Shown here piece by piece: positions 1-64,000 of a stretch of 64,000 nucleotides of DNA (position 1 is its first letter; each line of letters begins with the position of its first letter). The stretch is taken from assembly GCA_004362315.1 (NCBI GenBank), contig SNWL01000005.1:434001-498000 (forward strand). Reading direction: 5' to 3'. Under the pieces are notes generated by a model. It saw nothing but the letters and a program-made list of their open reading frames with translations, was not told the DNA's origin and made no database searches. The DNA comes from Mycobacterium sp. BK086. GTDB lineage: Bacteria; Actinomycetota; Actinomycetes; Mycobacteriales; Mycobacteriaceae. Both the position numbers and the translations under genes were made by a program.

Positions 1-763
1 GAGGATCGTTGACGCGTGGGTCGGCGGCCAGGTAATCACGTACCGCGGCGGTGAAGCGGACGTTGAGCAACGTGCCCACATTGATCTTGGTGATTCCCGC
101 CTCGACGGACTGGCGCAGATCGCTGTCCGGAACACCCGAAGAACCATGCAGCACAAGCGGAACCGGTATCGCCGCGCGCAGGCGCCTGATGAGATCGAAA
201 TCCAGGGTGGCGCTGCGCTCCGACATCGCGTGGGAGCTGCCCACCGCCACTGCCAATGCATCGACCCCCGTCGCCGCGACGAACTCGACGGCTTCGTCGG
301 GGTCGGTGCGTACGCCCGGGGCATGTGCGCCGTCCTTGCCGCCGACCTCGCCGAGCTCGGCTTCCAGGAACATGCCTTCTCGATGTGCCCATTGCGCTGC
401 GGCTTTCGTGGCAGCGACGTTGGCGGCATAGTCCAGGGTGGACGCATCGAACATGACGGACGACACGCCGGTGGAGGCGCATGCATGCAAGAGTCGGGCA
501 TCCTCGACGTGGTCGAGATGCACCGCGATGTCGACCGTTGCGGCATCGGCAACCGCGCAGGCCGCTGCGGCGATCGGCTGCAGCCTGCCGTGATGAAATT
601 TCACGGCGTTCTCGCTGATCTGCAAGATCACCGGCCTGCCAACGTGTTCGGCTCCTGTGACGATGGCCTCGGCGTGTTCGAGCGTGATGACGTTGCAGGC
701 GAGTATCCCCGAGCCCTCGCGGTAGGCGGCGGTGACGAGATCAGCGGTTCGAGCGAGCGGCAT
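1..763 (-). CDS. Class II fructose/tagatose-bisphosphate aldolase family protein (C-terminus cut by window edge)
   Basis: A reading frame from an ATG at 763 runs off the left edge with 254 codons visible. It shows the class II aldolase signature: an HLDHVED zinc/catalytic motif at residues 82-88, SVMFDAS near 102, EAELGEVGGKDG near 134-145, a VLHGSSG motif near 207, and GITKINVGT. This is the GatY/KbaY/FbaA fold, a zinc-dependent aldol cleavage of ketose bisphosphates. Sequence style is closer to GatY/KbaY (ketose-bisphosphate aldolase) than to the glycolytic Fba, so the substrate may be a less usual sugar phosphate. It is followed upstream on the same strand by a hotdog thioesterase 53 bp away. 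Family assignment is secure; substrate is not. Confidence 0.85.
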   Translation of the reverse strand, partial: MPLARTADLVTAAYREGSGILACNVITLEHAEAIVTGAEHVGRPVILQISENAVKFHHGRLQPIAAAACAVADAATVDIAVHLDHVEDARLLHACASTGVSSVMFDASTLDYAANVAATKAAAQWAHREGMFLEAELGEVGGKDGAHAPGVRTDPDEAVEFVAATGVDALAVAVGSSHAMSERSATLDFDLIRRLRAAIPVPLVLHGSSGVPDSDLRQSVEAGITKINVGTLLNVRFTAAVRDYLAADPRVNDP

Positions 764-816
764 GTGCCTGTCCTATCAGCGCGGTGCGCTGGTGTCCAAT
801 ACAGCTCTAGGTCGGG

Positions 817-1452
817 TCACACAGTCCGCGGGTGGATGAACACTCCCTCCGCACGCACGGTGACGCCGTCCGGGGTCGACAGATGCCCGACCGCGTAGGT
901 CTTGGCTCCCTCGGTTCGGTCGACGTGGGCTTCGGCCCGTACCGGTCCGAGCCGGGTGCCCAACTCGTAACGCAGGGTGAGGGTTCCGGTGACTGCCGGC
1001 TTGCCCGGCTTGTGTGCTGTCGCGCCGAGAACGTGATCGAGCAGCAGCGCACAGATGCCGCCGTGCACCTGGCCCGGGGGGCCCTCATAGGCGGCGCCCA
1101 AGGTGACGTCCGCCCAGACACTTCCGTCCTCTTCGCGATGCACCAATAGGGGAGGGGCCAACGCGTTGCGCAAGCCGATGACCGCATTGCCCCATGCGCG
1201 GGGACGTCCATCGGCATCGTGTTGTACACCGAACGATTCCTGCCCCACGATGCTGCCGAGTTCGTCGACGGCCGCGTCGACGAAGCACTTCGCCGACGCG
1301 ATGCGACCGGCATCGGCGTGGCTGCGGATGGTCAGATCGACGAGCCGGCGAACGGAGTCGGTCAGGGCTGCGTAGAGCGCCTCGGGTACCTCGTCGTCGC
1401 GATGGGTGGACACCTCTAGAACTGTTGGGCCGATGAAACGGCTGTGCAACAC
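817..1452 (-). CDS. PaaI-type hotdog-fold thioesterase
   Basis: A 211-aa protein. The C-terminal half (about residues 110-205) is a single hotdog domain with the PaaI/4HBT pattern YEGPPGQVHGGICALLLDH, where the HGG(I) turn and the following Asp are the usual active-site region, and a conserved YELGTRLGPVRAEA strand. The first 100 residues are a helical extension seen in actinobacterial members. Such enzymes hydrolyse acyl- or aroyl-CoA thioesters, which would fit the acyl-CoA genes nearby, but the substrate cannot be read from sequence. It starts with ATG and is transcribed away from the PadR gene, sharing the 62-bp divergent region with the 14-bp palindrome at 1472. Confidence 0.8.
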   Translation of the reverse strand: MLHSRFIGPTVLEVSTHRDDEVPEALYAALTDSVRRLVDLTIRSHADAGRIASAKCFVDAAVDELGSIVGQESFGVQHDADGRPRAWGNAVIGLRNALAPPLLVHREEDGSVWADVTLGAAYEGPPGQVHGGICALLLDHVLGATAHKPGKPAVTGTLTLRYELGTRLGPVRAEAHVDRTEGAKTYAVGHLSTPDGVTVRAEGVFIHPRTV

Positions 1453-1471
1453 GGCCTCCCGGCCAGCGGTC

Positions 1472-1485
1472 GGTGAGATCTCACC
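1472..1485. promoter_or_regulatory. Perfect 14-bp palindrome, candidate PadR operator
   Basis: GGTGAGATCTCACC is a perfect palindrome in the divergent region between the thioesterase and PadR genes. It ends 17 bp before the PadR -10 hexamer TACCCT, so it covers the -35 region. Position suggests an autoregulatory operator also able to act on the thioesterase promoter. The sequence is seen directly; the regulator is inferred from adjacency. Confidence 0.55.
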
Positions 1486-1502
1486 CGCGTGACCTGGGTT
1501 GA

Positions 1503-1508
1503 TACCCT
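1503..1508 (+). promoter_or_regulatory. -10 hexamer TACCCT, leaderless promoter of the PadR gene
   Basis: TACCCT fits the mycobacterial SigA -10 form TANNNT. It ends 6 nt before the GTG start at 1515, so transcription would begin at the start codon. No Shine-Dalgarno sequence is present, in agreement with a leaderless message. Confidence 0.55.
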
Positions 1509-1514
1509 TGTAGC

Positions 1515-2177
1515 GTGTCTGAACCCGAGTCGGCAGATCAGCCGTCGCTGTCCGCGACCGCGTGGGCGCTGCTCGGGATGCTCTCGTATGAGACCGAGCT
1601 CTCCGGTTATGACATTCGCAAGTGGATCGACTGGAGCATGCGGTACTACTACGGCAGCCCGGCGTTCAGTCAGATCTACTCCGAACTGAAGAAGCTCGAA
1701 AAGCTGGGTCTGCTCACCTCCCGAGTGGACGGCGACGGCCCGCGCAATCGGCGCCTGTACAAGATCACCTCCTCCGGTATGGACGCGGTGACGAGGTGGG
1801 CGCGCGAAGCTCCGGTGGAACCGCCGTCGCTCAAACACCCGGCGATCCTGCGCGTCACGCTGGGGCATTTGAGTGATCCCGCCTCGCTCAAGCAGATGCT
1901 GCAGGAGCACATCGCCTACATCGACACCATGCAGCGTGACGCGGCGAAGGAAGCAAAATGGGCCGCGGCCGATCCGTCCTGGGCGTACGCCAAGATCGCG
2001 CTGGACTGGGCAGATCGCTACTACTCGTCCGAGCGGGAACTGACGCTGAAACTGATCAAGGATCTCGACGAAGCGGAGGCCAACTTCCCGAAAGTTGGTG
2101 AGGGCGGCAAGATTCCGTGGCCGGATCCGGCTTATTGGTATGAGATCGAGCGCAGAGCCGACGCTGACGACGCTTAG
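1515..2177 (+). CDS. PadR-family transcriptional regulator
   Basis: A 220-aa protein with an N-terminal winged helix of the PadR type (about residues 15-90): ALLGMLSYETELSGYDIRK, then FSQIYSELKKLEKLGLL, the recognition helix and start of the wing. The C-terminal part (about 100-215) is the helical PadR/Vir-type dimerisation domain. PadR proteins are usually repressors released by phenolic or other small ligands. GTG start at 1515 chosen because a -10 hexamer lies 6 nt upstream and a palindrome lies at 1472-1485. Its stop shares four bases with the stop of the convergent KstD-like gene. It is the nearest regulator to the KstD/KshA-like pair and a candidate to control it. Confidence 0.85.
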   Translation: MSEPESADQPSLSATAWALLGMLSYETELSGYDIRKWIDWSMRYYYGSPAFSQIYSELKKLEKLGLLTSRVDGDGPRNRRLYKITSSGMDAVTRWAREAPVEPPSLKHPAILRVTLGHLSDPASLKQMLQEHIAYIDTMQRDAAKEAKWAAADPSWAYAKIALDWADRYYSSERELTLKLIKDLDEAEANFPKVGEGGKIPWPDPAYWYEIERRADADDA

Positions 2178-3880
2178 GTCCGGGCGGCGGCGTCAAGGGC
2201 GGCGATGTAACCGAATACCAAGCCCTGCGCGATCGTCGCGCCTGCGCCTGGATAGGTGTTGCCGAACGCGTTGGCGGCGGTGTTGCCGATCGCGTACAGC
2301 CCGTTGATGACGGTCCCGTCTTCCCGGATGACGCGGGCGTGGTCGTCGGCGCGCAGACCGCCGCACGTTCCCAGATCACTCAGCACCATCTTCACCGCGT
2401 AGAACGGCCCCTTGACCAGCGGCCGCAGGTTCGGGTTCGGGGTGACGGTGGGATCACCGTAGTAGCGGTCGTATGCGCTTCGGCCGCGCTCGAAATCCGG
2501 ATCCTCACCGGCGTACGCATGCTCGTTGAAGCGGGCTACCGTCGCGTGGAAGGTATCGGCGGGCACACCCATCTTCTGGGCCAGAGTGGTGAAATCGTCT
2601 GCTCGGACCGCGATTCCGGCGTCATACCAGCGTTGGGGGATCGGCATCCGCGGGAACAGTTCGGCCGCGAAGACGTAACTGTTGCGGTATCGCTGATCGA
2701 AGACGATCCACATGTTCTCCACCGGTGTTCCGGCCGCCTGCAGCGCCAGGATGCGCTGGCCGAAGCTCATGTAGTCGGTCGATTCGTTGGCGAACCGATG
2801 CCCGTTCTGGTCGACGATGAACGACCCGGGTAGCGACCGCTCGGCAAGCATCACCGCAGGGGCCCCACCGGGCAATGGCGCGACGGCGGGGAACCACCAC
2901 GATTGGTCCATGAGCGCGGTGTCAGCGCCGATGTCCCCGGCGATGCGGATCGCGTCGCCGGTGTTCGATTCGGCACCCAGGCTGAAATTCGGCCCGAGGC
3001 TTTCGGATTGGAACTTCCAGCGCATCTCCATGTTGTGGTCGAAGCCGCCGGCCGCGAGCACGACGCCGCGCCGCGCGGTGATCGTGACGGTCTTACCGCC
3101 GTGTGCCACGACCGCCCCGGTGACGTCAGAGCCGTCCGTCACGAGTTCGGTGAGCTCCGTGTCGAGCCAGATCGGGATTCCGGCACGGATCGCACCGGCG
3201 AACAATCCGGCAGCCAGGGCTTGCCCGCCGGCCGCGTACCGCCTACCGAGCGCAAGACCGCCGACGCCCTGAGCGAGCCGCTTGACGATGGTGGGGATTC
3301 CTTTGCGAGGGACCCGGCTCATGAGGTTCATCCAGCGGTAGTCCGCGCCGGTGGTCGGCATCGGGATGCTGGCCTCCATCACCCCGGGACGCAGATCGGG
3401 CAGGTGCTCGCCCAGCATCGCGGTGTCGAGTGGGCGGCATTCACAGGTGCGCCCAGCCGCCGAGCCACCGGGTTTCTCGGGGTGGTAATCGGAGTACTCC
3501 TTGGCCCAGAACATCTTCATTGGTGTGGTGCGGCGCAGCATGTCGATCGTCGCGGGCAGCCGCTTGAGAAACGCTGCCGACCTCTCGCGCGGCGCGGAGC
3601 CGGCAACGACAGCGTCGAGGTAGGTCTGGGCCCGTGGAGCGGAGTCGACGCCGCCGCATTCTTCGATCACGCGGCTGGACGGAAACCACAGGGCACCGCC
3701 GGAGCGGGCGGTCGAACCGCCCACGCGTGACGACTTTTCGACCACCAGCACCGACAATCCCTGCTCGTGGCCGGCCAGCGCAGCGGCGAGTCCGGTGCCG
3801 GACCCGACGACGAGGAGATCCACCTCGGTGTCGGCGATGGCCAGGCCGGTCGGGACAGTGTTGTGGCTGGTAGCGGTCAC
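2174..3880 (-). CDS. FAD-dependent oxidoreductase, 3-ketosteroid-delta1-dehydrogenase (KstD) family
   Basis: A 568-aa flavoprotein. Residues 21-60 carry the ADP-binding fold LLVVGSGTGLAAALAGHEQG followed by the acidic strand end and GGSTARSGGALWFP, the pattern of the KstD/fumarate-reductase flavoprotein family. The C-terminus has the second FAD contact (YAIGNTAANAFGNTYPGAG). KstD enzymes introduce the 1,2-double bond in the A ring of 3-ketosteroids. Length is near the usual 510-570 aa. It is divergent from a KshA-like oxygenase, the partner activity in steroid ring opening, which supports a ring-dehydrogenation role on a steroid-like ketone. A general 2-enoate or other ketone dehydrogenase remains possible. 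The -/+ intergenic region is 140 bp. Confidence 0.75.
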   Translation of the reverse strand: MTATSHNTVPTGLAIADTEVDLLVVGSGTGLAAALAGHEQGLSVLVVEKSSRVGGSTARSGGALWFPSSRVIEECGGVDSAPRAQTYLDAVVAGSAPRERSAAFLKRLPATIDMLRRTTPMKMFWAKEYSDYHPEKPGGSAAGRTCECRPLDTAMLGEHLPDLRPGVMEASIPMPTTGADYRWMNLMSRVPRKGIPTIVKRLAQGVGGLALGRRYAAGGQALAAGLFAGAIRAGIPIWLDTELTELVTDGSDVTGAVVAHGGKTVTITARRGVVLAAGGFDHNMEMRWKFQSESLGPNFSLGAESNTGDAIRIAGDIGADTALMDQSWWFPAVAPLPGGAPAVMLAERSLPGSFIVDQNGHRFANESTDYMSFGQRILALQAAGTPVENMWIVFDQRYRNSYVFAAELFPRMPIPQRWYDAGIAVRADDFTTLAQKMGVPADTFHATVARFNEHAYAGEDPDFERGRSAYDRYYGDPTVTPNPNLRPLVKGPFYAVKMVLSDLGTCGGLRADDHARVIREDGTVINGLYAIGNTAANAFGNTYPGAGATIAQGLVFGYIAALDAAART

Positions 3881-3939
3881 AATTACCGACGATAAGGCCG
3901 GATGAGCGAAATTTGAATCCCGCCTCCCTTTGAGCGGAA

Positions 3940-3966
3940 CGCAGACGTCCGGGCGGCATTTCTGCG
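3940..3966. promoter_or_regulatory. Inverted repeat CGCAGA-N15-TCTGCG between KstD-like and KshA-like genes
   Basis: Two perfect 6-bp arms (3940-3945 and 3961-3966) lie 21 bp centre to centre, that is two helical turns, inside the divergent promoter region. The spacing suits a dimeric regulator. The arms are short, so this may be chance. No KstR-type box (TNNAACNNGTTNNA) was noticed here by eye. Confidence 0.3.
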
Positions 3967-4020
3967 ACGTTGAATGGTGACATCACGCCGCGCATCCATC
4001 GATCGAAGGACGGACGCAAG

Positions 4021-5169
4021 ATGACGACGCATTCCGAGGCCGACGAAGTTCGGTTGATCGAGGCAGGGTCGGTGCCCGCCCGCTTTGCCCGGGGATGGCA
4101 CTGCCTGGGCCTGGTCCGCGATTTCAGTGACGGGAAGCCGCATCAGATCAACGCTTTCGGTCAGAAACTCGTGGTGTTCCGTAGTGGAGACGGCGCCATC
4201 AACGTGCTCGACGGGTACTGCCGCCACATGGGTGGCGACTTGTCGCAGGGCACGGTGAAGGGCAACGAGATCGCCTGCCCGTTCCACGACTGGCGGTGGG
4301 GCGGAGACGGCAAGTGCAAGCTGGTGCCCTACAGCAAGCGCACTCCGCGGTTGGCGCGCACGGCGTCGTGGCCGACCCTCGAGCAGGACGGGATGCTGTT
4401 CGTCTGGAATGACCCGGAACGCAATGCGCCGCCGGCAGATGTGACGATCCCGCGCATCGAGGGCGCCGGCAGCGACGACTGGACTGATTGGCATTGGTAC
4501 ACCACCGTGGTGCACACCAACTGCCGGGAGATCATCGACAACGTCGTGGACATGGCGCACTTCTTCTACATTCACGGATCGCTACCGACCCACTTCAAGA
4601 ACATCTTCGAGGGCACCGTCGCGACGCAGTACATGAACAGCGCCGGGCGTCCCGATATCGGGGAGCCCGGCGAGACGCAGATGCTGGGAACGACGTCGGT
4701 AGCGTCGTACTACGGTCCTTCGTTCATGATCGACGATTTGACCTACCACTACACCGATGTCGACCACCACACGGTTCTGATCAACTGCCACTATCCGATC
4801 GACGCGAATTCTTTTGTGCTGCAATACGGAATCATCGTCAAGAAGTCGGCCGAGCTGCCGGACGACCTTGCGATGCAGACGGCGATCGGTCTCGGGGACT
4901 TCGTGAAGATGGGCTTCGAGCAGGACGTCGAGATCTGGCGCAACAAGACCCGGATCGACAATCCGCTGCTGGTGGAAGAGGACGGGCCGGTGTACCAACT
5001 GCGGCGGTGGTACGAGCAGTTCTATGTCGACGTCGCCGATGTCAACCCAGACATGGTGGACCGCTTCGAGTTCGAGCTCGACACCACGCAGCCCACCGCG
5101 GCGTGGATGAAGGAAGTGGAAGCCAACCTGGCCACCCAGAAGGCGGCATCCGGGTCAGTGGGGGGATGA
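4021..5169 (+). CDS. Rieske non-haem iron oxygenase, KshA-like (3-ketosteroid 9alpha-hydroxylase oxygenase family)
   Basis: A 382-aa protein. The Rieske [2Fe-2S] motif is C67-x-H69 ... C86-x2-H89 (CRHMGG and CPFHDW). The mononuclear iron site is visible as DNVVDMAHFFYIH with H180 and H185, plus the later Asp in EQDVEIW near residue 303. This arrangement and length match KshA, the oxygenase that hydroxylates C9 of steroid ring B and, with KstD, triggers opening. The ATG at 4021 is preceded by GAAGGACGGA, a good ribosome site, so this start is preferred to an in-frame codon at 3970. It overlaps the next small gene by four bases. No KshB reductase is in the window; a stand-alone ferredoxin is at 22048. 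Ring substrate is inferred, not proven. Confidence 0.8.
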   Translation: MTTHSEADEVRLIEAGSVPARFARGWHCLGLVRDFSDGKPHQINAFGQKLVVFRSGDGAINVLDGYCRHMGGDLSQGTVKGNEIACPFHDWRWGGDGKCKLVPYSKRTPRLARTASWPTLEQDGMLFVWNDPERNAPPADVTIPRIEGAGSDDWTDWHWYTTVVHTNCREIIDNVVDMAHFFYIHGSLPTHFKNIFEGTVATQYMNSAGRPDIGEPGETQMLGTTSVASYYGPSFMIDDLTYHYTDVDHHTVLINCHYPIDANSFVLQYGIIVKKSAELPDDLAMQTAIGLGDFVKMGFEQDVEIWRNKTRIDNPLLVEEDGPVYQLRRWYEQFYVDVADVNPDMVDRFEFELDTTQPTAAWMKEVEANLATQKAASGSVGG

Positions 5170-5447
5170 TGACGGTCCGCCCCGACATCCGGCTCGACGA
5201 CGCGCCGATGGTCCCGGTGACGTGTGTGCGCTGTGGCGCCGGCGTGCAGGTCCGAAAGAGCAGCTGGAATCAGACCAGCGTGCAGTGGACTGCCCCCGCC
5301 TTAGAGCGGTGCGAAGAGCGTTGTAGTGCAACTCAATTAGCGGAGAACGGCGCCGGGGGCGTGTTTCTGGCCTGCTCAGCGCTCGGCGGCTCGATCGTCG
5401 ATGCCGTGAAGGCGGGGTCGGTACCGGTTCTCGACAACACTCTCTGA
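5166..5447 (+). CDS. Small Cys-rich protein translationally coupled to the Rieske oxygenase
   Basis: A 93-aa protein starting at an ATG that overlaps the oxygenase stop (ATGA), so the two are made together. Five cysteines stand out: CVRC near residues 20-23, C-x3-C in ERCEERC, and one in VFLACSAL, with a conserved-looking KSSWNQTSVQW core. I recall relatives annotated loosely as ferredoxins in actinobacteria, but the spacing does not match a plant-type or bacterial ferredoxin and could equally be a zinc-binding or assembly factor. Its coupling suggests an electron-transfer or accessory role for the Rieske enzyme. Function unproven. Confidence 0.65.
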   Translation: MMTVRPDIRLDDAPMVPVTCVRCGAGVQVRKSSWNQTSVQWTAPALERCEERCSATQLAENGAGGVFLACSALGGSIVDAVKAGSVPVLDNTL

Positions 5448-5462
5448 TCGACTGAGGGGCAG

Positions 5463-5942
5463 TCAGCGAGACTTCGCCTCGAACACCTCAAGCGTGCCGA
5501 CGAACCCGCGATTGATCTTCACCCGCTCGACCAGCTGCCAGGATCCGTCGGCCGCTCGCCGCCAGGTGTCGCGGTAATCGCCGAGGGTGTACATCCGGGT
5601 CGCTGGATCGTTGGTCGAGTCCAGGTGAACGTCGCGGATGTAGGCCCGGCTGGTGGCCCGATCGCCCGATATGTCGATCACGATATTGCCGAGCAGGTGC
5701 TGGGTGACTCCGCAGTTGTCCAAGTAGCCGCGGACGAGGCCGATGACAGCGGAGCGTCCAGCCACCCGTCCGGTGCCGAAGTCACCTTCGGCATCGTCGG
5801 CAAGGATGCGCCCCACCGTGTCCCAGTCGCGTTCATCCATCGCACGCGCAAACAGGATCAGCGCCCGCTCGATGGCTCGTTCGTCGAGCAGAAGCGTCAG
5901 AGAGTCGGAATCCACCGGGTCATTATGCGAACTGAAAAGCAC
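5463..5942 (-). CDS. SnoaL-like / NTF2-fold protein
   Basis: A 159-aa single-domain protein with the SnoaL_4 pattern: an N-terminal helix pair (AIERALILFARAMDERDWDT), D-rich turn, FGTGRVAGRSAVIGLVRGYL, then beta strands with SRAYIRDVH and YRDTWRRA.GSWQLVER. This cone-shaped fold serves as isomerase, dehydratase or hydratase (for example ketosteroid isomerase relatives). A GTG start at 5942 overlaps the end of the next upstream gene by 20 bases; an internal GTG at 5915 would avoid that. Last gene of a minus-strand run beginning at 12165, beside steroid-type enzymes. Confidence 0.75.
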   Translation of the reverse strand: MLFSSHNDPVDSDSLTLLLDERAIERALILFARAMDERDWDTVGRILADDAEGDFGTGRVAGRSAVIGLVRGYLDNCGVTQHLLGNIVIDISGDRATSRAYIRDVHLDSTNDPATRMYTLGDYRDTWRRAADGSWQLVERVKINRGFVGTLEVFEAKSR

Positions 5943-6999
5943 TCACCGGGGCTTCATCGGGATAACTGGTCGGTCCGCCGAGATCGTAGGCGGCGTTGAG
6001 CGCTCCGATGAACGCTGGATCGTGCAACGGTTCGCCCGGCACGTCCAGCGTGATGCCCTTGCCCTTGAGGTCGTCGACCATCATTCCGATCGCGCCCTCG
6101 ATCGTGATGTCGTCGGTGCCGTCCATGTTCTTCTTCAGTTCGTCGAAGTCGGAGAACACTTCTGCCGACCAGTGCACGAGGAACCGCAACTCGTCGGTGT
6201 GGTGGCGCGCGATGACGTCGTCACCGTTCTTGAGCAACCACTGATCCCGGTCGGCAGGGTCGCCGGCAAAGACGGTGTCGAATTGGAGGCCGGCCGGAAT
6301 CTGTTCATCCAGGGGACCATTGGCCTCACCACGGTGCATCATCATTTCGTTCTGTACGACGACGCCGCGGTTGTTGATCGGCGGCAGGACGCGCGCGGGC
6401 GGCTTGAGAGGGCCGTCGGGCCAGTAGGTGAAGCCGGATCCTTCGTCGAGCGAGAACCACGTGATGACCTGGGCCATCTTGATCAGGTAATCGGTGAACA
6501 GCCCGGACTTACCCATCACGCTGCACAGCCAGGTCGGAGCATTCGAGTGGCGCACGCCGCGGAAGCTGGGCGAGTCCAGGTGTCCGGGGTCGCGATTCGC
6601 GCATGGGCCGTTGATGTTGAAGAGCATCATCTCCGGCTTGGCGTACTGCGCATTCCAGTAGCTCTTGGCGTGCTCGATGAAACCGGCGTTGTAGAAGCAA
6701 TCGTGCAGTTCCGGGTACAGCACGGTGCCGTATTCGGCGAGGTAGCCGCGGAAGGTCGGAGTCAGGAACAGATCCAGCGACGGCGTGAAGCCCTCTGGGA
6801 ACGCGCCACTCATGGTGGCCATCAGTTCGTCGGCCGAGGCGAAATGCTGAGCGATGATGAGCTTCCAGGGGCCCTCATGGTGGACGACGTCGAGCAGTCG
6901 CCGACGCTGATCGGCGGTGTAGATGTCGGTGAGCTCGCGCGGCGGGGCCACCGGCCGCAGGATGTCGGACAGTTCCAGACGATGCTCATCGGTCAGCAT
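5923..6999 (-). CDS. Uncharacterised protein, possible Fe(II)/2-oxoglutarate-type oxygenase
   Basis: A 358-aa protein I cannot place firmly. It has GHLDSPSFRG with H140-x-D142, and 80 residues later MMMHRGEANG with H222 in a setting like the H-x-x-x-x-N motif of phytanoyl-CoA dioxygenases. An H-x-D...H triad at this distance is the metal site expected of the double-stranded beta-helix Fe(II)/2OG oxygenases. No signal peptide or membrane segment is visible. The ATG at 6999 follows AAGGAG, a strong ribosome site. It lies between an HSL esterase and a SnoaL protein in a catabolic run, which fits an oxygenase. The classification is inference. Confidence 0.5.
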   Translation of the reverse strand: MLTDEHRLELSDILRPVAPPRELTDIYTADQRRRLLDVVHHEGPWKLIIAQHFASADELMATMSGAFPEGFTPSLDLFLTPTFRGYLAEYGTVLYPELHDCFYNAGFIEHAKSYWNAQYAKPEMMLFNINGPCANRDPGHLDSPSFRGVRHSNAPTWLCSVMGKSGLFTDYLIKMAQVITWFSLDEGSGFTYWPDGPLKPPARVLPPINNRGVVVQNEMMMHRGEANGPLDEQIPAGLQFDTVFAGDPADRDQWLLKNGDDVIARHHTDELRFLVHWSAEVFSDFDELKKNMDGTDDITIEGAIGMMVDDLKGKGITLDVPGEPLHDPAFIGALNAAYDLGGPTSYPDEAPVSAFQFA

Positions 7000-7054
7000 G
7001 ATGATCTCCTTGGATGGTGAGGTCTTCGATTGTGGGCAGCGCCAGGCCGGATGA

Positions 7055-8020
7055 TCAGCTCAGGGTCCGTTGATCGGGAGATTCGTTGCGAAGATGGACA
7101 AATTTGGCGCGAAGCAACGCGCCGATCTCGGAGATCGCCAAGCGACCGCGTGCCGTCGCATCAGAACGCATCAGAAAGCCGTGATACATACCGGGATAGC
7201 GGGTCAGGGTGGTCTGCACGCCGGCGTCACGCAGGCGGTGTGCGTAGCGTTCTCCCCAGTCCCGAATCGGGTCACACTCACCGGTGACCATGATGGTCGC
7301 TGGAAGGCCGGCCAAATCGTCTGCGTAGGACGGGATTTGGTAGGCATCGTGCGGCGCCCCGACTCCGCGATCGACGAGTTCGTGCATGTACAGGATGTCG
7401 TCGTGACGCAGCAAGGGCGCGTCCGGCATGGAGGTGATGGACTCCGCACCCATGTCGCGGTCCAGGCCGGGATACAGCAGCACCTGAGCGCAGATCCTGG
7501 GTCCGCTGTGGTCGCGGGCGGCCAGCGCTACGGCGGCCGCCAATGATCCGCCGGCGCTGTCACCGACGATCGCCAGTCGCCGCCCGTCGAGGCCGAGGCT
7601 GTTGGCTTGGGCGGCAACCCATTCCGTAGCGGCGTAGGCGTCGTCGAACTGCGCAGGAGGCGGTGACTCGGGTGCGAGCCGGTACTCGACGGCGACGACC
7701 GCTGCGCCGCTGGCATGGGCCAATTCCCGTGCCAGCGGTTCGAACGAATGGTTGCTGCCCATCACCAACCCGCCGCCGTGCAGATATACCAGCACCGGCG
7801 GGTCCGGCTCGGCGGTGGGCCGGTAGAGCCGCAACGGGATCGGGCCGGCCGGGCCGGGAGCTGCCACGTCGAGGATTTCGGCCATCGGTGGCATATCGGG
7901 CAGCGGTGCGGATTCGAGTCCGGCCCGAACCGCGGCCAACCCTCGAATGCGCATCGCGACCGGCTCGCCGAATGAGGCGACGCGGGCTGCGGCGTCGGGA
8001 TCGAGCTGGGGCATTCGCAT
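7055..8020 (-). CDS. HSL-family alpha/beta hydrolase (esterase/lipase)
   Basis: A 321-aa enzyme with the hormone-sensitive-lipase signatures: HGGG (VYLHGGGLVMG) forming the oxyanion hole, VEYRLAPE, and GDSAGG carrying the nucleophile Ser. The acid Asp is in GECDPIRD and the catalytic His in YPGMYHGF. Such enzymes cleave short acyl or aryl esters. It is two bases from the upstream SDR gene and so in the same transcript. Because a Baeyer-Villiger monooxygenase that makes esters is encoded by the divergent gene at 12267, an ester-hydrolysis step after Baeyer-Villiger oxidation is a natural role (inference). Cytoplasmic; no signal peptide. Confidence 0.85.
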   Translation of the reverse strand: MRMPQLDPDAAARVASFGEPVAMRIRGLAAVRAGLESAPLPDMPPMAEILDVAAPGPAGPIPLRLYRPTAEPDPPVLVYLHGGGLVMGSNHSFEPLARELAHASGAAVVAVEYRLAPESPPPAQFDDAYAATEWVAAQANSLGLDGRRLAIVGDSAGGSLAAAVALAARDHSGPRICAQVLLYPGLDRDMGAESITSMPDAPLLRHDDILYMHELVDRGVGAPHDAYQIPSYADDLAGLPATIMVTGECDPIRDWGERYAHRLRDAGVQTTLTRYPGMYHGFLMRSDATARGRLAISEIGALLRAKFVHLRNESPDQRTLS

Positions 8021-8021
8021 G

Positions 8022-8885
8022 TCAGTGCTGGGCTGGGTCGAAGCGGCGTTGCGAGCGCAGTTGCGGCGCTTCTTGATTCGTCAACACGCGGGCCCGTTCT
8101 GCCATCGCCGATCCGACATAGTCGGGTTGGGTGAGCAGATAGAACCGGTTGTCCGCGGCTTGTTCGAAGACCACGTCGGCGGCGCTCAGCGGGTCCATGG
8201 CTTCGGCCTTGATCTCGAGCATCGCGGTCCGTTGTGCTTCGGCGGCACCGGTGTCACCGGAGTGCACTCCGCCGGCGGAGGAGAAGATATTGGATGCCAC
8301 GGCACCTGGCAGCACTGCTTGGACATGCACATGGTGGCCGTGACCGGCGGCTTGCACCTCGAGGTGCAGACACTCGGTCAATGCGAGCACCGCGTGCTTG
8401 CTCATGATGTAGGGCGCTTGAAGGGGAACCACCGCGACGCCGCCGATCGAGGACAGATTCCACACCCACGCCGGCGCGTCGGTCGCCATCATCCGCGGCA
8501 GGAAGGCCCGAATTCCGTTGAAGACGCCGCTGATGTTGATGTCCACGACCCGCTGCCAGTTGTCCACCGGGGTGTCCCAGAGGTAACCGAACTGTTCGAC
8601 TCCGGCGTTGTTGACCAGCAGTCGGACATCACCGAGCTCGCGGTAGACGTCGTCGGCCAGAGCTTGGACGGCATCGGCGTCGCGTACGTCGCACACCGCG
8701 TCGATCGCCGATCCGCCTGCCGCAGTGAGCTCTGTGCGAAGCGCTGCCACCGCTGCGGCGTCGATGTCGGCCAGCACCACGGTCATGCCCAAAGAACTGG
8801 CGTGACGGGCCAACCCGGCACCGATCCCCGCGCCGGCACCGGTGATGACTGCGACGCCGCCGCCGAAGATCTCGCGAGCGGTCAC
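8022..8885 (-). CDS. Short-chain dehydrogenase/reductase (classical SDR)
   Basis: A 287-aa SDR. The NAD(P)-binding motif is TGAGAGIG near residues 16-23, NNAG follows in LLVNNAGVEQ, and the catalytic Ser and Tyr-x3-Lys are in NLSSIGG and YIMSK. The Asp in VVLADID at the end of the second strand suggests a preference for NAD. The GTG start at 8885 overlaps the preceding SnoaL stop (GTGA), so the two are coupled. It may oxidise an alcohol to the ketone substrate of the BVMO or act on a hydroxyacyl-CoA; the substrate cannot be told from sequence. Confidence 0.85.
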   Translation of the reverse strand: MTAREIFGGGVAVITGAGAGIGAGLARHASSLGMTVVLADIDAAAVAALRTELTAAGGSAIDAVCDVRDADAVQALADDVYRELGDVRLLVNNAGVEQFGYLWDTPVDNWQRVVDINISGVFNGIRAFLPRMMATDAPAWVWNLSSIGGVAVVPLQAPYIMSKHAVLALTECLHLEVQAAGHGHHVHVQAVLPGAVASNIFSSAGGVHSGDTGAAEAQRTAMLEIKAEAMDPLSAADVVFEQAADNRFYLLTQPDYVGSAMAERARVLTNQEAPQLRSQRRFDPAQH

Positions 8886-9370
8886 GCCGGTTGGGTACTG
8901 ATCGCCGAATTGGCCGCGTGCTGTTCGAACGGAATCGAATCCTCCGCATCGAGCACCACGGTCATCGACGTGAAAACAAGCCCCTCGTTTGAGCGGCGGA
9001 TGCCGACGTCGACGAGCCCGCTCGAGACCGCGAACGGGACGTTGTTCGTGATCTGGTTGACGAACAGATAGAACCGGACGGAGGTCACGTCACCGTCGAC
9101 ACCCGTGCGAAAGATGTTGGTGGCGTGGTGCCGGCACGGGTACGGGTTCTCGTTGCGGTGAGCGGTCAGCCAGGCGAGCGTTTCGGCCTTGCCGTGCAGT
9201 TCGGCTGCCAGCAGATGCTCGAACGGGCAATTCCCCGAGTCGGACCTGCTCAGGTATTCCATCTCGTCGCCGAGGCGGACACCGATTTCGTCGAAGTGAC
9301 CCTGGTCGTAGTGGTACCAGAAACCGGCGATGAATTCCTGAACCTCGGGCGCAGTGATCTCGTTGCTCAT
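8882..9370 (-). CDS. SnoaL-like / NTF2-fold protein
   Basis: A 162-aa protein with a SnoaL-like cone fold: FIAGFWYHYDQGHFDEIG helix, a charged turn, then beta strands with RHHATNIFRTG and VRFYLFVNQI. The RHHATN segment resembles the conserved His region of SnoaL_4 proteins linked to ring-hydroxylating or steroid genes. Coupled to the SDR by a GTGA overlap. Likely an isomerase, dehydratase or ligand-binding accessory of the pathway. Distinct from the SnoaL protein at 5463 (different motifs), so not a recent duplicate. Confidence 0.75.
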   Translation of the reverse strand: MSNEITAPEVQEFIAGFWYHYDQGHFDEIGVRLGDEMEYLSRSDSGNCPFEHLLAAELHGKAETLAWLTAHRNENPYPCRHHATNIFRTGVDGDVTSVRFYLFVNQITNNVPFAVSSGLVDVGIRRSNEGLVFTSMTVVLDAEDSIPFEQHAANSAISTQPA

Positions 9371-9433
9371 ACACCTGAGTCAACTCGCGTTCACAAGGGG
9401 AAAGAACATTGCTGCCCGTTCAGTGGAACACCG

Positions 9434-11002
9434 TCAAACCGGCAGGCTGAACCGTTCCCGGAGATCGCGCTTGAGCAGCTTTCCACTCGGGTTCTTCGGT
9501 AGCTCGCTGACGAAGAAGACGTGCTTGGGGGTCTTGAATCCGGCAAGGTGCGTCCGGCAGTGGGCGAGTACCTCGTCCTCGGTCAACGCCGCACCCGCGC
9601 GCGGAACCACAGCGGCAACCACGGCTTCCACCCAGACGGGGTGCGCCAGCCCGAACACCGCGGCCTCCTCGACACCGGCGTGCAGATAGAGCACCTCCTC
9701 GACTTCGCGGCTGGCCACGTTCTCTCCGCCGGTCTTGATCATGTCCTTCTTCCGGTCCACAACATGGAGGAAGCCGCCGTCGTCGTAAAAGCCGAGATCG
9801 CCGGAATGGAACCACCCGCCACGGAACGCGTCGGCCGTCTTCTGCGGGTCATCGAGGTAACCGAGCATGAGATGCGGGCTCCGATGGGCGATCTCGCCCA
9901 CGATTCCGGGGGGCACCGGTTGATCGGCCTCGTCCAGGATGGCGGTCTCCACATTGAGAACCGGGCGTCCGGCGGCTCCCGCGTGGGCCTCCTGATCTGC
10001 CGGACCCAGCGCCGAGGCAAGCGGTGCGATCTCGGTTTGCCCGTAGAAGTTCCAGAGCGCGAGGTTGGGGAGTCGATGCCGGATCTCGTGCAGGATCTCC
10101 GTCGGCATCGCCGATGCTCCGTAATAGCCCTTCCGCAGGCTCGACAGATCCACCTGATCGAACACCGGGCTGCGCAACAGACTGATCCAGACTGTCGGGG
10201 GAGCGAAGTAGTTGGTCACCGTGTAGCGCTCGATCGTTCGCAACACGGTCTCGGGGTCGGGACGGGGAAGCAGGATGCTGGTCGCACCCAAGTACAGATC
10301 TGTCGCGAGGAAGTTGTCCAACTGCGCGCAGTGGTACAGCGGCAGCGAGTGGATCTCGACATCCTCGACAGCCATCGATCCCGCAGCAATCGAACTGACG
10401 TACTGCCACATCAGACTGCGGCTCGAGTGCATGACGCCCTTGGGCCGGGACTCCGTACCGCTGGTGTACATGATCCGGAGCACCTGATCGTCCGCGACAT
10501 CCGGCGTCGGCGGGGGCGACGTCGTGGTGAGGCACTTCTCGAGGTCGGTCCACCCCGCCGGCACAGCGGATCCCGCCCTGGTGATCGCAATCCTCGTCGC
10601 GACCTCGCTGCCGTGGCGCATCGCGTCTTCGGCCACGGCGACGAGATCAACCTCGACGATGAAACCCGTTGCGCGACAGTGGCCCAGGATGTAGCCGATT
10701 TCTTCGGCGGTGAGCATGAAGTTCAAGGGCACCAGCACCACGCCAGCGCGCGCGGTGGCGAAGGCCAGCACCGCATACTGCCAGCAGTTGCGCGCCAGTA
10801 GCGCCACTCGGTCGCCGGCCCGTAATCCGTTGTCGGCCAGCGCTGCAGCGGCCCGGTCGACTAGCTGGTCGAACTCGGCGAACGTCAATGTCAGGTCACC
10901 GTCGACAATGGCGACTTTGTCGGGGTAGCGGCGGGCGGAGCGTCGCGGAATGTCTCCTAGGCCGTGAGCGCGCGCGGCGCGGACCACGTCGTCCAGGCTC
11001 AC
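9434..11002 (-). CDS. Acyl-CoA synthetase (FadD-type, AMP-binding)
   Basis: A 522-aa member of the ANL superfamily. Visible motifs: the P-loop-like YTSGTESRPKGVM near residue 175, the A5 region YGQTE, the A7 region GGWFHSGDLGFYDDGG, the hinge DRKKDMIKTGGENV, and the A10 lysine in PSGKLLKR close to the C-terminus. The enzyme activates a carboxylic acid as acyl-adenylate, then CoA thioester. The GTG start overlaps the acyl-CoA dehydrogenase stop by four bases, so the two enzymes form a beta-oxidation-like pair. The substrate may be a ring-opening acid from the BVMO branch. Confidence 0.88.
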   Translation of the reverse strand: MSLDDVVRAARAHGLGDIPRRSARRYPDKVAIVDGDLTLTFAEFDQLVDRAAAALADNGLRAGDRVALLARNCWQYAVLAFATARAGVVLVPLNFMLTAEEIGYILGHCRATGFIVEVDLVAVAEDAMRHGSEVATRIAITRAGSAVPAGWTDLEKCLTTTSPPPTPDVADDQVLRIMYTSGTESRPKGVMHSSRSLMWQYVSSIAAGSMAVEDVEIHSLPLYHCAQLDNFLATDLYLGATSILLPRPDPETVLRTIERYTVTNYFAPPTVWISLLRSPVFDQVDLSSLRKGYYGASAMPTEILHEIRHRLPNLALWNFYGQTEIAPLASALGPADQEAHAGAAGRPVLNVETAILDEADQPVPPGIVGEIAHRSPHLMLGYLDDPQKTADAFRGGWFHSGDLGFYDDGGFLHVVDRKKDMIKTGGENVASREVEEVLYLHAGVEEAAVFGLAHPVWVEAVVAAVVPRAGAALTEDEVLAHCRTHLAGFKTPKHVFFVSELPKNPSGKLLKRDLRERFSLPV

Positions 11003-12165
11003 GCCGGCGCCTTGCCGGGGTCCAGCGCGAGGTCTCGGCCGATGATCTCCCGCATGATCTCAGACGTCCCGCCGTACACCCTGGTGACCCGGGCGTCGAC
11101 AGCCGCCCGAGCGATCGGGTACTCCCGCATATAGCCGTAGCCGCCGAACAACTGCTGACAGCCATCGAGCACCCGAAACTCCATTTCGGTCGCCCACAGC
11201 TTGGCCTTCGCCGCATCAGCGGCGGTCAAGAGCCCCGCGTTCAGCTGGATGACGCAGCGGTCGACGAACGCTTCCGCGACCTCGACCTCGGTGGCCGCAT
11301 CGGCCAATGCGAATCGCGTGTTCTGCAGGGCGCCAATGGATTTGCCGAACGCGACACGCTCGCGCACGTAGTCGATGGTCCACTGCAATGCCGCGCGGGC
11401 CCGGCCCAGACTGCCCACTGCGATCTGCATGCGCTCCTGGGCGAGGTTGCGCATCAGGTATTCGAAGCCCCGGCCCACCTCACCGAGAACGTTCGCCTTG
11501 GGCACCGCCACGTCGGTGAACGACAGCTCTGAGGTGTCTTGGCAATGCAGGCCGAGCTTGTCGAGGTTGCGCCCGCGTTCGAACCCGGCCATACCGCGCT
11601 CGATCACCATCAATGTCAAACCCCGGTGGCGATCCGGCGAGGTGCGGACCGCCGTGATGACGAGGTCGGCGTTCTGCCCGTTGGTGATGAAGGTTTTGGC
11701 GCCGTTGACGACGAAATGGTCTCCGGCGTCGACGGCGCTGGTGCGGATGCCGGCCACATCGGAGCCGGCGCCGGGTTCCGTCATACCGATCGCGGCGATC
11801 AGCTCGCCCCGGACGAACCCGGGTAGCCACCGCTGCTGCTGTTCGGAGTTGCCGATGTCGGCAAGATAGGGCAGGCAGATGTCGTTGTGCACCGCGAAGC
11901 TCAGCCCGACGTTGCCCGCGTGGGCTGTCATGCACCGCTCGATGAGGATCTGGTTGTAGCGAAAGTCCTTGATGCCCAGGCCGCCGAACTGTTCGGGAGC
12001 CGCGAAGCCGAGAAGTCCGACAGCGCCCGCGGCCGCGAAGACCTCGCGTGGCGCGATACCAGCGTCTTCCCACGACTCGATGTGTGGGGCAATCTCCTTG
12101 GCGGCGAAATCGCCGGCCAGTTCGCCGAAGGCGAGGTGGTCGTCGTCGTAATGCATGCGCTGCAT
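10999..12165 (-). CDS. Acyl-CoA dehydrogenase
   Basis: A 388-aa flavoprotein with both family signatures: GMTEPGAGSDVAG in the middle and QLFGGYGYMREYPIAR with the terminal VYGGTSEIMREII, where the Glu of GGTSE is at the usual catalytic-base position. Length is typical. It is read from ATG 12165, because a TAGAGT hexamer ends 7 nt upstream, fitting a leaderless message; a longer frame from 12282 would overlap the divergent BVMO start. First gene of the minus-strand run to 5463 and coupled to FadD, so it probably desaturates the CoA ester that FadD makes. Confidence 0.9.
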   Translation of the reverse strand: MQRMHYDDDHLAFGELAGDFAAKEIAPHIESWEDAGIAPREVFAAAGAVGLLGFAAPEQFGGLGIKDFRYNQILIERCMTAHAGNVGLSFAVHNDICLPYLADIGNSEQQQRWLPGFVRGELIAAIGMTEPGAGSDVAGIRTSAVDAGDHFVVNGAKTFITNGQNADLVITAVRTSPDRHRGLTLMVIERGMAGFERGRNLDKLGLHCQDTSELSFTDVAVPKANVLGEVGRGFEYLMRNLAQERMQIAVGSLGRARAALQWTIDYVRERVAFGKSIGALQNTRFALADAATEVEVAEAFVDRCVIQLNAGLLTAADAAKAKLWATEMEFRVLDGCQQLFGGYGYMREYPIARAAVDARVTRVYGGTSEIMREIIGRDLALDPGKAPA

Positions 12166-12172
12166 GGGCGCA

Positions 12173-12178
12173 ACTCTA
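12173..12178 (-). promoter_or_regulatory. -10 hexamer TAGAGT, leaderless promoter of the acyl-CoA dehydrogenase operon
   Basis: On the minus strand TAGAGT (TANNNT form) is 7 nt before the ATG at 12165. No Shine-Dalgarno sequence lies between them, so the transcript probably starts at the start codon. Confidence 0.5.
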
Positions 12179-12266
12179 GGCGGGCGGCCGGCCGCGGCAG
12201 TCGAGTCTCCCGCTGAGTAGACATCCACGCCGCTGGCTCCGTGCCAGACGCCGATACTCGGGTGCC

Positions 12267-14189
12267 ATGAGCATGGGATCACCTGTCGTTTCGCTGGGCA
12301 CCGACGTCGACGTGGAAACGCTGCGTGGACATTTGCGGCACGCGGACCCCGGCGTCCTGGTGGCCGTTCTGGCGCAGATGACTGGTGACCCGTCGGTCAT
12401 CGCCCGGTACGCCACGACCATCGACCATGTCCCCGACCCGCCGGAGCGGGCGGGAACCACCGATCCTGAGACCGCGGATGCGCTGGTCGAGGAGATCGTG
12501 GCTGCCCTGGGCAAGCCCCGGCCGGATGGTGCAATCCCCGCCGACGACCGTGACCTGTTCGTCAGATTGCTACCCATCGCCCTGGGATCCGAGGTTGATG
12601 ACGAACAGGTCGACCTGCTTCTCGAGCAGGGCGGCTTCCGGCCGTCGGCGCCCACGCTGCCTCGCACCACACCGATTCCGTCGACGACGACGATGGCGAT
12701 CATCGGCGCCGGTATTGCCGGAATCGCGGTGGCACTGGCCGCTGCCGAGGAGGGCGTGAAGTTCCAGATCTTCGACCGCAACGACGAAGTCGGCGGCACG
12801 TGGCTGACCACGACCTATCCCGGTATCGGTGTCGATACACCGTCGGCGTACTACTCGCTGTCGCGGGAGGTGAACCCGAACTGGTCGAATTACTACCCGC
12901 AAGGTGCGGAGTACCAGGCCTATCTCGTGGCGCTCGCCGACAAGCACGATCTGCGCCGCCACATCCGATTCGGCACCGAGGTCGAAGCGCTGTGGTGGGA
13001 CGACCAGCGCCAGCAGTGGCAGATCCACTCCCGCTCTGCCGACGGCACGGTGAGTTTCGACTATGCGAGTGTCGTCGTCACCGCTGCCGGTTACCTGAAT
13101 CGGCCGCGCTTTCCCGACGTCAAAGGTCGAGAAACGTTCTCCGGAACCAGTGTTCACTCGGCCCGGTGGGACCCGACGTTGGATCTGGCCGGCAAGAGGG
13201 TGGCGGTGATCGGTGCCGGCTGCACGGCCGTCCAGATCGTCGATGCCTGCGTCGATGATGTCGAGCACCTCACCGTCTTTCAGCGTCAACCGCACTGGGT
13301 CGCCCCGCGCAGGCGACTCTCCGACGAGGTTCCCGAGCATCGTCGGTATCTGGGACGAGTGCTGCCCTTCTATGCGATGTGGCATCGACTCAAGTCGTAC
13401 TGGGGCACAGCCGACAACAATTACCCGGTCATCCTGCAAGATCCGGAATGGTCGCAGACGCACCTGTCGATCTCCGCAGCCAACGACGTGTTGCTGCAGA
13501 TGTGTCTGGAGTACATCGACAGAACCTTCGGTGCGGGAAGCGAATTGGCGCGCAAAGTAACTCCCGACTTCGCGCCGTACGGCAAGCGCATCATCCGCGA
13601 TCCCGGCGGCTATTACGCCGCGCTGACGCGGGACCACGTCGATGTCGAAGCCAGTGAACCCGCCGAGGTGAATGGCGACGGCATCATCACCGCCGACGGC
13701 CGTCAGATCGATCTCGATGTCATCATCTACGCCACCGGGTATCACTTGGACTTCCTGTCCACCATCGACATCCGCGGTCGCGACGGCAAGACCCTGGCGC
13801 AAGAATGGGGCAACAGTCCACGGGCGTACCGCGGCGGTGCGGTCCCGGGGTTCCCCAACCTGTTCATCACGTCGGCGCCCAATTACAGTCCGGGCCATGG
13901 TGCGGGAGCCAACTTCTCGATGGAGGTCCTTGCCCACTACATCGTGGAATGCCTGCAGCTCATGGCATTACGTGGTGCGACGACGATGGAAGTCACCCAG
14001 CAGGCGTTCGACGCCTACGTTGCCGGGATCGACGAGGCGATGCAACGCACCGTGTGGTGCCACACACCCAAGGCCCACACCTATTACCGGTCGGAGTCCG
14101 GCCGGGTCGTCGTTGCCACCCCGTATCGGCTGGTCGATGTGTGGCAGCAGCACCGTAGTCCCGCCGAAGAGGACTTCGTCCTGCGATGA
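12267..14189 (+). CDS. Baeyer-Villiger monooxygenase, 4-hydroxyacetophenone monooxygenase (HAPMO) type
   Basis: A 640-aa FAD/NADPH monooxygenase. Residues 1-135 are an N-terminal extension of the kind seen in HAPMO, which is itself about 640 aa. Then come the first Rossmann motif AIIGAGIAGIAVALAA (near 146), VGGTW, the BVMO fingerprint FSGTSVHSARWD (near 292; consensus FxGxxxHxxxW), and a second Rossmann motif VAVIGAGCTAVQ. It inserts oxygen next to a carbonyl, turning aryl or cyclic ketones into esters or lactones. It overlaps the next SDR by four bases and faces the acyl-CoA dehydrogenase operon that contains an esterase. Substrate is inferred. Confidence 0.88.
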   Translation: MSMGSPVVSLGTDVDVETLRGHLRHADPGVLVAVLAQMTGDPSVIARYATTIDHVPDPPERAGTTDPETADALVEEIVAALGKPRPDGAIPADDRDLFVRLLPIALGSEVDDEQVDLLLEQGGFRPSAPTLPRTTPIPSTTTMAIIGAGIAGIAVALAAAEEGVKFQIFDRNDEVGGTWLTTTYPGIGVDTPSAYYSLSREVNPNWSNYYPQGAEYQAYLVALADKHDLRRHIRFGTEVEALWWDDQRQQWQIHSRSADGTVSFDYASVVVTAAGYLNRPRFPDVKGRETFSGTSVHSARWDPTLDLAGKRVAVIGAGCTAVQIVDACVDDVEHLTVFQRQPHWVAPRRRLSDEVPEHRRYLGRVLPFYAMWHRLKSYWGTADNNYPVILQDPEWSQTHLSISAANDVLLQMCLEYIDRTFGAGSELARKVTPDFAPYGKRIIRDPGGYYAALTRDHVDVEASEPAEVNGDGIITADGRQIDLDVIIYATGYHLDFLSTIDIRGRDGKTLAQEWGNSPRAYRGGAVPGFPNLFITSAPNYSPGHGAGANFSMEVLAHYIVECLQLMALRGATTMEVTQQAFDAYVAGIDEAMQRTVWCHTPKAHTYYRSESGRVVVATPYRLVDVWQQHRSPAEEDFVLR

Positions 14190-15073
14190 GTCAGCTGCTC
14201 GCCGGCAAGACGGCTTTGGTGACCGGAAGCAGTCGCGGGATCGGCCGCGCGATCGCCCAGCGGCTGGCGGCCGAAGGTGCCACAGTAGCGGTGACGGCCC
14301 GGGCCCACAGCCCGTCCCCGTCGATACGATCGGGGACGGCGAATGCGTTGCCCGGCACCATCGAGGAAACGATCTCACTCATCCGCGATTCGGGTGGCGA
14401 CGCGTTCGGGCTTGCCGCCGATCTCGAACAACCGTCGGCGCGCGACAGCCTGATCGATGCGGTGGTGGAGCGCACCGGCTGCATCGACATCCTGGTCAAC
14501 AATGCCGGTTTCGCCGACTATGGGTTGGTCGAGGACATGTCGTTGGAGACGTTCGATCGGACTGTCGAGCACTACCTGAGGGCTCCGTTCATGCTGACGA
14601 AAGCCGCAGTGCCCCAGATGCGTCGACAGGGTGCAGGGTGGATCGTCAACATCGGCTCGGTGACCGGCGTTGCGCCGGTCAGACCGTATCGGGACTACAA
14701 CAAGACCGCCGGTGACGTGATCTATGCGTCGTGCAAGGCTGCGCTGCATCGCTTCACCCAGGGTGTCGCGGCTGAATTGCTCGACGCCAATATCGCGGTC
14801 AATTGTGTTGGCCCGTCGACGGCGGTGCGGACACCCGGCGCCGCGTCGCTGATTCCGGCCGAATTCCCCACCGAGCCGGTGGAATACCTCGCCGAAACGG
14901 TGTTGGCGATGTGCCACCTGTCAGCCGAACAGCGTACGGGTCTGGTGGCCTTCAGTCTGCACTACCCGTGGGTGCAGCAGCTGCCGGTGCATTCACTCGA
15001 CGGGCTGACGGTCTTGCCGCCGCTGGCGCCGCCGGTAACGGCGAATCCGAACATCCTTGCCGCCGGCCTCTAG
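14186..15073 (+). CDS. Short-chain dehydrogenase/reductase
   Basis: A 295-aa SDR coupled to the BVMO by an ATGA overlap. Motifs: TGSSRGIG near residue 14, NNAG in ILVNNAGFADYG, and YASCK as the Tyr-x3-Lys pair. Longer than a minimal SDR because of an insert after the second strand (ARAHSPSPS...) and a segment PVRPYRDYNKT before the active-site Tyr, features of the family that some databases list near 2-oxo- or hydroxy-acyl enzymes. Probably supplies or removes the ketone handled by the BVMO. It shares a CTAG stop tetranucleotide with the convergent gene. Confidence 0.82.
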   Translation: MSQLLAGKTALVTGSSRGIGRAIAQRLAAEGATVAVTARAHSPSPSIRSGTANALPGTIEETISLIRDSGGDAFGLAADLEQPSARDSLIDAVVERTGCIDILVNNAGFADYGLVEDMSLETFDRTVEHYLRAPFMLTKAAVPQMRRQGAGWIVNIGSVTGVAPVRPYRDYNKTAGDVIYASCKAALHRFTQGVAAELLDANIAVNCVGPSTAVRTPGAASLIPAEFPTEPVEYLAETVLAMCHLSAEQRTGLVAFSLHYPWVQQLPVHSLDGLTVLPPLAPPVTANPNILAAGL

Positions 15074-16044
15074 AGGACCGGCGCTTCGGTCTCACAGAAG
15101 CTGTGGCACAACCGATCTCGGACGATGATGTCGGTGGTCTCGGGATCAAACCAGCGGTCCACCACGGCCCAGTGGATGGGGTGCATCAGGTAGGGGCCCA
15201 TCAAGCCGTCGGCGTCGGTGAACTCCTGCTCGAACACGTGGGTCCATTTCGTCGGCCCGACCGCGTGCTCGACCTGACTCAGCTGCCAAGCCTGAATCGT
15301 CGGTACGTATCGCGGCATCATCGCCAGTTCCTGTTCGAACGCGGCGACATCGTCAGCGGGTACGTCGGGCGCCACCCGCAACAGCAGTGTTCGGTACACC
15401 GTGCCGTTGCCGCGACGCCGCGGTGTCCCGCGGTAGGTGGCGCCGTTGACGCGCGTGATGGCGGGATCACTCAGCACCGTGTCGAATTCGGTTTCCGCCC
15501 CGGTCATCTCGTCCGGGAACCGCATGTGCACCAGAATGTCGCCGCCGTTGCGGGACCCCGGCAGTGTCGGTTGGACCAACCACCGCAGCGGGCACGCGGC
15601 TTCGGCCGCCTTCCGCAGCCCGTCCAGAACTCGCTCCCGGTCGGACTCGACAACGTCGAGCAGCCGGGTGACACCCACGGTGGCGACACCGGGGGGTGAA
15701 TCCACTTGATAATTCGTGCTTTCCACCTCGTCGGCGGGGGATGCGACGGTGCGGTTGCGTTCGAGGACAAGCTCCGAGACGTCCTCCCACCACCGCGCGA
15801 CGGCCGGGTCCGGCCGTCCCTGCCAGGTCATCTGCCACCACGCCTGCGGGCTGGGCAATGACCAGGTGATCGTCACGACGTTGGGGCGGTCGTCGAACCA
15901 TATCGGGGGGCTCACCAAGACGTCGCGCAGTGTCATCCCGCGGTCGCGGGCGCCTGGGGCGTAGCCGGACAGATAGGCGTCGACGAAGGCCTGTGCGCGC
16001 CCGGGCGCCGTCACCACCCGGTCGACGACGAACACCTCAGCCAT
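15070..16044 (-). CDS. Two-domain dimeric alpha/beta-barrel protein (Dabb/stress-responsive type C-terminus)
   Basis: A 324-aa protein without a recognised enzyme motif. The C-terminal third (about 215-315) reads like a Dabb A/B-barrel domain: LRVAPDVPADDVAAFEQELAMM, then a strand and HVFEQEFTDADGLMGPYLMHPIHWAVVDRWF. The N-terminal part (VFVVDRVVTAPGRAQAFVDAYL) suggests a second ferredoxin-like barrel unit, so the protein may be an internal two-barrel form. Dabb proteins bind or cyclise polyketide-like and other small ligands, and some are hydrolases or monooxygenases. Its start lies 8 bp inside the end of the upstream esterase gene. Role in the local pathway is unknown. Confidence 0.6.
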   Translation of the reverse strand: MAEVFVVDRVVTAPGRAQAFVDAYLSGYAPGARDRGMTLRDVLVSPPIWFDDRPNVVTITWSLPSPQAWWQMTWQGRPDPAVARWWEDVSELVLERNRTVASPADEVESTNYQVDSPPGVATVGVTRLLDVVESDRERVLDGLRKAAEAACPLRWLVQPTLPGSRNGGDILVHMRFPDEMTGAETEFDTVLSDPAITRVNGATYRGTPRRRGNGTVYRTLLLRVAPDVPADDVAAFEQELAMMPRYVPTIQAWQLSQVEHAVGPTKWTHVFEQEFTDADGLMGPYLMHPIHWAVVDRWFDPETTDIIVRDRLCHSFCETEAPVL

Positions 16045-16960
16045 CGAGCAACTCGGCCAGCGAGCGACTGGCGTCGCGTCGTGCGGTGTGGGCGATGTCG
16101 AGCATCGGCATCGTCATGAAGCCGTGGATGCCCCCGTCGAAAACGCATCGGGTGGTGGATACCCCGGCCGCAGTCAGGGCGTCGGCGTAGGCGATGCCCT
16201 CATCGCGCAAGGGATCATGGCCGGCGATGACAACGACGGCGGGCGGCAACCCGCTCAGGTTTCCGTGCAGCGGTGCGGCATACGGATCCCGACGATCACC
16301 GACGTCCGGAACGTATTGATCCCAATACCATTGCAGCGCAAGGCGGGGATTGTAGAAGCCACGGCCGAACCGCTGGTATGACTCGGTGTCGAAATCGGCG
16401 TCGATCACCGGGTACATCAACAGCTGGGCGGCGATAGTGGGCCCACCGCGATCGCGTGCCATCAACGTGGTGACCGCCGCCAGATTGCCACCCGCGCTGT
16501 CGCCCCCGACGGCAATCCTGCCGGCGTCGCCACCCAACTCAGGGGCGTGGGCAGCTGCCCACCGGCTGACAGCGAGGACATCTTCGGCCGCCGTAGGCCA
16601 CCGGTGCTCGGGAGCCAGCCGATAGTCGACCGACACGACAATGGCCGGAACGAGATTGGCCAGACTGCGGCACAGGCCGTCGTGGCTGTCGAGATCGCAG
16701 AACACGAATCCGCCGCCGTGGGCGTAGACGAGTATCGGCAAGGGCGCACTGGCGCTGGGCCGATACACCCGAACCCCAACGGTGTCACCGCCGACATCGA
16801 CTCGGTGGTCGGCAACGTGGGAGACCGGTTCGGGGTTCGGGTTGGCGACGAAGCGGGAGCGGATCACCGCACGGGCCTCGGGGCCGGTCATCGTGTGCAC
16901 CGGCGGGAAGCCAGAATCGAGCGTCTCGATCAAACCGGCGATCTGGGGGTCGAGAGTCAC
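16037..16960 (-). CDS. HSL-family alpha/beta hydrolase (esterase/lipase)
   Basis: A 307-aa esterase: VYAHGGGFVF (oxyanion HGGG), VDYRLAPEH, the nucleophile motif GGDSAGGN, the Asp region AGHDPLRDEG and the His region GGIHGF. A GTG at 16960 overlaps the IclR stop (GTGA), which decides the start; the frame continues upstream without a plausible start of its own. Related to but clearly distinct from the esterase at 7055. Co-transcription with IclR and the A/B-barrel gene suggests that the IclR protein controls ester breakdown here. Confidence 0.87.
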   Translation of the reverse strand: MTLDPQIAGLIETLDSGFPPVHTMTGPEARAVIRSRFVANPNPEPVSHVADHRVDVGGDTVGVRVYRPSASAPLPILVYAHGGGFVFCDLDSHDGLCRSLANLVPAIVVSVDYRLAPEHRWPTAAEDVLAVSRWAAAHAPELGGDAGRIAVGGDSAGGNLAAVTTLMARDRGGPTIAAQLLMYPVIDADFDTESYQRFGRGFYNPRLALQWYWDQYVPDVGDRRDPYAAPLHGNLSGLPPAVVVIAGHDPLRDEGIAYADALTAAGVSTTRCVFDGGIHGFMTMPMLDIAHTARRDASRSLAELLDG

Positions 16961-17766
16961 GCGGGCTGCAGCGCCCCGCGCAGCGGACGAAGCGGCTGCA
17001 GGGTGGGTGCAACTCGCGCGGGACCGGCTTCGGTGCTGCGCCAGATGGCCATGGCCGTCATTCGCACCGGTGCCACCAGCCGGCTGTCGAAGGCCATCCG
17101 ATTCATCGGTCCGCACACCGAGACTGCCGCGACCGCTCGTCCGGCCGGCCCGATGGGGGCGGCCACGCAACCGAAGCCGGGCAGAGCTTCTTCCCGTTCG
17201 AAGGCCACCCCGTGTGCGCGCACCTTGGTCAACTCGGCAGCCAGCTGTGGGGCCGACGCAATCGAGAAGCGCGTCTTCCGGCCGGACAGGTCGACCTCGG
17301 TGATGTCGTTCTCCGCCAGGATCGCTTTGCCGACCGCCGTACAGTGCGCCGGCTGGCGCCCGCCGACGCGGGTCGGGATCGCGGCTCCCATCTGGTCACC
17401 GATCTTCTCCAGGTACACCACATCTGAACCGTCGAGGACGGCCAGGTGCACGACCAGGCCGGTCGCCCGGTGGAGGTCACGAAGCAAGGGGATGGCGGCG
17501 CGATGGATGCGATCCTGATGCAGCGCCAACGACCCCAACTCCACCAGGCGCATGCCCAACTCGTAGTCGCGGCCTTCGCGTCGCAGCCAGCGCAGCGCGA
17601 CCAGACGCTCGAGCATGCGGTGCGCCGACGACCGCGGCAGACCCGTGCGCCGCACGATCTGGGCCAGGGTCAGCCGGCCCGGTCCGTCGAATGAATCCAA
17701 GACCAGCGAAATCCGGTCGATGACGGCGCTCGGCGTTTCGCCCGCCTTCTCGACAGCCATTGTCAT
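16957..17766 (-). CDS. IclR-family transcriptional regulator
   Basis: A 269-aa protein. Residues 15-75 form the IclR winged helix (ISLVLDSFDGPGRLTLAQIVRRTG, PRSSAHRMLERLVALRWL). Residues 90-255 form the GAF-like effector domain with CTAVGKAILAE and PIGPAGRAVAAVSVCGP. IclR proteins bind small organic ligands and often control adjacent aromatic or ester catabolism. ATG start at 17766 is supported by AGGAGG 5-6 nt upstream. A perfect palindrome at 17803-17821 lies 37 bp upstream of the start, where an autoregulatory operator would be. First gene of a three-gene coupled unit with the esterase and A/B-barrel protein. Confidence 0.87.
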   Translation of the reverse strand: MTMAVEKAGETPSAVIDRISLVLDSFDGPGRLTLAQIVRRTGLPRSSAHRMLERLVALRWLRREGRDYELGMRLVELGSLALHQDRIHRAAIPLLRDLHRATGLVVHLAVLDGSDVVYLEKIGDQMGAAIPTRVGGRQPAHCTAVGKAILAENDITEVDLSGRKTRFSIASAPQLAAELTKVRAHGVAFEREEALPGFGCVAAPIGPAGRAVAAVSVCGPMNRMAFDSRLVAPVRMTAMAIWRSTEAGPARVAPTLQPLRPLRGALQPA

Positions 17767-17802
17767 GAGGGCCTCCTAGCTACAGCGGCATGCCAACCAG
17801 GC

Positions 17803-17821
17803 ATATGACTATTAGTCATAT
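17803..17821. promoter_or_regulatory. Perfect inverted repeat, candidate IclR operator
   Basis: ATATGACT-att-AGTCATAT: two perfect 8-bp arms with a 3-nt spacer, directly upstream of the IclR gene and AT-rich against a GC-rich background. Size and symmetry suit a dimeric winged-helix regulator. Regulator identity is inferred from position. Confidence 0.7.
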
Positions 17822-17968
17822 AGTTGTAGCACAGAGGTGTGGGCGCTGTCACACGAACGCGCGGGCCCGATCTGGCTCCTGCACGCAGTCAACAGCGAGG
17901 GCGGTGGCGATCGTGGCGCCACCGCCCATCTGCTGCCCAGTCATTGAAACGCCGGCGACCCACGCGTC

Positions 17969-18190
17969 TCAGCCCAGGGGCGGAACGGAGCCCCAAGGCC
18001 CGTAAGGCCCGTTCTGATGACCGCCGCCCGCGTTCGAGTTCGGCACTGCGAAGCCCGTGACGCCCGCAGGCCCCAGGCAGCGGGACGACGACACCGCTGC
18101 GCTGCACGGATCCACGTCAGCGCTCGCCACCGGCGCGACGGCGAGGCCAGCGGCCGCGATTACTCCGGCGATTCCTATTGTTGTGATCAT
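17969..18190 (-). CDS. Small secreted protein
   Basis: A 73-aa protein with a clear Sec signal peptide: a hydrophobic core IGIAGVIAAAGLAVAPV and a cleavage site after VASA, before DVDPC. The mature part is about 49 residues with two cysteines (DPC and SSRC) that could form a disulfide, and a Gly/Asn/Pro-rich tail ending GPWGSVPPLG. AGGAAGGA upstream of the ATG is a strong ribosome site. It resembles the many short exported proteins of mycobacteria with no known function. About 200 bp separate it from the FAD gene, so it likely has its own promoter. Confidence 0.7.
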   Translation of the reverse strand: MITTIGIAGVIAAAGLAVAPVASADVDPCSAAVSSSRCLGPAGVTGFAVPNSNAGGGHQNGPYGPWGSVPPLG

Positions 18191-18267
18191 CGTGAATCCT
18201 TCCTGTTGAAGGACATTCGACGTGCCGCCTCATCGGCGTGCCACAGCTGCTGCGACACAACGCATAT

Positions 18268-18282
18268 CGTTCGAGCCGAACG
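18268..18282. promoter_or_regulatory. Inverted repeat CGTTCG-agc-CGAACG upstream of the small secreted protein
   Basis: Perfect 6-bp arms with a 3-nt spacer, about 80 bp before the secreted-protein start, within a 200-bp gap. It is not the mycobacterial LexA box, whose half sites are in the reverse order (TCGAAC-N4-GTTCGA). Could be an operator or chance. Confidence 0.35.
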
Positions 18283-18390
18283 TAATCGGCGGTGCGACAG
18301 TGGTTGTCGCGTCGGTTCGTCCTGATTCCGTTCTACCGACGGCGGGATCGGCAGGCCATCGTACGAGCCAGCTTCATGCCGGACTCATAT

Positions 18391-19866
18391 TCAGGGTCGA
18401 GCAGTGGCCGCAGTGCGACCGGCTCGCCGGCCATAGAAGCTGCCGTCTCCGAGTGAGACACCGCTGGCGTAACCCCAGGCCGCCAGTCCCGCTGTACAGC
18501 GCCCCGCCGCGAAGAGCCCGGGGATGGGACTGCCGCTGACGTGCAGAACTTCGCCGTCCAATGACGTCATCAGGCCACCTAAGGTGAAGCCACCGCAGCT
18601 CGCCCGCAGGTCGATTGCCCCGACCGGAGTGCCGACCGGTTTGAGCCACTCCGGCTTCTTGTGCAGCAGCGGATCCTCGCCGCGCGACGCTGCGTCGTTG
18701 TAGGCGCCGATCGTCGACTGCAACGAGCCGGCCGGGAGACCGATCTCAGCCTCCAGCTCGGCGATCGTCTCGCACACCCATGTCGCAGGTCGCTTGAGGA
18801 ACGGCGTTGCCGACGTCGCCGCCATCGCTTCTTCCTGGGCGTCGCCGTCGATGATCAGATAGGCGGTGTCGTCCTGTCGGTACAGCGTCAGCTGCCCGAT
18901 TCGCCCGGAGTACATGTCCTCAGGGACGTATCGCTGGCCGAGCCCGTTGACCAGGACGCCGCGCACGGTCTGCTGCGGGTCGATCAGGAAGGCGACCTCG
19001 GTCGCATCCATGTGCGCGAGGTCGGCGCCGAGCGCCTGGGCCATCCGGATCGCCCGGCCGTCGTGTTGTTCGATCGACGCGGCGGGCCGACCGGCGATTG
19101 CCGGTGCGAATTGTTTGACCATCGACTCGCTGTAGGCGAAGCTCCCCGCCGCAAGCATGACGCCGCGGCGGGCACGCACCCGGACCGTCTCGCCGTACTG
19201 CCGCGCGACGACTCCCGACATCCGACCGTCGGACTCGACGACCAGTGTCTGTGCCCGCACGTCATAGACCGCTCGCACACCGAGGGACGTCGCCGTTTCG
19301 ACCAGTGGCTTCATCAACATGAATCCACCGCTCTTCTCGCCTGCGACCTTCCCGGTCATCTGCGGGATGTGCCCGCGCGGAGCGGGTTCGGCGATGGTGT
19401 TGAACGGGTAGGCGTTCTCACCGCCGGTGAACATCAGACCCTGATCGCCGGGCGGCTCCCAGCCGGGCTCACCCCAGAACTCCGGCTTGAACGGCACGCC
19501 GCAGTCGGTGAGCCAGTCGAAATGGTCGAGGCTGCCGTCGCAGTAGTCCGCGATGCGGGTTTCGTCGGCCCCTGGGCCCATCGCCACGTTGAGGAACGCC
19601 GCCATGTTCGACGGCGAATCCTCGAAACCACAGGCCTTCTGGATCGGTGTGCCGCCGCCGAGGTAGATGAACCCACCGGCCATTGCCGCCGCGCCGCCCC
19701 ACGAGCCGGTGCGTTCGAGCACCAGGACATCGGCACCGGCGCGTGCAGCCTCGACAGCAGCGGCCGCTCCCGCGATGCCGTAGCCGATGATGACCACATC
19801 GGCCTCGTGATCCCACCTCCCGATCGACGAGGCCGGGATAGGCGTGACGTCGTCCTCGGGTGTCAC
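18391..19866 (-). CDS. FAD-binding dehydrogenase of the KstD / flavocytochrome-c fold (copy A)
   Basis: A 491-aa flavoprotein: WDHEADVVIIGYGIAGAA gives the Rossmann motif near residue 22, followed by LERTGSWGGAAAMAGGFIYL, and the C-terminal FAD contact GLFAAGRCTAGLAAWGYASG. The fold is that of KstD and fumarate-reductase subunits, with an FAD-binding and a substrate cap domain. GTG at 19866 overlaps the VOC stop (GTGA), which fixes the start. Together with the HsaA- and HsaC-like neighbours it suggests a dehydrogenation that aromatises or desaturates a ring before cleavage. Close paralogue at 27957. Confidence 0.82.
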   Translation of the reverse strand: MTPEDDVTPIPASSIGRWDHEADVVIIGYGIAGAAAAVEAARAGADVLVLERTGSWGGAAAMAGGFIYLGGGTPIQKACGFEDSPSNMAAFLNVAMGPGADETRIADYCDGSLDHFDWLTDCGVPFKPEFWGEPGWEPPGDQGLMFTGGENAYPFNTIAEPAPRGHIPQMTGKVAGEKSGGFMLMKPLVETATSLGVRAVYDVRAQTLVVESDGRMSGVVARQYGETVRVRARRGVMLAAGSFAYSESMVKQFAPAIAGRPAASIEQHDGRAIRMAQALGADLAHMDATEVAFLIDPQQTVRGVLVNGLGQRYVPEDMYSGRIGQLTLYRQDDTAYLIIDGDAQEEAMAATSATPFLKRPATWVCETIAELEAEIGLPAGSLQSTIGAYNDAASRGEDPLLHKKPEWLKPVGTPVGAIDLRASCGGFTLGGLMTSLDGEVLHVSGSPIPGLFAAGRCTAGLAAWGYASGVSLGDGSFYGRRAGRTAATARP

Positions 19867-20771
19867 GGCCGCATGGCTGCCGGAAGATCCGATACCCACT
19901 GGTGCCCCCAATAGCTGTCGGCGGTTATCTCTTCTGCGGTGTAGTGACTTTCGTCTACCAGCTCGCCCGCAGTCCCGAATTCAATATCCCAGTCACCGGG
20001 CGCGCGTACATAGAACGACACCATTTTGTCGTTGGTGTGCCGGCCCAGCGTGGACGAGAGCTGGTATCCCGCGGCGTTGACGCGGTCAAGAGCCTGGCCG
20101 ACGGCGTCGAGGGAATCGACTTCGACCATGAGGTGGATCAGCCCCGGATCTCGCAGCGTCTGCGCCGGGCAGATCGCGAGGCTGTGGTGCCGTTGATTGA
20201 CACCCATGAACCGCACGCGCAGCGGACCGAACTCGGGCGGCACCGGCACCCGGAACGCGCCGCGCGACACGAATCCGAGTACCGCGGTATAGAACTCGAA
20301 AAGACCGTTCACATCGAGCGCAGGCAGGACGACGTGTCCGAGTCCCTGGCCGCCGGTGACGAAACGCGCTCCGAACGGGGTGACCACGGGGGAGTGGTCG
20401 AGTACCGCCCCGTGGAACACCTCGAGTGAGGTTCCGGCCGGATCCTCGAAGGCGATGACTTCCTCGACCCGTCTGGCGTCCGCCTCGTCGAGGGACAGTT
20501 GCTTGAACGGGGCGCCTGCGGTGTCGAGTGCGGCCTTGACCCGCTCCAGGTCGGCGTGGTCGCGTACCTCCCATCCGACGGTCAGGATTTTGTCCACATC
20601 GCCGGGGACGACGACGATGCGGGCGGCGCGTTCGTCGATGCGGAGGTACAGAGCGGCGTCGTCGGGACCACTGCCCTCGGCGAAACCGAGCACGTCGAAG
20701 GCGAAATGGCGCCAGCGACCGATGTCGGCGGTCGCGACGGTGACATAGCCGAGGCTCTTGATCAGACTCAT
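19863..20771 (-). CDS. Type I extradiol dioxygenase (VOC fold), HsaC/BphC-like (copy A)
   Basis: A 302-aa two-module VOC protein. The Fe(II) ligands of BphC-type enzymes are in place: H146 (GLGHVVLP), H213 (LIHLMVEV) and E264 (WDIEFGT). Second-shell His195 (RHHSLAI) and His245 (GRHTND) are also present. It should open a catechol ring next to the diol (meta-cleavage), as HsaC does in steroid and BphC in biphenyl breakdown. It lies one base from the HsaA-like gene, which would make the catechol, and overlaps the FAD gene. Copy B is at 29419. Confidence 0.88.
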   Translation of the reverse strand: MSLIKSLGYVTVATADIGRWRHFAFDVLGFAEGSGPDDAALYLRIDERAARIVVVPGDVDKILTVGWEVRDHADLERVKAALDTAGAPFKQLSLDEADARRVEEVIAFEDPAGTSLEVFHGAVLDHSPVVTPFGARFVTGGQGLGHVVLPALDVNGLFEFYTAVLGFVSRGAFRVPVPPEFGPLRVRFMGVNQRHHSLAICPAQTLRDPGLIHLMVEVDSLDAVGQALDRVNAAGYQLSSTLGRHTNDKMVSFYVRAPGDWDIEFGTAGELVDESHYTAEEITADSYWGHQWVSDLPAAMRP

Positions 20772-20772
20772 C

Positions 20773-21954
20773 TCAGATCATCGCCCGAAGCGGTCCCTGC
20801 GGATCGACACCCAAGGAGCTGAGTGCCGCGGCGTGGTAGATGGTTCCCGGCACATGGATGGCGTGGGCTTGGCCCACATGGACGTCGCGCCAATACCGTT
20901 GCAGCGGTTTGTCCATCCGTGCCGCATTGCCACCACAGCGCGCGAAGATCTCGTCGACCGCGGACACCGCGCGCCACACCGCGCGTACCTGGGTGCGCCG
21001 TCCGGCCGCCCGGTCCTCGAAGGACACCTCGTTTCCGGAGTCGACCATGTCGTAGATGCGATCGGCATTGGCGAGAAGTTCCTGCCGCGCCGCGTTGATG
21101 TCGGCTGCGGCCTCACCGATGGCGTACATGACGTAGGGGTCGTCCTTCACCGCCACCCCGCTGGCATTGACCCGCTCACGCTGATAATCCAGCGCCGCGG
21201 CGAGGGCGCCTTCAGCGATGCCGATGGTCGCCGCACTGATGCCGAGGGGGAACATCGTCGACCACGGCATGAGGTAGAGGGTGTCGGTCATGCCCGCCTC
21301 CCGCTGAGCCGTACCATCCATCACCTTCGTGGCATCCATGGTGCGGTAAGCCGGCACGAATGCGTTCTTGACGATCACGTCTTTCGACCCGGTACCGCGC
21401 AGCCCCACGACATTCCATGAGTCGTCGACGATCTCGTAGTCTTTGCGCGGCAGGATCATGTGGAGCATCTGCGGGGGCATCACGGGCTTGCCGTCGGCGT
21501 CGGCGAGCATTGCGCCGAGGAAGATCCAGTCGCAGTGGTCGGTGCCGGAGCTGAACTGCCACCGGCCGTTGAAGAGGTAACCACCGTCCACCGGCTTCGC
21601 CACGCCCTGCGGGGCATAGGGCGAGGCCACCCAGGTATCGACGTCCTCGGCCCAGATCTCGGCGGCAACCCTCGGATCGGCATACGCCAGCTGGTAGGGG
21701 TGCACACCCACGACACCGTTGATCCAGCCGGCCGACGGATCGAGCGCAGCGGTGGCCATGACGGTCTCGGCGAATTCACGTGGATGAACTTCCAGGCCGC
21801 CGTGCGACTTCGGTTGCAGCAAGCGGATATTGCCCGCCGATTTCATCAGCTTGACGGTCTCGTCGGTGAGCTTGCCGATTCTCTCGGCCTCGACACCCTG
21901 CTCGCGGAGTTGCTCGGCGTTTCGCCGCACCCGGTCGATTACCCGCTCAGTCAT
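20773..21954 (-). CDS. Acyl-CoA-dehydrogenase-fold flavin monooxygenase, HsaA-like (copy A)
   Basis: A 393-aa group D flavin hydroxylase: ALDPSAGWINGVVGVHPYQLA, FNGRWQFSSGTDHCDWIFLG, SWNVVGLRGTGSKDVIV and a C-terminal RYWRDVHVGQAHAIH. The catalytic Glu of acyl-CoA dehydrogenases is not at its place, and the GTGSKD and SSGTDHCDW motifs match HsaA/HpaB-type hydroxylases that use reduced flavin from a partner reductase. It would ortho-hydroxylate a phenol to the catechol cleaved by the next gene product. No HsaB-like flavin reductase is in the window. Paralogue at 30329. Confidence 0.85.
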   Translation of the reverse strand: MTERVIDRVRRNAEQLREQGVEAERIGKLTDETVKLMKSAGNIRLLQPKSHGGLEVHPREFAETVMATAALDPSAGWINGVVGVHPYQLAYADPRVAAEIWAEDVDTWVASPYAPQGVAKPVDGGYLFNGRWQFSSGTDHCDWIFLGAMLADADGKPVMPPQMLHMILPRKDYEIVDDSWNVVGLRGTGSKDVIVKNAFVPAYRTMDATKVMDGTAQREAGMTDTLYLMPWSTMFPLGISAATIGIAEGALAAALDYQRERVNASGVAVKDDPYVMYAIGEAAADINAARQELLANADRIYDMVDSGNEVSFEDRAAGRRTQVRAVWRAVSAVDEIFARCGGNAARMDKPLQRYWRDVHVGQAHAIHVPGTIYHAAALSSLGVDPQGPLRAMI

Positions 21955-22047
21955 GATCTGTTCCCATCTCGCTCGGCTGAGGCTGATCGTGTACCGGTGC
22001 GGCGACGACGGCGGTCAGGATTCCCGGTCAGCGGAAAGCGGCCGCAC

Positions 22048-22368
22048 TCAGAATTCGACGTGGACGTCATCGGTGAGTGGTCTGGCCTGGCAGCTGAGAA
22101 TCACGCCGTCCGCAAGGTCTTCGGCCTTCAGGATGTCACAGACGGCCATGTCGACCTTTCCGGTCACCACGGTCGCCGCGCAGGACCCGCAGTGGCCCTC
22201 TTTACAGGAGAACGGCACGTCGAGTCCGGCGGCGATCAGGGTGTCGACGAGGGTGGCGGCTCGAGGCCAGCGCACACGGTGCTGTATTCCGTAGAGGTCG
22301 ACGTGAGCGGTCGCGGTCTCTGCGCTCTCGAATTGCGTTGCCGCTGTGCTGCTGTCGAGGTCGGCCAT
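22048..22368 (-). CDS. Plant-type [2Fe-2S] ferredoxin
   Basis: A 106-aa protein with the cluster motif C-x4-C-x2-C (SCKEGHCGSC) and the fourth Cys in VILSCQARP about 30 residues later. The fold ends with the typical TDDVHVEF strand, as in the C-terminal domain of KshB-type reductases, but here it stands alone. It begins the copy A minus-strand operon; copy B has no such gene. Likely donates electrons to an oxygenase of the region, possibly the KshA-like protein at 4021 (inference). A possible partner reductase is not present. Confidence 0.87.
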   Translation of the reverse strand: MADLDSSTAATQFESAETATAHVDLYGIQHRVRWPRAATLVDTLIAAGLDVPFSCKEGHCGSCAATVVTGKVDMAVCDILKAEDLADGVILSCQARPLTDDVHVEF

Positions 22369-22419
22369 GGGCGCCCATTCTGGCCGACTGGCCGGGACGT
22401 GGTATTCGGGCGTCCATTC
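22369..22419. promoter_or_regulatory. Direct repeats GGGCGYCCATTC in the ferredoxin/BVMO divergent region
   Basis: GGGCGCCCATTC (22369-22380) and GGGCGTCCATTC (22408-22419) differ at one base and are 39 bp apart start to start. Between them is GGCC-gact-GGCC. The region is the shared promoter of the ferredoxin and BVMO genes. Paired sites suggest regulator binding or chance duplication; no regulator gene is adjacent. Confidence 0.35.
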
Positions 22420-22456
22420 ACCGGGAAGCGGGTCTGTCGGCTGCGTGACCGGCGCC

Positions 22457-22462
22457 TACCGT
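22457..22462 (+). promoter_or_regulatory. -10 hexamer TACCGT, leaderless promoter of BVMO copy A
   Basis: TACCGT is 7 nt before the GTG start at 22470. Copy B has TACGCT at the same distance before its ATG, so both copies appear leaderless with conserved geometry. Confidence 0.55.
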
Positions 22463-22469
22463 TCGGTGC

Positions 22470-24083
22470 GTGAGCAGTGAGTCGAAGACCGACGTCGATG
22501 TCGTCGTGGTGGGAGCCGGATTCGCCGGCCTGTATGCCCTGCACAAGTTCCGCTCGCAGGGGCTGTCGGTGCGGGTGTTCGAGGGGGCACCTGAGGTCGG
22601 CGGCACCTGGTATTTCAATCGATATCCGGGCGCACGGTGTGACGTCGAAAGCGTCGACTACTGCTACTCGTTCTCCGACGAGCTGCAACAGGAGTGGACG
22701 TGGACCGAGAAATACGCCACTCAGACCGAGATTTTGGCCTACATCAACTGGGTCGCCGACAAGCTCGATTTGCGCCGGAACATCACCTTCGACACCCGGG
22801 TGACGAGCGCGGTTCTCGACGAAAAGACGTTGCACTGGACGGTCACCACTGACGCAGAGGAGACGGTACGGGCCCGCTTCGTCGTCATGGCGACAGGTCC
22901 ACTCTCGGCGGCACTGACTCCGAACTTCCCGGGGCTGGACAGCTTCCGTGGCGAGGTCTACCACACAGCGCACTGGCCGCACGAGAGCGTGGATTTCACC
23001 GGCAAGCGCGTTGCCGTCATCGGCACCGGATCCTCGGGAGTTCAATCGATACCGATCATCGCCGAACAAGCCGAACAGCTCTACGTGTTCCAACGCACGC
23101 CGAATTACAGTGTGCCTGCGGGCAATCGGCCACTGACTGCGGACGAGGTCGCCGACGTCAAGGCAAATTACGCCGACCGCCGACGGATGTCGTGGCGTAG
23201 TGGCGGCGGGTCACCGCACGTTGCGCATCCGAAGCTGACGATGGAGGCCACGCCGGAGGAGCGCAGGGCGGCGTTCGAGAAACGCTGGGAATTCGGCGGC
23301 GTGCTGTTCTCGAAGACGTTCACCGACCAGATGGTCTCCGCGCAGGCCAACGACGAGGCCCGCAAGTTCTACGAGGAGAAGATTCGCGCCGTCATCGACG
23401 ATCCGGCTCTCGCGGAGCTGCTCATCCCGACCGACCATCCGATCGGCACCAAGCGAATATGCACCGATTCCAACTACTTTCAGACGTTCAATCGGCCCAA
23501 CGTCGCACTGATCAGTGTGCGCGACACTCCCATCGAGTCGATGGACGAAACGGGAATCGCCACCTCGGACGCGCACTTCGAGATCGACGCACTGGTGCTG
23601 GCAACCGGGTTCGACGCGATGACCGGCGCGCTCGCCAAGATCGAGATCGTGGGCCGTTCGGGGGAGCGGTTGATCGATGACTGGGCTGATGGGCCTCGGA
23701 CTTATCTAGGATTGGGGACCGACGGCTTCCCCAATCTTTTTCTGGTGTCGGGGCCTGGCGCACCTGCGGTTCTCGCCAACATGGTGTTGCACGCCGAGGC
23801 GCACGTCGATTGGATCGCCGAGGTGATCGAGTACCTGGACGATTGCGGTTACGACGCCGTCGAACCGACCGCTGCGGCCGTCGACAGCTGGATCGCGGAG
23901 TGTGCGCAACGCGCTGAAGCGACATTGTTCACCAAGGCCGACTCCTGGTACATGGGTGCCAATGTTCCCGGCAAGCCGCGAGCCTTCATGCTCTTCATCG
24001 GCGGCTTCGGAACCTATCTCGATATCTGCAACGAGGTAGCCGCCGCCGGGTACAAGGGATTCGATCTCATCAAGGCGCCGTAG
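22470..24083 (+). CDS. Type I Baeyer-Villiger monooxygenase (copy A)
   Basis: A 537-aa enzyme of cyclohexanone-monooxygenase type: VVVVGAGFAGLYALHKF near residue 12, VGGTWYFNRYPGARCD, the fingerprint FRGEVYHTAHWP near 160, the second nucleotide fold VAVIGTGSSGVQ, and the C-terminal ATGFDAMTG. FAD-bound and NADPH-dependent; converts cyclic or linear ketones to lactones or esters. GTG start at 22470 supported by a -10 hexamer 7 nt upstream. It is directly followed by a mycofactocin-type SDR with no gap, pointing to an alcohol-ketone-lactone sequence. Very close paralogue at 31630. Confidence 0.9.
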   Translation: MSSESKTDVDVVVVGAGFAGLYALHKFRSQGLSVRVFEGAPEVGGTWYFNRYPGARCDVESVDYCYSFSDELQQEWTWTEKYATQTEILAYINWVADKLDLRRNITFDTRVTSAVLDEKTLHWTVTTDAEETVRARFVVMATGPLSAALTPNFPGLDSFRGEVYHTAHWPHESVDFTGKRVAVIGTGSSGVQSIPIIAEQAEQLYVFQRTPNYSVPAGNRPLTADEVADVKANYADRRRMSWRSGGGSPHVAHPKLTMEATPEERRAAFEKRWEFGGVLFSKTFTDQMVSAQANDEARKFYEEKIRAVIDDPALAELLIPTDHPIGTKRICTDSNYFQTFNRPNVALISVRDTPIESMDETGIATSDAHFEIDALVLATGFDAMTGALAKIEIVGRSGERLIDDWADGPRTYLGLGTDGFPNLFLVSGPGAPAVLANMVLHAEAHVDWIAEVIEYLDDCGYDAVEPTAAAVDSWIAECAQRAEATLFTKADSWYMGANVPGKPRAFMLFIGGFGTYLDICNEVAAAGYKGFDLIKAP

Positions 24084-24890
24084 ATGCCGTCGGGCTTGGC
24101 GGACAAGGTCGTTCTGGTTACCGGCGCGGCCAGGGGCACGGGCCGGGTGCACTGTGAACGGTTCGCCGACGAAGGTGCCGACGTCATCATGTTCGACCAC
24201 GCCGACGCGGCCGACGACCTGCGCGAGACCGCGCAGCGCGTGACGCAGCGGGGGCGGCGTGCCGTCGCCACAGCGGCCGACGTGACCGATCTCGCCCAGG
24301 TCACCAGCGCGGTCGAAGAAGGCGTCGGACAACTGGGCAGGCTGGACATCGTCGTGGCCAACGCCGGGATCCACACGCCTGGTGGACCCGCCTGGCAGAT
24401 CGATCCAGCGGTATGGCAACACACCATCGACGTGAACCTGACCGGCGTGTGGCATACGGTCCGGGCGGGTGTACCCCACATCGGTCCTGAGGGCGGCTCG
24501 GTGGTGATCATCAGTTCCACCAACGGATTACGGGGCACCGCAGGCACTGCTCATTACACCGCCAGTAAACATGCCGTCGTCGGGCTGGCGCGCACCCTGG
24601 CCAACGAGCTGGGGCCCAGGAGCATCCGGGTCAACACCGTGCACCCAGGTGCTGTCGGCACACCCATGGTTCGAAATGAGGCGACGTACAAACGCCTGCG
24701 TCCCGATCTGGACAACCCGACCGAGGCCGACGCTGCCGAGGTCCTCGCCGCCCGCAACCTGTTGCCCGTGCCGTGGGTCGAACCCGTCGACGTCGCGAAC
24801 GCCGTCGTCTTCCTGGCGTCCGATCAGGCTCGGTACATCACCGGAACCCAGCTGGTCGTCGACGCCGGCCTGACCCAGAAGACGACATGA
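24084..24890 (+). CDS. SDR, mycofactocin-coupled type
   Basis: A 268-aa SDR beginning immediately after the BVMO stop. Motifs: VTGAARGTG near 12, ANAG, SSTNG and YTASK. The region after the active site (NPTEADAAEVLAARNLLPVP, then WVEPVDVANAVVFLASDQAR) matches the signature of the mycofactocin-coupled SDR family, whose members keep their NAD bound and pass electrons to the mycofactocin redox carrier. Carveol and similar secondary alcohol dehydrogenases belong here. A probable role is to make the ketone used by the adjacent BVMO. Overlaps the next SDR by ATGA. Confidence 0.83.
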   Translation: MPSGLADKVVLVTGAARGTGRVHCERFADEGADVIMFDHADAADDLRETAQRVTQRGRRAVATAADVTDLAQVTSAVEEGVGQLGRLDIVVANAGIHTPGGPAWQIDPAVWQHTIDVNLTGVWHTVRAGVPHIGPEGGSVVIISSTNGLRGTAGTAHYTASKHAVVGLARTLANELGPRSIRVNTVHPGAVGTPMVRNEATYKRLRPDLDNPTEADAAEVLAARNLLPVPWVEPVDVANAVVFLASDQARYITGTQLVVDAGLTQKTT

Positions 24891-25720
24891 CCGGCCGGCT
24901 CGAGGGGAAGACCGCGTTCATCACCGGAGCTGCGCGGGGCATCGGTCGTGCCCAGGCGGTGCGTTTCGCGCAAGAGGGTGCGGCGATCATCGGCGTCGAC
25001 ATCTGCGGCCCTGTCGAATCAGTGCACGTGCCCGCGAGCACCCCGGACGACCTCGACGAGACCGTACGCCTGGTCGAGCGCCTCGGCGGACGCATCGTCG
25101 CCGATATCGTCGACGTACGCGATCGCGACGCACTGACCGCGAGCGTCGACCGCGGTGCCGCCCACTTCGGCGGACTCGACATCGTTTGCGCCACAGCAGG
25201 AATCACGTCACGCGGCGCGGCCGTCGATATGACGGAGTCGACATGGCGAACGATGGTGGACGTCAACCTCACCGGGGTATGGCATACCTGCACGGCTGCG
25301 GTGCCCCACTTGATCGATCGCGGGGGAGGGGCTGTGGTGCTGGTGAGTTCGATCGCCGGTCTGCGCGGCCTGGTCGGTGTCGCCCACTACACCGCGGCCA
25401 AGCACGGTGTGGTCGGTCTGATGCGCAGCCTCGCACAGGATTTGGCGCCCCACGGCATTCGTGTCAACACGGTCCACCCGACGAACGTCGATACGCCGTT
25501 GATCCAGAACGACGTGGTGAGCAGCGCGTTCCGACCCGATCTGACCCGGCCGCCGACCAGGCAGGAGTTCGCCGAAGCGGCGTCGACGATGAACATGCTC
25601 GCGGTGCCCTGGGTGGACCCACGCGACGTTGCCAATGCCAGCCTGTTCCTGGCCTCCGATGAGGCGCGCTACATCACCTCGGTTAGCCTTCCGGTAGACG
25701 CCGGCAGTACCCAGCGTTAG
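24887..25720 (+). CDS. SDR, mycofactocin-coupled type (tandem relative)
   Basis: A 277-aa SDR read from the ATG at 24887 that overlaps the previous stop; the frame extends upstream but without support. LEGKTAFITGAARGIGRAQA and VDICGP at the second strand end are typical of mycofactocin-coupled SDRs, as is MNMLAVPWVDPRDVANASLF near the end. Active-site SSIAG and YTAAK. A paralogue of the upstream gene with a somewhat different substrate loop. A tandem pair suggests two stereochemical or successive alcohol oxidations. Confidence 0.85.
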   Translation: MTGRLEGKTAFITGAARGIGRAQAVRFAQEGAAIIGVDICGPVESVHVPASTPDDLDETVRLVERLGGRIVADIVDVRDRDALTASVDRGAAHFGGLDIVCATAGITSRGAAVDMTESTWRTMVDVNLTGVWHTCTAAVPHLIDRGGGAVVLVSSIAGLRGLVGVAHYTAAKHGVVGLMRSLAQDLAPHGIRVNTVHPTNVDTPLIQNDVVSSAFRPDLTRPPTRQEFAEAASTMNMLAVPWVDPRDVANASLFLASDEARYITSVSLPVDAGSTQR

Positions 25721-25746
25721 GCACAACGGTTATCGAAAGGCACGTG

Positions 25747-26601
25747 ATGACAACACTCGACGGTGACGTGGTGACCTACGAAGTCGTTGGCGGAACCGCG
25801 GTGGTGACCATGAACCGCCCGCGCTACCGCAACGCCCAGAATTCGGTCATGACCTATGCCCTCGACGCCGCTTTCCAACGAGCCGTCGAGGACGACGATG
25901 TTCATGTCATCGTGCTGGCCGGCAACGGCGACCACTTCAGCGCCGGCCACGACATCGGCACACCGGACCGCGATCACCATGTGTCGTACGACAACAAGGC
26001 CGCGCTCTGGTGGGACCACGTCGACAAAGAGGGCGGCGACATGCGCTACGCCCGTGAGGTCGAGGTCTATTTGGGGATGTGCCGGCGCTGGCGGGAGATT
26101 CCCAAGCCCACCATCGCCATGGTGCACGGCGCCTGCATTGCCGGCGGGCTCATGCTGGCGTGGGTCTGCGACATGATCATCGCCGCCGATGACGCGTTCT
26201 TCTCAGATCCCGTTGTGCGCATGGGTATCCCGGGCGTGGAGTACTTCGCCCACCCCTGGATCGTGGGGTCACGCTTCGCCAAGGAGATGTTGTTCACCGG
26301 GGACAAGTTCGGTGCACAGCGTGCCTACGAGATCGGGATGGTCAACCGAGTCGTGCCGCGCGACGAACTCCGGACCGCCACCCTCGAGATGGCCGAACGG
26401 ATCGCCACCATGCCGAGATTCGGTCTCGCCTTGACGAAGCGCGCGGTCAACCAATGCGAGGACCAGATGGGCTTGCGCAGCGGCATGGATGCGGTGTTCG
26501 GGCTGCATCACTTTGCCCATTCGCACAACGTCGAAGTCGGTCAGGACTCGCTTGGTGGGCTGGACGCGAAGACGATGGCGGCGGGTCGTAAAGTGCCGTA
26601 G
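25747..26601 (+). CDS. Enoyl-CoA hydratase/isomerase family protein
   Basis: A 284-aa crotonase. Two oxyanion-hole segments are visible: AGNGDHFSAGHDIG (CoA binding near residue 65) and MVHGACIAGGLMLAWVCD (near 125), followed by FSDPVVRMGIPGVEYFAHP. The ring-like AALWWDH insert after the first motif occurs in a subgroup found in steroid and terpene gene sets. AAAGG lies 7 nt before ATG 25747; a GTG at 25744 is a less likely start. It hydrates or isomerises an enoyl-CoA, or may hydrolyse a ring C-C bond. Last gene of the BVMO-SDR-SDR unit. Confidence 0.87.
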   Translation: MTTLDGDVVTYEVVGGTAVVTMNRPRYRNAQNSVMTYALDAAFQRAVEDDDVHVIVLAGNGDHFSAGHDIGTPDRDHHVSYDNKAALWWDHVDKEGGDMRYAREVEVYLGMCRRWREIPKPTIAMVHGACIAGGLMLAWVCDMIIAADDAFFSDPVVRMGIPGVEYFAHPWIVGSRFAKEMLFTGDKFGAQRAYEIGMVNRVVPRDELRTATLEMAERIATMPRFGLALTKRAVNQCEDQMGLRSGMDAVFGLHHFAHSHNVEVGQDSLGGLDAKTMAAGRKVP

Positions 26602-26664
26602 CCCAAGGTTTTCCACAGCCTGGGGTTCATCAACAGGCAGCCGGTTTTTGTCGGTGGCCGGGCA

Positions 26665-26670
26665 TAGTGT
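26665..26670 (+). promoter_or_regulatory. -10 hexamer TAGTGT, leaderless promoter of the DUF222/HNH gene
   Basis: TAGTGT ends 6 nt before ATG 26677 with no ribosome site between, fitting a leaderless message. Confidence 0.5.
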
Positions 26671-26676
26671 TTGGGC

Positions 26677-27960
26677 ATGACTTCGATCGTGGCGGCGTTG
26701 GATGCGCTCGACGCCGCTGTCGAACTACTGGGCGCCGCTGATATCCAGGAGTTGCCCGCACCGCAGCGGTTCGCGGCGATCGAACGGCTGGAAAACGCGG
26801 TCCGCTGCCAGGTCGCGATCTCCCATGAACAGCTCACCAACCGCGAGCGCTACGAGGGCTGCCCGCCGATTCCGATGGTGTTGGCTGATGTGTTGCGAAT
26901 CAGTCGCACGGCCGCCAAGCGCCGGGTCCGCGATGCCGAGCAGCTGACCGCGCGCACCACATTGACCGGCGAGCAGCTCCCGCCCTTGTTGCCGGCCACG
27001 GGGAAAGCCTGGGCGGCCGGTCACCTCGACGGCGAGCACGTGCGGGTGATCCAGAAGTTCTTCCGAGAGTTGCCCGATCATGTCGGCCCAGCCGAGGTCG
27101 ACAAGGCCGAACGCGCCCTGGCTGAGCACGCCCAGAGGATGCGGCCCGACCAGCTGGAGAAGGTGGCTGATCGCCTCGCCGTCCATCTCAACCCCGACGG
27201 AAAGTTTTCGGACGAGGACCGGGGCCGCAAACGGGGCTTCCAATGGTGCGGCAGCCAACGCCCCGACGGCATGAGTGTCGGGAAACTGATCGCCGATCCA
27301 CAACTGCGCGCGGAATTGGATGCGTGGTTGGCGAAGTTCGCTGCACCCACCCCCGACGACCTGCGTAGCCATGTCCAGCGCCAGCACGACGCCCTCAAGA
27401 CATTGGTCCACGAGCGGCTAGGTGATCCGAAACTCGGTCAGCACAACGGGTTACCGGTCACGATGATTGTCACCACCACCCTGCAGGACTTGCAGAAGGG
27501 CGCGGGGAAAGCCGTTACCGCGGGCGGCACGTTGATCCCGGTCTCGGATCTGATCCGAATGAACGCTTCCGCCTACAACTATCTGGCAGTGTTCGACGGT
27601 GTGACCGGCCGGTCGCTCTGGCTGGGCCGCAGTAAACGCCTGGCCTCGGCGGATCAGCGCATCATGTTGTTGGCGAAATACCGGGGCTGCACTGCACCCG
27701 GATGCGCGGTCAACGGCTACAACAGCCAGGTTCATCACGCCGACAAGGACTGGAAACACGGCGGCCACACCGATATCGACGATCTCACCCTGGCATGCCA
27801 ATGCAACAACCTCATGGTCGAAAACGACGGCTGGACCACCCACCAACTACCCAACGGCCAAACCTATTGGACCCCACCACCTGACGTACCCCTGCGCGGC
27901 GGCACCAACGACTACCATCATCCCGAACGGTTTCTGCCGAAAGACGACGAGAAGGACTAA
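26677..27960 (+). CDS. DUF222 / HNH endonuclease-motif protein (13E12 family)
   Basis: A 427-aa protein. Residues 1-310 form the DUF222 domain (helical; RFAAIERLENAVRCQVAISH, VLRISRTAAKRRVRDAEQL, LDGEHVRVIQKFF). Residues 335-385 form an HNH motif: KYRGCTAPGC, then QVHHADKDW and TLACQCNN, with two Cys and His-His for zinc and catalysis. Mycobacteria carry many such 13E12-type genes, and some act as phage insertion sites; their biochemical role is unclear. It sits exactly between the two copies of the catabolic module, but no terminal inverted repeat or target duplication was seen. Its stop overlaps that of the FAD gene by four bases. Confidence 0.85.
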   Translation: MTSIVAALDALDAAVELLGAADIQELPAPQRFAAIERLENAVRCQVAISHEQLTNRERYEGCPPIPMVLADVLRISRTAAKRRVRDAEQLTARTTLTGEQLPPLLPATGKAWAAGHLDGEHVRVIQKFFRELPDHVGPAEVDKAERALAEHAQRMRPDQLEKVADRLAVHLNPDGKFSDEDRGRKRGFQWCGSQRPDGMSVGKLIADPQLRAELDAWLAKFAAPTPDDLRSHVQRQHDALKTLVHERLGDPKLGQHNGLPVTMIVTTTLQDLQKGAGKAVTAGGTLIPVSDLIRMNASAYNYLAVFDGVTGRSLWLGRSKRLASADQRIMLLAKYRGCTAPGCAVNGYNSQVHHADKDWKHGGHTDIDDLTLACQCNNLMVENDGWTTHQLPNGQTYWTPPPDVPLRGGTNDYHHPERFLPKDDEKD

Positions 27961-29417
27961 GGCCGGGCAGCCGAGCGACCGGCGCGGCGGCCGTAAAAGC
28001 TGCCGTCGCCCAACGAGATTCCGCTCGCGTAGCCCCATGCGGCCAATCCCGCGGTGCAGCGACCGGCTGCGTACAGGCCCGGGATCGGGTCGCCGCTGAC
28101 GTGCAACACCTCGGCCGAGAGGGTGGTGCGCAACCCGCCGAGGCTGAAACCGCCCGTGCTGTGCCGCAGGTCGATCGCGCCGATGGGACTGCCCAGAGGG
28201 CGTAGCCATCGAGCCTTCTTGTGCAGCAACGGATCCTCACCGCGGGCCGCGGCCTCGTTATAGCGCGCCACCGTGTCCTGCAGGCTGCCATAGGGTAGGC
28301 CCATCTCGGCCTCGAGCTCGGCCACCGTCTCACACACCCACTTCGGTTTGCGCAGAATCAGTTTGGGTGTCTGCGATGCCAGGGCCTGTTCTTGACCTTC
28401 CTCATCGAGGATCAGGAAGGCCTTGTCGTCCTGGTAGTAGAGCGTGTGCTGTCCCACCCGGCCCGGGTAGGTGTCCTCGGCGACGAAGCGCTGCCCGCGC
28501 CCGTTGACCAGAATGCCCCGCACCAGCTGCTGCGGATCGACGAAGAAGGCCACCTCGGTGGCATCTGTGTGGGAAAGATCGGCGCCGAGGGCCTGCGCCA
28601 TCCGAATGCCTTGCCCGTCATGCTGTTCCACCGCGGAAATCGGCCGGCCGGCGATCCGCGGGGTGAAGCGGGCCATCATCGACTCGTTGTAGGCGAAGCT
28701 GCCCGTTCCCAACACCACGCCGCGGCGAGCGCGGATGGCGATGTCGGTGCCGTACTGGCGTGCGGTGATACCGACGACCCGGCCGTCGGACTCGACGACG
28801 AGGGACTGCACGCGCACGTCGTACTCGGCCCGAACACCAAGTCCTGTCGCGGTTTCCACGAGCGGCTTCATCAGCATGAAGCCAGCACTGGCCTGACCCT
28901 GCTTCTTGTTCTGCATCTTCGGTACATGCCCGCGCGGCGCCGGTTCGGCGATGGTGTTGAACGGGTAGGCATCTTCGCCGCCGCTGTACATCAGTCCCTG
29001 GTCGCCCAGCGGTTCCCAGCCCGGCTCGTCGAAGAACTCCGGTTTGAACGGCACGCCGCAGTCAACCAGCCAGTTGAAGTGCGCGACGCTGCCTTCGGAG
29101 TAGTCGGCAATGCGCTCCCGGTCGGCGCCCGGGCCCATCGCCGCGTTGAGGAAGGCGGCCATATTGTCCGCGGAATCGCTGAAACCGCAGGCTTTTTGCA
29201 GGGGAGTGCCGCCACCCAGATAGATGAACCCGCCGGCCAGGGCCGCCGCACCGCCCCAGGCTCCCGCCCGCTCCAGCACCAGAACATCGGCGCCCGCTCG
29301 CGCGGCTTCGACCGCCGCGGTCGCACCGGCCACGCCGTAGCCGGCGATCACCACGTCGGCCTCGTGGTCCCAGCTCGTCACCGCGGCGGCGGGGACCGGG
29401 CGGACGTCGGTGTTCAC
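27957..29417 (-). CDS. FAD-binding dehydrogenase of the KstD / flavocytochrome-c fold (copy B)
   Basis: A 486-aa paralogue of the protein at 18391 with the same landmarks: WDHEADVVIAGYGVAGAT, LERAGAWGGAAALAGGFIYL, and the C-terminal GLYAAGRCTAGLAAWGYASG. A GTG at 29417, one base past the VOC stop, is the preferred start; a longer frame to 29525 would run into the VOC gene. The two copies differ mainly in the N-terminal tail and in the middle domain around the substrate. Expected to desaturate a ring ketone, as for copy A. Confidence 0.82.
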   Translation of the reverse strand: MNTDVRPVPAAAVTSWDHEADVVIAGYGVAGATAAVEAARAGADVLVLERAGAWGGAAALAGGFIYLGGGTPLQKACGFSDSADNMAAFLNAAMGPGADRERIADYSEGSVAHFNWLVDCGVPFKPEFFDEPGWEPLGDQGLMYSGGEDAYPFNTIAEPAPRGHVPKMQNKKQGQASAGFMLMKPLVETATGLGVRAEYDVRVQSLVVESDGRVVGITARQYGTDIAIRARRGVVLGTGSFAYNESMMARFTPRIAGRPISAVEQHDGQGIRMAQALGADLSHTDATEVAFFVDPQQLVRGILVNGRGQRFVAEDTYPGRVGQHTLYYQDDKAFLILDEEGQEQALASQTPKLILRKPKWVCETVAELEAEMGLPYGSLQDTVARYNEAAARGEDPLLHKKARWLRPLGSPIGAIDLRHSTGGFSLGGLRTTLSAEVLHVSGDPIPGLYAAGRCTAGLAAWGYASGISLGDGSFYGRRAGRSAARP

Positions 29418-29418
29418 G

Positions 29419-30327
29419 TCAGGGTCGCATGGCTGCCGGCAGGTCGCCGACCCACTTGTGGCCCCAGTAGCTGTCGGCGGTGATTTCCTCAGCGGTGTAA
29501 CGGCTTTCGTCGACCCGCATGCCACCGGTGCCGAACTCGATATCCCAGTCGCCGGGGGCGCGGACGTAGAACGACACCATCTTGTCGTTGGTGTGCCTGC
29601 CCAGCGTGGACGACAGCTGGAATTCCTGGGCGGCGATCCGATCCAAGGCCTCGCCGACCGCGTCGAGGGTGTCTACCTCCACCATCATGTGGATCAGGCC
29701 TGGGTCGCGCTGATGCATCGCAGGGGCAATCGCCAGACTGTGATGGCGTTCGTTGAGGCCGAGGAAGCGGATCCGGATCGGGCCGAATTCCTTGGGCAGC
29801 GGGACGCGGAACGCACCCCGGGACACGAATCCCAGTACCTCGGTGTAGAACTCGAACAATCCGGGGGCGTCCATGGCCGGCAGCACGACGTGACCGAGGC
29901 CTTGATCGCCGGTGACAAACCGGGCGCCGAATGGGGTGACGACGGGGCTGTGGTCGAGGACCGCGCCGTGGAACACCTCCAGATGAGTGCCGGCCGGATC
30001 GTCGAACGCGATGACTTCCTCGACGCGCCGGTCGTCGGCCTCGGACTGCGACAGCTGCTTGTACGCCACCCCGGCACCGTCGAGCAGTTCCTTCACCTGC
30101 TCCAGTGCCGCGTGGTCACGGACTTCCCAGCCCACGGTCGCGATCCGGTCGCCGTCGCCGGGCACCACGATGATGCGGGCGGCCCGCTCGTCCATCCGCA
30201 GATACAGCGCCGCCGGGTCCGGGCCCTTGCCTTCAGCGAATCCCAGGACACCGAAAGCGAATTGGCGCCAGCGATCGATGTCCGCGGTTTGGATGGTGAC
30301 GTAGCCGAGGCTCTTGAACAGAGCCAC
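29419..30327 (-). CDS. Type I extradiol dioxygenase (VOC fold), HsaC/BphC-like (copy B)
   Basis: A 302-aa protein colinear with copy A. The iron ligands are kept: His in GLGHVVLPA (146), His in LIHMMVEV (213) and Glu in WDIEFGT (264). Differences cluster in the N-terminal module and in the loop AIAPAMHQRDPG, which is near the active site, so substrate range may differ. It follows the HsaA-like gene by one base. Catechol meta-cleavage is the expected reaction; the product would suit the HsaD-like hydrolase at 33237. Confidence 0.88.
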   Translation of the reverse strand: MALFKSLGYVTIQTADIDRWRQFAFGVLGFAEGKGPDPAALYLRMDERAARIIVVPGDGDRIATVGWEVRDHAALEQVKELLDGAGVAYKQLSQSEADDRRVEEVIAFDDPAGTHLEVFHGAVLDHSPVVTPFGARFVTGDQGLGHVVLPAMDAPGLFEFYTEVLGFVSRGAFRVPLPKEFGPIRIRFLGLNERHHSLAIAPAMHQRDPGLIHMMVEVDTLDAVGEALDRIAAQEFQLSSTLGRHTNDKMVSFYVRAPGDWDIEFGTGGMRVDESRYTAEEITADSYWGHKWVGDLPAAMRP

Positions 30328-30328
30328 G

Positions 30329-31513
30329 TCAGATCATCGCCCGCAGCGGACCCTGCGGGTCGACACCGAAGGAGCTCAGCGCCGATGCGTGATAGACGGT
30401 GCCCGGCACGTGAATGGCGTGCGCCATCCCCGTGTGGGCATCGCGCCAATAACGTTGCAGCGGCTTGTCCATCCGCATGGCGTTACCGCCGGAACGGGCG
30501 AAGATCTCGTCCACCGCACTGACCGCACGCCAGACCGCGCGAACCTGGGTGCGACGTCCGGCCGCACGGTCCTCGAACGAGACCTCCTTGCCGGCGTCGA
30601 CCATGTTGTAGATCCGGTCCACGTTGGCCAGGATCTCCTGGCGGGCGGCGTTGATGTCGGCGGCGGCCTCACCGATCGCGTACATCACGTACGGGTCGTC
30701 CTTGATCGCGGTGCCCGCGGCGCTGACCCGCTCACGCTGGTAGTCCAGGTGCGCAGCCAGCGCACCTTCGCAGATGCCGATGGTGGCCGAGGAGATGCCG
30801 AGGGGGAACATCGTCGACCACGGCATCAGGTAGAGGGTGTCGGTCATCCCGGCCTCGCGCTGGGCCGTGCCGTCCATGACCTTGAACGCGTCCATCACCC
30901 GGTATTCGGGCACGAATGCGTCCTTGACGATGACGTCCTTGGAGCCGGTGCCGCGCAGTCCCACCACGTCCCAGGAATCCTCGACGATGGTGTAGTCCTT
31001 GCGGGGCAGGATCATGTGCAGCATCTGCGGCGGCATCTGCACCTTGCCGTCGGCGTCGCTCTTGATGGCGCCGAGGAAGATCCAGTCGCAGTGGTCGGTG
31101 CCGGAGCTGAACTGCCAGCGTCCGTTGAAGATGTAGCCGCCGTCGACCGGCCGGGCGATGCCCTGAGGGGCGTAGGGGGAGGCGACCCAGGTGTTGACGT
31201 CGTCGGCCCAGATCTCCGCGGCGACCCGGGGGTCGGCGTACGCCAGCTGGTAGGGGTGCACACCCACAACGCCGTTGATCCAGCCGGCGGCGGGGTCCAG
31301 TGCGGCAATCGCCATGACGGTCTCGGCGAACTCGCGGGGATGGACCTCGAGGCCGCCGAACTTGGCGGGCTGCAGGAGCCGGATGTGGCCGGCCTCTTTC
31401 ATGACCTTGACGGTCTGGTCGGTGAGTTTGCCGATCTTCTCGGCCTCAACGGCCTGCTCGCGCAGCTGGTCGGCCAGCTCGTTGGTCTTGTCGAGCACCG
31501 AAGCAGTCATCAT
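30329..31513 (-). CDS. Acyl-CoA-dehydrogenase-fold flavin monooxygenase, HsaA-like (copy B)
   Basis: A 394-aa paralogue of the enzyme at 20773, with FNGRWQFSSGTDHCDWIFLG, SWDVVGLRGTGSKDVIV and RYWRDAHTGMAHAIHVPG. It starts with two consecutive ATG codons; AAGGA lies a few bases upstream. Reduced-flavin-dependent ortho-hydroxylation of a phenol is the expected reaction. It is the first gene of the copy B minus-strand operon because no ferredoxin gene precedes it. A flavin reductase must be supplied from elsewhere. Confidence 0.85.
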   Translation of the reverse strand: MMTASVLDKTNELADQLREQAVEAEKIGKLTDQTVKVMKEAGHIRLLQPAKFGGLEVHPREFAETVMAIAALDPAAGWINGVVGVHPYQLAYADPRVAAEIWADDVNTWVASPYAPQGIARPVDGGYIFNGRWQFSSGTDHCDWIFLGAIKSDADGKVQMPPQMLHMILPRKDYTIVEDSWDVVGLRGTGSKDVIVKDAFVPEYRVMDAFKVMDGTAQREAGMTDTLYLMPWSTMFPLGISSATIGICEGALAAHLDYQRERVSAAGTAIKDDPYVMYAIGEAAADINAARQEILANVDRIYNMVDAGKEVSFEDRAAGRRTQVRAVWRAVSAVDEIFARSGGNAMRMDKPLQRYWRDAHTGMAHAIHVPGTVYHASALSSFGVDPQGPLRAMI

Positions 31514-31570
31514 GCATCCTTGTCCAGGTCTGGGCTGTTGGTTTCATCCTGACGCCGCGAGACGGTCAGT

Positions 31571-31588
31571 ATCGGGCAATGTCCCGAT
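31571..31588. promoter_or_regulatory. Inverted repeat ATCGGG-N6-CCCGAT in the copy B divergent promoter
   Basis: Perfect 6-bp arms (31571-31576, 31583-31588) with spacer caatgt, between the HsaA-like and BVMO starts. It ends 28 bp before the BVMO -10 hexamer. Not seen in the copy A promoter region, so regulation of the two copies may differ. Confidence 0.5.
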
Positions 31589-31616
31589 GAGCGGGGCAAG
31601 TTAGCGACGCTCGACC

Positions 31617-31622
31617 TACGCT
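31617..31622 (+). promoter_or_regulatory. -10 hexamer TACGCT, leaderless promoter of BVMO copy B
   Basis: TACGCT lies 7 nt before ATG 31630, the same geometry as in copy A. Fits a leaderless transcript. Confidence 0.55.
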
Positions 31623-31629
31623 GCTGGGC

Positions 31630-33231
31630 ATGAGCCTCGACGTGGTGGTGGTCGGCGCCGGCTTCGCCGGGCTCTACGCGCTGCACAAGTTCCGCGAGCA
31701 GGGCCTGTCGGTGCGGGTGTTCGAGGCGGCCCCCGACCTGGGCGGCACCTGGTATTTCAACCGGTACCCGGGCGCACGGTGCGATGTCGAAAGCGTCGAC
31801 TACAGCTACTCGTTCTCCGACGAACTGCAACAGGAATGGACCTGGAGCGAGAAGTACGCCGCGCAGGGTGAGATCCTCGCCTACCTGAATTGGGTTGCCG
31901 ACCGACTCGACCTGCGCGGCGGGATCACCTTCGACACCCGGGTGGCATCGGCGGTGCTGGACGAGACCACCCTGACCTGGACGGTGACGACCGAGGACGG
32001 GCAGACCGTCACCGCACGGTTTGTCGTCATGGCCACCGGGGCGTTGTCGTCGGCCATCACACCGGCATTCGAGGGTCTGGAGAATTTCGGCGGCGAGATC
32101 TTTCACACCGCGCACTGGCCGCACGAGGGGGTGGACTTCACCGGCAAGCGGGTCGCGGTCATCGGCACGGGTTCCTCAGGTATCCAATCGATTCCGATCT
32201 TCGCCGAGCAAGCCGAGCACCTGTACGTCTTTCAGCGCACCCCCAACTACAGCATCCCGGCGGGCAATGCTCCGCTGACGCCGCAGCAGGTGGCCGAGAT
32301 CAAGGCCACCTACGCCGAGCGCCGGCGGGTCTCTTTCCGCAGCGGCGGTGGCTCGCCCTACGTCGGCACCACGAAACTGACGTTTGAGGTGTCACCGGAG
32401 GAACGCTACGAGGCCTTTGAGAAGCGTTGGCAGCTCGGTGGTGTGCTGTATTCCAAGACCTTCCCCGACCAGCTGACCAATGCCGAGGCCAACGACGAGG
32501 CCCGCAGATTCTGGGAGGACAAGATTCGCGCGGTGATCGACGACCCACAGGTCGCCGATCTGCTGATCCCCGACGACCATCCGATCGGATCGAAGCGAAT
32601 CTGTACCGACTCCAACTACTTTCAGACGTTCAACCGGCCCAACGTGACGTTGATCAGTGTCCGCCGCACGCCGATCGAGTCGATCGACGAGACCGGCATC
32701 ACCACCTCCGACGCGCATATCGACCTCGATGCGATCATCTTCGCCACCGGATTCGACGCGCTCACAGGCTCATTGGGCAAGATCGACATCGTCGGGCGTG
32801 GGGGCGAACTGCTACGCGACGACTGGGCCGACGGGCCGCGCAGTTACCTCGGACTGGGTGACGACGGTTTCCCGAACCTGTTCGTGATCACCGGCCCGGG
32901 AGCGCCCGCGGTGCTGGCCAACATGGTGCTGCACGCCGAGTCCCATGTCGACTGGATCGCCGACGCCATCGGTTATCTCGACTCCCGTGGTTACGCCGGC
33001 ATCGAGGCGACCCCGGAGGCGGTGGAGAACTGGCTCGCCGAACTCACTCAGCGCGCGTCGACCACGTTGTTCCCGCGAGCCAACTCCTGGTACATGGGCG
33101 CCAATGTGCCCGGCAAGCCACGGGTTTTCATGCTCTTCATCGGTGGCTTCGGCGCCTACAACGACATCTGTGCCGAGGTCGCCGCCGCCGGCTACAAGGG
33201 TTTCGAGCTGCTGAGCCGTCCCGCGGGTTAG
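31630..33231 (+). CDS. Type I Baeyer-Villiger monooxygenase (copy B)
   Basis: A 533-aa enzyme nearly colinear with that at 22470: VVVVGAGFAGLYALHKFREQ, LGGTWYFNRYPGARCD, the BVMO fingerprint FGGEIFHTAHWP, VAVIGTGSSGIQ and ATGFDALTG. Usual length for cyclohexanone-monooxygenase relatives. The N-terminus is four residues shorter than copy A. Products would be lactones or esters. Unlike copy A it is not followed by SDR genes but by a convergent C-C hydrolase five bases away. Confidence 0.9.
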   Translation: MSLDVVVVGAGFAGLYALHKFREQGLSVRVFEAAPDLGGTWYFNRYPGARCDVESVDYSYSFSDELQQEWTWSEKYAAQGEILAYLNWVADRLDLRGGITFDTRVASAVLDETTLTWTVTTEDGQTVTARFVVMATGALSSAITPAFEGLENFGGEIFHTAHWPHEGVDFTGKRVAVIGTGSSGIQSIPIFAEQAEHLYVFQRTPNYSIPAGNAPLTPQQVAEIKATYAERRRVSFRSGGGSPYVGTTKLTFEVSPEERYEAFEKRWQLGGVLYSKTFPDQLTNAEANDEARRFWEDKIRAVIDDPQVADLLIPDDHPIGSKRICTDSNYFQTFNRPNVTLISVRRTPIESIDETGITTSDAHIDLDAIIFATGFDALTGSLGKIDIVGRGGELLRDDWADGPRSYLGLGDDGFPNLFVITGPGAPAVLANMVLHAESHVDWIADAIGYLDSRGYAGIEATPEAVENWLAELTQRASTTLFPRANSWYMGANVPGKPRVFMLFIGGFGAYNDICAEVAAAGYKGFELLSRPAG

Positions 33232-33236
33232 TCCCG

Positions 33237-34091
33237 TCAGTCCCGCTGCAGGAAGCCCATCACGGTGCTCTCGAAAGCCTGCTTGGCCTCGATCATCACC
33301 CAGTGCCCGCAGTTGGGGAACACGTGCAGCTCGGCGTTGGAGATGGTGCGCATCGGGATCAGGGCCATGTCCAGCGGGCTGACCCGGTCGTCGCGGCCCC
33401 ACGTCAGCAGGGTCGGTGCCTTGACCTTGTGCATGGTGGCCCAGGGGAGCGGGAAGTCGGCGTTACGCATCATCTTCGTCATCGCCGCGAACGCGGCCTT
33501 GCCGTACATCCGGCGCGCACTCGCCAGAGTCTCGGGGTCGGTGGCCAGCGCCCAGCGCTCCTCGATGAGCTGTTCGGTCACCAGTGCCGGGTCGTAGACC
33601 ATCGAATTGAGCCAGTCGACAAGGCGCTGCCGGGTGGGATCCTCGGTGAATTCCTGCAGAAGCCGGATGCCCTCACTGGGGCCCGAACTGAAGATGTTCG
33701 TGCCGATTCCGCCGATGGTCACCAGCTTGCCGATCCGGTCGGAAAAGTTGATCGCGAAATTGATGCCGACGCCGCCGCCCATCGAGTTGCCGATCACGTC
33801 GACCTTGTCCAGGCCCAGGGCGTCGACGAAGGCGGGTACCGCGGCCTGCGCGTCCAGCATCGGGTGGCCGCCGAAATCGTCACTCACCCCGAAACCGGGG
33901 AATTCCAGCACCAGGCAGCGGTAGTGCTGCGCGAAGAAGTCCAGGTTGCCGCGGAAATTACGCCAGCCGGTGACGCCGGGGCCGGAGCCGTGCAACAGCA
34001 GCAGAACGGGGCCTTCGCCGGCCTCGTGATAGCGCAGAACGCCCTTCTCGGTGGAGATCTCGCGCTGCGTGCCCTCGTAAGTCGTATCCAC
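33237..34091 (-). CDS. Meta-cleavage product hydrolase, HsaD/BphD-like alpha/beta hydrolase
   Basis: A 284-aa hydrolase. LLLHGSGPGVTGWRNF is the conserved oxyanion segment of C-C bond hydrolases; the triad is S103 (GNSMGGG), D234 or D235 (WGRDDRVSP) and H263 (NCGHWVMIE). MCP hydrolases such as HsaD and BphD cut the product of extradiol ring cleavage, and the two VOC dioxygenases nearby make such products. Length is typical. It is convergent to the BVMO and probably has its own promoter in the 127-bp gap before the cyclase gene. Confidence 0.87.
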   Translation of the reverse strand: MDTTYEGTQREISTEKGVLRYHEAGEGPVLLLLHGSGPGVTGWRNFRGNLDFFAQHYRCLVLEFPGFGVSDDFGGHPMLDAQAAVPAFVDALGLDKVDVIGNSMGGGVGINFAINFSDRIGKLVTIGGIGTNIFSSGPSEGIRLLQEFTEDPTRQRLVDWLNSMVYDPALVTEQLIEERWALATDPETLASARRMYGKAAFAAMTKMMRNADFPLPWATMHKVKAPTLLTWGRDDRVSPLDMALIPMRTISNAELHVFPNCGHWVMIEAKQAFESTVMGFLQRD

Positions 34092-34207
34092 GGCTGCTAT
34101 CCGAACATCGCCGCCGTGAGGATGGCAACCAGGGGTTCCGGTGACCGGGTCGCGACATCGATAAATTCACCACCCGCCACAGCAGCCTCATTGGTCACAT
34201 CGTGCGG

Positions 34208-34213
34208 TAATCT
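34208..34213 (+). promoter_or_regulatory. -10 hexamer TAATCT before the cyclase gene
   Basis: TAATCT, close to the TATAAT form, ends 5 nt before the GTG at 34219. Either that GTG is used leaderless, or the ATG at 34261, which has GAAGGGA upstream, is used from a leadered transcript. Confidence 0.45.
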
Positions 34214-34218
34214 GCTCC

Positions 34219-36438
34219 GTGATCCGTGTCTTTCGGATCATGGCGGGCGAAGGGATGCCTATGGCAGAGGTGTCTGAACAAGACGCTGCCGAAACGCCGC
34301 GAACCCGCCTGGAGCGTTTCCGTCGTCGTCGGCTGCTCTCGCACGTCAGCATCATGTCCAAGCTGATCCTGATGATGGTGCTGTGCAGCATGCTGGCAGC
34401 GGTGGTGATCGGGGGCATCGCCTTCCACGCCGGGCGCGCGTCGATCCGTGAGGCCGTGTTCAGTCGGCTCACCGAGGTCAGGGAGTCGCAGACCCGCGCG
34501 CTCACGGGACAGATCACCGACCTGAGAAATTCACTGATCATCTACACCCAGGGCGGCGTCGCCGGAAACGCTCTCGAGGCGTTCACCACCGGATTCGATC
34601 AGCTGAACAATGCTCAGGTCAGTCCGGCTCAGTGGCAGAGCATCACCGACTACTACAGCAACACGTTCGTCAAGGACGTCGAGCACTACAGCGGGACGAA
34701 GCTCGATGCGAGCGCACTGTTGCCCACGACGCCCGCCGAACGGTACCTGCAGGCGAACTACACGGCGCTGCGCAAGAACGACGACGTCGCAATCACAATC
34801 GACGATGCCCACGACGGGAGTCAGTGGTCGGCGGCGAATGCGCGGTACCAGAACTTCTTTCGGGAGATCGTGACGCGCTTCGAGTTCGAGGACGCCTTGC
34901 TCATCGACAACCGAGGCAATGTGGTCTACAGCGCCTATAAGGATGTCGACCTCGGGACGAACATCATCGACGGACCCTACGCGGGATCGAAGCTCCACTC
35001 GGCGTATCTGAAAGCGATGTCGGCGAACGCCGTCGACTACGTCGGCTTCACCGACTTCGAGCTGTACCAGCCGGCCGAGATGCAGCCGACCGCGTGGATG
35101 GTGGCGCCCCTGATCAGGAACGGACGCGCGGAAGGTGTTCTGGCGCTGCAGTTCCCGATCACCAAGATCAACTCGCTGATGACCTTTGACCAGAAATGGC
35201 AGGAGTCGGGGATGGGCGACACCGGCGAGACGGTGTTGGGCGGTCCGGACGACCTGATGCGATCGGATTCGCGGCTGTTCCTGGAGAATCCTCAGCAATA
35301 CAAGACCGACGTCGTCAACGCCGGTACCCCACCGGACGTCGCCGATATGGCGATCCGCCAAGGCGGCACCACACTGATCCAGAAGATGACCTCAGAGGCT
35401 ACCGTCAACGCCCAGCGGGGCGAGACGGGAACCGTGATCACCAAGGACTATCTCGGCCAGAACACGTTGCAGGCCTACGCGCCCCTGGTGATCAAGGACT
35501 CCGACCTGCACTGGTCGATCGTCGCGAAAGTGACCACCGAGGAGGCCTTCGCCCGCGAATCGACCTTCACCAAGACCATGGTTCTGGTGACGACGGGAAT
35601 CATCTTCCTGGTGTGTCTGCTGGCCATCTATCTGGCGCAGATATTCGTGCGGCCGATCAGACGCCTGGAGGCCGGCGCGCAGCGGATCAGTGCGGGTGAC
35701 TACAACGTGGCGATCCCGGTCGACACCCGCGATGAGATCGGCGATCTGACAGCGGCATTCAACGAGATGGGCCGCAGCCTGACGGTCAAGGAAGACCTGA
35801 TCAACCAGCAGCGCAAAGAGAACGACGAATTGCTGCGCTCACTGATGCCGGACGCCCTCGCCGAACGCTACAAGCAGGGCGAGGAGACGATTTCGCTCGA
35901 GCATCCCAACGTCACTGTCATCTTCGCCGACATCATGGGGCTCGATCGCCTTCAGGCCGAGCTGGCCCCGGAGGCGTCCCTGACGCTGATCAACGAGCTG
36001 ATCCGCCAGATCGATGCCGCGGCAGACAGTCTCGGCATGGAAACCGTGCATACCGTTCGCAACGGCTACCTGGCGAGCTGTGGGCTCACCGTTCCGCGGC
36101 TGGACAATGTCCGCAGGACAGTGGATTTCGCGCTGGAATGCCAGCAGATCGTCGAGCGGTTCAACAGTGAGAACGGCACGGATCTTCGGGTGCGGGCCGG
36201 TATCGACACCGGCGCCGTCAGCAGTGGCCTGCTGGGCCGGCCGTCGGTGGTCTACGACATGTGGGGCGCGGTCGTCAATCTGGCGCATCAGATCAAAGAC
36301 GGCTCACCGCAACCGGGAATCTACGTCACCTCGAATGTCCACGATGTGCTGCAAGACTCCATGGATTTCGCCGACGCCGGCACGGTCTCGGTTGACGGTG
36401 AGGCGCAACCGATCTGGCGACTGTCGGAGCGTCACTGA
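34219..36438 (+). CDS. Membrane receptor-type class III nucleotide cyclase with degenerate active site
   Basis: A 739-aa protein: a basic N-terminus, TM1 (about 47-69), an extracytoplasmic sensor of about 380 residues resembling a double Cache domain, TM2 (453-477), HAMP (478-530), a short coiled linker, and a class III cyclase domain (565-735). The first metal Asp is present (D571 in VIFADIMG), as are D680 and N687 (DMWGAVVN). Three canonical positions are changed: the substrate Lys is H611, the second metal Asp is N615 (TVRNGY), and the transition-state Arg is Q691 (NLAHQ). It is probably inactive or unusual. ATG 34261 is an alternative start. One-base overlap with the channel gene. From memory, Rv2435c of M. 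tuberculosis is the counterpart. Confidence 0.85.
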   Translation: MIRVFRIMAGEGMPMAEVSEQDAAETPRTRLERFRRRRLLSHVSIMSKLILMMVLCSMLAAVVIGGIAFHAGRASIREAVFSRLTEVRESQTRALTGQITDLRNSLIIYTQGGVAGNALEAFTTGFDQLNNAQVSPAQWQSITDYYSNTFVKDVEHYSGTKLDASALLPTTPAERYLQANYTALRKNDDVAITIDDAHDGSQWSAANARYQNFFREIVTRFEFEDALLIDNRGNVVYSAYKDVDLGTNIIDGPYAGSKLHSAYLKAMSANAVDYVGFTDFELYQPAEMQPTAWMVAPLIRNGRAEGVLALQFPITKINSLMTFDQKWQESGMGDTGETVLGGPDDLMRSDSRLFLENPQQYKTDVVNAGTPPDVADMAIRQGGTTLIQKMTSEATVNAQRGETGTVITKDYLGQNTLQAYAPLVIKDSDLHWSIVAKVTTEEAFARESTFTKTMVLVTTGIIFLVCLLAIYLAQIFVRPIRRLEAGAQRISAGDYNVAIPVDTRDEIGDLTAAFNEMGRSLTVKEDLINQQRKENDELLRSLMPDALAERYKQGEETISLEHPNVTVIFADIMGLDRLQAELAPEASLTLINELIRQIDAAADSLGMETVHTVRNGYLASCGLTVPRLDNVRRTVDFALECQQIVERFNSENGTDLRVRAGIDTGAVSSGLLGRPSVVYDMWGAVVNLAHQIKDGSPQPGIYVTSNVHDVLQDSMDFADAGTVSVDGEAQPIWRLSERH

Positions 36439-37853
36439 TGGGCGACGTGTTCTTCTCGGCGTGGTTCTACTGGGCGGTGGGCATCGCCTTCGGTCTGCCG
36501 CTGGGCCTGGTCGTCCTCACCGAATGGCAACACGCGCTGCAACGCAAGCGAAGCGCGCTGCTGCGGCCGGTGACGATCCTGCGCAACTACCTGCTGCCGC
36601 TGGCCGCCCTGTTGCTGTTGATGCTGGAAGCCAATCAGATTCCGGCACAGGCGACGTCGGTGCGGGTGGTCGGCACGCTCGTCGCGTTCGTCATCCTCGT
36701 CCTGTTGCTCTCCGGCATCAACGCGGCGCTGTTCCAGAGCGCACCCGACGGTTCCTGGCGCAAACGGATGCCGTCGATCTTCCTCGACGTGCTGCGCTTC
36801 GTGCTGATCGCTGTGGGTCTGGCGATGATCTTCGCCTACATCTGGGGCGCGAACGTCAAGGGGCTGTTCACCGCGCTGGGCATCACGTCGATCGTCGTCG
36901 GTCTGACGCTGCAGAACTCGGTAGGCCAGATCATCTCCGGGCTGCTGATGCTGTTCGAGCAGCCGTTCAAGATCGGCGACTGGATCGAGACACCACAGGC
37001 CAAGGGGCGCGTCGTCGAAGTGAACTGGCGCGCCATCCATCTCGAGACGGGCACCGGGCTGCAGATCACCCCGAACTCCGTGCTGGCCAGTGCCTCGTTC
37101 ACGAACTTGAGCCGTCCGACGGGCAAGCACACCGCCGAGGTGATCACCGTCTTCGCCAGTGAGGATGCCCCGGACAAGGTGTGCGCCATGCTGACTCGCG
37201 TCGCGTCGGAACTTCCGCTGTGCGATCCGGATCGCAGCCCTGGCACGGTGCCGTTCGGTGGTGCGCAATACAAGACGAAAATCCCGCTGACGTCTCCCGC
37301 CGAGGACGGCAAGGCGACGGCCATGTTCCGGCGCTGGGTCTGGTATTCCGCGCGGCGGGAAGGGCTGCACCTCGATGAGGCAGACGACAGCTTCTCGAGT
37401 CCGGAGCTCGTCGAAGAGGGCATCGTCAAGATCGTCGGCCCGACGTTCCGGTTGAGCCACGACGAGCACCAGGACCTGATCGACCACGCGAGGATTGAGC
37501 TCTTCAGCGACGGCGAGATGATCCAGCGAGCCGGCGAGGTGCCGAGCGGGATGATGTTCGTGTTGTCGGGCACGATCCAGATGATGGCGATCCTGGAGGA
37601 CGGTTCCCAAGTGGTCGCCTGGACACAAGACGAGGGCTCGTTCGTGGGTCAGTCCACGCTGACCCGTCAGCCGGTGCTCGGATCGGCCTACGCCGTCGGT
37701 GAGGTTGCGGTGGTCTACGTCGGTCGGGACATGATCGCCGATCTGGTGCAGCGCAATCCGGAGCTGCTCCAGGAGCTGGGCCGCACCATCGACGAGCGCC
37801 GCGCGCATGTGCTTCGGGCGATCGACCAGGCCACCGACGCCGACATCGATTGA
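36438..37853 (+). CDS. MscS-type mechanosensitive channel with C-terminal cyclic-nucleotide-binding domain
   Basis: A 471-aa membrane protein. Hydrophobic segments at about 5-27, 48-66, 76-100 and 117-137 precede the pore region (ALGITSIVVGLTLQNSVGQIIS) and the MscS beta domain (FKIGDWIE, GRVVEVNWRAIHL, TPNSVLA). Residues 345-465 form a cNMP-binding beta roll (FSDGEMIQRAGEVPSGMMFVLSG). Its phosphate-binding cassette reads GSFVGQSTL...GSAYAV, where the usual Glu and Arg are not in place, so classical cAMP binding is doubtful. Start codon shares a base with the cyclase stop (TGATG), so the two are coupled. Likely a gated ion or solute channel controlled by its sensor partner. Confidence 0.85.
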   Translation: MGDVFFSAWFYWAVGIAFGLPLGLVVLTEWQHALQRKRSALLRPVTILRNYLLPLAALLLLMLEANQIPAQATSVRVVGTLVAFVILVLLLSGINAALFQSAPDGSWRKRMPSIFLDVLRFVLIAVGLAMIFAYIWGANVKGLFTALGITSIVVGLTLQNSVGQIISGLLMLFEQPFKIGDWIETPQAKGRVVEVNWRAIHLETGTGLQITPNSVLASASFTNLSRPTGKHTAEVITVFASEDAPDKVCAMLTRVASELPLCDPDRSPGTVPFGGAQYKTKIPLTSPAEDGKATAMFRRWVWYSARREGLHLDEADDSFSSPELVEEGIVKIVGPTFRLSHDEHQDLIDHARIELFSDGEMIQRAGEVPSGMMFVLSGTIQMMAILEDGSQVVAWTQDEGSFVGQSTLTRQPVLGSAYAVGEVAVVYVGRDMIADLVQRNPELLQELGRTIDERRAHVLRAIDQATDADID

Positions 37854-39061
37854 GCGCCATGGCTTCTCCTGCTGTGCATGACCTGGTGGTCGTCGGGGCG
37901 GGTATCGTCGGGCTGGCGGTGGCCAGGGAATGGACCAGGCGTCGCCCGGCCGATTCGGTGATGGTTCTCGAACGCGAGGCGGGGCCTGCACACCACCAGA
38001 CGGGCCACAACTCGGGGGTGATCCACGGCGGAATCTATTACCAGCCCGGATCGCTCAAGGCTCGGCTGTGCGTCGAGGGTGCCCGGCTGATGTACGAGTA
38101 CTGCGAACACAACGGCATCAGCCACGAACGGTGCGGCAAGCTGATCGTTGCGGTCTCGCCCGATGAGCTGGGCCGCCTCGGTGACCTGCACGCACGCGGC
38201 ATCGCCAACGAAGTGCCGGGACTGCGGCGCGTCGGGGCCGAGGAGATCGGCGAGATCGAGCCCAACGCTGTTGGGCTGCAAGCGCTCCACGCACCCAATA
38301 CCGGCATCGTCGACTATCCCGGGGTGGCACAGGCACTGGTCGACGAGCTGAGCGCGGCGGGCGTGACCGTCCGCTTCGGCACCGATGTCACCGCCATCGA
38401 CGGTGCGGGCAGTCCGGTGGTCCACACCGCAGACGGACCGGTGCGGGCCCGAACCGTCATCGCGTGCGCGGGCTTGTGGGCCGATCGACTGGCGCGGCGG
38501 GCCGGCGCACCGCGCGAGCCGCAGATCGTTCCGTTCCGCGGCGCGTACCTGGGGCTCAGGCCCACCGCGCGGCCCCGGCTGAACGGGATGATCTATCCGG
38601 TGCCCAACCCCGAGTTGCCCTTCCTGGGTGTGCACATCACCAAGCACATCACCGGCGATGTGACACTTGGTCCGACTGCGATGATGGTGGGTGCGCGCGA
38701 CGCATACGCGCTGCGCCGGTTGAGTATTCGGGACTCGTGGGAAACCCTGACCTGGCCCGGTACCTGGCGGGTGGCGCGCCGGTACTGGCGGGTGGGGCTC
38801 GATGAGATCCGGATGGCCGCCAGCCGTCGGGCATTCGTCACCGCCGCAGCCCGCTACATGCCCGGCCTCACCGTCGCCGACCTCGACGGCAGCTCGCACG
38901 CAGGGGTTCGCGCTCAAGCTGTCGGGCGCGATGGCGCACTGGTCGACGACTTCGTCATCTCCCGGGACGGTCAGATCTCACACGTGCGCAACGCGCCATC
39001 GCCGGCAGCCACGTCGGCGTTCGCACTGGCGCGCGAACTGGTCGACCGCGTCACCGGTTAG
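37850..39061 (+). CDS. lhgO: L-2-hydroxyglutarate oxidase
   Basis: A 403-aa FAD enzyme (400 aa from ATG 37859) of the DAO family: LVVVGAGIVGLAVAREW, then the LhgO-specific HHQTGHNSGVIHGGIYYQPGS, and GRCGKL-like HERCGKLIVAV. It oxidises L-2-hydroxyglutarate, a by-product of promiscuous dehydrogenases, to 2-oxoglutarate, feeding electrons to the membrane quinone pool. A TTG at 37850 would overlap the channel stop by four bases; ATG 37859 has no clear ribosome site, so both starts are possible. Functional link with the cyclase-channel pair is not evident. Confidence 0.88.
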   Translation: MSAMASPAVHDLVVVGAGIVGLAVAREWTRRRPADSVMVLEREAGPAHHQTGHNSGVIHGGIYYQPGSLKARLCVEGARLMYEYCEHNGISHERCGKLIVAVSPDELGRLGDLHARGIANEVPGLRRVGAEEIGEIEPNAVGLQALHAPNTGIVDYPGVAQALVDELSAAGVTVRFGTDVTAIDGAGSPVVHTADGPVRARTVIACAGLWADRLARRAGAPREPQIVPFRGAYLGLRPTARPRLNGMIYPVPNPELPFLGVHITKHITGDVTLGPTAMMVGARDAYALRRLSIRDSWETLTWPGTWRVARRYWRVGLDEIRMAASRRAFVTAAARYMPGLTVADLDGSSHAGVRAQAVGRDGALVDDFVISRDGQISHVRNAPSPAATSAFALARELVDRVTG

Positions 39062-39062
39062 C

Positions 39063-40373
39063 TCAGTACTGCCGATACCTGCGCTGGACGTGGGCCTGAC
39101 GAATCGCGATCTGGGCAGCGCGCTCGTCCGGTGCGACAGTGCGGGTGGTGGCCGGAAGAAGCTCCCGTACGTCGGCGAGTTGCACTGTGCTGACCGTGAT
39201 CTCGGGTAGTTGCTCGGGGTCTTGAGAATATGTCCAGCGGAAGCTCAGGAAGCCCTTCTGCAACCCGGTGGTGTCCAGCCAGTTCGGCACGCCGGGATCG
39301 GCGGCGGCGATGACGTAGCGGACCACACCGTCCTCATCGGGCTCGGCCTGGAAACCGTTGAGGCTGGACTGGTGATTGGCGTAGTCCAGCGACTCACCCC
39401 AGAGGTTGCTCAGGTGAAATCCGCTGTAGGCGGGCACGACTGGAACCGTCGCCTCGATCAGCAGTGCCTCGTCGGCGGCGAGGTCGAACACCCCGCCCGA
39501 GTAGACGTTGGTGTTCTGGCCGCCACCGGTGGCCAGGTTGGCGCGCGCGGGCGCGTTCAACCCGTTGCGGGGCATGAACGTCACGCCGTCGCCGTTGCGG
39601 TCGCCGTGGGCCTCCAGGATGACGTCGTAGAACTCGTTCCAGAATTTCATCTGGCCCTCGACGATCTCCCCGATGCGGCGCATCCGGCCCGCGGCGGCCG
39701 GAGCATCGATCGGTGTCGGGTGCCGCCCCTCGTAGCCGACCTGCACGATGTGCAGGTCGGGGCAGACCTCGGTGGCCCAGTCGTGAAACAGGATGCGCAC
39801 GATCAGGTATCGCGCTGTGCCAGTGCCGTTGTCGGTAACCTTGCGGCCGGACACGAAGTTGCCGTCATACCCCGCGGGTGGCTCGGGAGCGATGAGGATC
39901 TCGAACGTGCCGTCGTCGTCGATCTTCAGCTCGTCACTGTCCAGCGACCCGGTGATCATCCGGTGCGCCGGGCTGAGCTCCATCAGGCTGCCCGAGTCGC
40001 CGGCATAGGCGGTGTGTGTCTCGAAGATGAGGTACTGCGGTGCTTTCGGCAGCACTCTGCCACGGATCCGGTAGGTCTGGTTGCCGTCGATGGCCGCCGA
40101 CAGGTACAGCGCGTCGGCGTTGTCGATGGTGGCCTTGTCGGTCGGCTGGATCGCGCGCCGGAAGTACGGGAACGCCGGGTCTTCGAAAAAGGAGCGTTCG
40201 ATCGCCGCGAACGTGAAGCCGAGCAGATAGCGGTAACCCTCGGCCAGGCCTCGTTCACTGGCCGGGGGAGCGTGCAGTTCCTCGGAGTCGACGGCGTCGC
40301 GGGCGCGGTTCAGGGTGGCGATCAGGTCGTCCCAGGCCGCCCGCAGTTCGGCGCCGCCGTGATCAGTTGACAC
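39063..40373 (-). CDS. DUF1214-like protein
   Basis: A 436-aa protein of unknown function. The C-terminal half has the features I associate with DUF1214: YSGFHLSNLWGESLDYANHQSSLNG and a DPGVPNWLDTTGLQKGFLSF motif before a final RW. The N-terminal part begins with a helical segment of about 60 residues (LIATLNRARDAVDS). No signal peptide or metal motif. It overlaps the upstream sulfotransferase by 11 bp, so the two work as one unit, possibly modifying a lipid or sterol. The biochemical role is not known. Confidence 0.65.
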   Translation of the reverse strand: MSTDHGGAELRAAWDDLIATLNRARDAVDSEELHAPPASERGLAEGYRYLLGFTFAAIERSFFEDPAFPYFRRAIQPTDKATIDNADALYLSAAIDGNQTYRIRGRVLPKAPQYLIFETHTAYAGDSGSLMELSPAHRMITGSLDSDELKIDDDGTFEILIAPEPPAGYDGNFVSGRKVTDNGTGTARYLIVRILFHDWATEVCPDLHIVQVGYEGRHPTPIDAPAAAGRMRRIGEIVEGQMKFWNEFYDVILEAHGDRNGDGVTFMPRNGLNAPARANLATGGGQNTNVYSGGVFDLAADEALLIEATVPVVPAYSGFHLSNLWGESLDYANHQSSLNGFQAEPDEDGVVRYVIAAADPGVPNWLDTTGLQKGFLSFRWTYSQDPEQLPEITVSTVQLADVRELLPATTRTVAPDERAAQIAIRQAHVQRRYRQY

Positions 40374-41517
40374 CTGCGTGCTCTCCTTCGCTATCCCACC
40401 CGAACTGGTCGAAAAGTGCCGCGAGCCGCAGATGAATCGCTTCGGGTTCGAGGCCGAATTCTTCCAGGCTGTAGCGGTGGGTCGTTTCGTGCCCCTGTCC
40501 GCGGGACGCGCTCACGGCTGCGGCGACCTCGGGTGGCATGGTCAGGTCCAGTTCGTCGTACACCCGGGTCATCGTCACCGCCGGCTGCCCGACCAGATCG
40601 CGGTAGTCGACGACACAGGAACGGATTTCGGGGTGCCGGGCAAGCACCTCGAGTGGATGACAGTAGGAGTCGAACGACTGATCGGCCAGGATGGCCAGTG
40701 ATTCCAGGATGAGCCGGTCGTCGCGGCCCTGCAGCGCCCAGCTGGTCTGCAGCATCTTGAGCAGGCTTGGAATCGTCTCGTAGGGATTGCGCATCGGCAC
40801 AATGAATTTCGCGTCGGGGAAGGTCTCGATGAGCGCTTCGACGCGACCGCAGAACGTCGGATTCTTGCTCAGGTGGGTGCCACCGCCGTTGAGGGCCAGC
40901 TGCCTGCGCACACACTCTTTGTAGAAGGTCATCATCCGCCGGCGCTTCCGCTCGCTCCACCGGTCGACGTGGTAGAAGTCCAGCTGGCCGAGATAGGGGA
41001 ACAGCACGATCCAGAATCCGGACCCCAGCGACCAGGTGAGCAGGAAGTCGTCCTCCTCGGCGGCGAAGAATCCGGTGCGATGCATATCGTTGGTCTCGGC
41101 GAAGGTGCGCTCTTCGACCTCATCGATCTTGCGCCGCAACCGTTTTCCGAACAGCGTCTCGTCGGCGCGGAACAACAACCGCAACAACTTCTTCTCCAAC
41201 AGGGACGGAAAGAACATCTCGTACATCAGGACGACGCTGAACCGTCGATCCTGGGCCATCAGCCGGTGCAGGTAGGTGGTTCCGCTGCGGGCATGCCCGA
41301 CGGAGAACACCGGCTCGCGGACTTCGGTCCGGCGCAGCGATCCGAACAGCAGGGGATCCAGCGCAAAGCACACCGCGTGGATGGCAACCATCAGCGGAAC
41401 GCCGACGAGGAACGCCGCAAGCAGTTTTCGGCGCCGGGCCTTGTCGGTCTCGGCGCGCACCAATCGCAGCATCGTGACGTAGTTGCCGACGTCGAAGTAG
41501 AACCGCGTGCCGACCAT
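40363..41517 (-). CDS. Sulfotransferase family protein
   Basis: A 384-aa protein. The PAPS 5'-phosphosulfate loop is GHARSGTTYLH (residues 74-84) and the 3'-phosphate contacts are VPMRNPYETIPS. LNGGGTHLSKNPTF holds a conserved Lys-Asn pair. A hydrophobic stretch at 36-55 (FLVGVPLMVAIHAVCFALDP) may tether the enzyme to the membrane. It should transfer sulfate from PAPS to a hydroxyl group of a small molecule or glycolipid. It starts at an ATG with a leaderless promoter whose -35 lies within the TTGAC palindrome. Overlaps the DUF1214 gene downstream. Confidence 0.82.
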   Translation of the reverse strand: MVGTRFYFDVGNYVTMLRLVRAETDKARRRKLLAAFLVGVPLMVAIHAVCFALDPLLFGSLRRTEVREPVFSVGHARSGTTYLHRLMAQDRRFSVVLMYEMFFPSLLEKKLLRLLFRADETLFGKRLRRKIDEVEERTFAETNDMHRTGFFAAEEDDFLLTWSLGSGFWIVLFPYLGQLDFYHVDRWSERKRRRMMTFYKECVRRQLALNGGGTHLSKNPTFCGRVEALIETFPDAKFIVPMRNPYETIPSLLKMLQTSWALQGRDDRLILESLAILADQSFDSYCHPLEVLARHPEIRSCVVDYRDLVGQPAVTMTRVYDELDLTMPPEVAAAVSASRGQGHETTHRYSLEEFGLEPEAIHLRLAALFDQFGWDSEGEHAGVN

Positions 41518-41523
41518 GGTCGA

Positions 41524-41553
41524 AGGCTAGAAGCGAAAGATTGACAAAGTCAA
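41524..41553 (-). promoter_or_regulatory. Promoter with operator-like palindrome TTGAC-aaa-GTCAA overlapping the -35
   Basis: On the minus strand: -35 TTGACT (41553-41548), an 18-nt spacer, -10 TAGCCT (41529-41524), then 6 nt to ATG 41517. The palindrome TTGAC-aaa-GTCAA (41541-41553) covers the -35. The MarR gene lies directly upstream, so its product could block this promoter. Sequence elements are direct; the regulator link is inferred. Confidence 0.6.
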
Positions 41554-41570
41554 GCAATTGGCCGGGTTCA

Positions 41571-42053
41571 TCAGTCGTCGATCGGGGTGGTCATCGAGTC
41601 GGCGACGAACCGGGTCAAGAACGCAGCGAACTGGTCCAGTTCGGCGCCGGTCCAGCCGGAGAGCGCCCGCTGCAGGTGATCTCTGCGCATGTCTTGCAGC
41701 TTTCCGGCCACCCGACGGCCCTGCTTGCTGACCCCGACCAGCGAGACCCGAAGATCGGCCGGGTCGGGCTTGCGGGTCACCAATCCGGCGTCGACAAGGG
41801 CGGTCACCTGCCGGGTCGCCATCCCCACGTCCATGTGCGCACCGCGTGCGAGTGCACCCATGGCCTGCGGGCCGTGATCGATCAGAACCCGCAACAGTGC
41901 ATAGGAGGGCTGGGTCAGGGCGACCCCGGCGGCGGTGGCCTGACGGGCGAACAGAGATCGGCTGCTCGTCAGGCGCACAACTTGGGCCAGTGTTCTGCTG
42001 ATCGAGTCCAGCGACTCGTCCTTCGGTGAAGAAGTCAACAGCGTCCGTTCCAC
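41571..42053 (-). CDS. MarR-family transcriptional regulator
   Basis: A 160-aa protein with the MarR winged helix: [64 protein letters not shown], where DxRvsxVxxS is the wing typical of MarR. Flanking helices form the dimer interface. GTG start at 42053. It is upstream of the sulfotransferase and DUF1214 genes and divergent from an EamA exporter. MarR proteins usually respond to phenolics or oxidants and repress efflux or catabolic genes. Confidence 0.87.
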
Positions 42054-42128
42054 TGGGTCCGTTTTTCATGGGGCGTCAGCACTGTTGATACCAGCCCGGC
42101 GATTCTGCGGCGCGGTGGGTGTCGTTCA

Positions 42129-43004
42129 ATGCCAACCATGACCCGACATCCGGCGCGCGTGGGGGCCGCCCTCGCGGTGGGGTCGATGGTGTCGGTCCAA
42201 CTCGGCCTCGCGGTCGCGGTCGGGCTGATCGACCGGATCGGGGCCGAAGGTGCCGCCTGGTTGCGCCTGGTGTGGGCCGGCGTCCTGTTTCTGGTGGTGG
42301 TGCGTCCGCGTCGGTCCTCCTTCACCCGCTCGACGTTCGGGTTCTGTGTCCTGCTCGGCGTCGTGACCGCGGTGATCAGCATGCTGTTCATGGCCGCGAT
42401 CGCGCGCATCCCGATGGGGACGGCCAGTGCCCTAGAGTTTCTCGGACCGCTGGGGGTCGCTGTCGTCAGCGGCCGGGGCCGGGGTCGCTGGGTGTGGCCG
42501 GCCCTGGCCGCCGTCGGCGTCGTCGCGCTGACTCAGCCGTGGCAGGGCAGCATCGACACCGTCGGGGTGGGATTCGCACTCATCGCCGCGGCCTGCTGGG
42601 CGGTCTACATCCTGCTGACCCAGCGAGTCGGCGACCAGGTGAGCGGGCTGCAGGGTCTCGGGGTGTCCATGCCGGTGGCCGCTCTGGTGGCGTCCGTGGC
42701 GGTCGGCCCGGTCGTGGTGCCGAGGATGACCCCGGACATGATCCTGATCGGGCTGGGACTGGCGCTGCTGGTGCCTATCGTTCCGTTCACCCTCGAACTG
42801 CTCGCACTGCGTCGCCTCAACACCGCGGCGTTCGGGACGTTGATGAGCCTGGAACCCGCGTTGGCGTTGCTGATCGGCTTCCTCGCCCTGCATCAGGAAC
42901 CCGGCGTCGTCGGCATCGTCGGCATCGGCTTCGTGGTGGTGGCCGGGATCGGGGCGGCGCGCAGCGGCGCGCGCGATATGCCTGCGCCGGTTCAGCCCGG
43001 ATAG
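42129..43004 (+). CDS. EamA/DMT-family transporter (RhtA-like)
   Basis: A 291-aa integral membrane protein with about ten hydrophobic helices, arranged as two EamA repeats of five (first repeat about 10-145, second about 150-285). Segments such as [24 protein letters not shown] and [24 protein letters not shown] are the conserved fourth-helix motifs of RhtA-type exporters of amino acids and metabolites. ATG 42129 or 42138 may be the start. Divergent from MarR, so possibly regulated by it as an efflux gene. Confidence 0.85.
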
Positions 43005-43014
43005 TGCTTGCGGC

Positions 43015-44487
43015 TCAGCCCCATTCGTGGTTCATCGCACGCGACTGGGTGACATCGTCGGAATCCATCGGCCGCAATGGCGACCGCGTCACCGCGATCA
43101 ACACCATCGCCGCACCCGCGGTGATCGCACCGAGGGCGAAGATGATCGTGAAACTGCTTTCGGGGGTGTGGCCATGCTGCGACCGGCCCAGCAGTACCGC
43201 GACGATCGCGGCGGCGATCGCACTGCCGATCGTCCGCGCGATCGCGTTCATGCTTGTCGCCACGCCGGTTTCGTCGGCGTCCACCTCGCGCACCACCAGG
43301 GCGGGCAGCGCGCCGTAGGCCAGGCTGATGTAGGCGTTGGCCAGCACGCCTGCCGCGATCACTTGCCACGGCTGGTCATGCCAGACGGCGAGGAGGACGA
43401 ACCCGACGATGCCGGTGGCGGCGCCGACGAGCAGGACGGCACGGGCGCCATAGCGGTCGATGTAGCGGCCACTGATCACCGCGGTCAGAAATCCCGCGAG
43501 CGCGCCGGGCAGCAGGAACATCACACTGGCGCCCAGCACCGTCGCACCGAACCCGTAGCCGCTGTCCGGGGATGCCTCGACGAAGTCGGTGAGGCCGAGG
43601 AACGCGAAATACAGGCCGGTCCCGACCAATACGGTCGCGAGGTTGGTGAGCAGGATCGGCCGGCGCGACAACATCGCCGTCGACACCAATGGTTCGCGGC
43701 AGCGACGTTCCCACCACCACCAGATGCCGAGCACAGCCGCCCCGGTGCCCACACACCCGATCGTGCGCGGTGACCCCCAGCCCCAGCCGTTGCCCTGTGT
43801 GATCGCCAGCAGTGCCGCGGACAAGCCCAGTGCGAGCCCGGCCGCCCCGGCCCAGTCGACGGTGCCGTCCGTGCTGCGCGGCCGAGTCGGCAGGACCACC
43901 ACCACGGCGATGATCACCAGCACGGTGAACCCGGTCGTCAGCCAGAACACCCGGTGGTAGCCGGCATCGCCGCGCATCAGCAGACCGGTGACGACCAGGC
44001 CCATCCCGCCGCCGAACCCGAGCGATCCCGACAGCACGGCCATGGCCCGCATCAGCCGGTCGGCGGGCAACTCTTCGCGCATGATCGACACCCCGATCGG
44101 ATACAGGGCGTAGGAGGCGCCCTGCAGCACGCGGGCCAGGATCAGCAGCGGAAGCGACGACGTCAGGGCGGCCAGCAGTGATCCGGCGAGCACCACCGCG
44201 AGCACGGCCAACAGCACCCGCTTCTTGCTGTACAGATCGGCCAGCCGACCGATCAGCGGCGTGGTGGCCGCGGCGGCGAGCAGGTTGGCGGTCACCGCCC
44301 AGCTGACCTCCACGGGTGAGGCGTGCAGCTGCCGAGAGATCACGCCGAGAACCGGCACCACGCCCGTCTGCAGGACAGCCACGGTCAGCGCGACGACACA
44401 CAGCGTCGCCACCAGCAGCCCGGGCCTGCGGTACTCGACGCCGCGCGCCTCCAGGTCTGCCACCCGTTGATTATGTCGTCTAAGCAC
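43015..44487 (-). CDS. MFS transporter (drug:H+ antiporter type)
   Basis: A 490-aa membrane protein with many hydrophobic segments, an estimated 14 helices, the count typical of the DHA2 group. The motif A loop between helices 2 and 3 is GRLADLYSKKRVLLA; motif C-like glycine-rich helix 5 is GSLGFGGGMGLVVTG. Likely proton-driven exporter of hydrophobic compounds. The ATG at 44487 gives a short cytoplasmic N-terminus; a GTG at 44463 is possible. Divergent from a thioesterase gene 41 bp away. Substrate unknown. Confidence 0.85.
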   Translation of the reverse strand: MLRRHNQRVADLEARGVEYRRPGLLVATLCVVALTVAVLQTGVVPVLGVISRQLHASPVEVSWAVTANLLAAAATTPLIGRLADLYSKKRVLLAVLAVVLAGSLLAALTSSLPLLILARVLQGASYALYPIGVSIMREELPADRLMRAMAVLSGSLGFGGGMGLVVTGLLMRGDAGYHRVFWLTTGFTVLVIIAVVVVLPTRPRSTDGTVDWAGAAGLALGLSAALLAITQGNGWGWGSPRTIGCVGTGAAVLGIWWWWERRCREPLVSTAMLSRRPILLTNLATVLVGTGLYFAFLGLTDFVEASPDSGYGFGATVLGASVMFLLPGALAGFLTAVISGRYIDRYGARAVLLVGAATGIVGFVLLAVWHDQPWQVIAAGVLANAYISLAYGALPALVVREVDADETGVATSMNAIARTIGSAIAAAIVAVLLGRSQHGHTPESSFTIIFALGAITAGAAMVLIAVTRSPLRPMDSDDVTQSRAMNHEWG

Positions 44488-44528
44488 CGCCCGAATGAAA
44501 CCGGAGTGCGCTGTGCGAGGATGCCCCG

Positions 44529-45344
44529 ATGGCCACCCGACCGGCGCATTTCATATCCGATCCCGACGGCACCTTCCATCCCACGGAGAACGCCCGAAGC
44601 CGCTGGGGTGCCGACATGCTCAACGGCCCGGCGGTCGTGGGCCTGGCCGCGTTCAACCTGGAGCAGCGGTTCGGGCTCCCGGAGTTCCTGCCGGCTCGGC
44701 TGACCGTCGACCTGTTCAAGGCGGCGAAGCGAGTTCCGACGATCGTGCGCACCCGCCTGGTCCGCGACGGCCACCGGGTGCGCAACGCCGAGGCCGACGT
44801 CGTCCAGGGCGACGTGATCGTCGCCCGGGCAACGCTGGTGCAGTATCGCCAGTCCGAGCCGCCGCCCGGCGAGGAGTGGGCCGGCCTGCCCACCTCGTTC
44901 ACCCCACCGACCGACGCCGATCCCCACGCCTTCGTTATCGGCAGCGATGACGTCGGCTGGAGCCCCGGCGGAGATGTTCACCAGAACACGTCGCGAAAGC
45001 GCGTCTACCACAGCCCGATTGACGTGGTGGCCGGCCATGCCATCACCCCCTTCGTCCGGTCGGTGATCGTCGCCGAGGCGACCAGCCTGGTCAGCAATAT
45101 GGGCACCAAGGGGATCGGCTACATCAACGGCGACCTGACGGTCGCGCTCTGCCGGCTCCCGCGGTCGGCAAGTATTGGCGTAGAGGGTGATTCACACTGG
45201 GTGGCGGACGGGATCTCGGTCGGTACCGGCACGCTGTACGACGATGCGGGCCCGTTCGGCACCGGCCTGGTCACCGCGATCGCGAACCCCGCCGCTCAGA
45301 TCGACTTCAGCGCACCCGATTCGATCCCGAAGTTGAGCGTCTGA
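44529..45344 (+). CDS. TesB-like acyl-CoA thioesterase
   Basis: A 271-aa protein of the double-hotdog thioesterase superfamily: the N-terminal half has WGADMLNGPAVVGLAAFNLEQRF, LTVDLFKAAKRVPT and NAEADVVQGDVIVARATLV; the C-terminal half has the second hotdog with VTAIANPAAQIDFS. The pattern is that of TesB-like proteins (Acyl-CoA_th_3 group) in mycobacteria. It probably hydrolyses medium-chain or aromatic acyl-CoA. The catalytic residues cannot be assigned from the sequence alone. Convergent with the peptidase gene, separated by one base. Confidence 0.75.
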   Translation: MATRPAHFISDPDGTFHPTENARSRWGADMLNGPAVVGLAAFNLEQRFGLPEFLPARLTVDLFKAAKRVPTIVRTRLVRDGHRVRNAEADVVQGDVIVARATLVQYRQSEPPPGEEWAGLPTSFTPPTDADPHAFVIGSDDVGWSPGGDVHQNTSRKRVYHSPIDVVAGHAITPFVRSVIVAEATSLVSNMGTKGIGYINGDLTVALCRLPRSASIGVEGDSHWVADGISVGTGTLYDDAGPFGTGLVTAIANPAAQIDFSAPDSIPKLSV

Positions 45345-45345
45345 G

Positions 45346-46497
45346 TCACAGCAGCGCGCGCAGCTGGTCGTGCGGCAACGCGGGGGAGCGGTGCCCGTCG
45401 CGGCCGACCATGTCGGCATTGACCACCAACGCGTTCAGCACGGCCTCTTCGACGCTGTGCACGACCGCGGTGTAGAGGTCGTCCATCCGGCCCCACGGCA
45501 GGAACCGCATCTGGCCGAACTCGTCGTCGCCGGGCTCGCCGATCGGGAAGCGGCTGGCCAGATCCGGCGCATCGGCGGTGGAGAAGGCCAGGAAGATATC
45601 GCCGGAGAAGTGGCTGCCGGTGGTGCCGGTGCGTGCCAGGCCCAGCGGTACCCGCCGCGCGAGCGCCTTGCACTGGCCGGGCAGCAGCGGCGCGTCGGTG
45701 GCGATCACCGCGATCACCGACCCCGCGCCGGGCGGCGGGCGGTTGAGATCGCGCTCGAACCAGTCACCGTCCAGGGGATTCTCGGCAGCAATGTGCGGCC
45801 CGACGTGGTGTCCGGCGACGGTGAGTTCTTGGCGCGCACCGAAATTCGCTTGGACGAAGGCGCCGACGGTGAACGTGTGGCGGCCGTAGCGCACCAGCCG
45901 CGACGCGGTGCCGTTGCCGCCCTTGAACTCATAACAGTTCATCCCGGTTCCGCCGCCGACCGAGCCTTCCGGCACCGGCCCGGCCGCGGCGTTGTCCAGG
46001 GCGGCCTCGGCGTGTTCGGGGCGGACATGCCCGCCGTTGATGTCGTTGAGGTAGCCGTCCCAGGTTTCCGCACACACGGGCAGCAGCCACTGGCGGGCCA
46101 GGACCGGGTCGACCCGGTTGACCCAGGAGATCACGCCGGTGTGGCAGGCGCCGACGGCATGTGTATTCGACAGCAGGACAGGAAGATTGAATGCACCGGA
46201 CTCTTCGATCCAGGTGGTCCCGGTCATCTCGCCGTTGCCGTTGAGCGAGAACCAGCCTGCCGCGCACGGCGCTCCGAGTCCGGCGCGCCCACGCGGGAGG
46301 ATTGCCGTGACGCCGGTGCGCACCGGTCCCTGTCCCACCGTCATCGCTCCGTCGCCGCTCACCAGGGTGGTGACGCCGACCTCGACCCCGGCGACGTCGG
46401 TGATCGCGTTGAGTGGTCCCGGTTCACCGGGGAGCGGGATGCCGAGGCCGCGGGCACGCGGCCGGCCGTCGGCGGTGAATTCCGCGGGAGACGTCAT
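45346..46497 (-). CDS. P1-family self-processing peptidase (DmpA-type L-aminopeptidase/D-esterase)
   Basis: A 383-aa member of peptidase family S58. The conserved N-terminal ITDVAGVEVGVTTL and SLNGNGEMTG segments and GSVGGGTGM are present. The self-cleavage site is G259-S260 in PPGAGSVIAVIATDAP, giving a Ser nucleophile at the start of the small subunit, as in DmpA. These enzymes release N-terminal D- or L-residues from short peptides and amides. Cytoplasmic, no signal peptide. The upstream 328-bp region has two structured elements. Confidence 0.87.
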   Translation of the reverse strand: MTSPAEFTADGRPRARGLGIPLPGEPGPLNAITDVAGVEVGVTTLVSGDGAMTVGQGPVRTGVTAILPRGRAGLGAPCAAGWFSLNGNGEMTGTTWIEESGAFNLPVLLSNTHAVGACHTGVISWVNRVDPVLARQWLLPVCAETWDGYLNDINGGHVRPEHAEAALDNAAAGPVPEGSVGGGTGMNCYEFKGGNGTASRLVRYGRHTFTVGAFVQANFGARQELTVAGHHVGPHIAAENPLDGDWFERDLNRPPPGAGSVIAVIATDAPLLPGQCKALARRVPLGLARTGTTGSHFSGDIFLAFSTADAPDLASRFPIGEPGDDEFGQMRFLPWGRMDDLYTAVVHSVEEAVLNALVVNADMVGRDGHRSPALPHDQLRALL

Positions 46498-46554
46498 CGG
46501 CCGACCCTACTGTCGGCCGGCATTGCGCTCTACCCCAGAAAGACCACGGACGCC

Positions 46555-46578
46555 GGGGAAGGTTTTCACGCCTTCCCC
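46555..46578. other. Perfect 8-bp stem-loop GGGGAAGG / CCTTCCCC
   Basis: Arms 46555-46562 and 46571-46578 with an 8-nt loop (ttttcacg). No T-run follows on either strand, so it is not a classic intrinsic terminator. It adjoins a second, larger structure. Confidence 0.6.
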
Positions 46579-46633
46579 AGCGCCGCCTGGCGCTCGCACC
46601 ACACCCCCCAGTCGTGGTGCGAGCCATCAGGCG
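46579..46633. other. Large stem with a mutually exclusive small hairpin (possible RNA switch or terminator)
   Basis: Outer stem: CGCCTG (46584-46589) with CAGGCG (46628-46633); inner stem: GCTCGCACCAC (46592-46602) with GTGGTGCGAGC (46614-46624), an 11-nt loop and a small internal loop; 17 pairs in all. An alternative hairpin AGCGCC-gcct-GGCGCT (46579-46594) uses the 5' arm of this stem, so only one can form. Two exclusive structures are the layout of an attenuator or riboswitch, but no known class was recognised. Confidence 0.5.
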
Positions 46634-46825
46634 ATCCCGGTGCCCCCATCGGAATCCGTGTCTCGACTGATGTTGAATGCAAAGCTAGTGGGCTTCCGGC
46701 TACCCGCGCACGCGTAGTGCACTACTCGATTTCAGCAATTTCTCAGGTTGACTACCTACGGCAGCGGCGGATCCGTGCCCGGGGCATGATCGTCGGTGGC
46801 CGGTACGAAAGCGAACGGAGATCCG

Positions 46826-47674
46826 ATGACGGGGCGTGCGGACGTGTTGATATCGGCCGAGGCGCTGGTCAAACGCCTGGCGGCGGGTGAGCCGGTGACG
46901 GTGCTGGACGTGCGCTGGACACTGAGCGAGCCCGACGGGCGCGACGAGTATCTGCGGGGCCATCTGCCCGGCGCGGTGTACGTATCGCTCGACGACGACC
47001 TGAGCGATCACACGGTGTCCGGCCGCGGTCGCCACCCGCTGCCCTCGGGGTCCGCGGTGCAGGCCGCGGCCCGCCGGTGGGGCGTCCGCGACGGCGTTCC
47101 GGTGGTGGTCTACGACGACTGGAACCGGGCGGGTTCGGCGCGAGCCTGGTGGGTGCTGACGGCGGCCGGGGTGGCCGATGTGCGCATCCTCGATGGCGGC
47201 TGGTCCGGGTGGAAGGCCGCCGGTGGCGCCGTCGCGACCGGTCCGGTGGATCCGGCACCGGGCGACGTCACCGTGACGCACGAGGATCTGTACGCCGGTG
47301 CGTTGCCGACGCTGACCGCCGACGAAGTCAATCGTCGTCCGCTGCTGGATGCCCGGGCGCCCGAACGCTTCCGCGGTGACGTCGAACCGGTCGACCCGGT
47401 CGCGGGACACATCCCCGGCGCCCGGAATCTGCCCAGCACCGTGCTTCTCGGCGGCGACGACACATTCGTCGCAGCCGGCGCGGTGGACGCGCTGCTGACC
47501 GAGCGCGGAATCGAGGCCGGCGACCCGATCGGCGTCTACTGCGGGTCCGGGATCACAGCCGCCGTCGCCGTCGCCGCACTGACGGCAGCAGGCCGCGACG
47601 CCGCACTGTTCCCGGGTTCCTGGTCGCAGTGGAGTTCAGACCCGGACCGGCCTGTCGCCCGCGGCGAGCAGTGA
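46826..47674 (+). CDS. Sulfurtransferase with two rhodanese domains (SseA-like)
   Basis: A 282-aa protein of two rhodanese folds. The N-terminal domain (about 1-135) lacks a Cys; the C-terminal one (150-280) carries the active-site loop YCGSGITAA with C239. The CGSG(I/V)T loop is typical of 3-mercaptopyruvate sulfurtransferase rather than CRKG(V/F)T of thiosulfate sulfurtransferase. ATG 46826 chosen because GGAG is 6 nt upstream; a GTG at 46796 would extend it by ten residues. It moves sulfane sulfur from 3-mercaptopyruvate to acceptors. Followed after 2 bp by a small membrane protein. Confidence 0.87.
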   Translation: MTGRADVLISAEALVKRLAAGEPVTVLDVRWTLSEPDGRDEYLRGHLPGAVYVSLDDDLSDHTVSGRGRHPLPSGSAVQAAARRWGVRDGVPVVVYDDWNRAGSARAWWVLTAAGVADVRILDGGWSGWKAAGGAVATGPVDPAPGDVTVTHEDLYAGALPTLTADEVNRRPLLDARAPERFRGDVEPVDPVAGHIPGARNLPSTVLLGGDDTFVAAGAVDALLTERGIEAGDPIGVYCGSGITAAVAVAALTAAGRDAALFPGSWSQWSSDPDRPVARGEQ

Positions 47675-47676
47675 CG

Positions 47677-47916
47677 ATGGAGACGTTCCGGACCTACCTC
47701 AAGATTCAGGCGGCCTGCTTCGTGTTCGGCATCGTCGGACCGATCTTTCTGGTCGTGTACTTCGCCGCTCAGCCCGACCTGACGCTGCGGTGGATGTACT
47801 ACTGGGGACTGATCATCACGGCCATCGATATGTTGATCGCGCTGGGCGTCACCGACCAGACCATCCGGGCCCGGCAGGTCACGCGCGAGAACGAGAAGGA
47901 GAGCCGATCGTCGTGA
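47677..47916 (+). CDS. Small two-helix membrane protein
   Basis: A 79-aa protein with two hydrophobic segments, about residues 9-31 (AACFVFGIVGPIFLVVYFAA) and 36-58 (LRWMYYWGLIITAIDMLIALG), and a charged C-terminal tail rich in Arg, Glu and Lys. No family recognised. It overlaps the K+ channel gene by GTGA, so it is translated with it, and may be a small accessory subunit of that channel. The ATG is two bases past the sulfurtransferase stop. Confidence 0.65.
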   Translation: METFRTYLKIQAACFVFGIVGPIFLVVYFAAQPDLTLRWMYYWGLIITAIDMLIALGVTDQTIRARQVTRENEKESRSS

Positions 47917-48680
47917 CGATCGCCGCGGAAACACCCACCCCGACAACGGTTCCCGAGTCGCGATTGCAGCGCTGGGAGGCTCAGGCCGAATGGCCGCTCG
48001 CGGCGTGTGCGGCAGTCTTCCTCGCCTTGTTCTCGGTCAAAGTTCTCGCTCAGCCACAGGGCCTGAACCGCACCATCATCCACGGCATGTTGGTGGTGCT
48101 CTACCTGCCGTTCCTCATCGACTACATTGCGCGCCTCACGCTCGCCGAGCATCGGGTGCGCTGGTTCTTCCGCCACCTGCTCGGTTTCGTGGTCGTCGTG
48201 GTGCCGCTCATGGGCCCGCTGCTGCTGTTGCGACTCGTCGCACTGGTGGGAGCGCTGCAACGCGCGATAGGGGACGCCGTCCGTGGGCGCGTGGCGGTGT
48301 ACACCGCATTCACTGCGGTGCTGTTGGTATATGCCTCGTCGCTCGCGGTGTTGCAGGTGGAACGGCCGGCGCCGGGAGCCAACATCAGGAACTTCGGCGA
48401 TGCGGTGTGGTGGGCGGTCAGCACGATCACCACCGTCGGGTACGGCGATCTCTATCCGGTGACGGTGCTGGGACGGATCGTCGCGACATTGCTCATGATC
48501 GGCGGAATCAGCATGGTGGGCGCCATCACCGCCACCATCGCCAGCTGGATCGTCCAACGGGTATCGGCGGAGGACACCGCCCAGCAGGCCGCCACCGTCG
48601 CGCATATCGAGAGTCTGCAAGCTGAGGTGTCGCGGCTTGCGGACCTGGTGTCCGCGCAGGCGAAGCGCGAGGAGAGCTGA
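47913..48680 (+). CDS. Potassium channel (two-pore-helix/voltage-gated-like ion channel)
   Basis: A 255-aa membrane protein. Hydrophobic segments near 24-45, 48-70, 85-107 and 130-150 precede the pore loop with the K+ selectivity filter TVGYGD (about 172-177, in STITTVGYGDLYPVT). A final helix (RIVATLLMIGGISMVGAITATIASW) follows, then a C-terminal coiled coil (VAHIESLQAEVSRLADLVSAQAKREE). The plan is that of a Kv-like channel with a shortened S1-S4 part, since no row of Arg residues is obvious in the fourth segment except RLVALVGALQRAIGDAVRGR. GTG start overlaps the preceding small gene. Confidence 0.87.
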   Translation: MTIAAETPTPTTVPESRLQRWEAQAEWPLAACAAVFLALFSVKVLAQPQGLNRTIIHGMLVVLYLPFLIDYIARLTLAEHRVRWFFRHLLGFVVVVVPLMGPLLLLRLVALVGALQRAIGDAVRGRVAVYTAFTAVLLVYASSLAVLQVERPAPGANIRNFGDAVWWAVSTITTVGYGDLYPVTVLGRIVATLLMIGGISMVGAITATIASWIVQRVSAEDTAQQAATVAHIESLQAEVSRLADLVSAQAKREES

Positions 48681-48681
48681 C

Positions 48682-49878
48682 ATGAACAGGGGACCGTTCG
48701 AGGGCAGGGCCGTCATCACCGGGGCGGGTAAGTCCCAGGTGGGGCGGCGGTTGGGTCGCACCGGGCTGGAGCTGACGATCGAGGCGGTGCTGCGGGCGAT
48801 CGCCGATGCGGGGCTCGATGTCGACGACGTCGACGGTATCGCCAGCTATCCGGGTGCGGTGGCGGGGAACCCGGGATTCTCAGGTGCGACTGTCACAGAG
48901 GTGCGCACCGCGCTGGGATTGCGCAGCCGTTGGTACATGTCCGGGCTCGAGACCGCCGGTCAGATCGGCCCGGTGATCGAAGCCTGTATGGCGGTCACCC
49001 TCGGACTGGCCAACCACGTCGTGGTGTTCCGGTCGGTGTGGGAATCGACAGCCGCACAGCAGTCCGGTGGTGGGCATGCCTCGGTGTTGCTCGGTGGCGG
49101 CGGCAAGCTGCCCGTTCAGATGGAGTGGACCGCGCCGTTCGGTGCGCTGTCGGCAGCCAACTGGCTGGCGATGCCCGCACAGCGCTATATGCATGACTTC
49201 GGGCTCACCCGTGAGCAACTCGGTGCGATCGCGGTGAATGCGCGGCGCAACGCCGGGTTGAATCCTGATGCGGTGTACCGCGATCCGATGACAATGGAGG
49301 ACTACCTGTCCGCCCGGATGATCTCTGAACCGTTGTGTTTGTACGACTGTGACGTTCCGTGCGACGGGGCGACCGCGGTCATCGTGTCCCGTCGGGACGC
49401 GGCAGCCGGGCTGCCCCGGCATCCGTTGACGGTGGAATCGGTCGGGCCGGGGATGTTCGAAAGGCCAACGTGGGAGCAGCGTTTCGACCTCACCACGATG
49501 GCCGCACACGATTCGGGGGCCACGTTGTGGGAGAACACCGCGTTGAGACCGGCTGATGTCGACATGGCCCAGTTGTACGACGGGTTCAGCTTCCTGACCG
49601 TGATGTGGTTGGAGGCGTTGGGATTCTGCGAACACGGCCGGGTCGGTGCGTTCATCGAGGGCGGGGAGAAGATCGCCTTGGACGGGGAGTTGCCGTTGAA
49701 CACCAGTGGTGGACAGCTTTCCGGGGGTCGGCTGCACGGGATGGGGTTCCTGCACGAGGCGTGTGTGCAACTGTGGGGTGAGGGCGGTGAACGTCAGGCT
49801 CTCAAGACACCGGAGGTCGTCGCGGTCGGGGTCGGCGGGGGCCCGGTCGCGGGTTCGATGTTGGTAAGCAGCCGATGA
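48682..49878 (+). CDS. Thiolase-fold lipid-transfer protein (Ltp/SCP-x type, probable retro-aldolase subunit)
   Basis: A 398-aa thiolase-like protein. The usual nucleophile Cys loop (…NACASGS…) is replaced by YMSGLETAGQIGPV, so it cannot be a normal Claisen thiolase. The pattern GEKIALDGELPLNTSGGQLSGGRLHGMGF is typical of the Ltp2/Ltp3/Ltp4 group that cleaves side-chain or ring carbon bonds of steroid-type acyl-CoA in a complex with DUF35 proteins. The ATG at 48682 follows GAGGAGAG. ATGA overlap with a DUF35 gene supports the complex. Aldol cleavage is inferred. Confidence 0.85.
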   Translation: MNRGPFEGRAVITGAGKSQVGRRLGRTGLELTIEAVLRAIADAGLDVDDVDGIASYPGAVAGNPGFSGATVTEVRTALGLRSRWYMSGLETAGQIGPVIEACMAVTLGLANHVVVFRSVWESTAAQQSGGGHASVLLGGGGKLPVQMEWTAPFGALSAANWLAMPAQRYMHDFGLTREQLGAIAVNARRNAGLNPDAVYRDPMTMEDYLSARMISEPLCLYDCDVPCDGATAVIVSRRDAAAGLPRHPLTVESVGPGMFERPTWEQRFDLTTMAAHDSGATLWENTALRPADVDMAQLYDGFSFLTVMWLEALGFCEHGRVGAFIEGGEKIALDGELPLNTSGGQLSGGRLHGMGFLHEACVQLWGEGGERQALKTPEVVAVGVGGGPVAGSMLVSSR

Positions 49879-50318
49879 ACTATCAGCGACCGGATCTGCG
49901 GTTGGCGCCCAGTCCGACCTCCGAATCGAAGGCGTTCTGGACCGGTGGGCGCGAAGGGGATTTGCTGATTTCGCGGTGCCGCGCGTGTGGCCATTTCTTT
50001 CACCCGCCAGGTCCGGCCTGTTGGCGTTGCCGCAGCACCGATGTGGCCCCCGAGAAGGTGTCGGGGAGGGCGACAGTGGCGGCGTTCAGCGTGGACCGCC
50101 AACCGTGGATCCCGGGCTTCGAGCCGCCCTACATCGTCGCGATCGTCGAAATCGCCGAACAGCCCGACGTCCGGCTGATCACCAACGTCGTCGATGTCGA
50201 ACCCGAGGACATGAGCGTCGGGCTCGAGGTAGAGGTGTTCTTCGAAGACTGGACGGACTTCTCCGGAGACGAGGACAGCCGGGTGTGGATTCCCTTGTTC
50301 CGGCCCGTTATCCGCTGA
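49875..50318 (+). CDS. DUF35 Zn-ribbon/OB-fold protein (acyl-CoA-binding partner)
   Basis: A 147-aa protein with a zinc ribbon CRACGHFFHPPGPACWRC (residues about 35-52: C-x2-C...C-x2-C) and an OB-fold with TVAAFSVDRQPWIPGFEPPYIVAIVEIAEQ. DUF35 proteins assist SCP-x/Ltp thiolases, as ChsH2 does with Ltp2. It starts inside the thiolase stop, so the two are made in one complex. Ends before a terminator-like hairpin at 50330. Confidence 0.88.
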   Translation: MNYQRPDLRLAPSPTSESKAFWTGGREGDLLISRCRACGHFFHPPGPACWRCRSTDVAPEKVSGRATVAAFSVDRQPWIPGFEPPYIVAIVEIAEQPDVRLITNVVDVEPEDMSVGLEVEVFFEDWTDFSGDEDSRVWIPLFRPVIR

Positions 50319-50329
50319 CGGGTCGAGTT

Positions 50330-50354
50330 CAACCGTTGTAGGACAACGGGATTG
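50330..50354. terminator. Terminator-like hairpin between convergent genes
   Basis: CCGTTGT-agg-ACAACGG (50333-50349) is a perfect 7-bp stem with a 3-nt loop, extended outward by CAA/TTG past a small bulge. It lies between the DUF35 stop and the stop of the convergent small gene. No T-run follows, as is common in mycobacteria, so it may act with Rho or in both directions. Confidence 0.5.
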
Positions 50355-50357
50355 AGG

Positions 50358-50621
50358 TCAGTCGCGAACCCAGACGGAGATGTAGCCGATGGGGATGCCG
50401 GTGCGGGTGGCGATGCATTCCCGGGCGGCCAGCTCGACCTTGTCGCGTGCTGTCGCCTCGGTTGCATCGTTGATTTCGGGAATCCGGATGACCCAGCGAT
50501 TGGTGTCGAAACGGATGTCGATCTCGAAGCACTGGCCGGCCATCGGCCGCAGTACGGAATGGGTGCGAAGACCCCGTTGCGGACGGGTAGAGAAGCCGCG
50601 AGTTCTGTAATGAGTGCGCAT
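50358..50621 (-). CDS. Small protein with a HicB-like fold
   Basis: An 87-aa protein. Residues about 27-87 look like the short HicB/antitoxin-like beta-beta-beta-alpha unit: FEIDIRFDTNRWVIRIPEI, then ATARDKVELAARECIATRTG. I found no partner HicA toxin nearby, so a toxin-antitoxin role is doubtful. An internal ATG at 50543 would give a 61-aa product and the ribosome site of the longer form (GGAAAG) is modest, so the start is uncertain. Convergent with the DUF35 gene. Confidence 0.5.
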   Translation of the reverse strand: MRTHYRTRGFSTRPQRGLRTHSVLRPMAGQCFEIDIRFDTNRWVIRIPEINDATEATARDKVELAARECIATRTGIPIGYISVWVRD

Positions 50622-50716
50622 CTTCAGGCTTTCCGGAACGATTCTGGGCCGCGGGAAAACATACTCCCCAACACGCGGAATACAAAATCGTGGTGGTTTG
50701 TGACCAAGATGGGGAT

Positions 50717-51115
50717 ATGGAGCACGACGACCCCACCGCCTCAGAACGTATCGACGCCCGAATTGCCGAACTCGACGATTGGCGCGGACAGACGCTGGCG
50801 CACATCCGCGACGTGATCCGGCGTGCGGACCCTGACCTGGTCGAAGAGTGGAAATGGCGGGGTGTGCCGGTGTGGTCCCACGGCGGCATGATCTGCACGG
50901 GGGAGACGTACAAGACCGCGGTCAAGATGACGTTCGCGAAGGGCGCGTCTCTGCCGGATCCGTCCGGTCTGTTCAATTCCAGTCTTGATGGGAACACCCG
51001 CCGTGCGATTGATATTCACGAAGGCGACGAAATTGACGACGAGGCCCTGACGGCTCTCATTCATGCGGCTGTCGAATTGAACCTGTCATCGAAGCGGTCG
51101 CGAAAGCGCGGATAA
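50717..51115 (+). CDS. DUF1801 (YdhG-like) protein
   Basis: A 132-aa protein with the DUF1801/YdhG_co pattern: RIAELDDWRGQTLAHIRDVIRRADPDLVEEWKWRGVPVWSHGGMICTGETYKTAVKMTFAKGASL, then FNSSLDGNTRRAIDIHEGD and a C-terminal helix. The fold is a small alpha+beta domain; function is unknown though some members are linked to iron-binding or stress. ATG 50717 has GATGGGG upstream and is preferred to GTG 50690. Free-standing, with its own promoter in a short gap. Confidence 0.75.
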   Translation: MEHDDPTASERIDARIAELDDWRGQTLAHIRDVIRRADPDLVEEWKWRGVPVWSHGGMICTGETYKTAVKMTFAKGASLPDPSGLFNSSLDGNTRRAIDIHEGDEIDDEALTALIHAAVELNLSSKRSRKRG

Positions 51116-51206
51116 CCCAGCGCGGTCCCAGGAACCACTCAGCTGCCAAACCTACGATTGCGCGCGGTGCCCGCCATCGGCCACCGGCGAGTGCGCAGCT
51201 TCAGGG

Positions 51207-51857
51207 ATGCGAGAGCAGGTGTTCGTGGTCAGACCGGTTTCGGTGGGTGCGGTTGCGGCAGCGCTGCTCTGCCTGAGCCACGCGGTGGCCGGGGCGGAGC
51301 CGCTGCCGGTCGCCGATGTCACGCAGTCCACCGATACCGACGACGGCTGGCATTTGAGCGCGGCATTGAGTCGGATGACCATCAATGCGGTTCCCAACAT
51401 GGCTGCGACGGCGTTCACCAGGGAGGGCTTCGTCACCGGAAAGGTGATGGCGACGATCGGCGGCAACGGGGCCATTCCGGTCAACGCAGGCACCGTGATC
51501 CTCGGGCTGCAGTTGGGTTGCCAGGTGGACCTCAGTGAAGGCGGAAGCCTCAATGCCGGAGGGGATATCGGCATCTCCCCGGGCTTCAACCATGGCGATC
51601 CTCTGGATGATCTCGGGCCCTACGCCGACCTCAATGCCGGCGGGTCGATCAACCTGCTGCCCGGCAACATCACGAATATCGGGTTGGGCAAGAAGGCACT
51701 CAAGGGCCGCACCGGCGAGATCGTCGTCAACGATGCGCACGTGAAGGTCGACGGCTGCGGCGGTCAGGTTGCCATCCGATTCTTCGCGACGGCGATGATC
51801 GATACGGACAAGTCCGACGACAGTGTCAACGTCTACGGCGACATCCTCACACTGTGA
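51207..51857 (+). CDS. MspA-family porin
   Basis: A 216-aa exported protein: signal peptide with core VSVGAVAAALLCLSHAV and cleavage after AGA, then the MspA features DGWHLSAALSRMTINAVPNMAATAFTREGFVTGKV and GTVILGLQLGCQVDLSEGG, ending in a strand with NVYGDILTL. MspA porins form octameric outer-membrane (mycomembrane) channels for hydrophilic solutes. Unlike MspA it has two cysteines (LGCQV, DGCGG), which could pair. GTGA overlap with the next secreted protein shows coupling, a gene order seen often near mspA genes. Confidence 0.87.
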   Translation: MREQVFVVRPVSVGAVAAALLCLSHAVAGAEPLPVADVTQSTDTDDGWHLSAALSRMTINAVPNMAATAFTREGFVTGKVMATIGGNGAIPVNAGTVILGLQLGCQVDLSEGGSLNAGGDIGISPGFNHGDPLDDLGPYADLNAGGSINLLPGNITNIGLGKKALKGRTGEIVVNDAHVKVDGCGGQVAIRFFATAMIDTDKSDDSVNVYGDILTL

Positions 51858-52225
51858 GACGGTTGGTCGCTTCACTCGTGCTCGTCGGGTGCCTGCTCGT
51901 CAGCCCGGCCGGCGTCGCGCGGGCCGACTGCGACACCCCGGGTGATTTCGGTGCGGGCTCGGGATGCCCGCCGCCGGGGTCGGATTCCTCGGACAGCGGT
52001 GGCACCGAGAGTTGGCCGCCCACCTCCGTGGACTGGCCACCCAAATTCGACTCCGCCTTCAGCGGGGACAACGAGAAATCCAAGACACCGCCGATCGTCA
52101 TGCCCGACGGGATGGCGGCGCCGCCGGCCGCTGACACCCCCACGGCGCCGATCGTCGGCGCCGGGTCGGGCTCCAGCACAAGCTCCACCACCACATCGAC
52201 GCCGATCGTGATGCCGGGAAGTTGA
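51854..52225 (+). CDS. Small secreted Pro/Ser/Thr-rich protein coupled to the porin
   Basis: A 123-aa protein from a GTG that overlaps the porin stop. Signal peptide: LVASLVLVGCLLVSPAGVARA then DCDTPGDF. The mature part has two Cys (DCDTPG and SGCPPPG) and is otherwise low-complexity: Gly, Ser, Pro and Thr dominate, with a repeated PIVMP motif (two copies, near 80 and 118). No fold recognised. Being translated with the porin, it may help its export, assembly or cell-wall anchoring. It has no lipobox. Confidence 0.65.
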   Translation: MRRLVASLVLVGCLLVSPAGVARADCDTPGDFGAGSGCPPPGSDSSDSGGTESWPPTSVDWPPKFDSAFSGDNEKSKTPPIVMPDGMAAPPAADTPTAPIVGAGSGSSTSSTTTSTPIVMPGS

Positions 52226-52262
52226 CTGCAGCAAACTGAACCCACAGCCGGCGATGCGCCGA

Positions 52263-52268
52263 TACGCT
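52263..52268 (+). promoter_or_regulatory. -10 hexamer TACGCT, leaderless promoter
   Basis: TACGCT ends 6 nt before ATG 52275, the same geometry as at the PadR and DUF222 genes. Supports that start and a leaderless transcript. Confidence 0.5.
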
Positions 52269-52274
52269 GACCCG

Positions 52275-53108
52275 ATGGTGGGGGCCAAGCTGGTGGGATG
52301 GATCGGCGGCGCGACGGTCGCCCTCGGGGTCGGGCTCGCGATCGGGACCGCGAGTGCGCCATCGGCGTCGGCCGCGCCGGGGAGTGCGTCGGGTACCGCC
52401 GATTCACACAGCGGCGCGGCGAGCAGTGCGCGAGGGTCGAAGAGCGCAGCGGTGCGCCGCGCACCGGGCCGCGTTACTCAGACGGCGGCGAAGCGGTCCG
52501 TCGAGACGTCACAGAAGGCGACCGGCGTTGCGCGCAGCGCCCGCCCGCAGGTCGAGCAGAAGGCGACGGCCACCGCGTCGCCGTCGCACAACCCGCTGAA
52601 CCTGATCGTCACCTTCAAAGGCCAGCACGTGGCGCTACCCCCGCAGATCGTGTTCTTCGTCAAACAAGTTGCCGGGAAAGCGACTTTCACCGAGAACTCG
52701 GTCTACGACCTCCACAATGTCGACCAGTACGACTGGAACAAGCTGACCGGGATCTCCTTCACCCTGTTGCACCCCGACGACGACGCGCTCATGGTTGCCT
52801 GGCGATACAACGTCGACACCAACATGTTCGAGGTGGGGCCGTACTACAACATGGACTTCGCCAGGATCATGCCGGCCGACGACGAGATCATCTCGGTGCC
52901 AGTCGATGAGACATTCACGTTCAATGTCGACTACCAGGGCATCACGGTGCAATACGGAGACACCGTGGTGTACAAGCCGATTCCCGAAGGCCTGCACCCG
53001 AATCAGTTCTCCGCGTTCCGAATCTTCAGCTGGTTCGGCGGGACGAGTGTGGCGCCCAGAACGATCTCGTACTACATGCAGTTGAAGCCGTGGTGGCAGA
53101 CGCTCTGA
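52275..53108 (+). CDS. Secreted protein of unknown function
   Basis: A 277-aa exported protein. Signal peptide: GWIGGATVALGVGLAIG core and cleavage near SASA/APGS (residue about 34). Residues 35-100 are an Ala/Ser/Arg/Lys-rich, probably disordered linker; residues 105-277 look globular, with beta-rich segments LIVTFKGQHVALPPQIVFFV, YDWNKLTGISFTLL, FTFNVDYQGITVQYGD and a C-terminal FSWFGGTSVAPRTISYYMQL. No motif recognised. Similar linker-plus-domain layouts occur in mycobacterial cell-wall proteins (inference). It converges with the repeat protein at 53110. Confidence 0.65.
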   Translation: MVGAKLVGWIGGATVALGVGLAIGTASAPSASAAPGSASGTADSHSGAASSARGSKSAAVRRAPGRVTQTAAKRSVETSQKATGVARSARPQVEQKATATASPSHNPLNLIVTFKGQHVALPPQIVFFVKQVAGKATFTENSVYDLHNVDQYDWNKLTGISFTLLHPDDDALMVAWRYNVDTNMFEVGPYYNMDFARIMPADDEIISVPVDETFTFNVDYQGITVQYGDTVVYKPIPEGLHPNQFSAFRIFSWFGGTSVAPRTISYYMQLKPWWQTL

Positions 53109-53109
53109 C

Positions 53110-53820
53110 CTAGTTGCGTGAACTCGGCGGACAGATGGCCGGTGGCAGTCCCAACGAGTTGGCCATGGCAGCCTGATTCTGGCACGCGTTGACGCCGGAA
53201 TCCGGTGGGGTGATCGCGCCCTTGGTGCCCGGGCACGGAGTCGGCTGCAGTCCAATGGCGATCGGCATGGCGCTGGAGTTGGTGCATGCGGTCGATCCGG
53301 AATCGGGCGGAGTGATGGGACCCTGGGTTCCCGGGCAGGTGGTGGGCTGCAGCCCGATGGCGACGGGCATGGCACTCTGGTTGGTGCATGCGGTGGACCC
53401 CGAATCCGGTGGGGTGTTTGGACCCTGGCTTGCCCGGCAGGTGGTGGGCGGCAGGCCCAGCGAGGTGGCCATGGCGCTCTGGTTCTGGCAGGCGTTGATG
53501 CCCGAATCGGCTGGATTGCTCCCGGTCGGCGGACTCTCGGTCTGGTCTTTGTCCGGTGAATCGGACCCGTCCTGCGTCGCATCCTGATTCGGATCCTGAG
53601 TGGTGGTGGCCGTGGGACTGGGACTGGCACTCGAGCTCGGACTCGGGGTGGTCGTGGGGCACGGCGGGGGGTTGTAGCCGCCTCGTTGAAAGCAGCCCGC
53701 CACGGCCGTGCCCGACGGCGGTACGGCGTATAGAACCGCGAACCCGATCGCGGACGTCGCGAGAAGCGTCACAGCTGTGATCCGGCCCCAAAAACCCTGT
53801 CGCATCACGGCTCTGGACAA
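53110..53820 (-). CDS. Exported 34-residue tandem-repeat protein with Cys every 17 residues
   Basis: A 236-aa protein. Residues 16-33 form a hydrophobic core, followed by PPSGTAVAGC; V40-A41-G42-C43 would fit a lipobox, although a plain signal peptidase I cut is possible. Residues 55-100 are Ser/Thr/Pro/Asp-rich. Residues 103-236 are four repeats of 34 residues (last one 32), each PPDSG...AC.NQSAM...GL.PT.C.. . Eight cysteines fall at 111, 128, 145, 162, 179, 196, 213 and 230, exactly 17 apart, so each repeat may be a disulfide loop. No known repeat family recognised. Confidence 0.75.
   Translation of the reverse strand: MSRAVMRQGFWGRITAVTLLATSAIGFAVLYAVPPSGTAVAGCFQRGGYNPPPCPTTTPSPSSSASPSPTATTTQDPNQDATQDGSDSPDKDQTESPPTGSNPADSGINACQNQSAMATSLGLPPTTCRASQGPNTPPDSGSTACTNQSAMPVAIGLQPTTCPGTQGPITPPDSGSTACTNSSAMPIAIGLQPTPCPGTKGAITPPDSGVNACQNQAAMANSLGLPPAICPPSSRN
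53113..53514 (-). repeat. Four tandem 102-bp coding repeats
   Basis: Units at 53514-53413, 53412-53311, 53310-53209 and 53208-53113 (last one 6 bp short). Units 2 and 3 are the most alike; units 1 and 4 share CQNQ(S/A)AM and the SLGLPP core, suggesting older duplication events. Confidence 0.8.
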
Positions 53821-53823
53821 CTC

Positions 53824-54225
53824 TCAGATGTCTTTGACGAGAATTCGATAGCGCCGCACGGCGAACCGCCACACGCCGTCGACCCGACGTAGCTCGTCGT
53901 CGTACGCGCCGACGAGTTGGCGGGTTGTGCCGTCGTGGAAGCACAGCGTCTCCAGACAGTACGACCGCGCGGTCGCGGAGGCGCCATCGACGACGATGGA
54001 ACCGATCTGGGTCATGAAGGCCATCTGGGACAACGCCTTCCAGATTCCGTGCCAGTGAGCGCGCAAGGCGCCGATACCCTGGCATTCGCCGCCGGCCCCG
54101 AATCTCGCGCCATCATCGGTCCAGCAATCCAGATAGTCGTCGAGCGCCTGTCGGGTCACCGCATCGCTGTAGCTGTCGAACCGCTCGCGAATGCTCAGAC
54201 GATCGTCGATCGGGCCGGAGAACAT
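53824..54225 (-). CDS. SnoaL-like / NTF2-fold protein
   Basis: A 133-aa protein with a SnoaL fold: RERFDSYSDAVTRQALDDYLDCWTDDGARFG helix pair, GIGALRAHWHGIWKALSQM, then strands TARSYCLETLCFHDGTTRQLVGAYDDELRRVDGVWRFAVRRYRIL. Similar proteins are isomerases or lyases of catabolic pathways. It is divergent from the epoxide hydrolase gene over 140 bp holding a TetR operator candidate, so it may be regulated with it. No active-site residue can be assigned. Confidence 0.75.
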   Translation of the reverse strand: MFSGPIDDRLSIRERFDSYSDAVTRQALDDYLDCWTDDGARFGAGGECQGIGALRAHWHGIWKALSQMAFMTQIGSIVVDGASATARSYCLETLCFHDGTTRQLVGAYDDELRRVDGVWRFAVRRYRILVKDI

Positions 54226-54330
54226 TCCTGGAAGGTAGCTGATCGACTACCGATTCGGCGAGATTGGCGCCAACAGCGCTCGCAGTCGAGTCTTCCGGGT
54301 GAACGAGCTGGACGTGGATCGAGATGTCTG

Positions 54331-54350
54331 TTTACTTTTAGGGTAGTAAA
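54331..54350. promoter_or_regulatory. TTTAC-N10-GTAAA site before the epoxide hydrolase gene
   Basis: TTTAC (54331-54335) and GTAAA (54346-54350) separated by 10 nt, 15 bp before the start. TAGGGT inside the spacer fits a -10 hexamer, so binding would block the promoter. An identical-form site lies before the TetR gene at 55753. Confidence 0.65.
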
Positions 54351-54365
54351 TGTAAATCTGACCGG

Positions 54366-55199
54366 GTGGAACCACGGTTGACCTTCGGGGATCTCGACGA
54401 CGACACCAAGCCGCTGGCGGTCCTTGTGCACGGCTTTCCGGACACCCCGCACACCTGGCGGCTGTTGGGCCCCGCACTGGTCGATGCAGGGTATCGGGTG
54501 GTGGCACCCTGGTTGCCGGGATATCGAGAACCGGCGACGGCGCCGGTGAGCGTCGGAACCTATGTGCGACATGTCCTCACGGTGCGCGACCAGTACCGCG
54601 GCGACGAGCGCTCGATTCTCATCGGTCACGACTGGGGTGCCAACGCCGGCTACGGTGCGGTGGTCAGCGAGCCAGCGGCCTTTCGCCGATTCGTCGCACT
54701 CGCGGTCCCGCCGACCGCGGCATTGGGCGGCGGTCTGTTCAGCTACCGGCAGCTGCGGCGCTCGTTCTACATCTGGTTCATCCAGCAGGTGGGTCTGGCT
54801 GAATTCGCCTTGCTGGAACGAGGTTTCTGGGAATCGCTCTGGGCGGACTGGTCACCCGGCTATGCCTGCGAGCAGGATGTCGCCATGCTGCGCGAGTACG
54901 TCACCGCCGACACGATCAGCGGCGTGCTGGGGCCGTACCGCGCGTCGTTCAATCCCGATTTCGTCGACCCCGCGACCGCGGACGAGGCCGCGGCAACGAT
55001 GCAAGCGCCGCCTGTTCCCACCTATTACCTGCACGGATCCGCCGACGGGGCAATCGGGGCGGAGCTGCTCATGGACGTGTCCAGCCATCTGCCCGCGCCG
55101 GGTTCGACATTCGATCTGGTCGACGGCGCCGGGCACTTCCTACATCTGGATCAGCCCGAATTGGTGGCAGGCAAGATCCTCGACTGGCTAGGCGACTGA
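54366..55199 (+). CDS. Alpha/beta hydrolase, epoxide-hydrolase type
   Basis: A 277-aa hydrolase. Oxyanion motif HGFPDTPHTW near residue 22, nucleophile elbow IGHDWGANAG with D89 (an Asp, as in epoxide hydrolases and haloalkane dehalogenases), and the C-terminal His in GAGHFLHLDQPE. A helical cap (about 130-200) has Tyr and Trp residues that could hold the epoxide oxygen. A GTG at 54366 is the start. Its 3' end overlaps the convergent TetR gene. Likely opens an epoxide or lactone-like ring; regulated by the TetR protein through the site upstream. Confidence 0.8.
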   Translation: MEPRLTFGDLDDDTKPLAVLVHGFPDTPHTWRLLGPALVDAGYRVVAPWLPGYREPATAPVSVGTYVRHVLTVRDQYRGDERSILIGHDWGANAGYGAVVSEPAAFRRFVALAVPPTAALGGGLFSYRQLRRSFYIWFIQQVGLAEFALLERGFWESLWADWSPGYACEQDVAMLREYVTADTISGVLGPYRASFNPDFVDPATADEAAATMQAPPVPTYYLHGSADGAIGAELLMDVSSHLPAPGSTFDLVDGAGHFLHLDQPELVAGKILDWLGD

Positions 55200-55748
55200 G
55201 GGCCCGCGTTTGCGCTTGACCTCGATGCCGGCGGCATAGCGCAACTCGGCCAGAAAGCGGGCCCTGTCGTGTCCGCGTACCAGGTAGTGGCACACCGCAA
55301 TCCGAACGACGGTGGCTGCCGCGAGGTCGGCGTCGTTGCCGGTCATGATGTTGCGCATGCCCTTCTCCATGATCGGCAGCACGCGCGTCATCTGGCCGAT
55401 CGAGTATTCGGGCTCGAGTTCGACGAGCTGTTGGTGAGAGTGCGAGAACTGGTAGTCGACGATGAACTGAAGAGCGGCATCCACCCGGTCGGGCCCGCGG
55501 AGTCCTGCCGTGGCCGCGGCCATCTCGGCGGCGAAGTTGTCCTGTTCGTAGAGGGCGAATGCTTCCAGTAGGCCCTCTTTCGACCCGAAGTAGCGGTAAA
55601 CGGTCGGGCGTGACACCCCGGCTTCTGCGGCGACCTCGAGGAGCTGCACCTTGTTGGCGCCGCGCCGCGACACCACGGTGTAGGTCGCATCGAGGATCCG
55701 CTTGCGGATGGACTGCTCGCTGTCGGCAGGCACTTGATGTCTCCTCAT
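55188..55748 (-). CDS. TetR-family transcriptional regulator
   Basis: A 186-aa protein. The N-terminal helix-turn-helix is ILDATYTVVSRRGANKVQLLEVAAEAGVSRPTVYRYFGSKEGLLEAF (about 20-65), typical of TetR; the rest is a helical ligand domain. ATG 55748 is preferred because a TAGTGT hexamer at 55777-55782 would start the transcript inside the site 55753-55772, downstream of the GTG at 55778. The 3' end overlaps the epoxide hydrolase gene by 12 bp. It probably represses its own gene and the epoxide hydrolase. Confidence 0.87.
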   Translation of the reverse strand: MRRHQVPADSEQSIRKRILDATYTVVSRRGANKVQLLEVAAEAGVSRPTVYRYFGSKEGLLEAFALYEQDNFAAEMAAATAGLRGPDRVDAALQFIVDYQFSHSHQQLVELEPEYSIGQMTRVLPIMEKGMRNIMTGNDADLAAATVVRIAVCHYLVRGHDRARFLAELRYAAGIEVKRKRGPSVA

Positions 55749-55752
55749 CTGC

Positions 55753-55772
55753 TTTACACGGACAGGCGTAAA
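55753..55772. promoter_or_regulatory. TTTAC-N10-GTAAA site before the TetR gene
   Basis: TTTAC (55753-55757) and GTAAA (55768-55772) with exactly 10 nt between, 5 bp upstream of the TetR start. The predicted transcription start lies in it. The same element precedes the epoxide hydrolase gene, which supports a shared operator. Confidence 0.65.
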
Positions 55773-55799
55773 TGTCACACTAGACCCGGTCCGCTCTCA

Positions 55800-55823
55800 T
55801 GTCTCGTTGCCTCGACAGAGACA
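55800..55823. promoter_or_regulatory. Inverted repeat TGTCTC-N12-GAGACA
   Basis: Perfect 6-bp arms in the TetR/diiron-protein divergent region, about 50 bp before the plus-strand gene at 55873. Could be a second regulator site or chance. Confidence 0.35.
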
Positions 55824-55872
55824 CCGAACACACCAATGTTAAGCCGCCTCGGCGCGATGGAGTGACAACCGA

Positions 55873-56790
55873 ATGACCGACCTGGTGATACGCAAGATCC
55901 GCTGGGACTTCAATGAAACCGTGCCGTTCCTGTGGCAGCCCGCGAATCCGAACTTCGGGATGTTCTGCAACGTCTTCACGTTCATCGCGGTCCCGTTCGA
56001 GCGCTACCTGATCAAGGCGCTCAGCCAGGGCCAGGCCAGATTCGACGAATCGCCTGACATCGCCGCGGAGGCCGATGGATTTCTGCGCCAGGAGGCTCAG
56101 CACGCCTCGGCGCACCGCAAGCACATGACCGCTCTGATCGCGCAATACCCGGGTCTGGAGCGGGCCTACGAGGACGCGACGCGGTGTTTCGACGATCTGA
56201 TCGCGCAGCATCCGGTGGAGTTCCATGCCGCCTACGTCGCCAACCTCGAAGCAACGTTCACACCGCTGTTCAAAGCGATTCTGGACAACCGAGATTCACT
56301 GTTCTGCGGCTCCGATCCGCGAGTGGCTTCGCTGATGGCATGGCATTTCGTGGAGGAGATCGAGCATCGCAGCTCAGGACTGATCCTGTACCGGCATCTG
56401 GGTCCCGATCCGTGGTATCGCGTGCGGCATGTCCGCTCGACATTCCGCCACATCGGCGAGGTGGCCGCGGCTATCGCGCGAACCGTCGACGAGGTCGTTC
56501 CGGTCGAGGACCGGGTGGTCTCCGCCGAGGAGTTGATGTCGGTCGCACTGCTGGTCGACGAGTTCAAGTACCGCGGGCCGGGTGGTCGGCGCAGAGCCGC
56601 CCGGCGCGGTGGGCCACCCACGCTGTTCAACGCCGTGCCGACCAGTCATCTCGCGAAGATGGTGTGGCGACTTGCGTTGTCCCAGATGCCCAATCACAAC
56701 CCGGCCGATCAACCGCTGCCGGACTGGGCGGACACGTGGATGTCCGAATACGCCAGGGGAACCGATATGACAGTGTTCGCCCCGCGATGA
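55873..56790 (+). CDS. Ferritin-like/metal-dependent hydrolase family protein (PF10118-type)
   Basis: A 305-aa helical protein. Carboxylate-rich helices that could bind two metal ions are visible: FERYLIKALSQ, RQEAQHASAHRKHM and FVEEIEHRSSGLILY, the pattern of the so-called metal-dependent hydrolase family (Metal_hydrol). Glu and His in E-x2-H order resemble ferritin-like diiron sites, so an oxygenase role is also possible. It heads a plus-strand run with a VOC gene coupled by ATGA. The catalytic reaction is unknown. Confidence 0.75.
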   Translation: MTDLVIRKIRWDFNETVPFLWQPANPNFGMFCNVFTFIAVPFERYLIKALSQGQARFDESPDIAAEADGFLRQEAQHASAHRKHMTALIAQYPGLERAYEDATRCFDDLIAQHPVEFHAAYVANLEATFTPLFKAILDNRDSLFCGSDPRVASLMAWHFVEEIEHRSSGLILYRHLGPDPWYRVRHVRSTFRHIGEVAAAIARTVDEVVPVEDRVVSAEELMSVALLVDEFKYRGPGGRRRAARRGGPPTLFNAVPTSHLAKMVWRLALSQMPNHNPADQPLPDWADTWMSEYARGTDMTVFAPR

Positions 56791-57242
56791 CACTCGTCCA
56801 CCACACCGCCCTGTGCGTAGCGGACATCGACGCGTCGCTGCGCTTCTACCGCGACGGAATCGGCTTGACCGTATTGGCCGACGTCAGCATGGATGCCGAT
56901 CTCCATCCGTTGTTGGGTGTTGCGACCACATCGCTTCGAACCGTATTCCTCGGGGCTGCGGGCAACAAAGACTCCGGCATCGTCGAGCTACTCGATCTGG
57001 GGGACGCCGAACTCGCCAATCATGAACGGCAGCAAGGATTGCCGGTTCGCGGCGTGTTCCTGCTCTCGGTCCAGGTCGATATCGAGGCCGTGCTGGGCCG
57101 GCTGGCCGACCTTGGATTGGGCGGGACGCCGCGCACCATGCCCACGCCCAGCGGCCTGGCAGCCACTGTCGTCGACCCGGATGGAGTGATGGTTGAGTTG
57201 CTGCCCACCGGTCCGCTGAAGGTGTTACAGACAGATGCCTAG
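56787..57242 (+). CDS. VOC-family (glyoxalase/dioxygenase fold) protein
   Basis: A 151-aa single-module pair VOC protein: VHHTALCVADIDASLRFYRDGIGL begins the first beta-alpha-beta unit, and VDPDGVMVELLPTG the end of the second. The metal residues of the fold are His in VHHTAL, Glu in IVELLDLG and Glu in MVELL. ATG 56787 overlaps the previous stop. A paralogue lies at 58823 on the other side of the BVMO. Might be an isomerase, lyase or dioxygenase; the substrate is not known. Confidence 0.82.
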   Translation: MTLVHHTALCVADIDASLRFYRDGIGLTVLADVSMDADLHPLLGVATTSLRTVFLGAAGNKDSGIVELLDLGDAELANHERQQGLPVRGVFLLSVQVDIEAVLGRLADLGLGGTPRTMPTPSGLAATVVDPDGVMVELLPTGPLKVLQTDA

Positions 57243-57290
57243 CGCTTACATTCTCCAAAATTGTGATCGTGCATGCTGCTACGCTGCTTT

Positions 57291-57310
57291 ACATACTGCA
57301 TGCGATATGT
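57291..57310. promoter_or_regulatory. 20-bp imperfect palindrome before the BVMO gene
   Basis: Arms ACATACTGCA and TGCGATATGT pair at 8 of 10 positions, with the central GCATGC. It lies 30 bp before the BVMO start. Candidate operator; AT-rich relative to its surroundings. Confidence 0.5.
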
Positions 57311-57340
57311 CACACACGAAGATCTGGTGGTGAAGCTTTG

Positions 57341-58810
57341 GTGCGGAGAAGGCCGACAGTCGCAGTGATCGGTGCGGGGCCCGGCGGAATCGCGATGGGC
57401 GCGCTGCTTGCCGAGGGCGGATACGACTTCACGATCTTCGATCGAGCCGACGGTTTCGGCGGCACGTGGCGCAACAACACGTATCCGGGTGCCGCCTGTG
57501 ACGTCCCGTCGCACTTCTATTCGTATTCCTTCGCAATCAATCCCCGATGGTCCAAGACCTACGCCGGTCAGCCTGAGATCCTCGCCTATCTCGAGCGGGT
57601 AGCCGATGGACACCGGCTGGGGGAGCGCCTCGTGGCCAACACCCGGGTGACCACGCTGTCGTGGTCGGATACCGCTCACGAGTGGACGGTCATCACCGAC
57701 AGCGGCGCGGCCTACACCTTCGACATCGTTGTCAGCGCGGTCGGAATGCTCGACGTCCCCAACATCCCCGACATCCCGGGGCGAGAGGCGTTCCGCGGCC
57801 GCGTCTTTCACTCGTCGGCGTGGGACCATTCCAAATCGACCGCCGGTGAACGCGTCGCGTCCATCGGGACGGGTGCCAGCGCTGTCCAGTATGTTCCGGC
57901 CATCGCGGCGCAGACCGACCACCTCACCGTCTTCCAGCGCACACCGATCTGGGTGTCACCCCGGTTCGACGAGCCGTTCACACCGGAACAGCAGGAGCTG
58001 TTCGAACGGCACCCCGCTGAGGCTCGTAAACTCCGCGACGCGGCGTTCGAGCAGTACGAGGCCGCCGACTTCGCCGAAGACGCACGGCAGACCGCGGAAT
58101 CGACCAGCCTGGCCCGCGACTATCTGCATCGCAAGATCGCCGATCCCGAGCTGCGCGCCAAGCTGACACCCGACTATCCCGTGGGGTGTAAGCGCCCGCT
58201 GCTGTCGCGGGACTGGTTCCCGACGTTCACGTTGCCGAATGTGACGCTCGAGACCACGCCGATCGCAGGGTTCACCGAGCGGGGACTGCGCACCGTCGAC
58301 GGCGTCGAGCACCTCGCCGACACCGTCATCTACGGCACCGGATTTCGCGCGGCCGACTACCTCGGCAGCCTGGACGTGCACGGGCGAGCAGGGGCCCGCC
58401 TGCACGACGACTGGCGCGAGGGCGCCGAGGGATACCTCGGAACCACGGTGCCGGGCTACCCCAACCTGTTCACGCTGTACGGCCCCAACACCAACGGCGT
58501 CACGTCGATCATCTACATCCTGGAGGCGCAGACCGCCTACATCAGAGGACTGCTGGACGTGATGGATGAGCGGGGCTTGCGCAGCGTGGAAGTCAAGCGT
58601 GAGGTCAACGACCGATACAACGCCGAGATCCAGTCGGCGATGGCGGGCACGGTCTGGCTTGCCAACTGCAACAACTACTACCGGCACCCGAACGGCAAGA
58701 TCGTCACGCAGTTTCCTTACAGCGGAAAGTCTTTCGCTGATCTGCTGGCCACGGTGCAGCTCGACGACTACGACATCGTCGCCGCCGACACGGCCCTGAC
58801 CACACGCTGA
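57341..58810 (+). CDS. Type I Baeyer-Villiger monooxygenase
   Basis: A 489-aa FAD enzyme: VAVIGAGPGGIAMGALLAEGG near residue 7, FGGTWRNNTYPGAACDVPSH, the fingerprint FRGRVFHSSAWDHS near 150, and the second Rossmann motif VASIGTGASAVQ. It belongs to the BVMO/FMO-like group distinct from the copy A/B enzymes. GTG 57341 is chosen since it follows GGTGGTGAAG and precedes the Rossmann strand by a short tail; a frame from 57263 would cover the palindrome. Followed by VOC, SDR and amidohydrolase genes, so its ketone product chemistry may continue there. Confidence 0.87.
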   Translation: MRRRPTVAVIGAGPGGIAMGALLAEGGYDFTIFDRADGFGGTWRNNTYPGAACDVPSHFYSYSFAINPRWSKTYAGQPEILAYLERVADGHRLGERLVANTRVTTLSWSDTAHEWTVITDSGAAYTFDIVVSAVGMLDVPNIPDIPGREAFRGRVFHSSAWDHSKSTAGERVASIGTGASAVQYVPAIAAQTDHLTVFQRTPIWVSPRFDEPFTPEQQELFERHPAEARKLRDAAFEQYEAADFAEDARQTAESTSLARDYLHRKIADPELRAKLTPDYPVGCKRPLLSRDWFPTFTLPNVTLETTPIAGFTERGLRTVDGVEHLADTVIYGTGFRAADYLGSLDVHGRAGARLHDDWREGAEGYLGTTVPGYPNLFTLYGPNTNGVTSIIYILEAQTAYIRGLLDVMDERGLRSVEVKREVNDRYNAEIQSAMAGTVWLANCNNYYRHPNGKIVTQFPYSGKSFADLLATVQLDDYDIVAADTALTTR

Positions 58811-58822
58811 CCGAGGAGGACA

Positions 58823-59266
58823 GTGCGCGCCATCCATCACACCGCGATCATCACCAGCGACATCGACCGGTCGCTGCGATTCTGGCGAGACGGGCTCGGG
58901 CTGATTCCGATGCTCGATCACACCTTCACCGGCGACTGGCCGACACTGTTCGGCGTCGATAGCGATACGTTGCGGTCGATCTTCCTCGGCGATCCCGAGA
59001 GTCCCGATGCCGGGATCGTCGAGCTCGTGCAGTTCGTCGGCACCGAACACGAATCAGCAGCAACGCAATCCGCTCCCGGAGCGGGCTTCTTCCTGGTGTC
59101 TCTGCAGCGCGATGTCGAACCGACACTGGCGGCGCTGGCGGCGTTGGACTTCACCGACGGTGTGCGCCGGATCGAGATGCCCGCGCCCGGCGGCAAGACC
59201 GTCGCCATGGCGGTGATCACAGCGCCGGACAATGTGCGTGTCGAACTGATCGGTGACCCCGTATGA
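58823..59266 (+). CDS. VOC-family protein, paralogue of the one at 56787
   Basis: A 147-aa VOC protein with IHHTAIITSDIDRSLRFWRDGLGL and IVELVQFVG, the same order of segments as the protein at 56787; RFYRDGIGL becomes RFWRDGLGL. GTG 58823 follows GAGGAGGA, a strong ribosome site. It overlaps the next SDR by ATGA. The two VOC genes flank the BVMO and could act on related intermediates. Its metal ligands are His near residue 5 and Glu near 70 and 140. Confidence 0.82.
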   Translation: MRAIHHTAIITSDIDRSLRFWRDGLGLIPMLDHTFTGDWPTLFGVDSDTLRSIFLGDPESPDAGIVELVQFVGTEHESAATQSAPGAGFFLVSLQRDVEPTLAALAALDFTDGVRRIEMPAPGGKTVAMAVITAPDNVRVELIGDPV

Positions 59267-59997
59267 CCGCGGTGGTCACCGGGGGAGCGTCCGGTATCGG
59301 CGCCGCGGTGGTTTCGCGTCTGCGCTCAGCAGGTCACACGGTCGTGGTGTGGGACCTGAAGGATGGCGATATCACCTGTGATATCAGCGATTCCGATTCT
59401 GTCGATGCGGCGATGAGTCAGACGATCGCGACTGTCGGCACACCCGAGCGATTCATCAGCTGCGCGGGGATCGGTGCGTCGGGCCTTCTGCTGGAACAGA
59501 GCCCAGAGGACTGGCGGCGGGTCCTCGACATCAATCTCACCGGCACCTGGCTGGCCATCCGGGCCGGAGCGGCGGCCATGGTCGAATCCAAGATCCGCGG
59601 GTCCATCGTCGCGGTATCGAGCATCAGCGGAACACTGTCGGACCGAGATATGGGTGCTTACTGTGTCTCCAAAGCCGGCATCGACATGTTGGTCAGGGTT
59701 GCCGCGGCCGAGTGGGGCACATTCGGCATCCGGGTCAATGCGATCGGTCCCGGGGTGACCCGCACTTCGATGCTGGCCAAGCCTGAAGCGCTGCCCGGCT
59801 GGGTCGACGGACTCACTGAGCGCACCGCCCTCGGGCGCCTCGGCGAAGCCAACGACGTCGCCGAGGCGATCGTCGCCCTGTCTGAGATGTCTTGGGTGAC
59901 AGGCCAAACCCTGTTCGCAGACGGCGGCCTGGCCCTGCAGAGCCCGATCGACGCGTACGGACAAGTGCAACGACTGACAGCCAGGAGGACGCCATGA
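59263..59997 (+). CDS. Short-chain dehydrogenase/reductase
   Basis: A 244-aa compact SDR: VVTGGASGIG near residue 4, CAG in FISCAGIGAS (in place of the NNAG motif), SSISG and YCVSK as catalytic Ser and Tyr-x3-Lys. The short second strand with VWDLKDGD suggests NAD preference. It overlaps the VOC stop and the amidohydrolase start (ATGA at both ends), so it is central to a coupled operon. Substrate not known. Confidence 0.83.
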   Translation: MTAVVTGGASGIGAAVVSRLRSAGHTVVVWDLKDGDITCDISDSDSVDAAMSQTIATVGTPERFISCAGIGASGLLLEQSPEDWRRVLDINLTGTWLAIRAGAAAMVESKIRGSIVAVSSISGTLSDRDMGAYCVSKAGIDMLVRVAAAEWGTFGIRVNAIGPGVTRTSMLAKPEALPGWVDGLTERTALGRLGEANDVAEAIVALSEMSWVTGQTLFADGGLALQSPIDAYGQVQRLTARRTP

Positions 59998-61649
59998 GCC
60001 ATGATGTGGTGATTCGCGGGGGCACGGTTTTCGACGGGACGGGAACGCCAGGGCGCAGCGCCGATGTGGCGATCACCGACGGCGTGATCACCGATGTCGG
60101 TGCCGTGGCGCAGCGTGGACGTCGCGAGATCGACGCCGACGGAGCGATCGTCACGCCCGGATTCGTCGACATCCACACCCACTACGACGGACAGGTGACG
60201 TGGGACAACCGCCTGCAGCCGTCCTCGGTGCACGGTGTCACCACCGCGTTGATGGGCAACTGCGGCATGGGTTTTGCGCCGGTGCGCCCATCCGATCATG
60301 CCCAGCTGATCGAACTGATGGAGGGTGTCGAGGACCTGCCTGGCCCGGTCCTGCATGAGGGCTTGCCCTGGACCTGGCAGAGTTTCGAGGAGTACCTAGA
60401 CGCCGTCGACAGTCTGCCGCACGATATCGACGTGGCGACCCAAGTGACCCACGATCCGATCCGGCTCTTCGTGATGGGACAGCGTGGCGCCGACCGCGAG
60501 GCCGCGACTGCCGACGAGATCGCCGAGATGGGTCGGCTCGCGGCGGCCGGAATCCGCTCGGGTGCATTGGGTTTCAGTACCTCACGTACCGAATGGCACA
60601 AGACCAGCCGTGGGGAGCAGACACCGTCGGTGCGGGCCGAGATCAATGAGCTCGTCGGTATCGCCAAGGCCATCGGAGCGACGGGAACCGGTGTTTTCCA
60701 AGTGGTTTCCGACCTCAAGGGCTTCGACCACGAGTTCGCCGTGATGTTCGAGATGATGCGGGTGTCCGGCCGGCCGCTGTCGTTGTCGGTCATGCAGCAC
60801 GAGCCGGGGGAGAGCTACCGCGAGACGCTGGCCGCGATCGAACGGGCCAATGCCGAGGGACTGTCGATGACCGCCGTCGTCGCACCGCGGGCCATCGGTG
60901 TCCTCGTCGACTTCCGCGGCACCTACAACCCCTTCGTGCTGTCGCGGTTCTTCCGCACCGACCCTGATCTTCACGATCCTGAGGTCAAGCAGCGCATCTT
61001 GGCCGAGATCGCCGAACGCGGCGGGCTGCGCGCGCCGTTGCAGGACATCTACGAACTCGGTGACCCGCCGCAGTACGAGCCGGCACCCGAAACATCGGTG
61101 GCCGCAATCGCACAGCGTGACGGTCGTGATCCCGCCGAGGTGCTCTACGACATCATGCTCAACGGGCCGGCGTACATGCCGGTGTTCAACTATCACGGCG
61201 GCAACCTCGACGTCGTGCACGAAATGTTGTCGCACCCCAACGCTTTGCCCGGACTCAGTGACGGCGGTGCACACGTGTCGACGATCTGCGACGCCAGCTT
61301 CTCGACCACCCTGCTGACTCATTGGGGCCGCGACCGCGGGCACCACCAATTCGACCTCGCCTGGCTGATCCAGCGGCAGTGCCGGGACACGGCACAGTTG
61401 GTCGGACTCGGCGACCGCGGTGTGCTGGCGCCTGGATACAAAGCCGACGTCAACGTGATCGACTTCGACACGCTGACCGCCCGGGCGCCGCGATTGGTCG
61501 CCGATCTGCCCGCCGGCGGTCAACGGGTGCTACAGCCCGCCGATGGCTATCTGCACACCTTGGTCAGTGGTGTCGAGACCTACAGCCGGGGTGAGGCGAC
61601 GGGTGCGCTGCCGGGCCGGTTGATCAGGGGAGCGCGTTCAGTCGGCTAG
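59994..61649 (+). CDS. Amidohydrolase-family protein, N-acyl-D-amino-acid deacylase-like
   Basis: A 551-aa metal hydrolase. N-terminal beta strands (HDVVIRGGTVFDGTGTPG), then HTHYDGQVTWD with the His-x-His zinc site, NCGMGFAPVRP as in D-aminoacylases, and SDGGAHVSTICDASF with the catalytic Asp. C-terminal beta unit ends GYKADVNVIDFD. The family cleaves N-acyl-D-amino acids or cyclic amides; a ring-amide hydrolysis after Baeyer-Villiger chemistry is conceivable but unproven. ATG 59994 overlaps the SDR stop. Last gene of the operon. Confidence 0.85.
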   Translation: MSHDVVIRGGTVFDGTGTPGRSADVAITDGVITDVGAVAQRGRREIDADGAIVTPGFVDIHTHYDGQVTWDNRLQPSSVHGVTTALMGNCGMGFAPVRPSDHAQLIELMEGVEDLPGPVLHEGLPWTWQSFEEYLDAVDSLPHDIDVATQVTHDPIRLFVMGQRGADREAATADEIAEMGRLAAAGIRSGALGFSTSRTEWHKTSRGEQTPSVRAEINELVGIAKAIGATGTGVFQVVSDLKGFDHEFAVMFEMMRVSGRPLSLSVMQHEPGESYRETLAAIERANAEGLSMTAVVAPRAIGVLVDFRGTYNPFVLSRFFRTDPDLHDPEVKQRILAEIAERGGLRAPLQDIYELGDPPQYEPAPETSVAAIAQRDGRDPAEVLYDIMLNGPAYMPVFNYHGGNLDVVHEMLSHPNALPGLSDGGAHVSTICDASFSTTLLTHWGRDRGHHQFDLAWLIQRQCRDTAQLVGLGDRGVLAPGYKADVNVIDFDTLTARAPRLVADLPAGGQRVLQPADGYLHTLVSGVETYSRGEATGALPGRLIRGARSVG

Positions 61650-61652
61650 CCC

Positions 61653-62585
61653 TCACAGGTGTGGTTCGAGCTCGGCCACCAATTGCTTCTTGCCGCCGAA
61701 GCCGAGGACGCGGTGGATTTCCTCGCCATCCTTGAACATGATCATGGCGGGGATGCCACGGAAGTTGAAGCGCTCCCACACACCGTCGAACTGATCGACG
61801 TCGATCTTGCGGATGACGATCCGGCCGGCCCACCGTTCGGCCAGCTCGGCGAGGACGGGCGTCACCATGCGGCAGGGCCCGCACCAGTCGGCCCAAAAGT
61901 CAACGAGCAGCGGCACACCCGTCGCACTTTCGGCGTCGATGTCTTCCGGTGTGATCGCGGTGAGCTTGTCGCGCGCGACGAGGTACTCCTGTTTCTCTGT
62001 GGCTTCCTGCGCCAGAACCTCGTTCGACACCCGCTCCCCATGGGATCGCACCCAGTCGGTGAACTCGTCGAAGCGTGGACCTGGCTTGTCATGCTCACCA
62101 CTCGCTTCCGAGATGGCGCGGTTCAGCCCCTGCAGCGCGTGGGAGAGACTCGGGCCGTTACCGTCCAAACCGAATGCACTGACCGTGAACACGTCCGTCT
62201 CGCGCTGTACCTCGGCGTCCTTGAACAGTTGCACCATGTACTGCTCGTCGTCGGTCACGTGCCAGCGCAGGGAGATCGCGCGCAGTCGTGCTAGCTCGCG
62301 GGCGGCGATATCGTCCTGCGTCAGCCGGCTACCTTGCTCGCGCACATAGGCGGCCAGCGGCTGGTATTGCGGGGCGTCGGGGTCAGTACCGGAGCGCTCG
62401 CGCAGATCGCTGAGGAGCTGTTGGTAGACCTCGGCCTCGGTGTCGGCGGTGGCCTCCAAATCGAATGCGGGCCAACGGCCGATCGTGGCGCCGTCCGATT
62501 GCTCGATCTCGACGCCCTCGAGCAGCCGGATCGCGTACACGGCGTCGTCGGCCAGCGCGATGACGAATTCATAATCTCGATCCAT
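61653..62585 (-). CDS. Thioredoxin-domain protein with duplicated N-terminal domain
   Basis: A 310-aa protein. The C-terminal 100 residues are thioredoxin: VDFWADWCGPCRM (WCGPC at 234-238), cis-Pro P279 in GIPAMIMF, and GFGGKKQLVAEL. The N-terminal 200 residues are unlike known thioredoxin tails and consist of two similar units, about 13-99 and 111-196, both with a beta part (YAIRLLEGVEI; YMVQLFKDAEV) and a helix end (LAAYVREQGSRLTQDDIAAREL; FTDWVRSHGERVSNEVLAQEA). ATG 62585 follows GGGGAGGA. Probably a redox protein targeting a specific partner through the duplicated domain. Confidence 0.8.
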   Translation of the reverse strand: MDRDYEFVIALADDAVYAIRLLEGVEIEQSDGATIGRWPAFDLEATADTEAEVYQQLLSDLRERSGTDPDAPQYQPLAAYVREQGSRLTQDDIAARELARLRAISLRWHVTDDEQYMVQLFKDAEVQRETDVFTVSAFGLDGNGPSLSHALQGLNRAISEASGEHDKPGPRFDEFTDWVRSHGERVSNEVLAQEATEKQEYLVARDKLTAITPEDIDAESATGVPLLVDFWADWCGPCRMVTPVLAELAERWAGRIVIRKIDVDQFDGVWERFNFRGIPAMIMFKDGEEIHRVLGFGGKKQLVAELEPHL

Positions 62586-62616
62586 GGATCCTCCCCGCGG
62601 CCACCCCAAATCGACG

Positions 62617-63660
62617 CTAGCAGGCTTGCGCGCGGGCGGCCACGATCGGCAGATCCAGCGGCGCGAAAACGCCTGGACGTGCGGATACCACGGCAGGTAT
62701 CGCGTTGACAGCCGGCATCGCGGTGGTGGTGCCGATGTCGAAGGTGTCGAAATCCGATGGCGCGAAGGACATTGTGATCTTCACATTGGGGTCGCCGGAG
62801 ATGCGCACGATGTAGCCGTTGGCCAGCCCCCACTCCGGCTCCTGCGGGTGGCCGAGGATCGTGCCGAGCGTCCAGGTCGTGCGCAGTTCGGTGACTTGTG
62901 CGCCATCGCGCACGCCGGACCAGATCGCGTCGATCCCGGCGACCGATCCCGCCGGAATCTGCAGGAAACCGAGGTCGCGATCGGTAAGGGCCACCGCGCA
63001 TTCCACGGTCAGGTCGACGCTGTCGATCTCGACGCCGATGGCGCGCGCCATGGCGGCGACTGTTTCGGCGTAGTCGGGTTCGGCCTCGATCAGCGCAGCC
63101 TTGATCGCTACGGGATCCGGGGGGCCACCGAATCCGTACCCGGACCAGGTGGGCGCATTGCCGTACAGGAAGCAGTCCATCGACTCGGTGACGCTGATGC
63201 GGTTGACATGCCGGCACATTGCGGTGGCCGCCAGCGCGACGGTGGGCACGTGCATGGGATTCATGCCGGTTCCCACCAACGTCGAGTTGCCTGCCCGCGC
63301 GGCGACTGCCAGCCGAGCTCCGGCATCGTCGGGGTAATACTCGCCGTTGACCAGTCGGGCGGTGGTGACGACGTTGATACCACTGGACAGGATGCGTTCC
63401 AGCTCGGCGATATCGGGCCAATGTGGCATGTAGACAATGCAATCCGGGCGAAGGGCCACGATCGCATCGGGGTCGTCGGTCGCGGTGATACCGATCGGGT
63501 CACGTCCCGCGAGGGTGCCGGCATCCTGGCCACGTTTGTCGGCGCTGTGACTGTACAGGCCGACGAGCTCGAGGCGGGGATCGTCGAGAATGGCACGTAC
63601 CGAGCTCATTCCGACGATGCCGCTGGTCCACTGCGCCACTCGGATGGAGCTTTCAGGCAT
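62617..63660 (-). CDS. Dihydrodipicolinate-reductase-like NAD(P)H-dependent dehydrogenase
   Basis: A 347-aa enzyme with a Rossmann start VAQWTSGIVGMSSVRAILDDP (residues 8-28) and a LVGTGMNPMHVPTVALAATAMCRHV segment typical of DapB-like and 2,4-diaminopentanoate dehydrogenase-like proteins. In mycobacteria such proteins are numerous and often sit beside P450 or SDR genes. The reaction is likely reduction or oxidative deamination of a keto or amino compound. It overlaps the P450 gene by 8 bp, so the pair is coupled. Confidence 0.8.
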   Translation of the reverse strand: MPESSIRVAQWTSGIVGMSSVRAILDDPRLELVGLYSHSADKRGQDAGTLAGRDPIGITATDDPDAIVALRPDCIVYMPHWPDIAELERILSSGINVVTTARLVNGEYYPDDAGARLAVAARAGNSTLVGTGMNPMHVPTVALAATAMCRHVNRISVTESMDCFLYGNAPTWSGYGFGGPPDPVAIKAALIEAEPDYAETVAAMARAIGVEIDSVDLTVECAVALTDRDLGFLQIPAGSVAGIDAIWSGVRDGAQVTELRTTWTLGTILGHPQEPEWGLANGYIVRISGDPNVKITMSFAPSDFDTFDIGTTTAMPAVNAIPAVVSARPGVFAPLDLPIVAARAQAC

Positions 63661-64000
63661 CCCACACCACGTTCAGCTGGGCGGGCGAGCGCATCAGCGT
63701 GCCCTCGATCGTGGGTGGCGGATAGTCGGGGTCCAGTCGAAGGCCCGGTAGCGAATCCAACAGTGCGCGAACGAGATCCTCGGTCTCCATTTTGGACAGG
63801 TGCATACCGATACACAGGTGAACGCCGTGTCCGAACGCCAGCGCGGACTTGTAGGGGCGGCGGAGGTCGAAGCGTTCGGGGTCGTCCCAGCGTGTCGGGT
63901 CGTGGTTCGCCGCGCCGATCACCACCATGACGGTGGCGCCCGCCGGGATTGACACACCGTCGATTTCAGTGTCGCGGGTCGTCAGGCGAGGAACGAACTG
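63653..64000 (-). CDS. Cytochrome P450, C-terminal part (cut by window edge)
   Basis: 116 codons visible including the stop; the gene runs past the right edge. The haem-binding motif is FGHGVHLCIGMHLSKME, with the cysteine ligand in LCIG. Upstream the frame reads FVPRLTTRDTEIDGVSIPAG, GAANHDPTRWDDPERFD, the conserved strand and the meander before the haem loop of bacterial CYP families. The rest (ExxR and the I-helix) lies outside. Bacterial class I P450, oxidising a small lipophilic substrate. Confidence 0.88.
   Translation of the reverse strand, partial: QFVPRLTTRDTEIDGVSIPAGATVMVVIGAANHDPTRWDDPERFDLRRPYKSALAFGHGVHLCIGMHLSKMETEDLVRALLDSLPGLRLDPDYPPPTIEGTLMRSPAQLNVVWDA

Follow-up and report, generated by a model that had tools for sequence, protein, structure and literature searches.

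Two diverged modules, each of which looks, from its predicted enzymes, fit for the breakdown of progesterone-like steroids, adjoin in a 64,000-nt stretch of DNA from Mycobacterium sp. BK086 (GCA_004362315.1, SNWL01000005.1, positions 434,001-498,000), here called the window, to whose numbering all coordinates refer. The host is an environmental mycobacterium, and we place the twin modules in Mycolicibacterium. Our observations concern gene content, synteny, tree positions and the enrichment of a palindrome across relatives.

Gene content of the locus

Copy A comprises, on the minus strand, a predicted Kst4D (3-ketosteroid delta4(5alpha)-dehydrogenase; 18391-19911; 780 bits to 4AT0, the Kst4D of Rhodococcus jostii RHA1, versus 109 bits to the KstD 4C3X), an HsaC-like extradiol dioxygenase with BphC_D1 and Glyoxalase domains (19863-20771), an HsaA-like flavin monooxygenase (20773-21954) and a stand-alone plant-type [2Fe-2S] ferredoxin (22048-22368; Fer2, 49 bits). 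On the plus strand follow a Baeyer-Villiger monooxygenase of the steroid monooxygenase (STMO) type (BVMO; 22470-24083; 820 bits to 4AOS, 624 bits to PAMO 1W4X), two mycofactocin-type SDRs (24084-24890, TIGR03971 330; 24887-25720 with ATG at 24887, 384 when scored as the longer ORF 24773-25720; cut-off 300) and an enoyl-CoA hydratase family protein of the PRK08290 type (25744-26601; NF006140 460, cut-off 280); the SDR pair and the hydratase that an earlier note on this DNA had assigned to copy A are thus all above cut-off. The dioxygenase passes TIGR03213 (BphC; 372, cut-off 366) and falls below the canonical HsaC equivalog NF045631 (351, cut-off 450), as does the monooxygenase with respect to the canonical HsaA equivalog NF045629 (368, cut-off 450), copy A being the one scored in both cases. 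Among six stretches of the same genome searched, the best match of the ferredoxin is the ferredoxin end of a KshB-like reductase in the hsa cluster (L094:14249-14512; 55.7% over 88 aa).

Copy B consists of Kst4D (27957-29525, minus strand; 758 bits to 4AT0, its sole match at E<=1e-100 among solved structures), an HsaC-like dioxygenase (29419-30327, minus; 293 bits to 2ZI8, which we take to be HsaC of M. tuberculosis), an HsaA-like monooxygenase (30329-31513, minus) and an STMO-type BVMO (31630-33231, plus; 826 bits to 4AOS, 626 to PAMO). Among solved structures the HsaA-like protein is closest to 2OR0 ('Hydroxylase', 555 bits), which outranks HsaA, followed by 3AFE ('Hydroxylase, putative', 322 bits) and 2RFQ (3-HSA hydroxylase, 307 bits). 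The HsaD-like C-C hydrolase that had been counted with copy B does exist, but lies at 33237-34091 (minus strand; 228 bits to HsaD 7ZJT), just past position 33231, where the module had been taken to end; it scores 271 against the canonical HsaD equivalog NF045632, below the cut-off of 400. With HsaA, HsaC and HsaD all below their cut-offs, these enzymes may act on something other than the canonical secosteroid. Both FAD proteins match Kst4D over nearly their full length (758-780 bits), copy A far above KstD, and Tyr319, Tyr466 and Ser468, presumably the catalytic residues, appear by eye to be conserved. Both BVMOs are, over their full length, nearest to STMO among solved BVMOs.

Outside the span 18391-33231 to which attention had first been drawn, the window holds the pair for ring-B opening: KstD (3-ketosteroid-delta1-dehydrogenase; 2174-3880, minus; NF009479 1055 bits, cut-off 793) and, divergent from it, KshA (3-ketosteroid 9alpha-hydroxylase oxygenase; 3970-5169, plus, with an alternative in-frame ATG at 4021, 51 bases downstream; PF19298 KshA_C 304 bits plus a Rieske domain), the best of the genome's seven KshA_C matches. 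One region thus brings together KshA, an HsaC-type gene, KstD and HsaA- and HsaD-type genes, the composition by which a 9,10-seco cluster is recognised. Further genes are a second, longer BVMO (640 aa; 12267-14189, plus; Pfam FMO-like), a conserved neighbour in relatives whose best stretches to solved structures span only about residues 127-358; an SDR (14186-15073, plus; Pfam adh_short), a candidate 17beta-hydroxysteroid dehydrogenase of which a 64% identical protein adjoins STMO in other-genus loci; an HSL-type esterase (16037-17170, minus; Abhydrolase_3 251 bits), a candidate steroid 17-acetate hydrolase whose gene comes right after STMO in loci L148-L150; and an IclR-family regulator (16957-17766, minus; IclR_C 107 bits, HTH_IclR 49 bits). 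KstD, KshA, the second BVMO, the esterase and IclR were absent from the earlier list, and all are needed to read the locus. Neither HsaB nor an MCE gene was identified among the subset of window ORFs scanned. The gene between the copies (26671-27960, plus) is DUF222 by Pfam (264 bits), as had been noted, while its HNH portion was seen by eye only; with 19 DUF222 matches genome-wide and none found at the corresponding site in the tandem strains L016, L019, L022 and L129, it is incidental and no part of the locus.

Comparison of the two copies

Protein-pair alignment bears out that four genes occur twice with order and orientation kept, at 72.5-85.5% identity: 361 of 498 aligned residues for Kst4D (72.5%), 244 of 302 for the HsaC-like pair (80.8%), 336 of 393 for the HsaA-like pair (85.5%) and 406 of 529 for the BVMOs (76.7%). 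This likeness is not due to chance, since the alignments score 1293-2216 and shuffled sequences (10 each) at most 48. Third codon positions are 50-60% identical, and dN/dS values of 0.035-0.142 denote purifying selection on both copies. The conserved spacing of the HsaC- and HsaA-like genes likewise holds, with a 1-base gap in each copy, while the gap from HsaA to BVMO measures 515 bases in A, where it contains the ferredoxin gene, and 116 bases in B. The listed FAD ORFs overlap the dioxygenase genes by about 50 (A) and 107 (B) bases, so their real starts probably lie further downstream.

Synteny in relatives and paralogues in the host

The core (HsaD / SDR-SDR-STMO / ferredoxin-HsaA-HsaC-Kst4D / IclR) is one locus, present singly in many mycobacteria, and in the host clade a pair of diverged lineages of this locus, A and B, lie next to one another; the twin arrangement is thus a local oddity atop ordinary steroid catabolism. 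The accessory genes that had been listed as differing between the copies are present, but because HsaD and IclR are opposite ends of the single locus, most of the difference is explained by its two ends. B-type modules occur in 13 of 198 genomes of the genus, ten with the second copy within 12 kb and three with it absent or elsewhere; no BVMO was seen beside the B genes of the carriers L024 and L025. In another genus, presumably Rhodococcus, the L149 array unites KstD-like, IclR, KshA, HsaA, HsaC, STMO, esterase, two SDRs, a BVMO, an FMN oxidoreductase and HsaD in one run. The host genome itself has a third copy (C4), with HsaA/HsaC genes 62.6-65.7% identical to A and B and adjoining KshA, KstD-like, MCE and HsaD-like genes, as well as an HsaE-type hydratase (below curated cut-offs) beside kstD at C2.

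An operator-like palindrome

Across relatives the palindrome CCGNTNANCGG precedes the STMO (87 of 108), HsaA (71 of 109), ferredoxin (25 of 44) and HsaD (41 of 87) genes, against control means of 0.1-1.1, although these counts are not independent, since the loci include many close relatives and, in some cases, one assembly twice. In the window it lies upstream of HsaA-A (22024-22034), in the divergent HsaA-B/STMO-B promoter (31584-31594) and 46 bases ahead of the HsaD-like ORF start (34138-34148); a degenerate form, found with the relaxed pattern only, occupies the ferredoxin/STMO-A interval (22414-22424), and a scan of the window with 3 mismatches gave no excess. Because the palindrome is (almost) absent upstream of IclR (0/75), HSL (0/52), SDR3 (0/61) and the second BVMO (1/50), the esterase, SDR3 and second BVMO are placed in the pathway by synteny. 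Elsewhere in the genome (46 places, 24 of them examined, from which the following sites were chosen) it occurs at the kstD/hydratase (HsaE-type) promoter, upstream of the KstD-like gene of C4 and ahead of two MlaE/YrbE-type permease genes. At the kstD/hydratase promoter it stands at -63 in only seven of 30 loci, the ones closest to the kstD of the window; one further locus has it at a different position and 22 lack it. For G359, one of those seven genomes, the B dioxygenase finds no counterpart at E<=1e-130. The motif AACNNGTT, which we take to be a KstR-type box, is present at the host's own kstD/hydratase promoter and absent from the three module promoter stretches examined (A, B and HsaD). 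The palindrome at both copies and in relatives suggests shared control by a putative common regulator. Since both copies and HsaD stand behind one palindrome, they are probably induced together and would carry out the same reactions, differing at most in preference.

Origin of the two copies

The divergence of the copies is deep, as the earlier note had judged, but duplication in place, with the copies as nearest relatives, is not borne out. The corrected four-gene tree joins copy A to single modules of the M. fortuitum group (support 100/99) and copy B to a different lineage (L035; 100/100), and A+B as a single clade is rejected (p-AU 0.0078), which argues against a private duplication. Each copy is at least as close to clusters elsewhere as to its twin, the very outcome that had been set beforehand as telling against duplication; judged by these trees they lack nearest-relative status, and a recent in-situ tandem duplication is rejected.

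Transfer, in which B is resident and a fortuitum-group-like mycobacterium donated the A block (or vice versa), has in our estimation nearly an even chance. Copy A joins the fortuitum-group singles, while the rpoB tree rejects a clade of the carriers and that group (M. wolinskyi and M. brisbanense left out; p-AU 1.5e-7), and identities to the fortuitum group in IclR (84-86%), HSL (70-72%) and BVMO3 (85-86%) are the highest or near highest outside the tandem strains. However, a vertical placement of A, in which the fortuitum group unites with M. wolinskyi and M. brisbanense to the exclusion of A, is retained at p-AU 0.45, L033 attains 87% in BVMO3 and L137 72% in HSL, and single-gene trees conflict: the Kst4D of A falls with M. 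tusciae-like rows, away from the fortuitum group, and the A dioxygenase of L022 lies apart from the remaining A rows. Alternatively, the ancestor of the genus may have had both lineages, most species having lost B, a possible but tentative account that is compatible, like transfer a matter of origin only, with a pregnane function. In the STMO tree B falls outside a group of 78 rows made up of A and other singles (SH-aLRT 94), which is in keeping with such paralogy, as is the retained vertical placement of A, but many losses would be required to leave B in so few genomes, and the 14 B carriers form one rpoB clade (100/100).

Discussion

Steroid-like ring opening, suspected from the start, gains support from the Kst4D, STMO, HsaA, HsaC and HsaD relatives and the nearby KshA and KstD; the enzymes that had seemed to fit no described pathway do have characterised steroid relatives. 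To judge from the sequences, the whole locus is rather probably a catabolic island for C20-ketosteroids (progesterone-like pregnanes). In its favour are the best structural matches (Kst4D, STMO, the 2ZI8 dioxygenase, HsaD), KstD and KshA in the window, the L149 array, the third copy in the genome, the single-locus synteny, the palindrome and the trees. From these we infer a substrate, an order of reactions, co-induction and a regulator. The STMO-type BVMOs would oxidise the side chain with its C20 ketone to a 17-acetate, from which the HSL esterase and the SDR would yield first the 17-alcohol, then the 17-ketone; Kst4D (on 5alpha-reduced substrates), KstD and KshA would carry the nucleus to the 9,10-secophenol, whose ring A would be hydroxylated by the HsaA-like and meta-cleaved by the HsaC-like enzymes, and the HsaD-like enzyme would hydrolyse the product. 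HsaB (the HsaA reductase) and the HsaE-G steps would be supplied from elsewhere in the genome.

In the part of the open-access literature that our search covered, no cluster of this type was described. Actinobacterial 9,10-seco clusters (cholesterol hsa; Rhodococcus cholate) likewise contain KstD, KshA, HsaA-, HsaC- and HsaD-type genes; the present locus differs by STMO and Kst4D in the core, by two adjoining core lineages and by the lack of a KstR-type box in the three module promoter stretches examined. According to the sections of PMC4064121 cited here, R. jostii RHA1 has four kshA-containing clusters, and the roles of KshA homologues are little known. The C-19+ cluster of M. smegmatis, as far as described in the cited part of PMC5962712, is similarly a steroid cluster apart from the cholesterol one; C4 (MCE, KstD-like, KshA, HsaA/C/D-type) probably resembles it, whereas A and B share 62.6-65.7% identity with the HsaA/HsaC copy of C4. 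The best solved match of both BVMOs, 4AOS, is the steroid (progesterone) monooxygenase of Rhodococcus rhodochrous (organism as in PMC12239570), whereas the predicted STMOs here sit within a ring-cleavage module. The same paper indicates that STMO has been known since the 1990s (references therein), that the genes feeding progesterone into mineralisation were undescribed before that 2025 paper, and that a BVMO and a luciferase-like enzyme are now named in a proteobacterium. In this four-gene pdc cluster of Caenibius tardaugens, described there without ring-cleavage genes, unlike our locus, the BVMO (30.4% identical to STMO, with its luciferase-like partner) was shown to act on the C20 ketone, and a Baeyer-Villiger step yielding testosterone acetate has been shown for other bacteria, in keeping with the pregnane reading. 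It also relates, as a personal communication, that progesterone use by derepressed M. smegmatis is tied to a luciferase-like monooxygenase in its ADD+ cluster; this different route within the group counts against the pregnane interpretation. Progesterone and another methyl ketone are, moreover, indistinguishable by any sequence.

That A and B are specialised for two ring substrates, as first proposed, seems unlikely. Purifying selection keeps both copies, ten of the 13 B-type carriers retain the second nearby, accessories differ and Kst4D is the most diverged pair; yet A and B are not mutual nearest relatives, the same palindrome stands at both (degenerate at STMO-A), the accessory difference largely reflects the ends of a single locus, and three carriers lack the second copy or have it elsewhere. 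Taken together, the common palindrome and the selection on both copies lend such specialisation no support. Going beyond the pregnane island as such, one might propose a mycobacterial C20-ketosteroid pathway with a regulon of its own, in which two BVMO steps replace thiolytic side-chain loss (STMO for the side chain, the 640-aa BVMO for the ring-D 17-ketone), parallel A and B ring-A modules stand under one operator and the kstD/hydratase promoter has been recruited; this we regard as speculative and rather improbable. A non-steroid methyl-ketone pathway, or a terpenoid one as the earlier note had imagined, with borrowed steroid-type enzymes would suit the HsaA, HsaC and HsaD scores below cut-off and the good BVMO scores to phenylacetone monooxygenase, but is very unlikely in view of KstD, KshA and Kst4D in one locus, KshA and a KstD-like gene in the L149 array and a palindrome common to some steroid-type promoters of the genome.

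If the reading of the locus as a pregnane island is true, the locus would provide actinobacteria with a definite set of candidate genes and an operator open to test, and would explain in part why mycobacteria used for steroid production have multiple hsa, kstD and kshA paralogues.

Gene content and family assignment

The window (G000:C3:434001-498000, where G denotes a genome, C a contig of the strain's own genome and, below, L a fetched homologous locus) belongs to a genome of 6.93 Mb in 11 contigs. A four-gene set had been described as present twice, in copy A (18391-24083) and copy B (27957-33231), and this proved genuine, the similarity being far beyond chance. The FAD proteins of both copies match Kst4D rather than KstD, and comparison with a solved structure shows both Baeyer-Villiger monooxygenases (BVMOs) to be STMO-like. 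The HsaA-, HsaC- (VOC) and HsaD-like proteins (the last at 33237-34091) have the named families among their best matches and miss the curated equivalog cut-offs (copy A was scanned for HsaA and HsaC). A divergent KstD and KshA gene pair lies at 2174-5169, and the window KshA scores best among seven places in the genome that match KshA_C.

Several neighbours complete the picture. A PadR-like regulator ORF (1515-2177) adjoins KstD, and an acyl-CoA ligase and an acyl-CoA dehydrogenase (9434-12282), one or both of which are also present in many single-module loci, lie between KshA and a second, longer BVMO (BVMO3, 12267-14189). Positions 34219-37853 encode a HAMP-adenylate/guanylate cyclase and, after it, a mechanosensitive-channel protein that carries a cyclic-nucleotide-binding domain; homologues adjoin HsaD in L035 and in the 13 loci that carry B, L013-L025. 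The genome gives 19 DUF222 matches, among them the gene between the copies (26671-27960). The place of that gene is taken by different DNA of 1.0-1.3 kb in the tandem strains (A and B adjacent) L016, L019 and L129, and by only about 0.2 kb in tandem strain L022, without a match to the enoyl-CoA hydratase (25744-26601 in the window). Elsewhere in the genome, C4:1-40000 (L092 and L093) carries another cluster of steroid type, with MCE, KstD-like, KshA, HsaA-, HsaC- and HsaD-like genes; the HsaA and HsaC of this cluster, which is perhaps C-19+-like, are 62.6-65.7% identical to those of A and B.

Distribution and synteny

A dioxygenase match was found in 121 of 198 sampled genomes of the genus at E<=1e-130, a threshold that also lets in relatives of 65-79% identity, and the B-type dioxygenase (88% or more) in 13 of the 198. 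Ten of these 13 possess a second copy within 12 kb, 79-83% identical to B and called A-type by identity; in G329 the second copy lies 1.6 Mb from the B-type one, and in G336 and G457 no second dioxygenase copy above 75% was found. Among 16 genomes checked directly, ten contain both A-type (92-100%) and B-type (85-87%) HsaA, those of L014, L020, L021, L025 and L035 contain one HsaA above 75% each, and that of L024 contains two. In the L024 genome (G306) the two HsaA-type copies are not in tandem but about 1.6 Mb apart. Over the whole order, STMO found matches at E<=1e-150 in 93 of 298 genomes; among the matches listed, only those in the window's genus reach 72% identity or more.

Scanning with the B dioxygenase yielded 176 relatives, and the best of these were retained in the form of 79 loci, every one of them from Mycobacteriaceae. 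Where relatives of copy B are named, they are Mycobacterium/Mycolicibacterium. According to tblastn maps, A and B occur together in eight of the 79 loci (L013, L015-L019, L022, L023), a B-type module stands alone within the fetched stretch in five (L014, L020, L021, L024, L025), and the other 66 hold a single module or part of one. The usual single-locus order is HsaD-SDR-SDR-BVMO-Fdx-HsaA-VOC-FAD-IclR-esterase-Dabb-Dabb-SDR-BVMO-AMP-ligase, with losses and inversions. In tandem loci HsaD adjoins B, and IclR (16957-17766 in the window) adjoins A wherever the fetched stretch extends far enough (window, L022, L191, L192, L193), as expected if both ends of a single locus were retained. The single module of L035 resembles B in HsaA, HsaD and VOC and sits between a window-type right flank (cyclase/HsaD) and left flank (IclR/esterase).

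Origin of the two copies

The four-gene concatenated tree comprised 42 modules assembled by gene adjacency, with A represented by seven rows (three with Kst4D, the other four losing it at the locus end) and B by 13. Identical sequences were removed from trees; L017 and L018, whose assemblies are already present as L130 and L128, were left out of this tree and of the enlarged palindrome set described below, and the rpoB tree excludes L021, L026 and L035. In the four-gene tree the A and B clades each received 100/100 branch support, A grouped with five fortuitum-group modules (100/99) and B with L035 (100/100). The earlier note's duplication, taken as one that leaves the copies as each other's nearest relatives, did not survive, as a tree forced to unite A and B is worse by 130 log units (p-AU 0.0078).

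The rpoB tree unites the 14 B carriers that it includes (10 tandem and 4 with B only) at 100/100, and rpoB rejects a single clade of carriers plus fortuitum group (p-AU 1.5e-7); in the module tree a clade that joins M. wolinskyi and M. brisbanense to the fortuitum group, with A outside, stays acceptable (p-AU 0.45). Taken together, the four-gene and rpoB tests indicate that A and B separated before A and the fortuitum group did. Two origins have to be weighed against these trees, of which the single-gene versions disagree with one another in detail. Transfer, by which the A and B lineages were brought side by side, is a tenable origin that we hold with a little less than even confidence, and old paralogy with loss of copies in lineages is a possible, rather doubtful one. 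Both copies are under purifying selection relative to their orthologues (dN/dS 0.035-0.142, at dS frequently near or above 0.5-1); between A and B within the window dS is 0.87-1.24.

A palindrome at the module promoters

The palindrome CCGNTNANCGG is common to STMO upstream sequences, near -57. A first pass recovered it in 67 of 81 such sequences under a strict and 71 of 81 under a relaxed definition, against Markov-resampled control means of 0.6 and 1.1. In the enlarged set, in which repeated assemblies other than L017/L018 were retained, it stands upstream of STMO (87/108), HsaA (71/109), ferredoxin (25/44) and HsaD (41/87), with control means of 0.1-1.1. The same set showed it upstream of none of 75 IclR, 52 HSL esterase (window 16037-17170) and 61 SDR3 (14186-15073) genes and of one of 50 BVMO3 genes; it is likewise missing at FAD (0/52) and VOC (0/107), both of them operon-internal genes.

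Within the window, palindromes lie at 22024 (upstream of HsaA-A), 22414 (STMO-A, degenerate), 31584 (between HsaA-B and STMO-B) and 34138 (HsaD, a site that the extended pattern overlooks), and two further ones, at 7067 and 44249, fall within ORFs. A whole-window search allowing three mismatches gave no excess (41 against 39 expected); the signal resides in the cross-species promoter comparison. Among other-genus loci (code g2), counted without a control, the palindrome occurs upstream of HsaD in L148, L149, L150 and L154; L152 and L154 have it where STMO and the KstD-like gene diverge. By position only, the IclR protein is a candidate regulator.

The extended palindrome has 46 distinct places in the strain's genome. 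Read across the genome, these places make up a noisy, selective list, since neighbours were inspected for 24 of the 46 (three inside the window) and, of 20 inspected places outside the window, only C2:355336 and C3:411423 lie between two divergent ORFs, most others falling within ORFs. Sites were read at L092 3868 and 14620, and the 24 inspected places include the kstD/hydratase promoter, the upstream region of the C4 KstD-like gene and those of two MlaE/YrbE-type permease genes. At the kstD/hydratase promoter (the C2:355336 site; L216 2338-2348, C2:355338) the palindrome stands at -63 in seven of 30 loci, those of highest identity; one locus has it at another position and 22 have none, and all 30 carry a KstR-like box. 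Six of the seven genomes are B-type carriers. As the -63 site is limited to these seven loci and the seventh genome, G359, has no module match, genus-wide control of kstD by the palindrome was dropped. G359 also lowers the standing of a broader reading, which we consider improbable: a dedicated C20-ketosteroid pathway with its own regulon, two Baeyer-Villiger steps, A and B in parallel and a recruited kstD/hydratase promoter.

Proposed steroid assignment and pathway

The strongest evidence that HsaA, HsaC and STMO of this lineage act on steroids is the synteny of the other-genus locus L149, which runs KstD-like, IclR, KshA, HsaA, HsaC, STMO, esterase, SDR, SDR, BVMO, FMN oxidoreductase, HsaD. 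Its KshA scores 287 bits to KshA_C, and its STMO 771 bits to the solved STMO structure 4AOS, below both window copies. The window ferredoxin (22048-22368) resembles the ferredoxin end of a KshB-like reductase (55.7% over 88 residues) and, judged from this likeness, may feed KshA. XylT reactivates a dioxygenase, and by analogy a similar role at the dioxygenase is the alternative.

In the proposed pathway, STMO would convert a C20 ketosteroid to the 17-acetate, from which the esterase and an SDR would produce the 17-ketone. KstD, Kst4D and KshA would open ring B, and the HsaA-like protein with an unlinked reductase, together with the HsaC-like protein, would open ring A. HsaD would then perform the cleavage, and the steps from HsaE onward would be supplied by the chromosomal hsa set.
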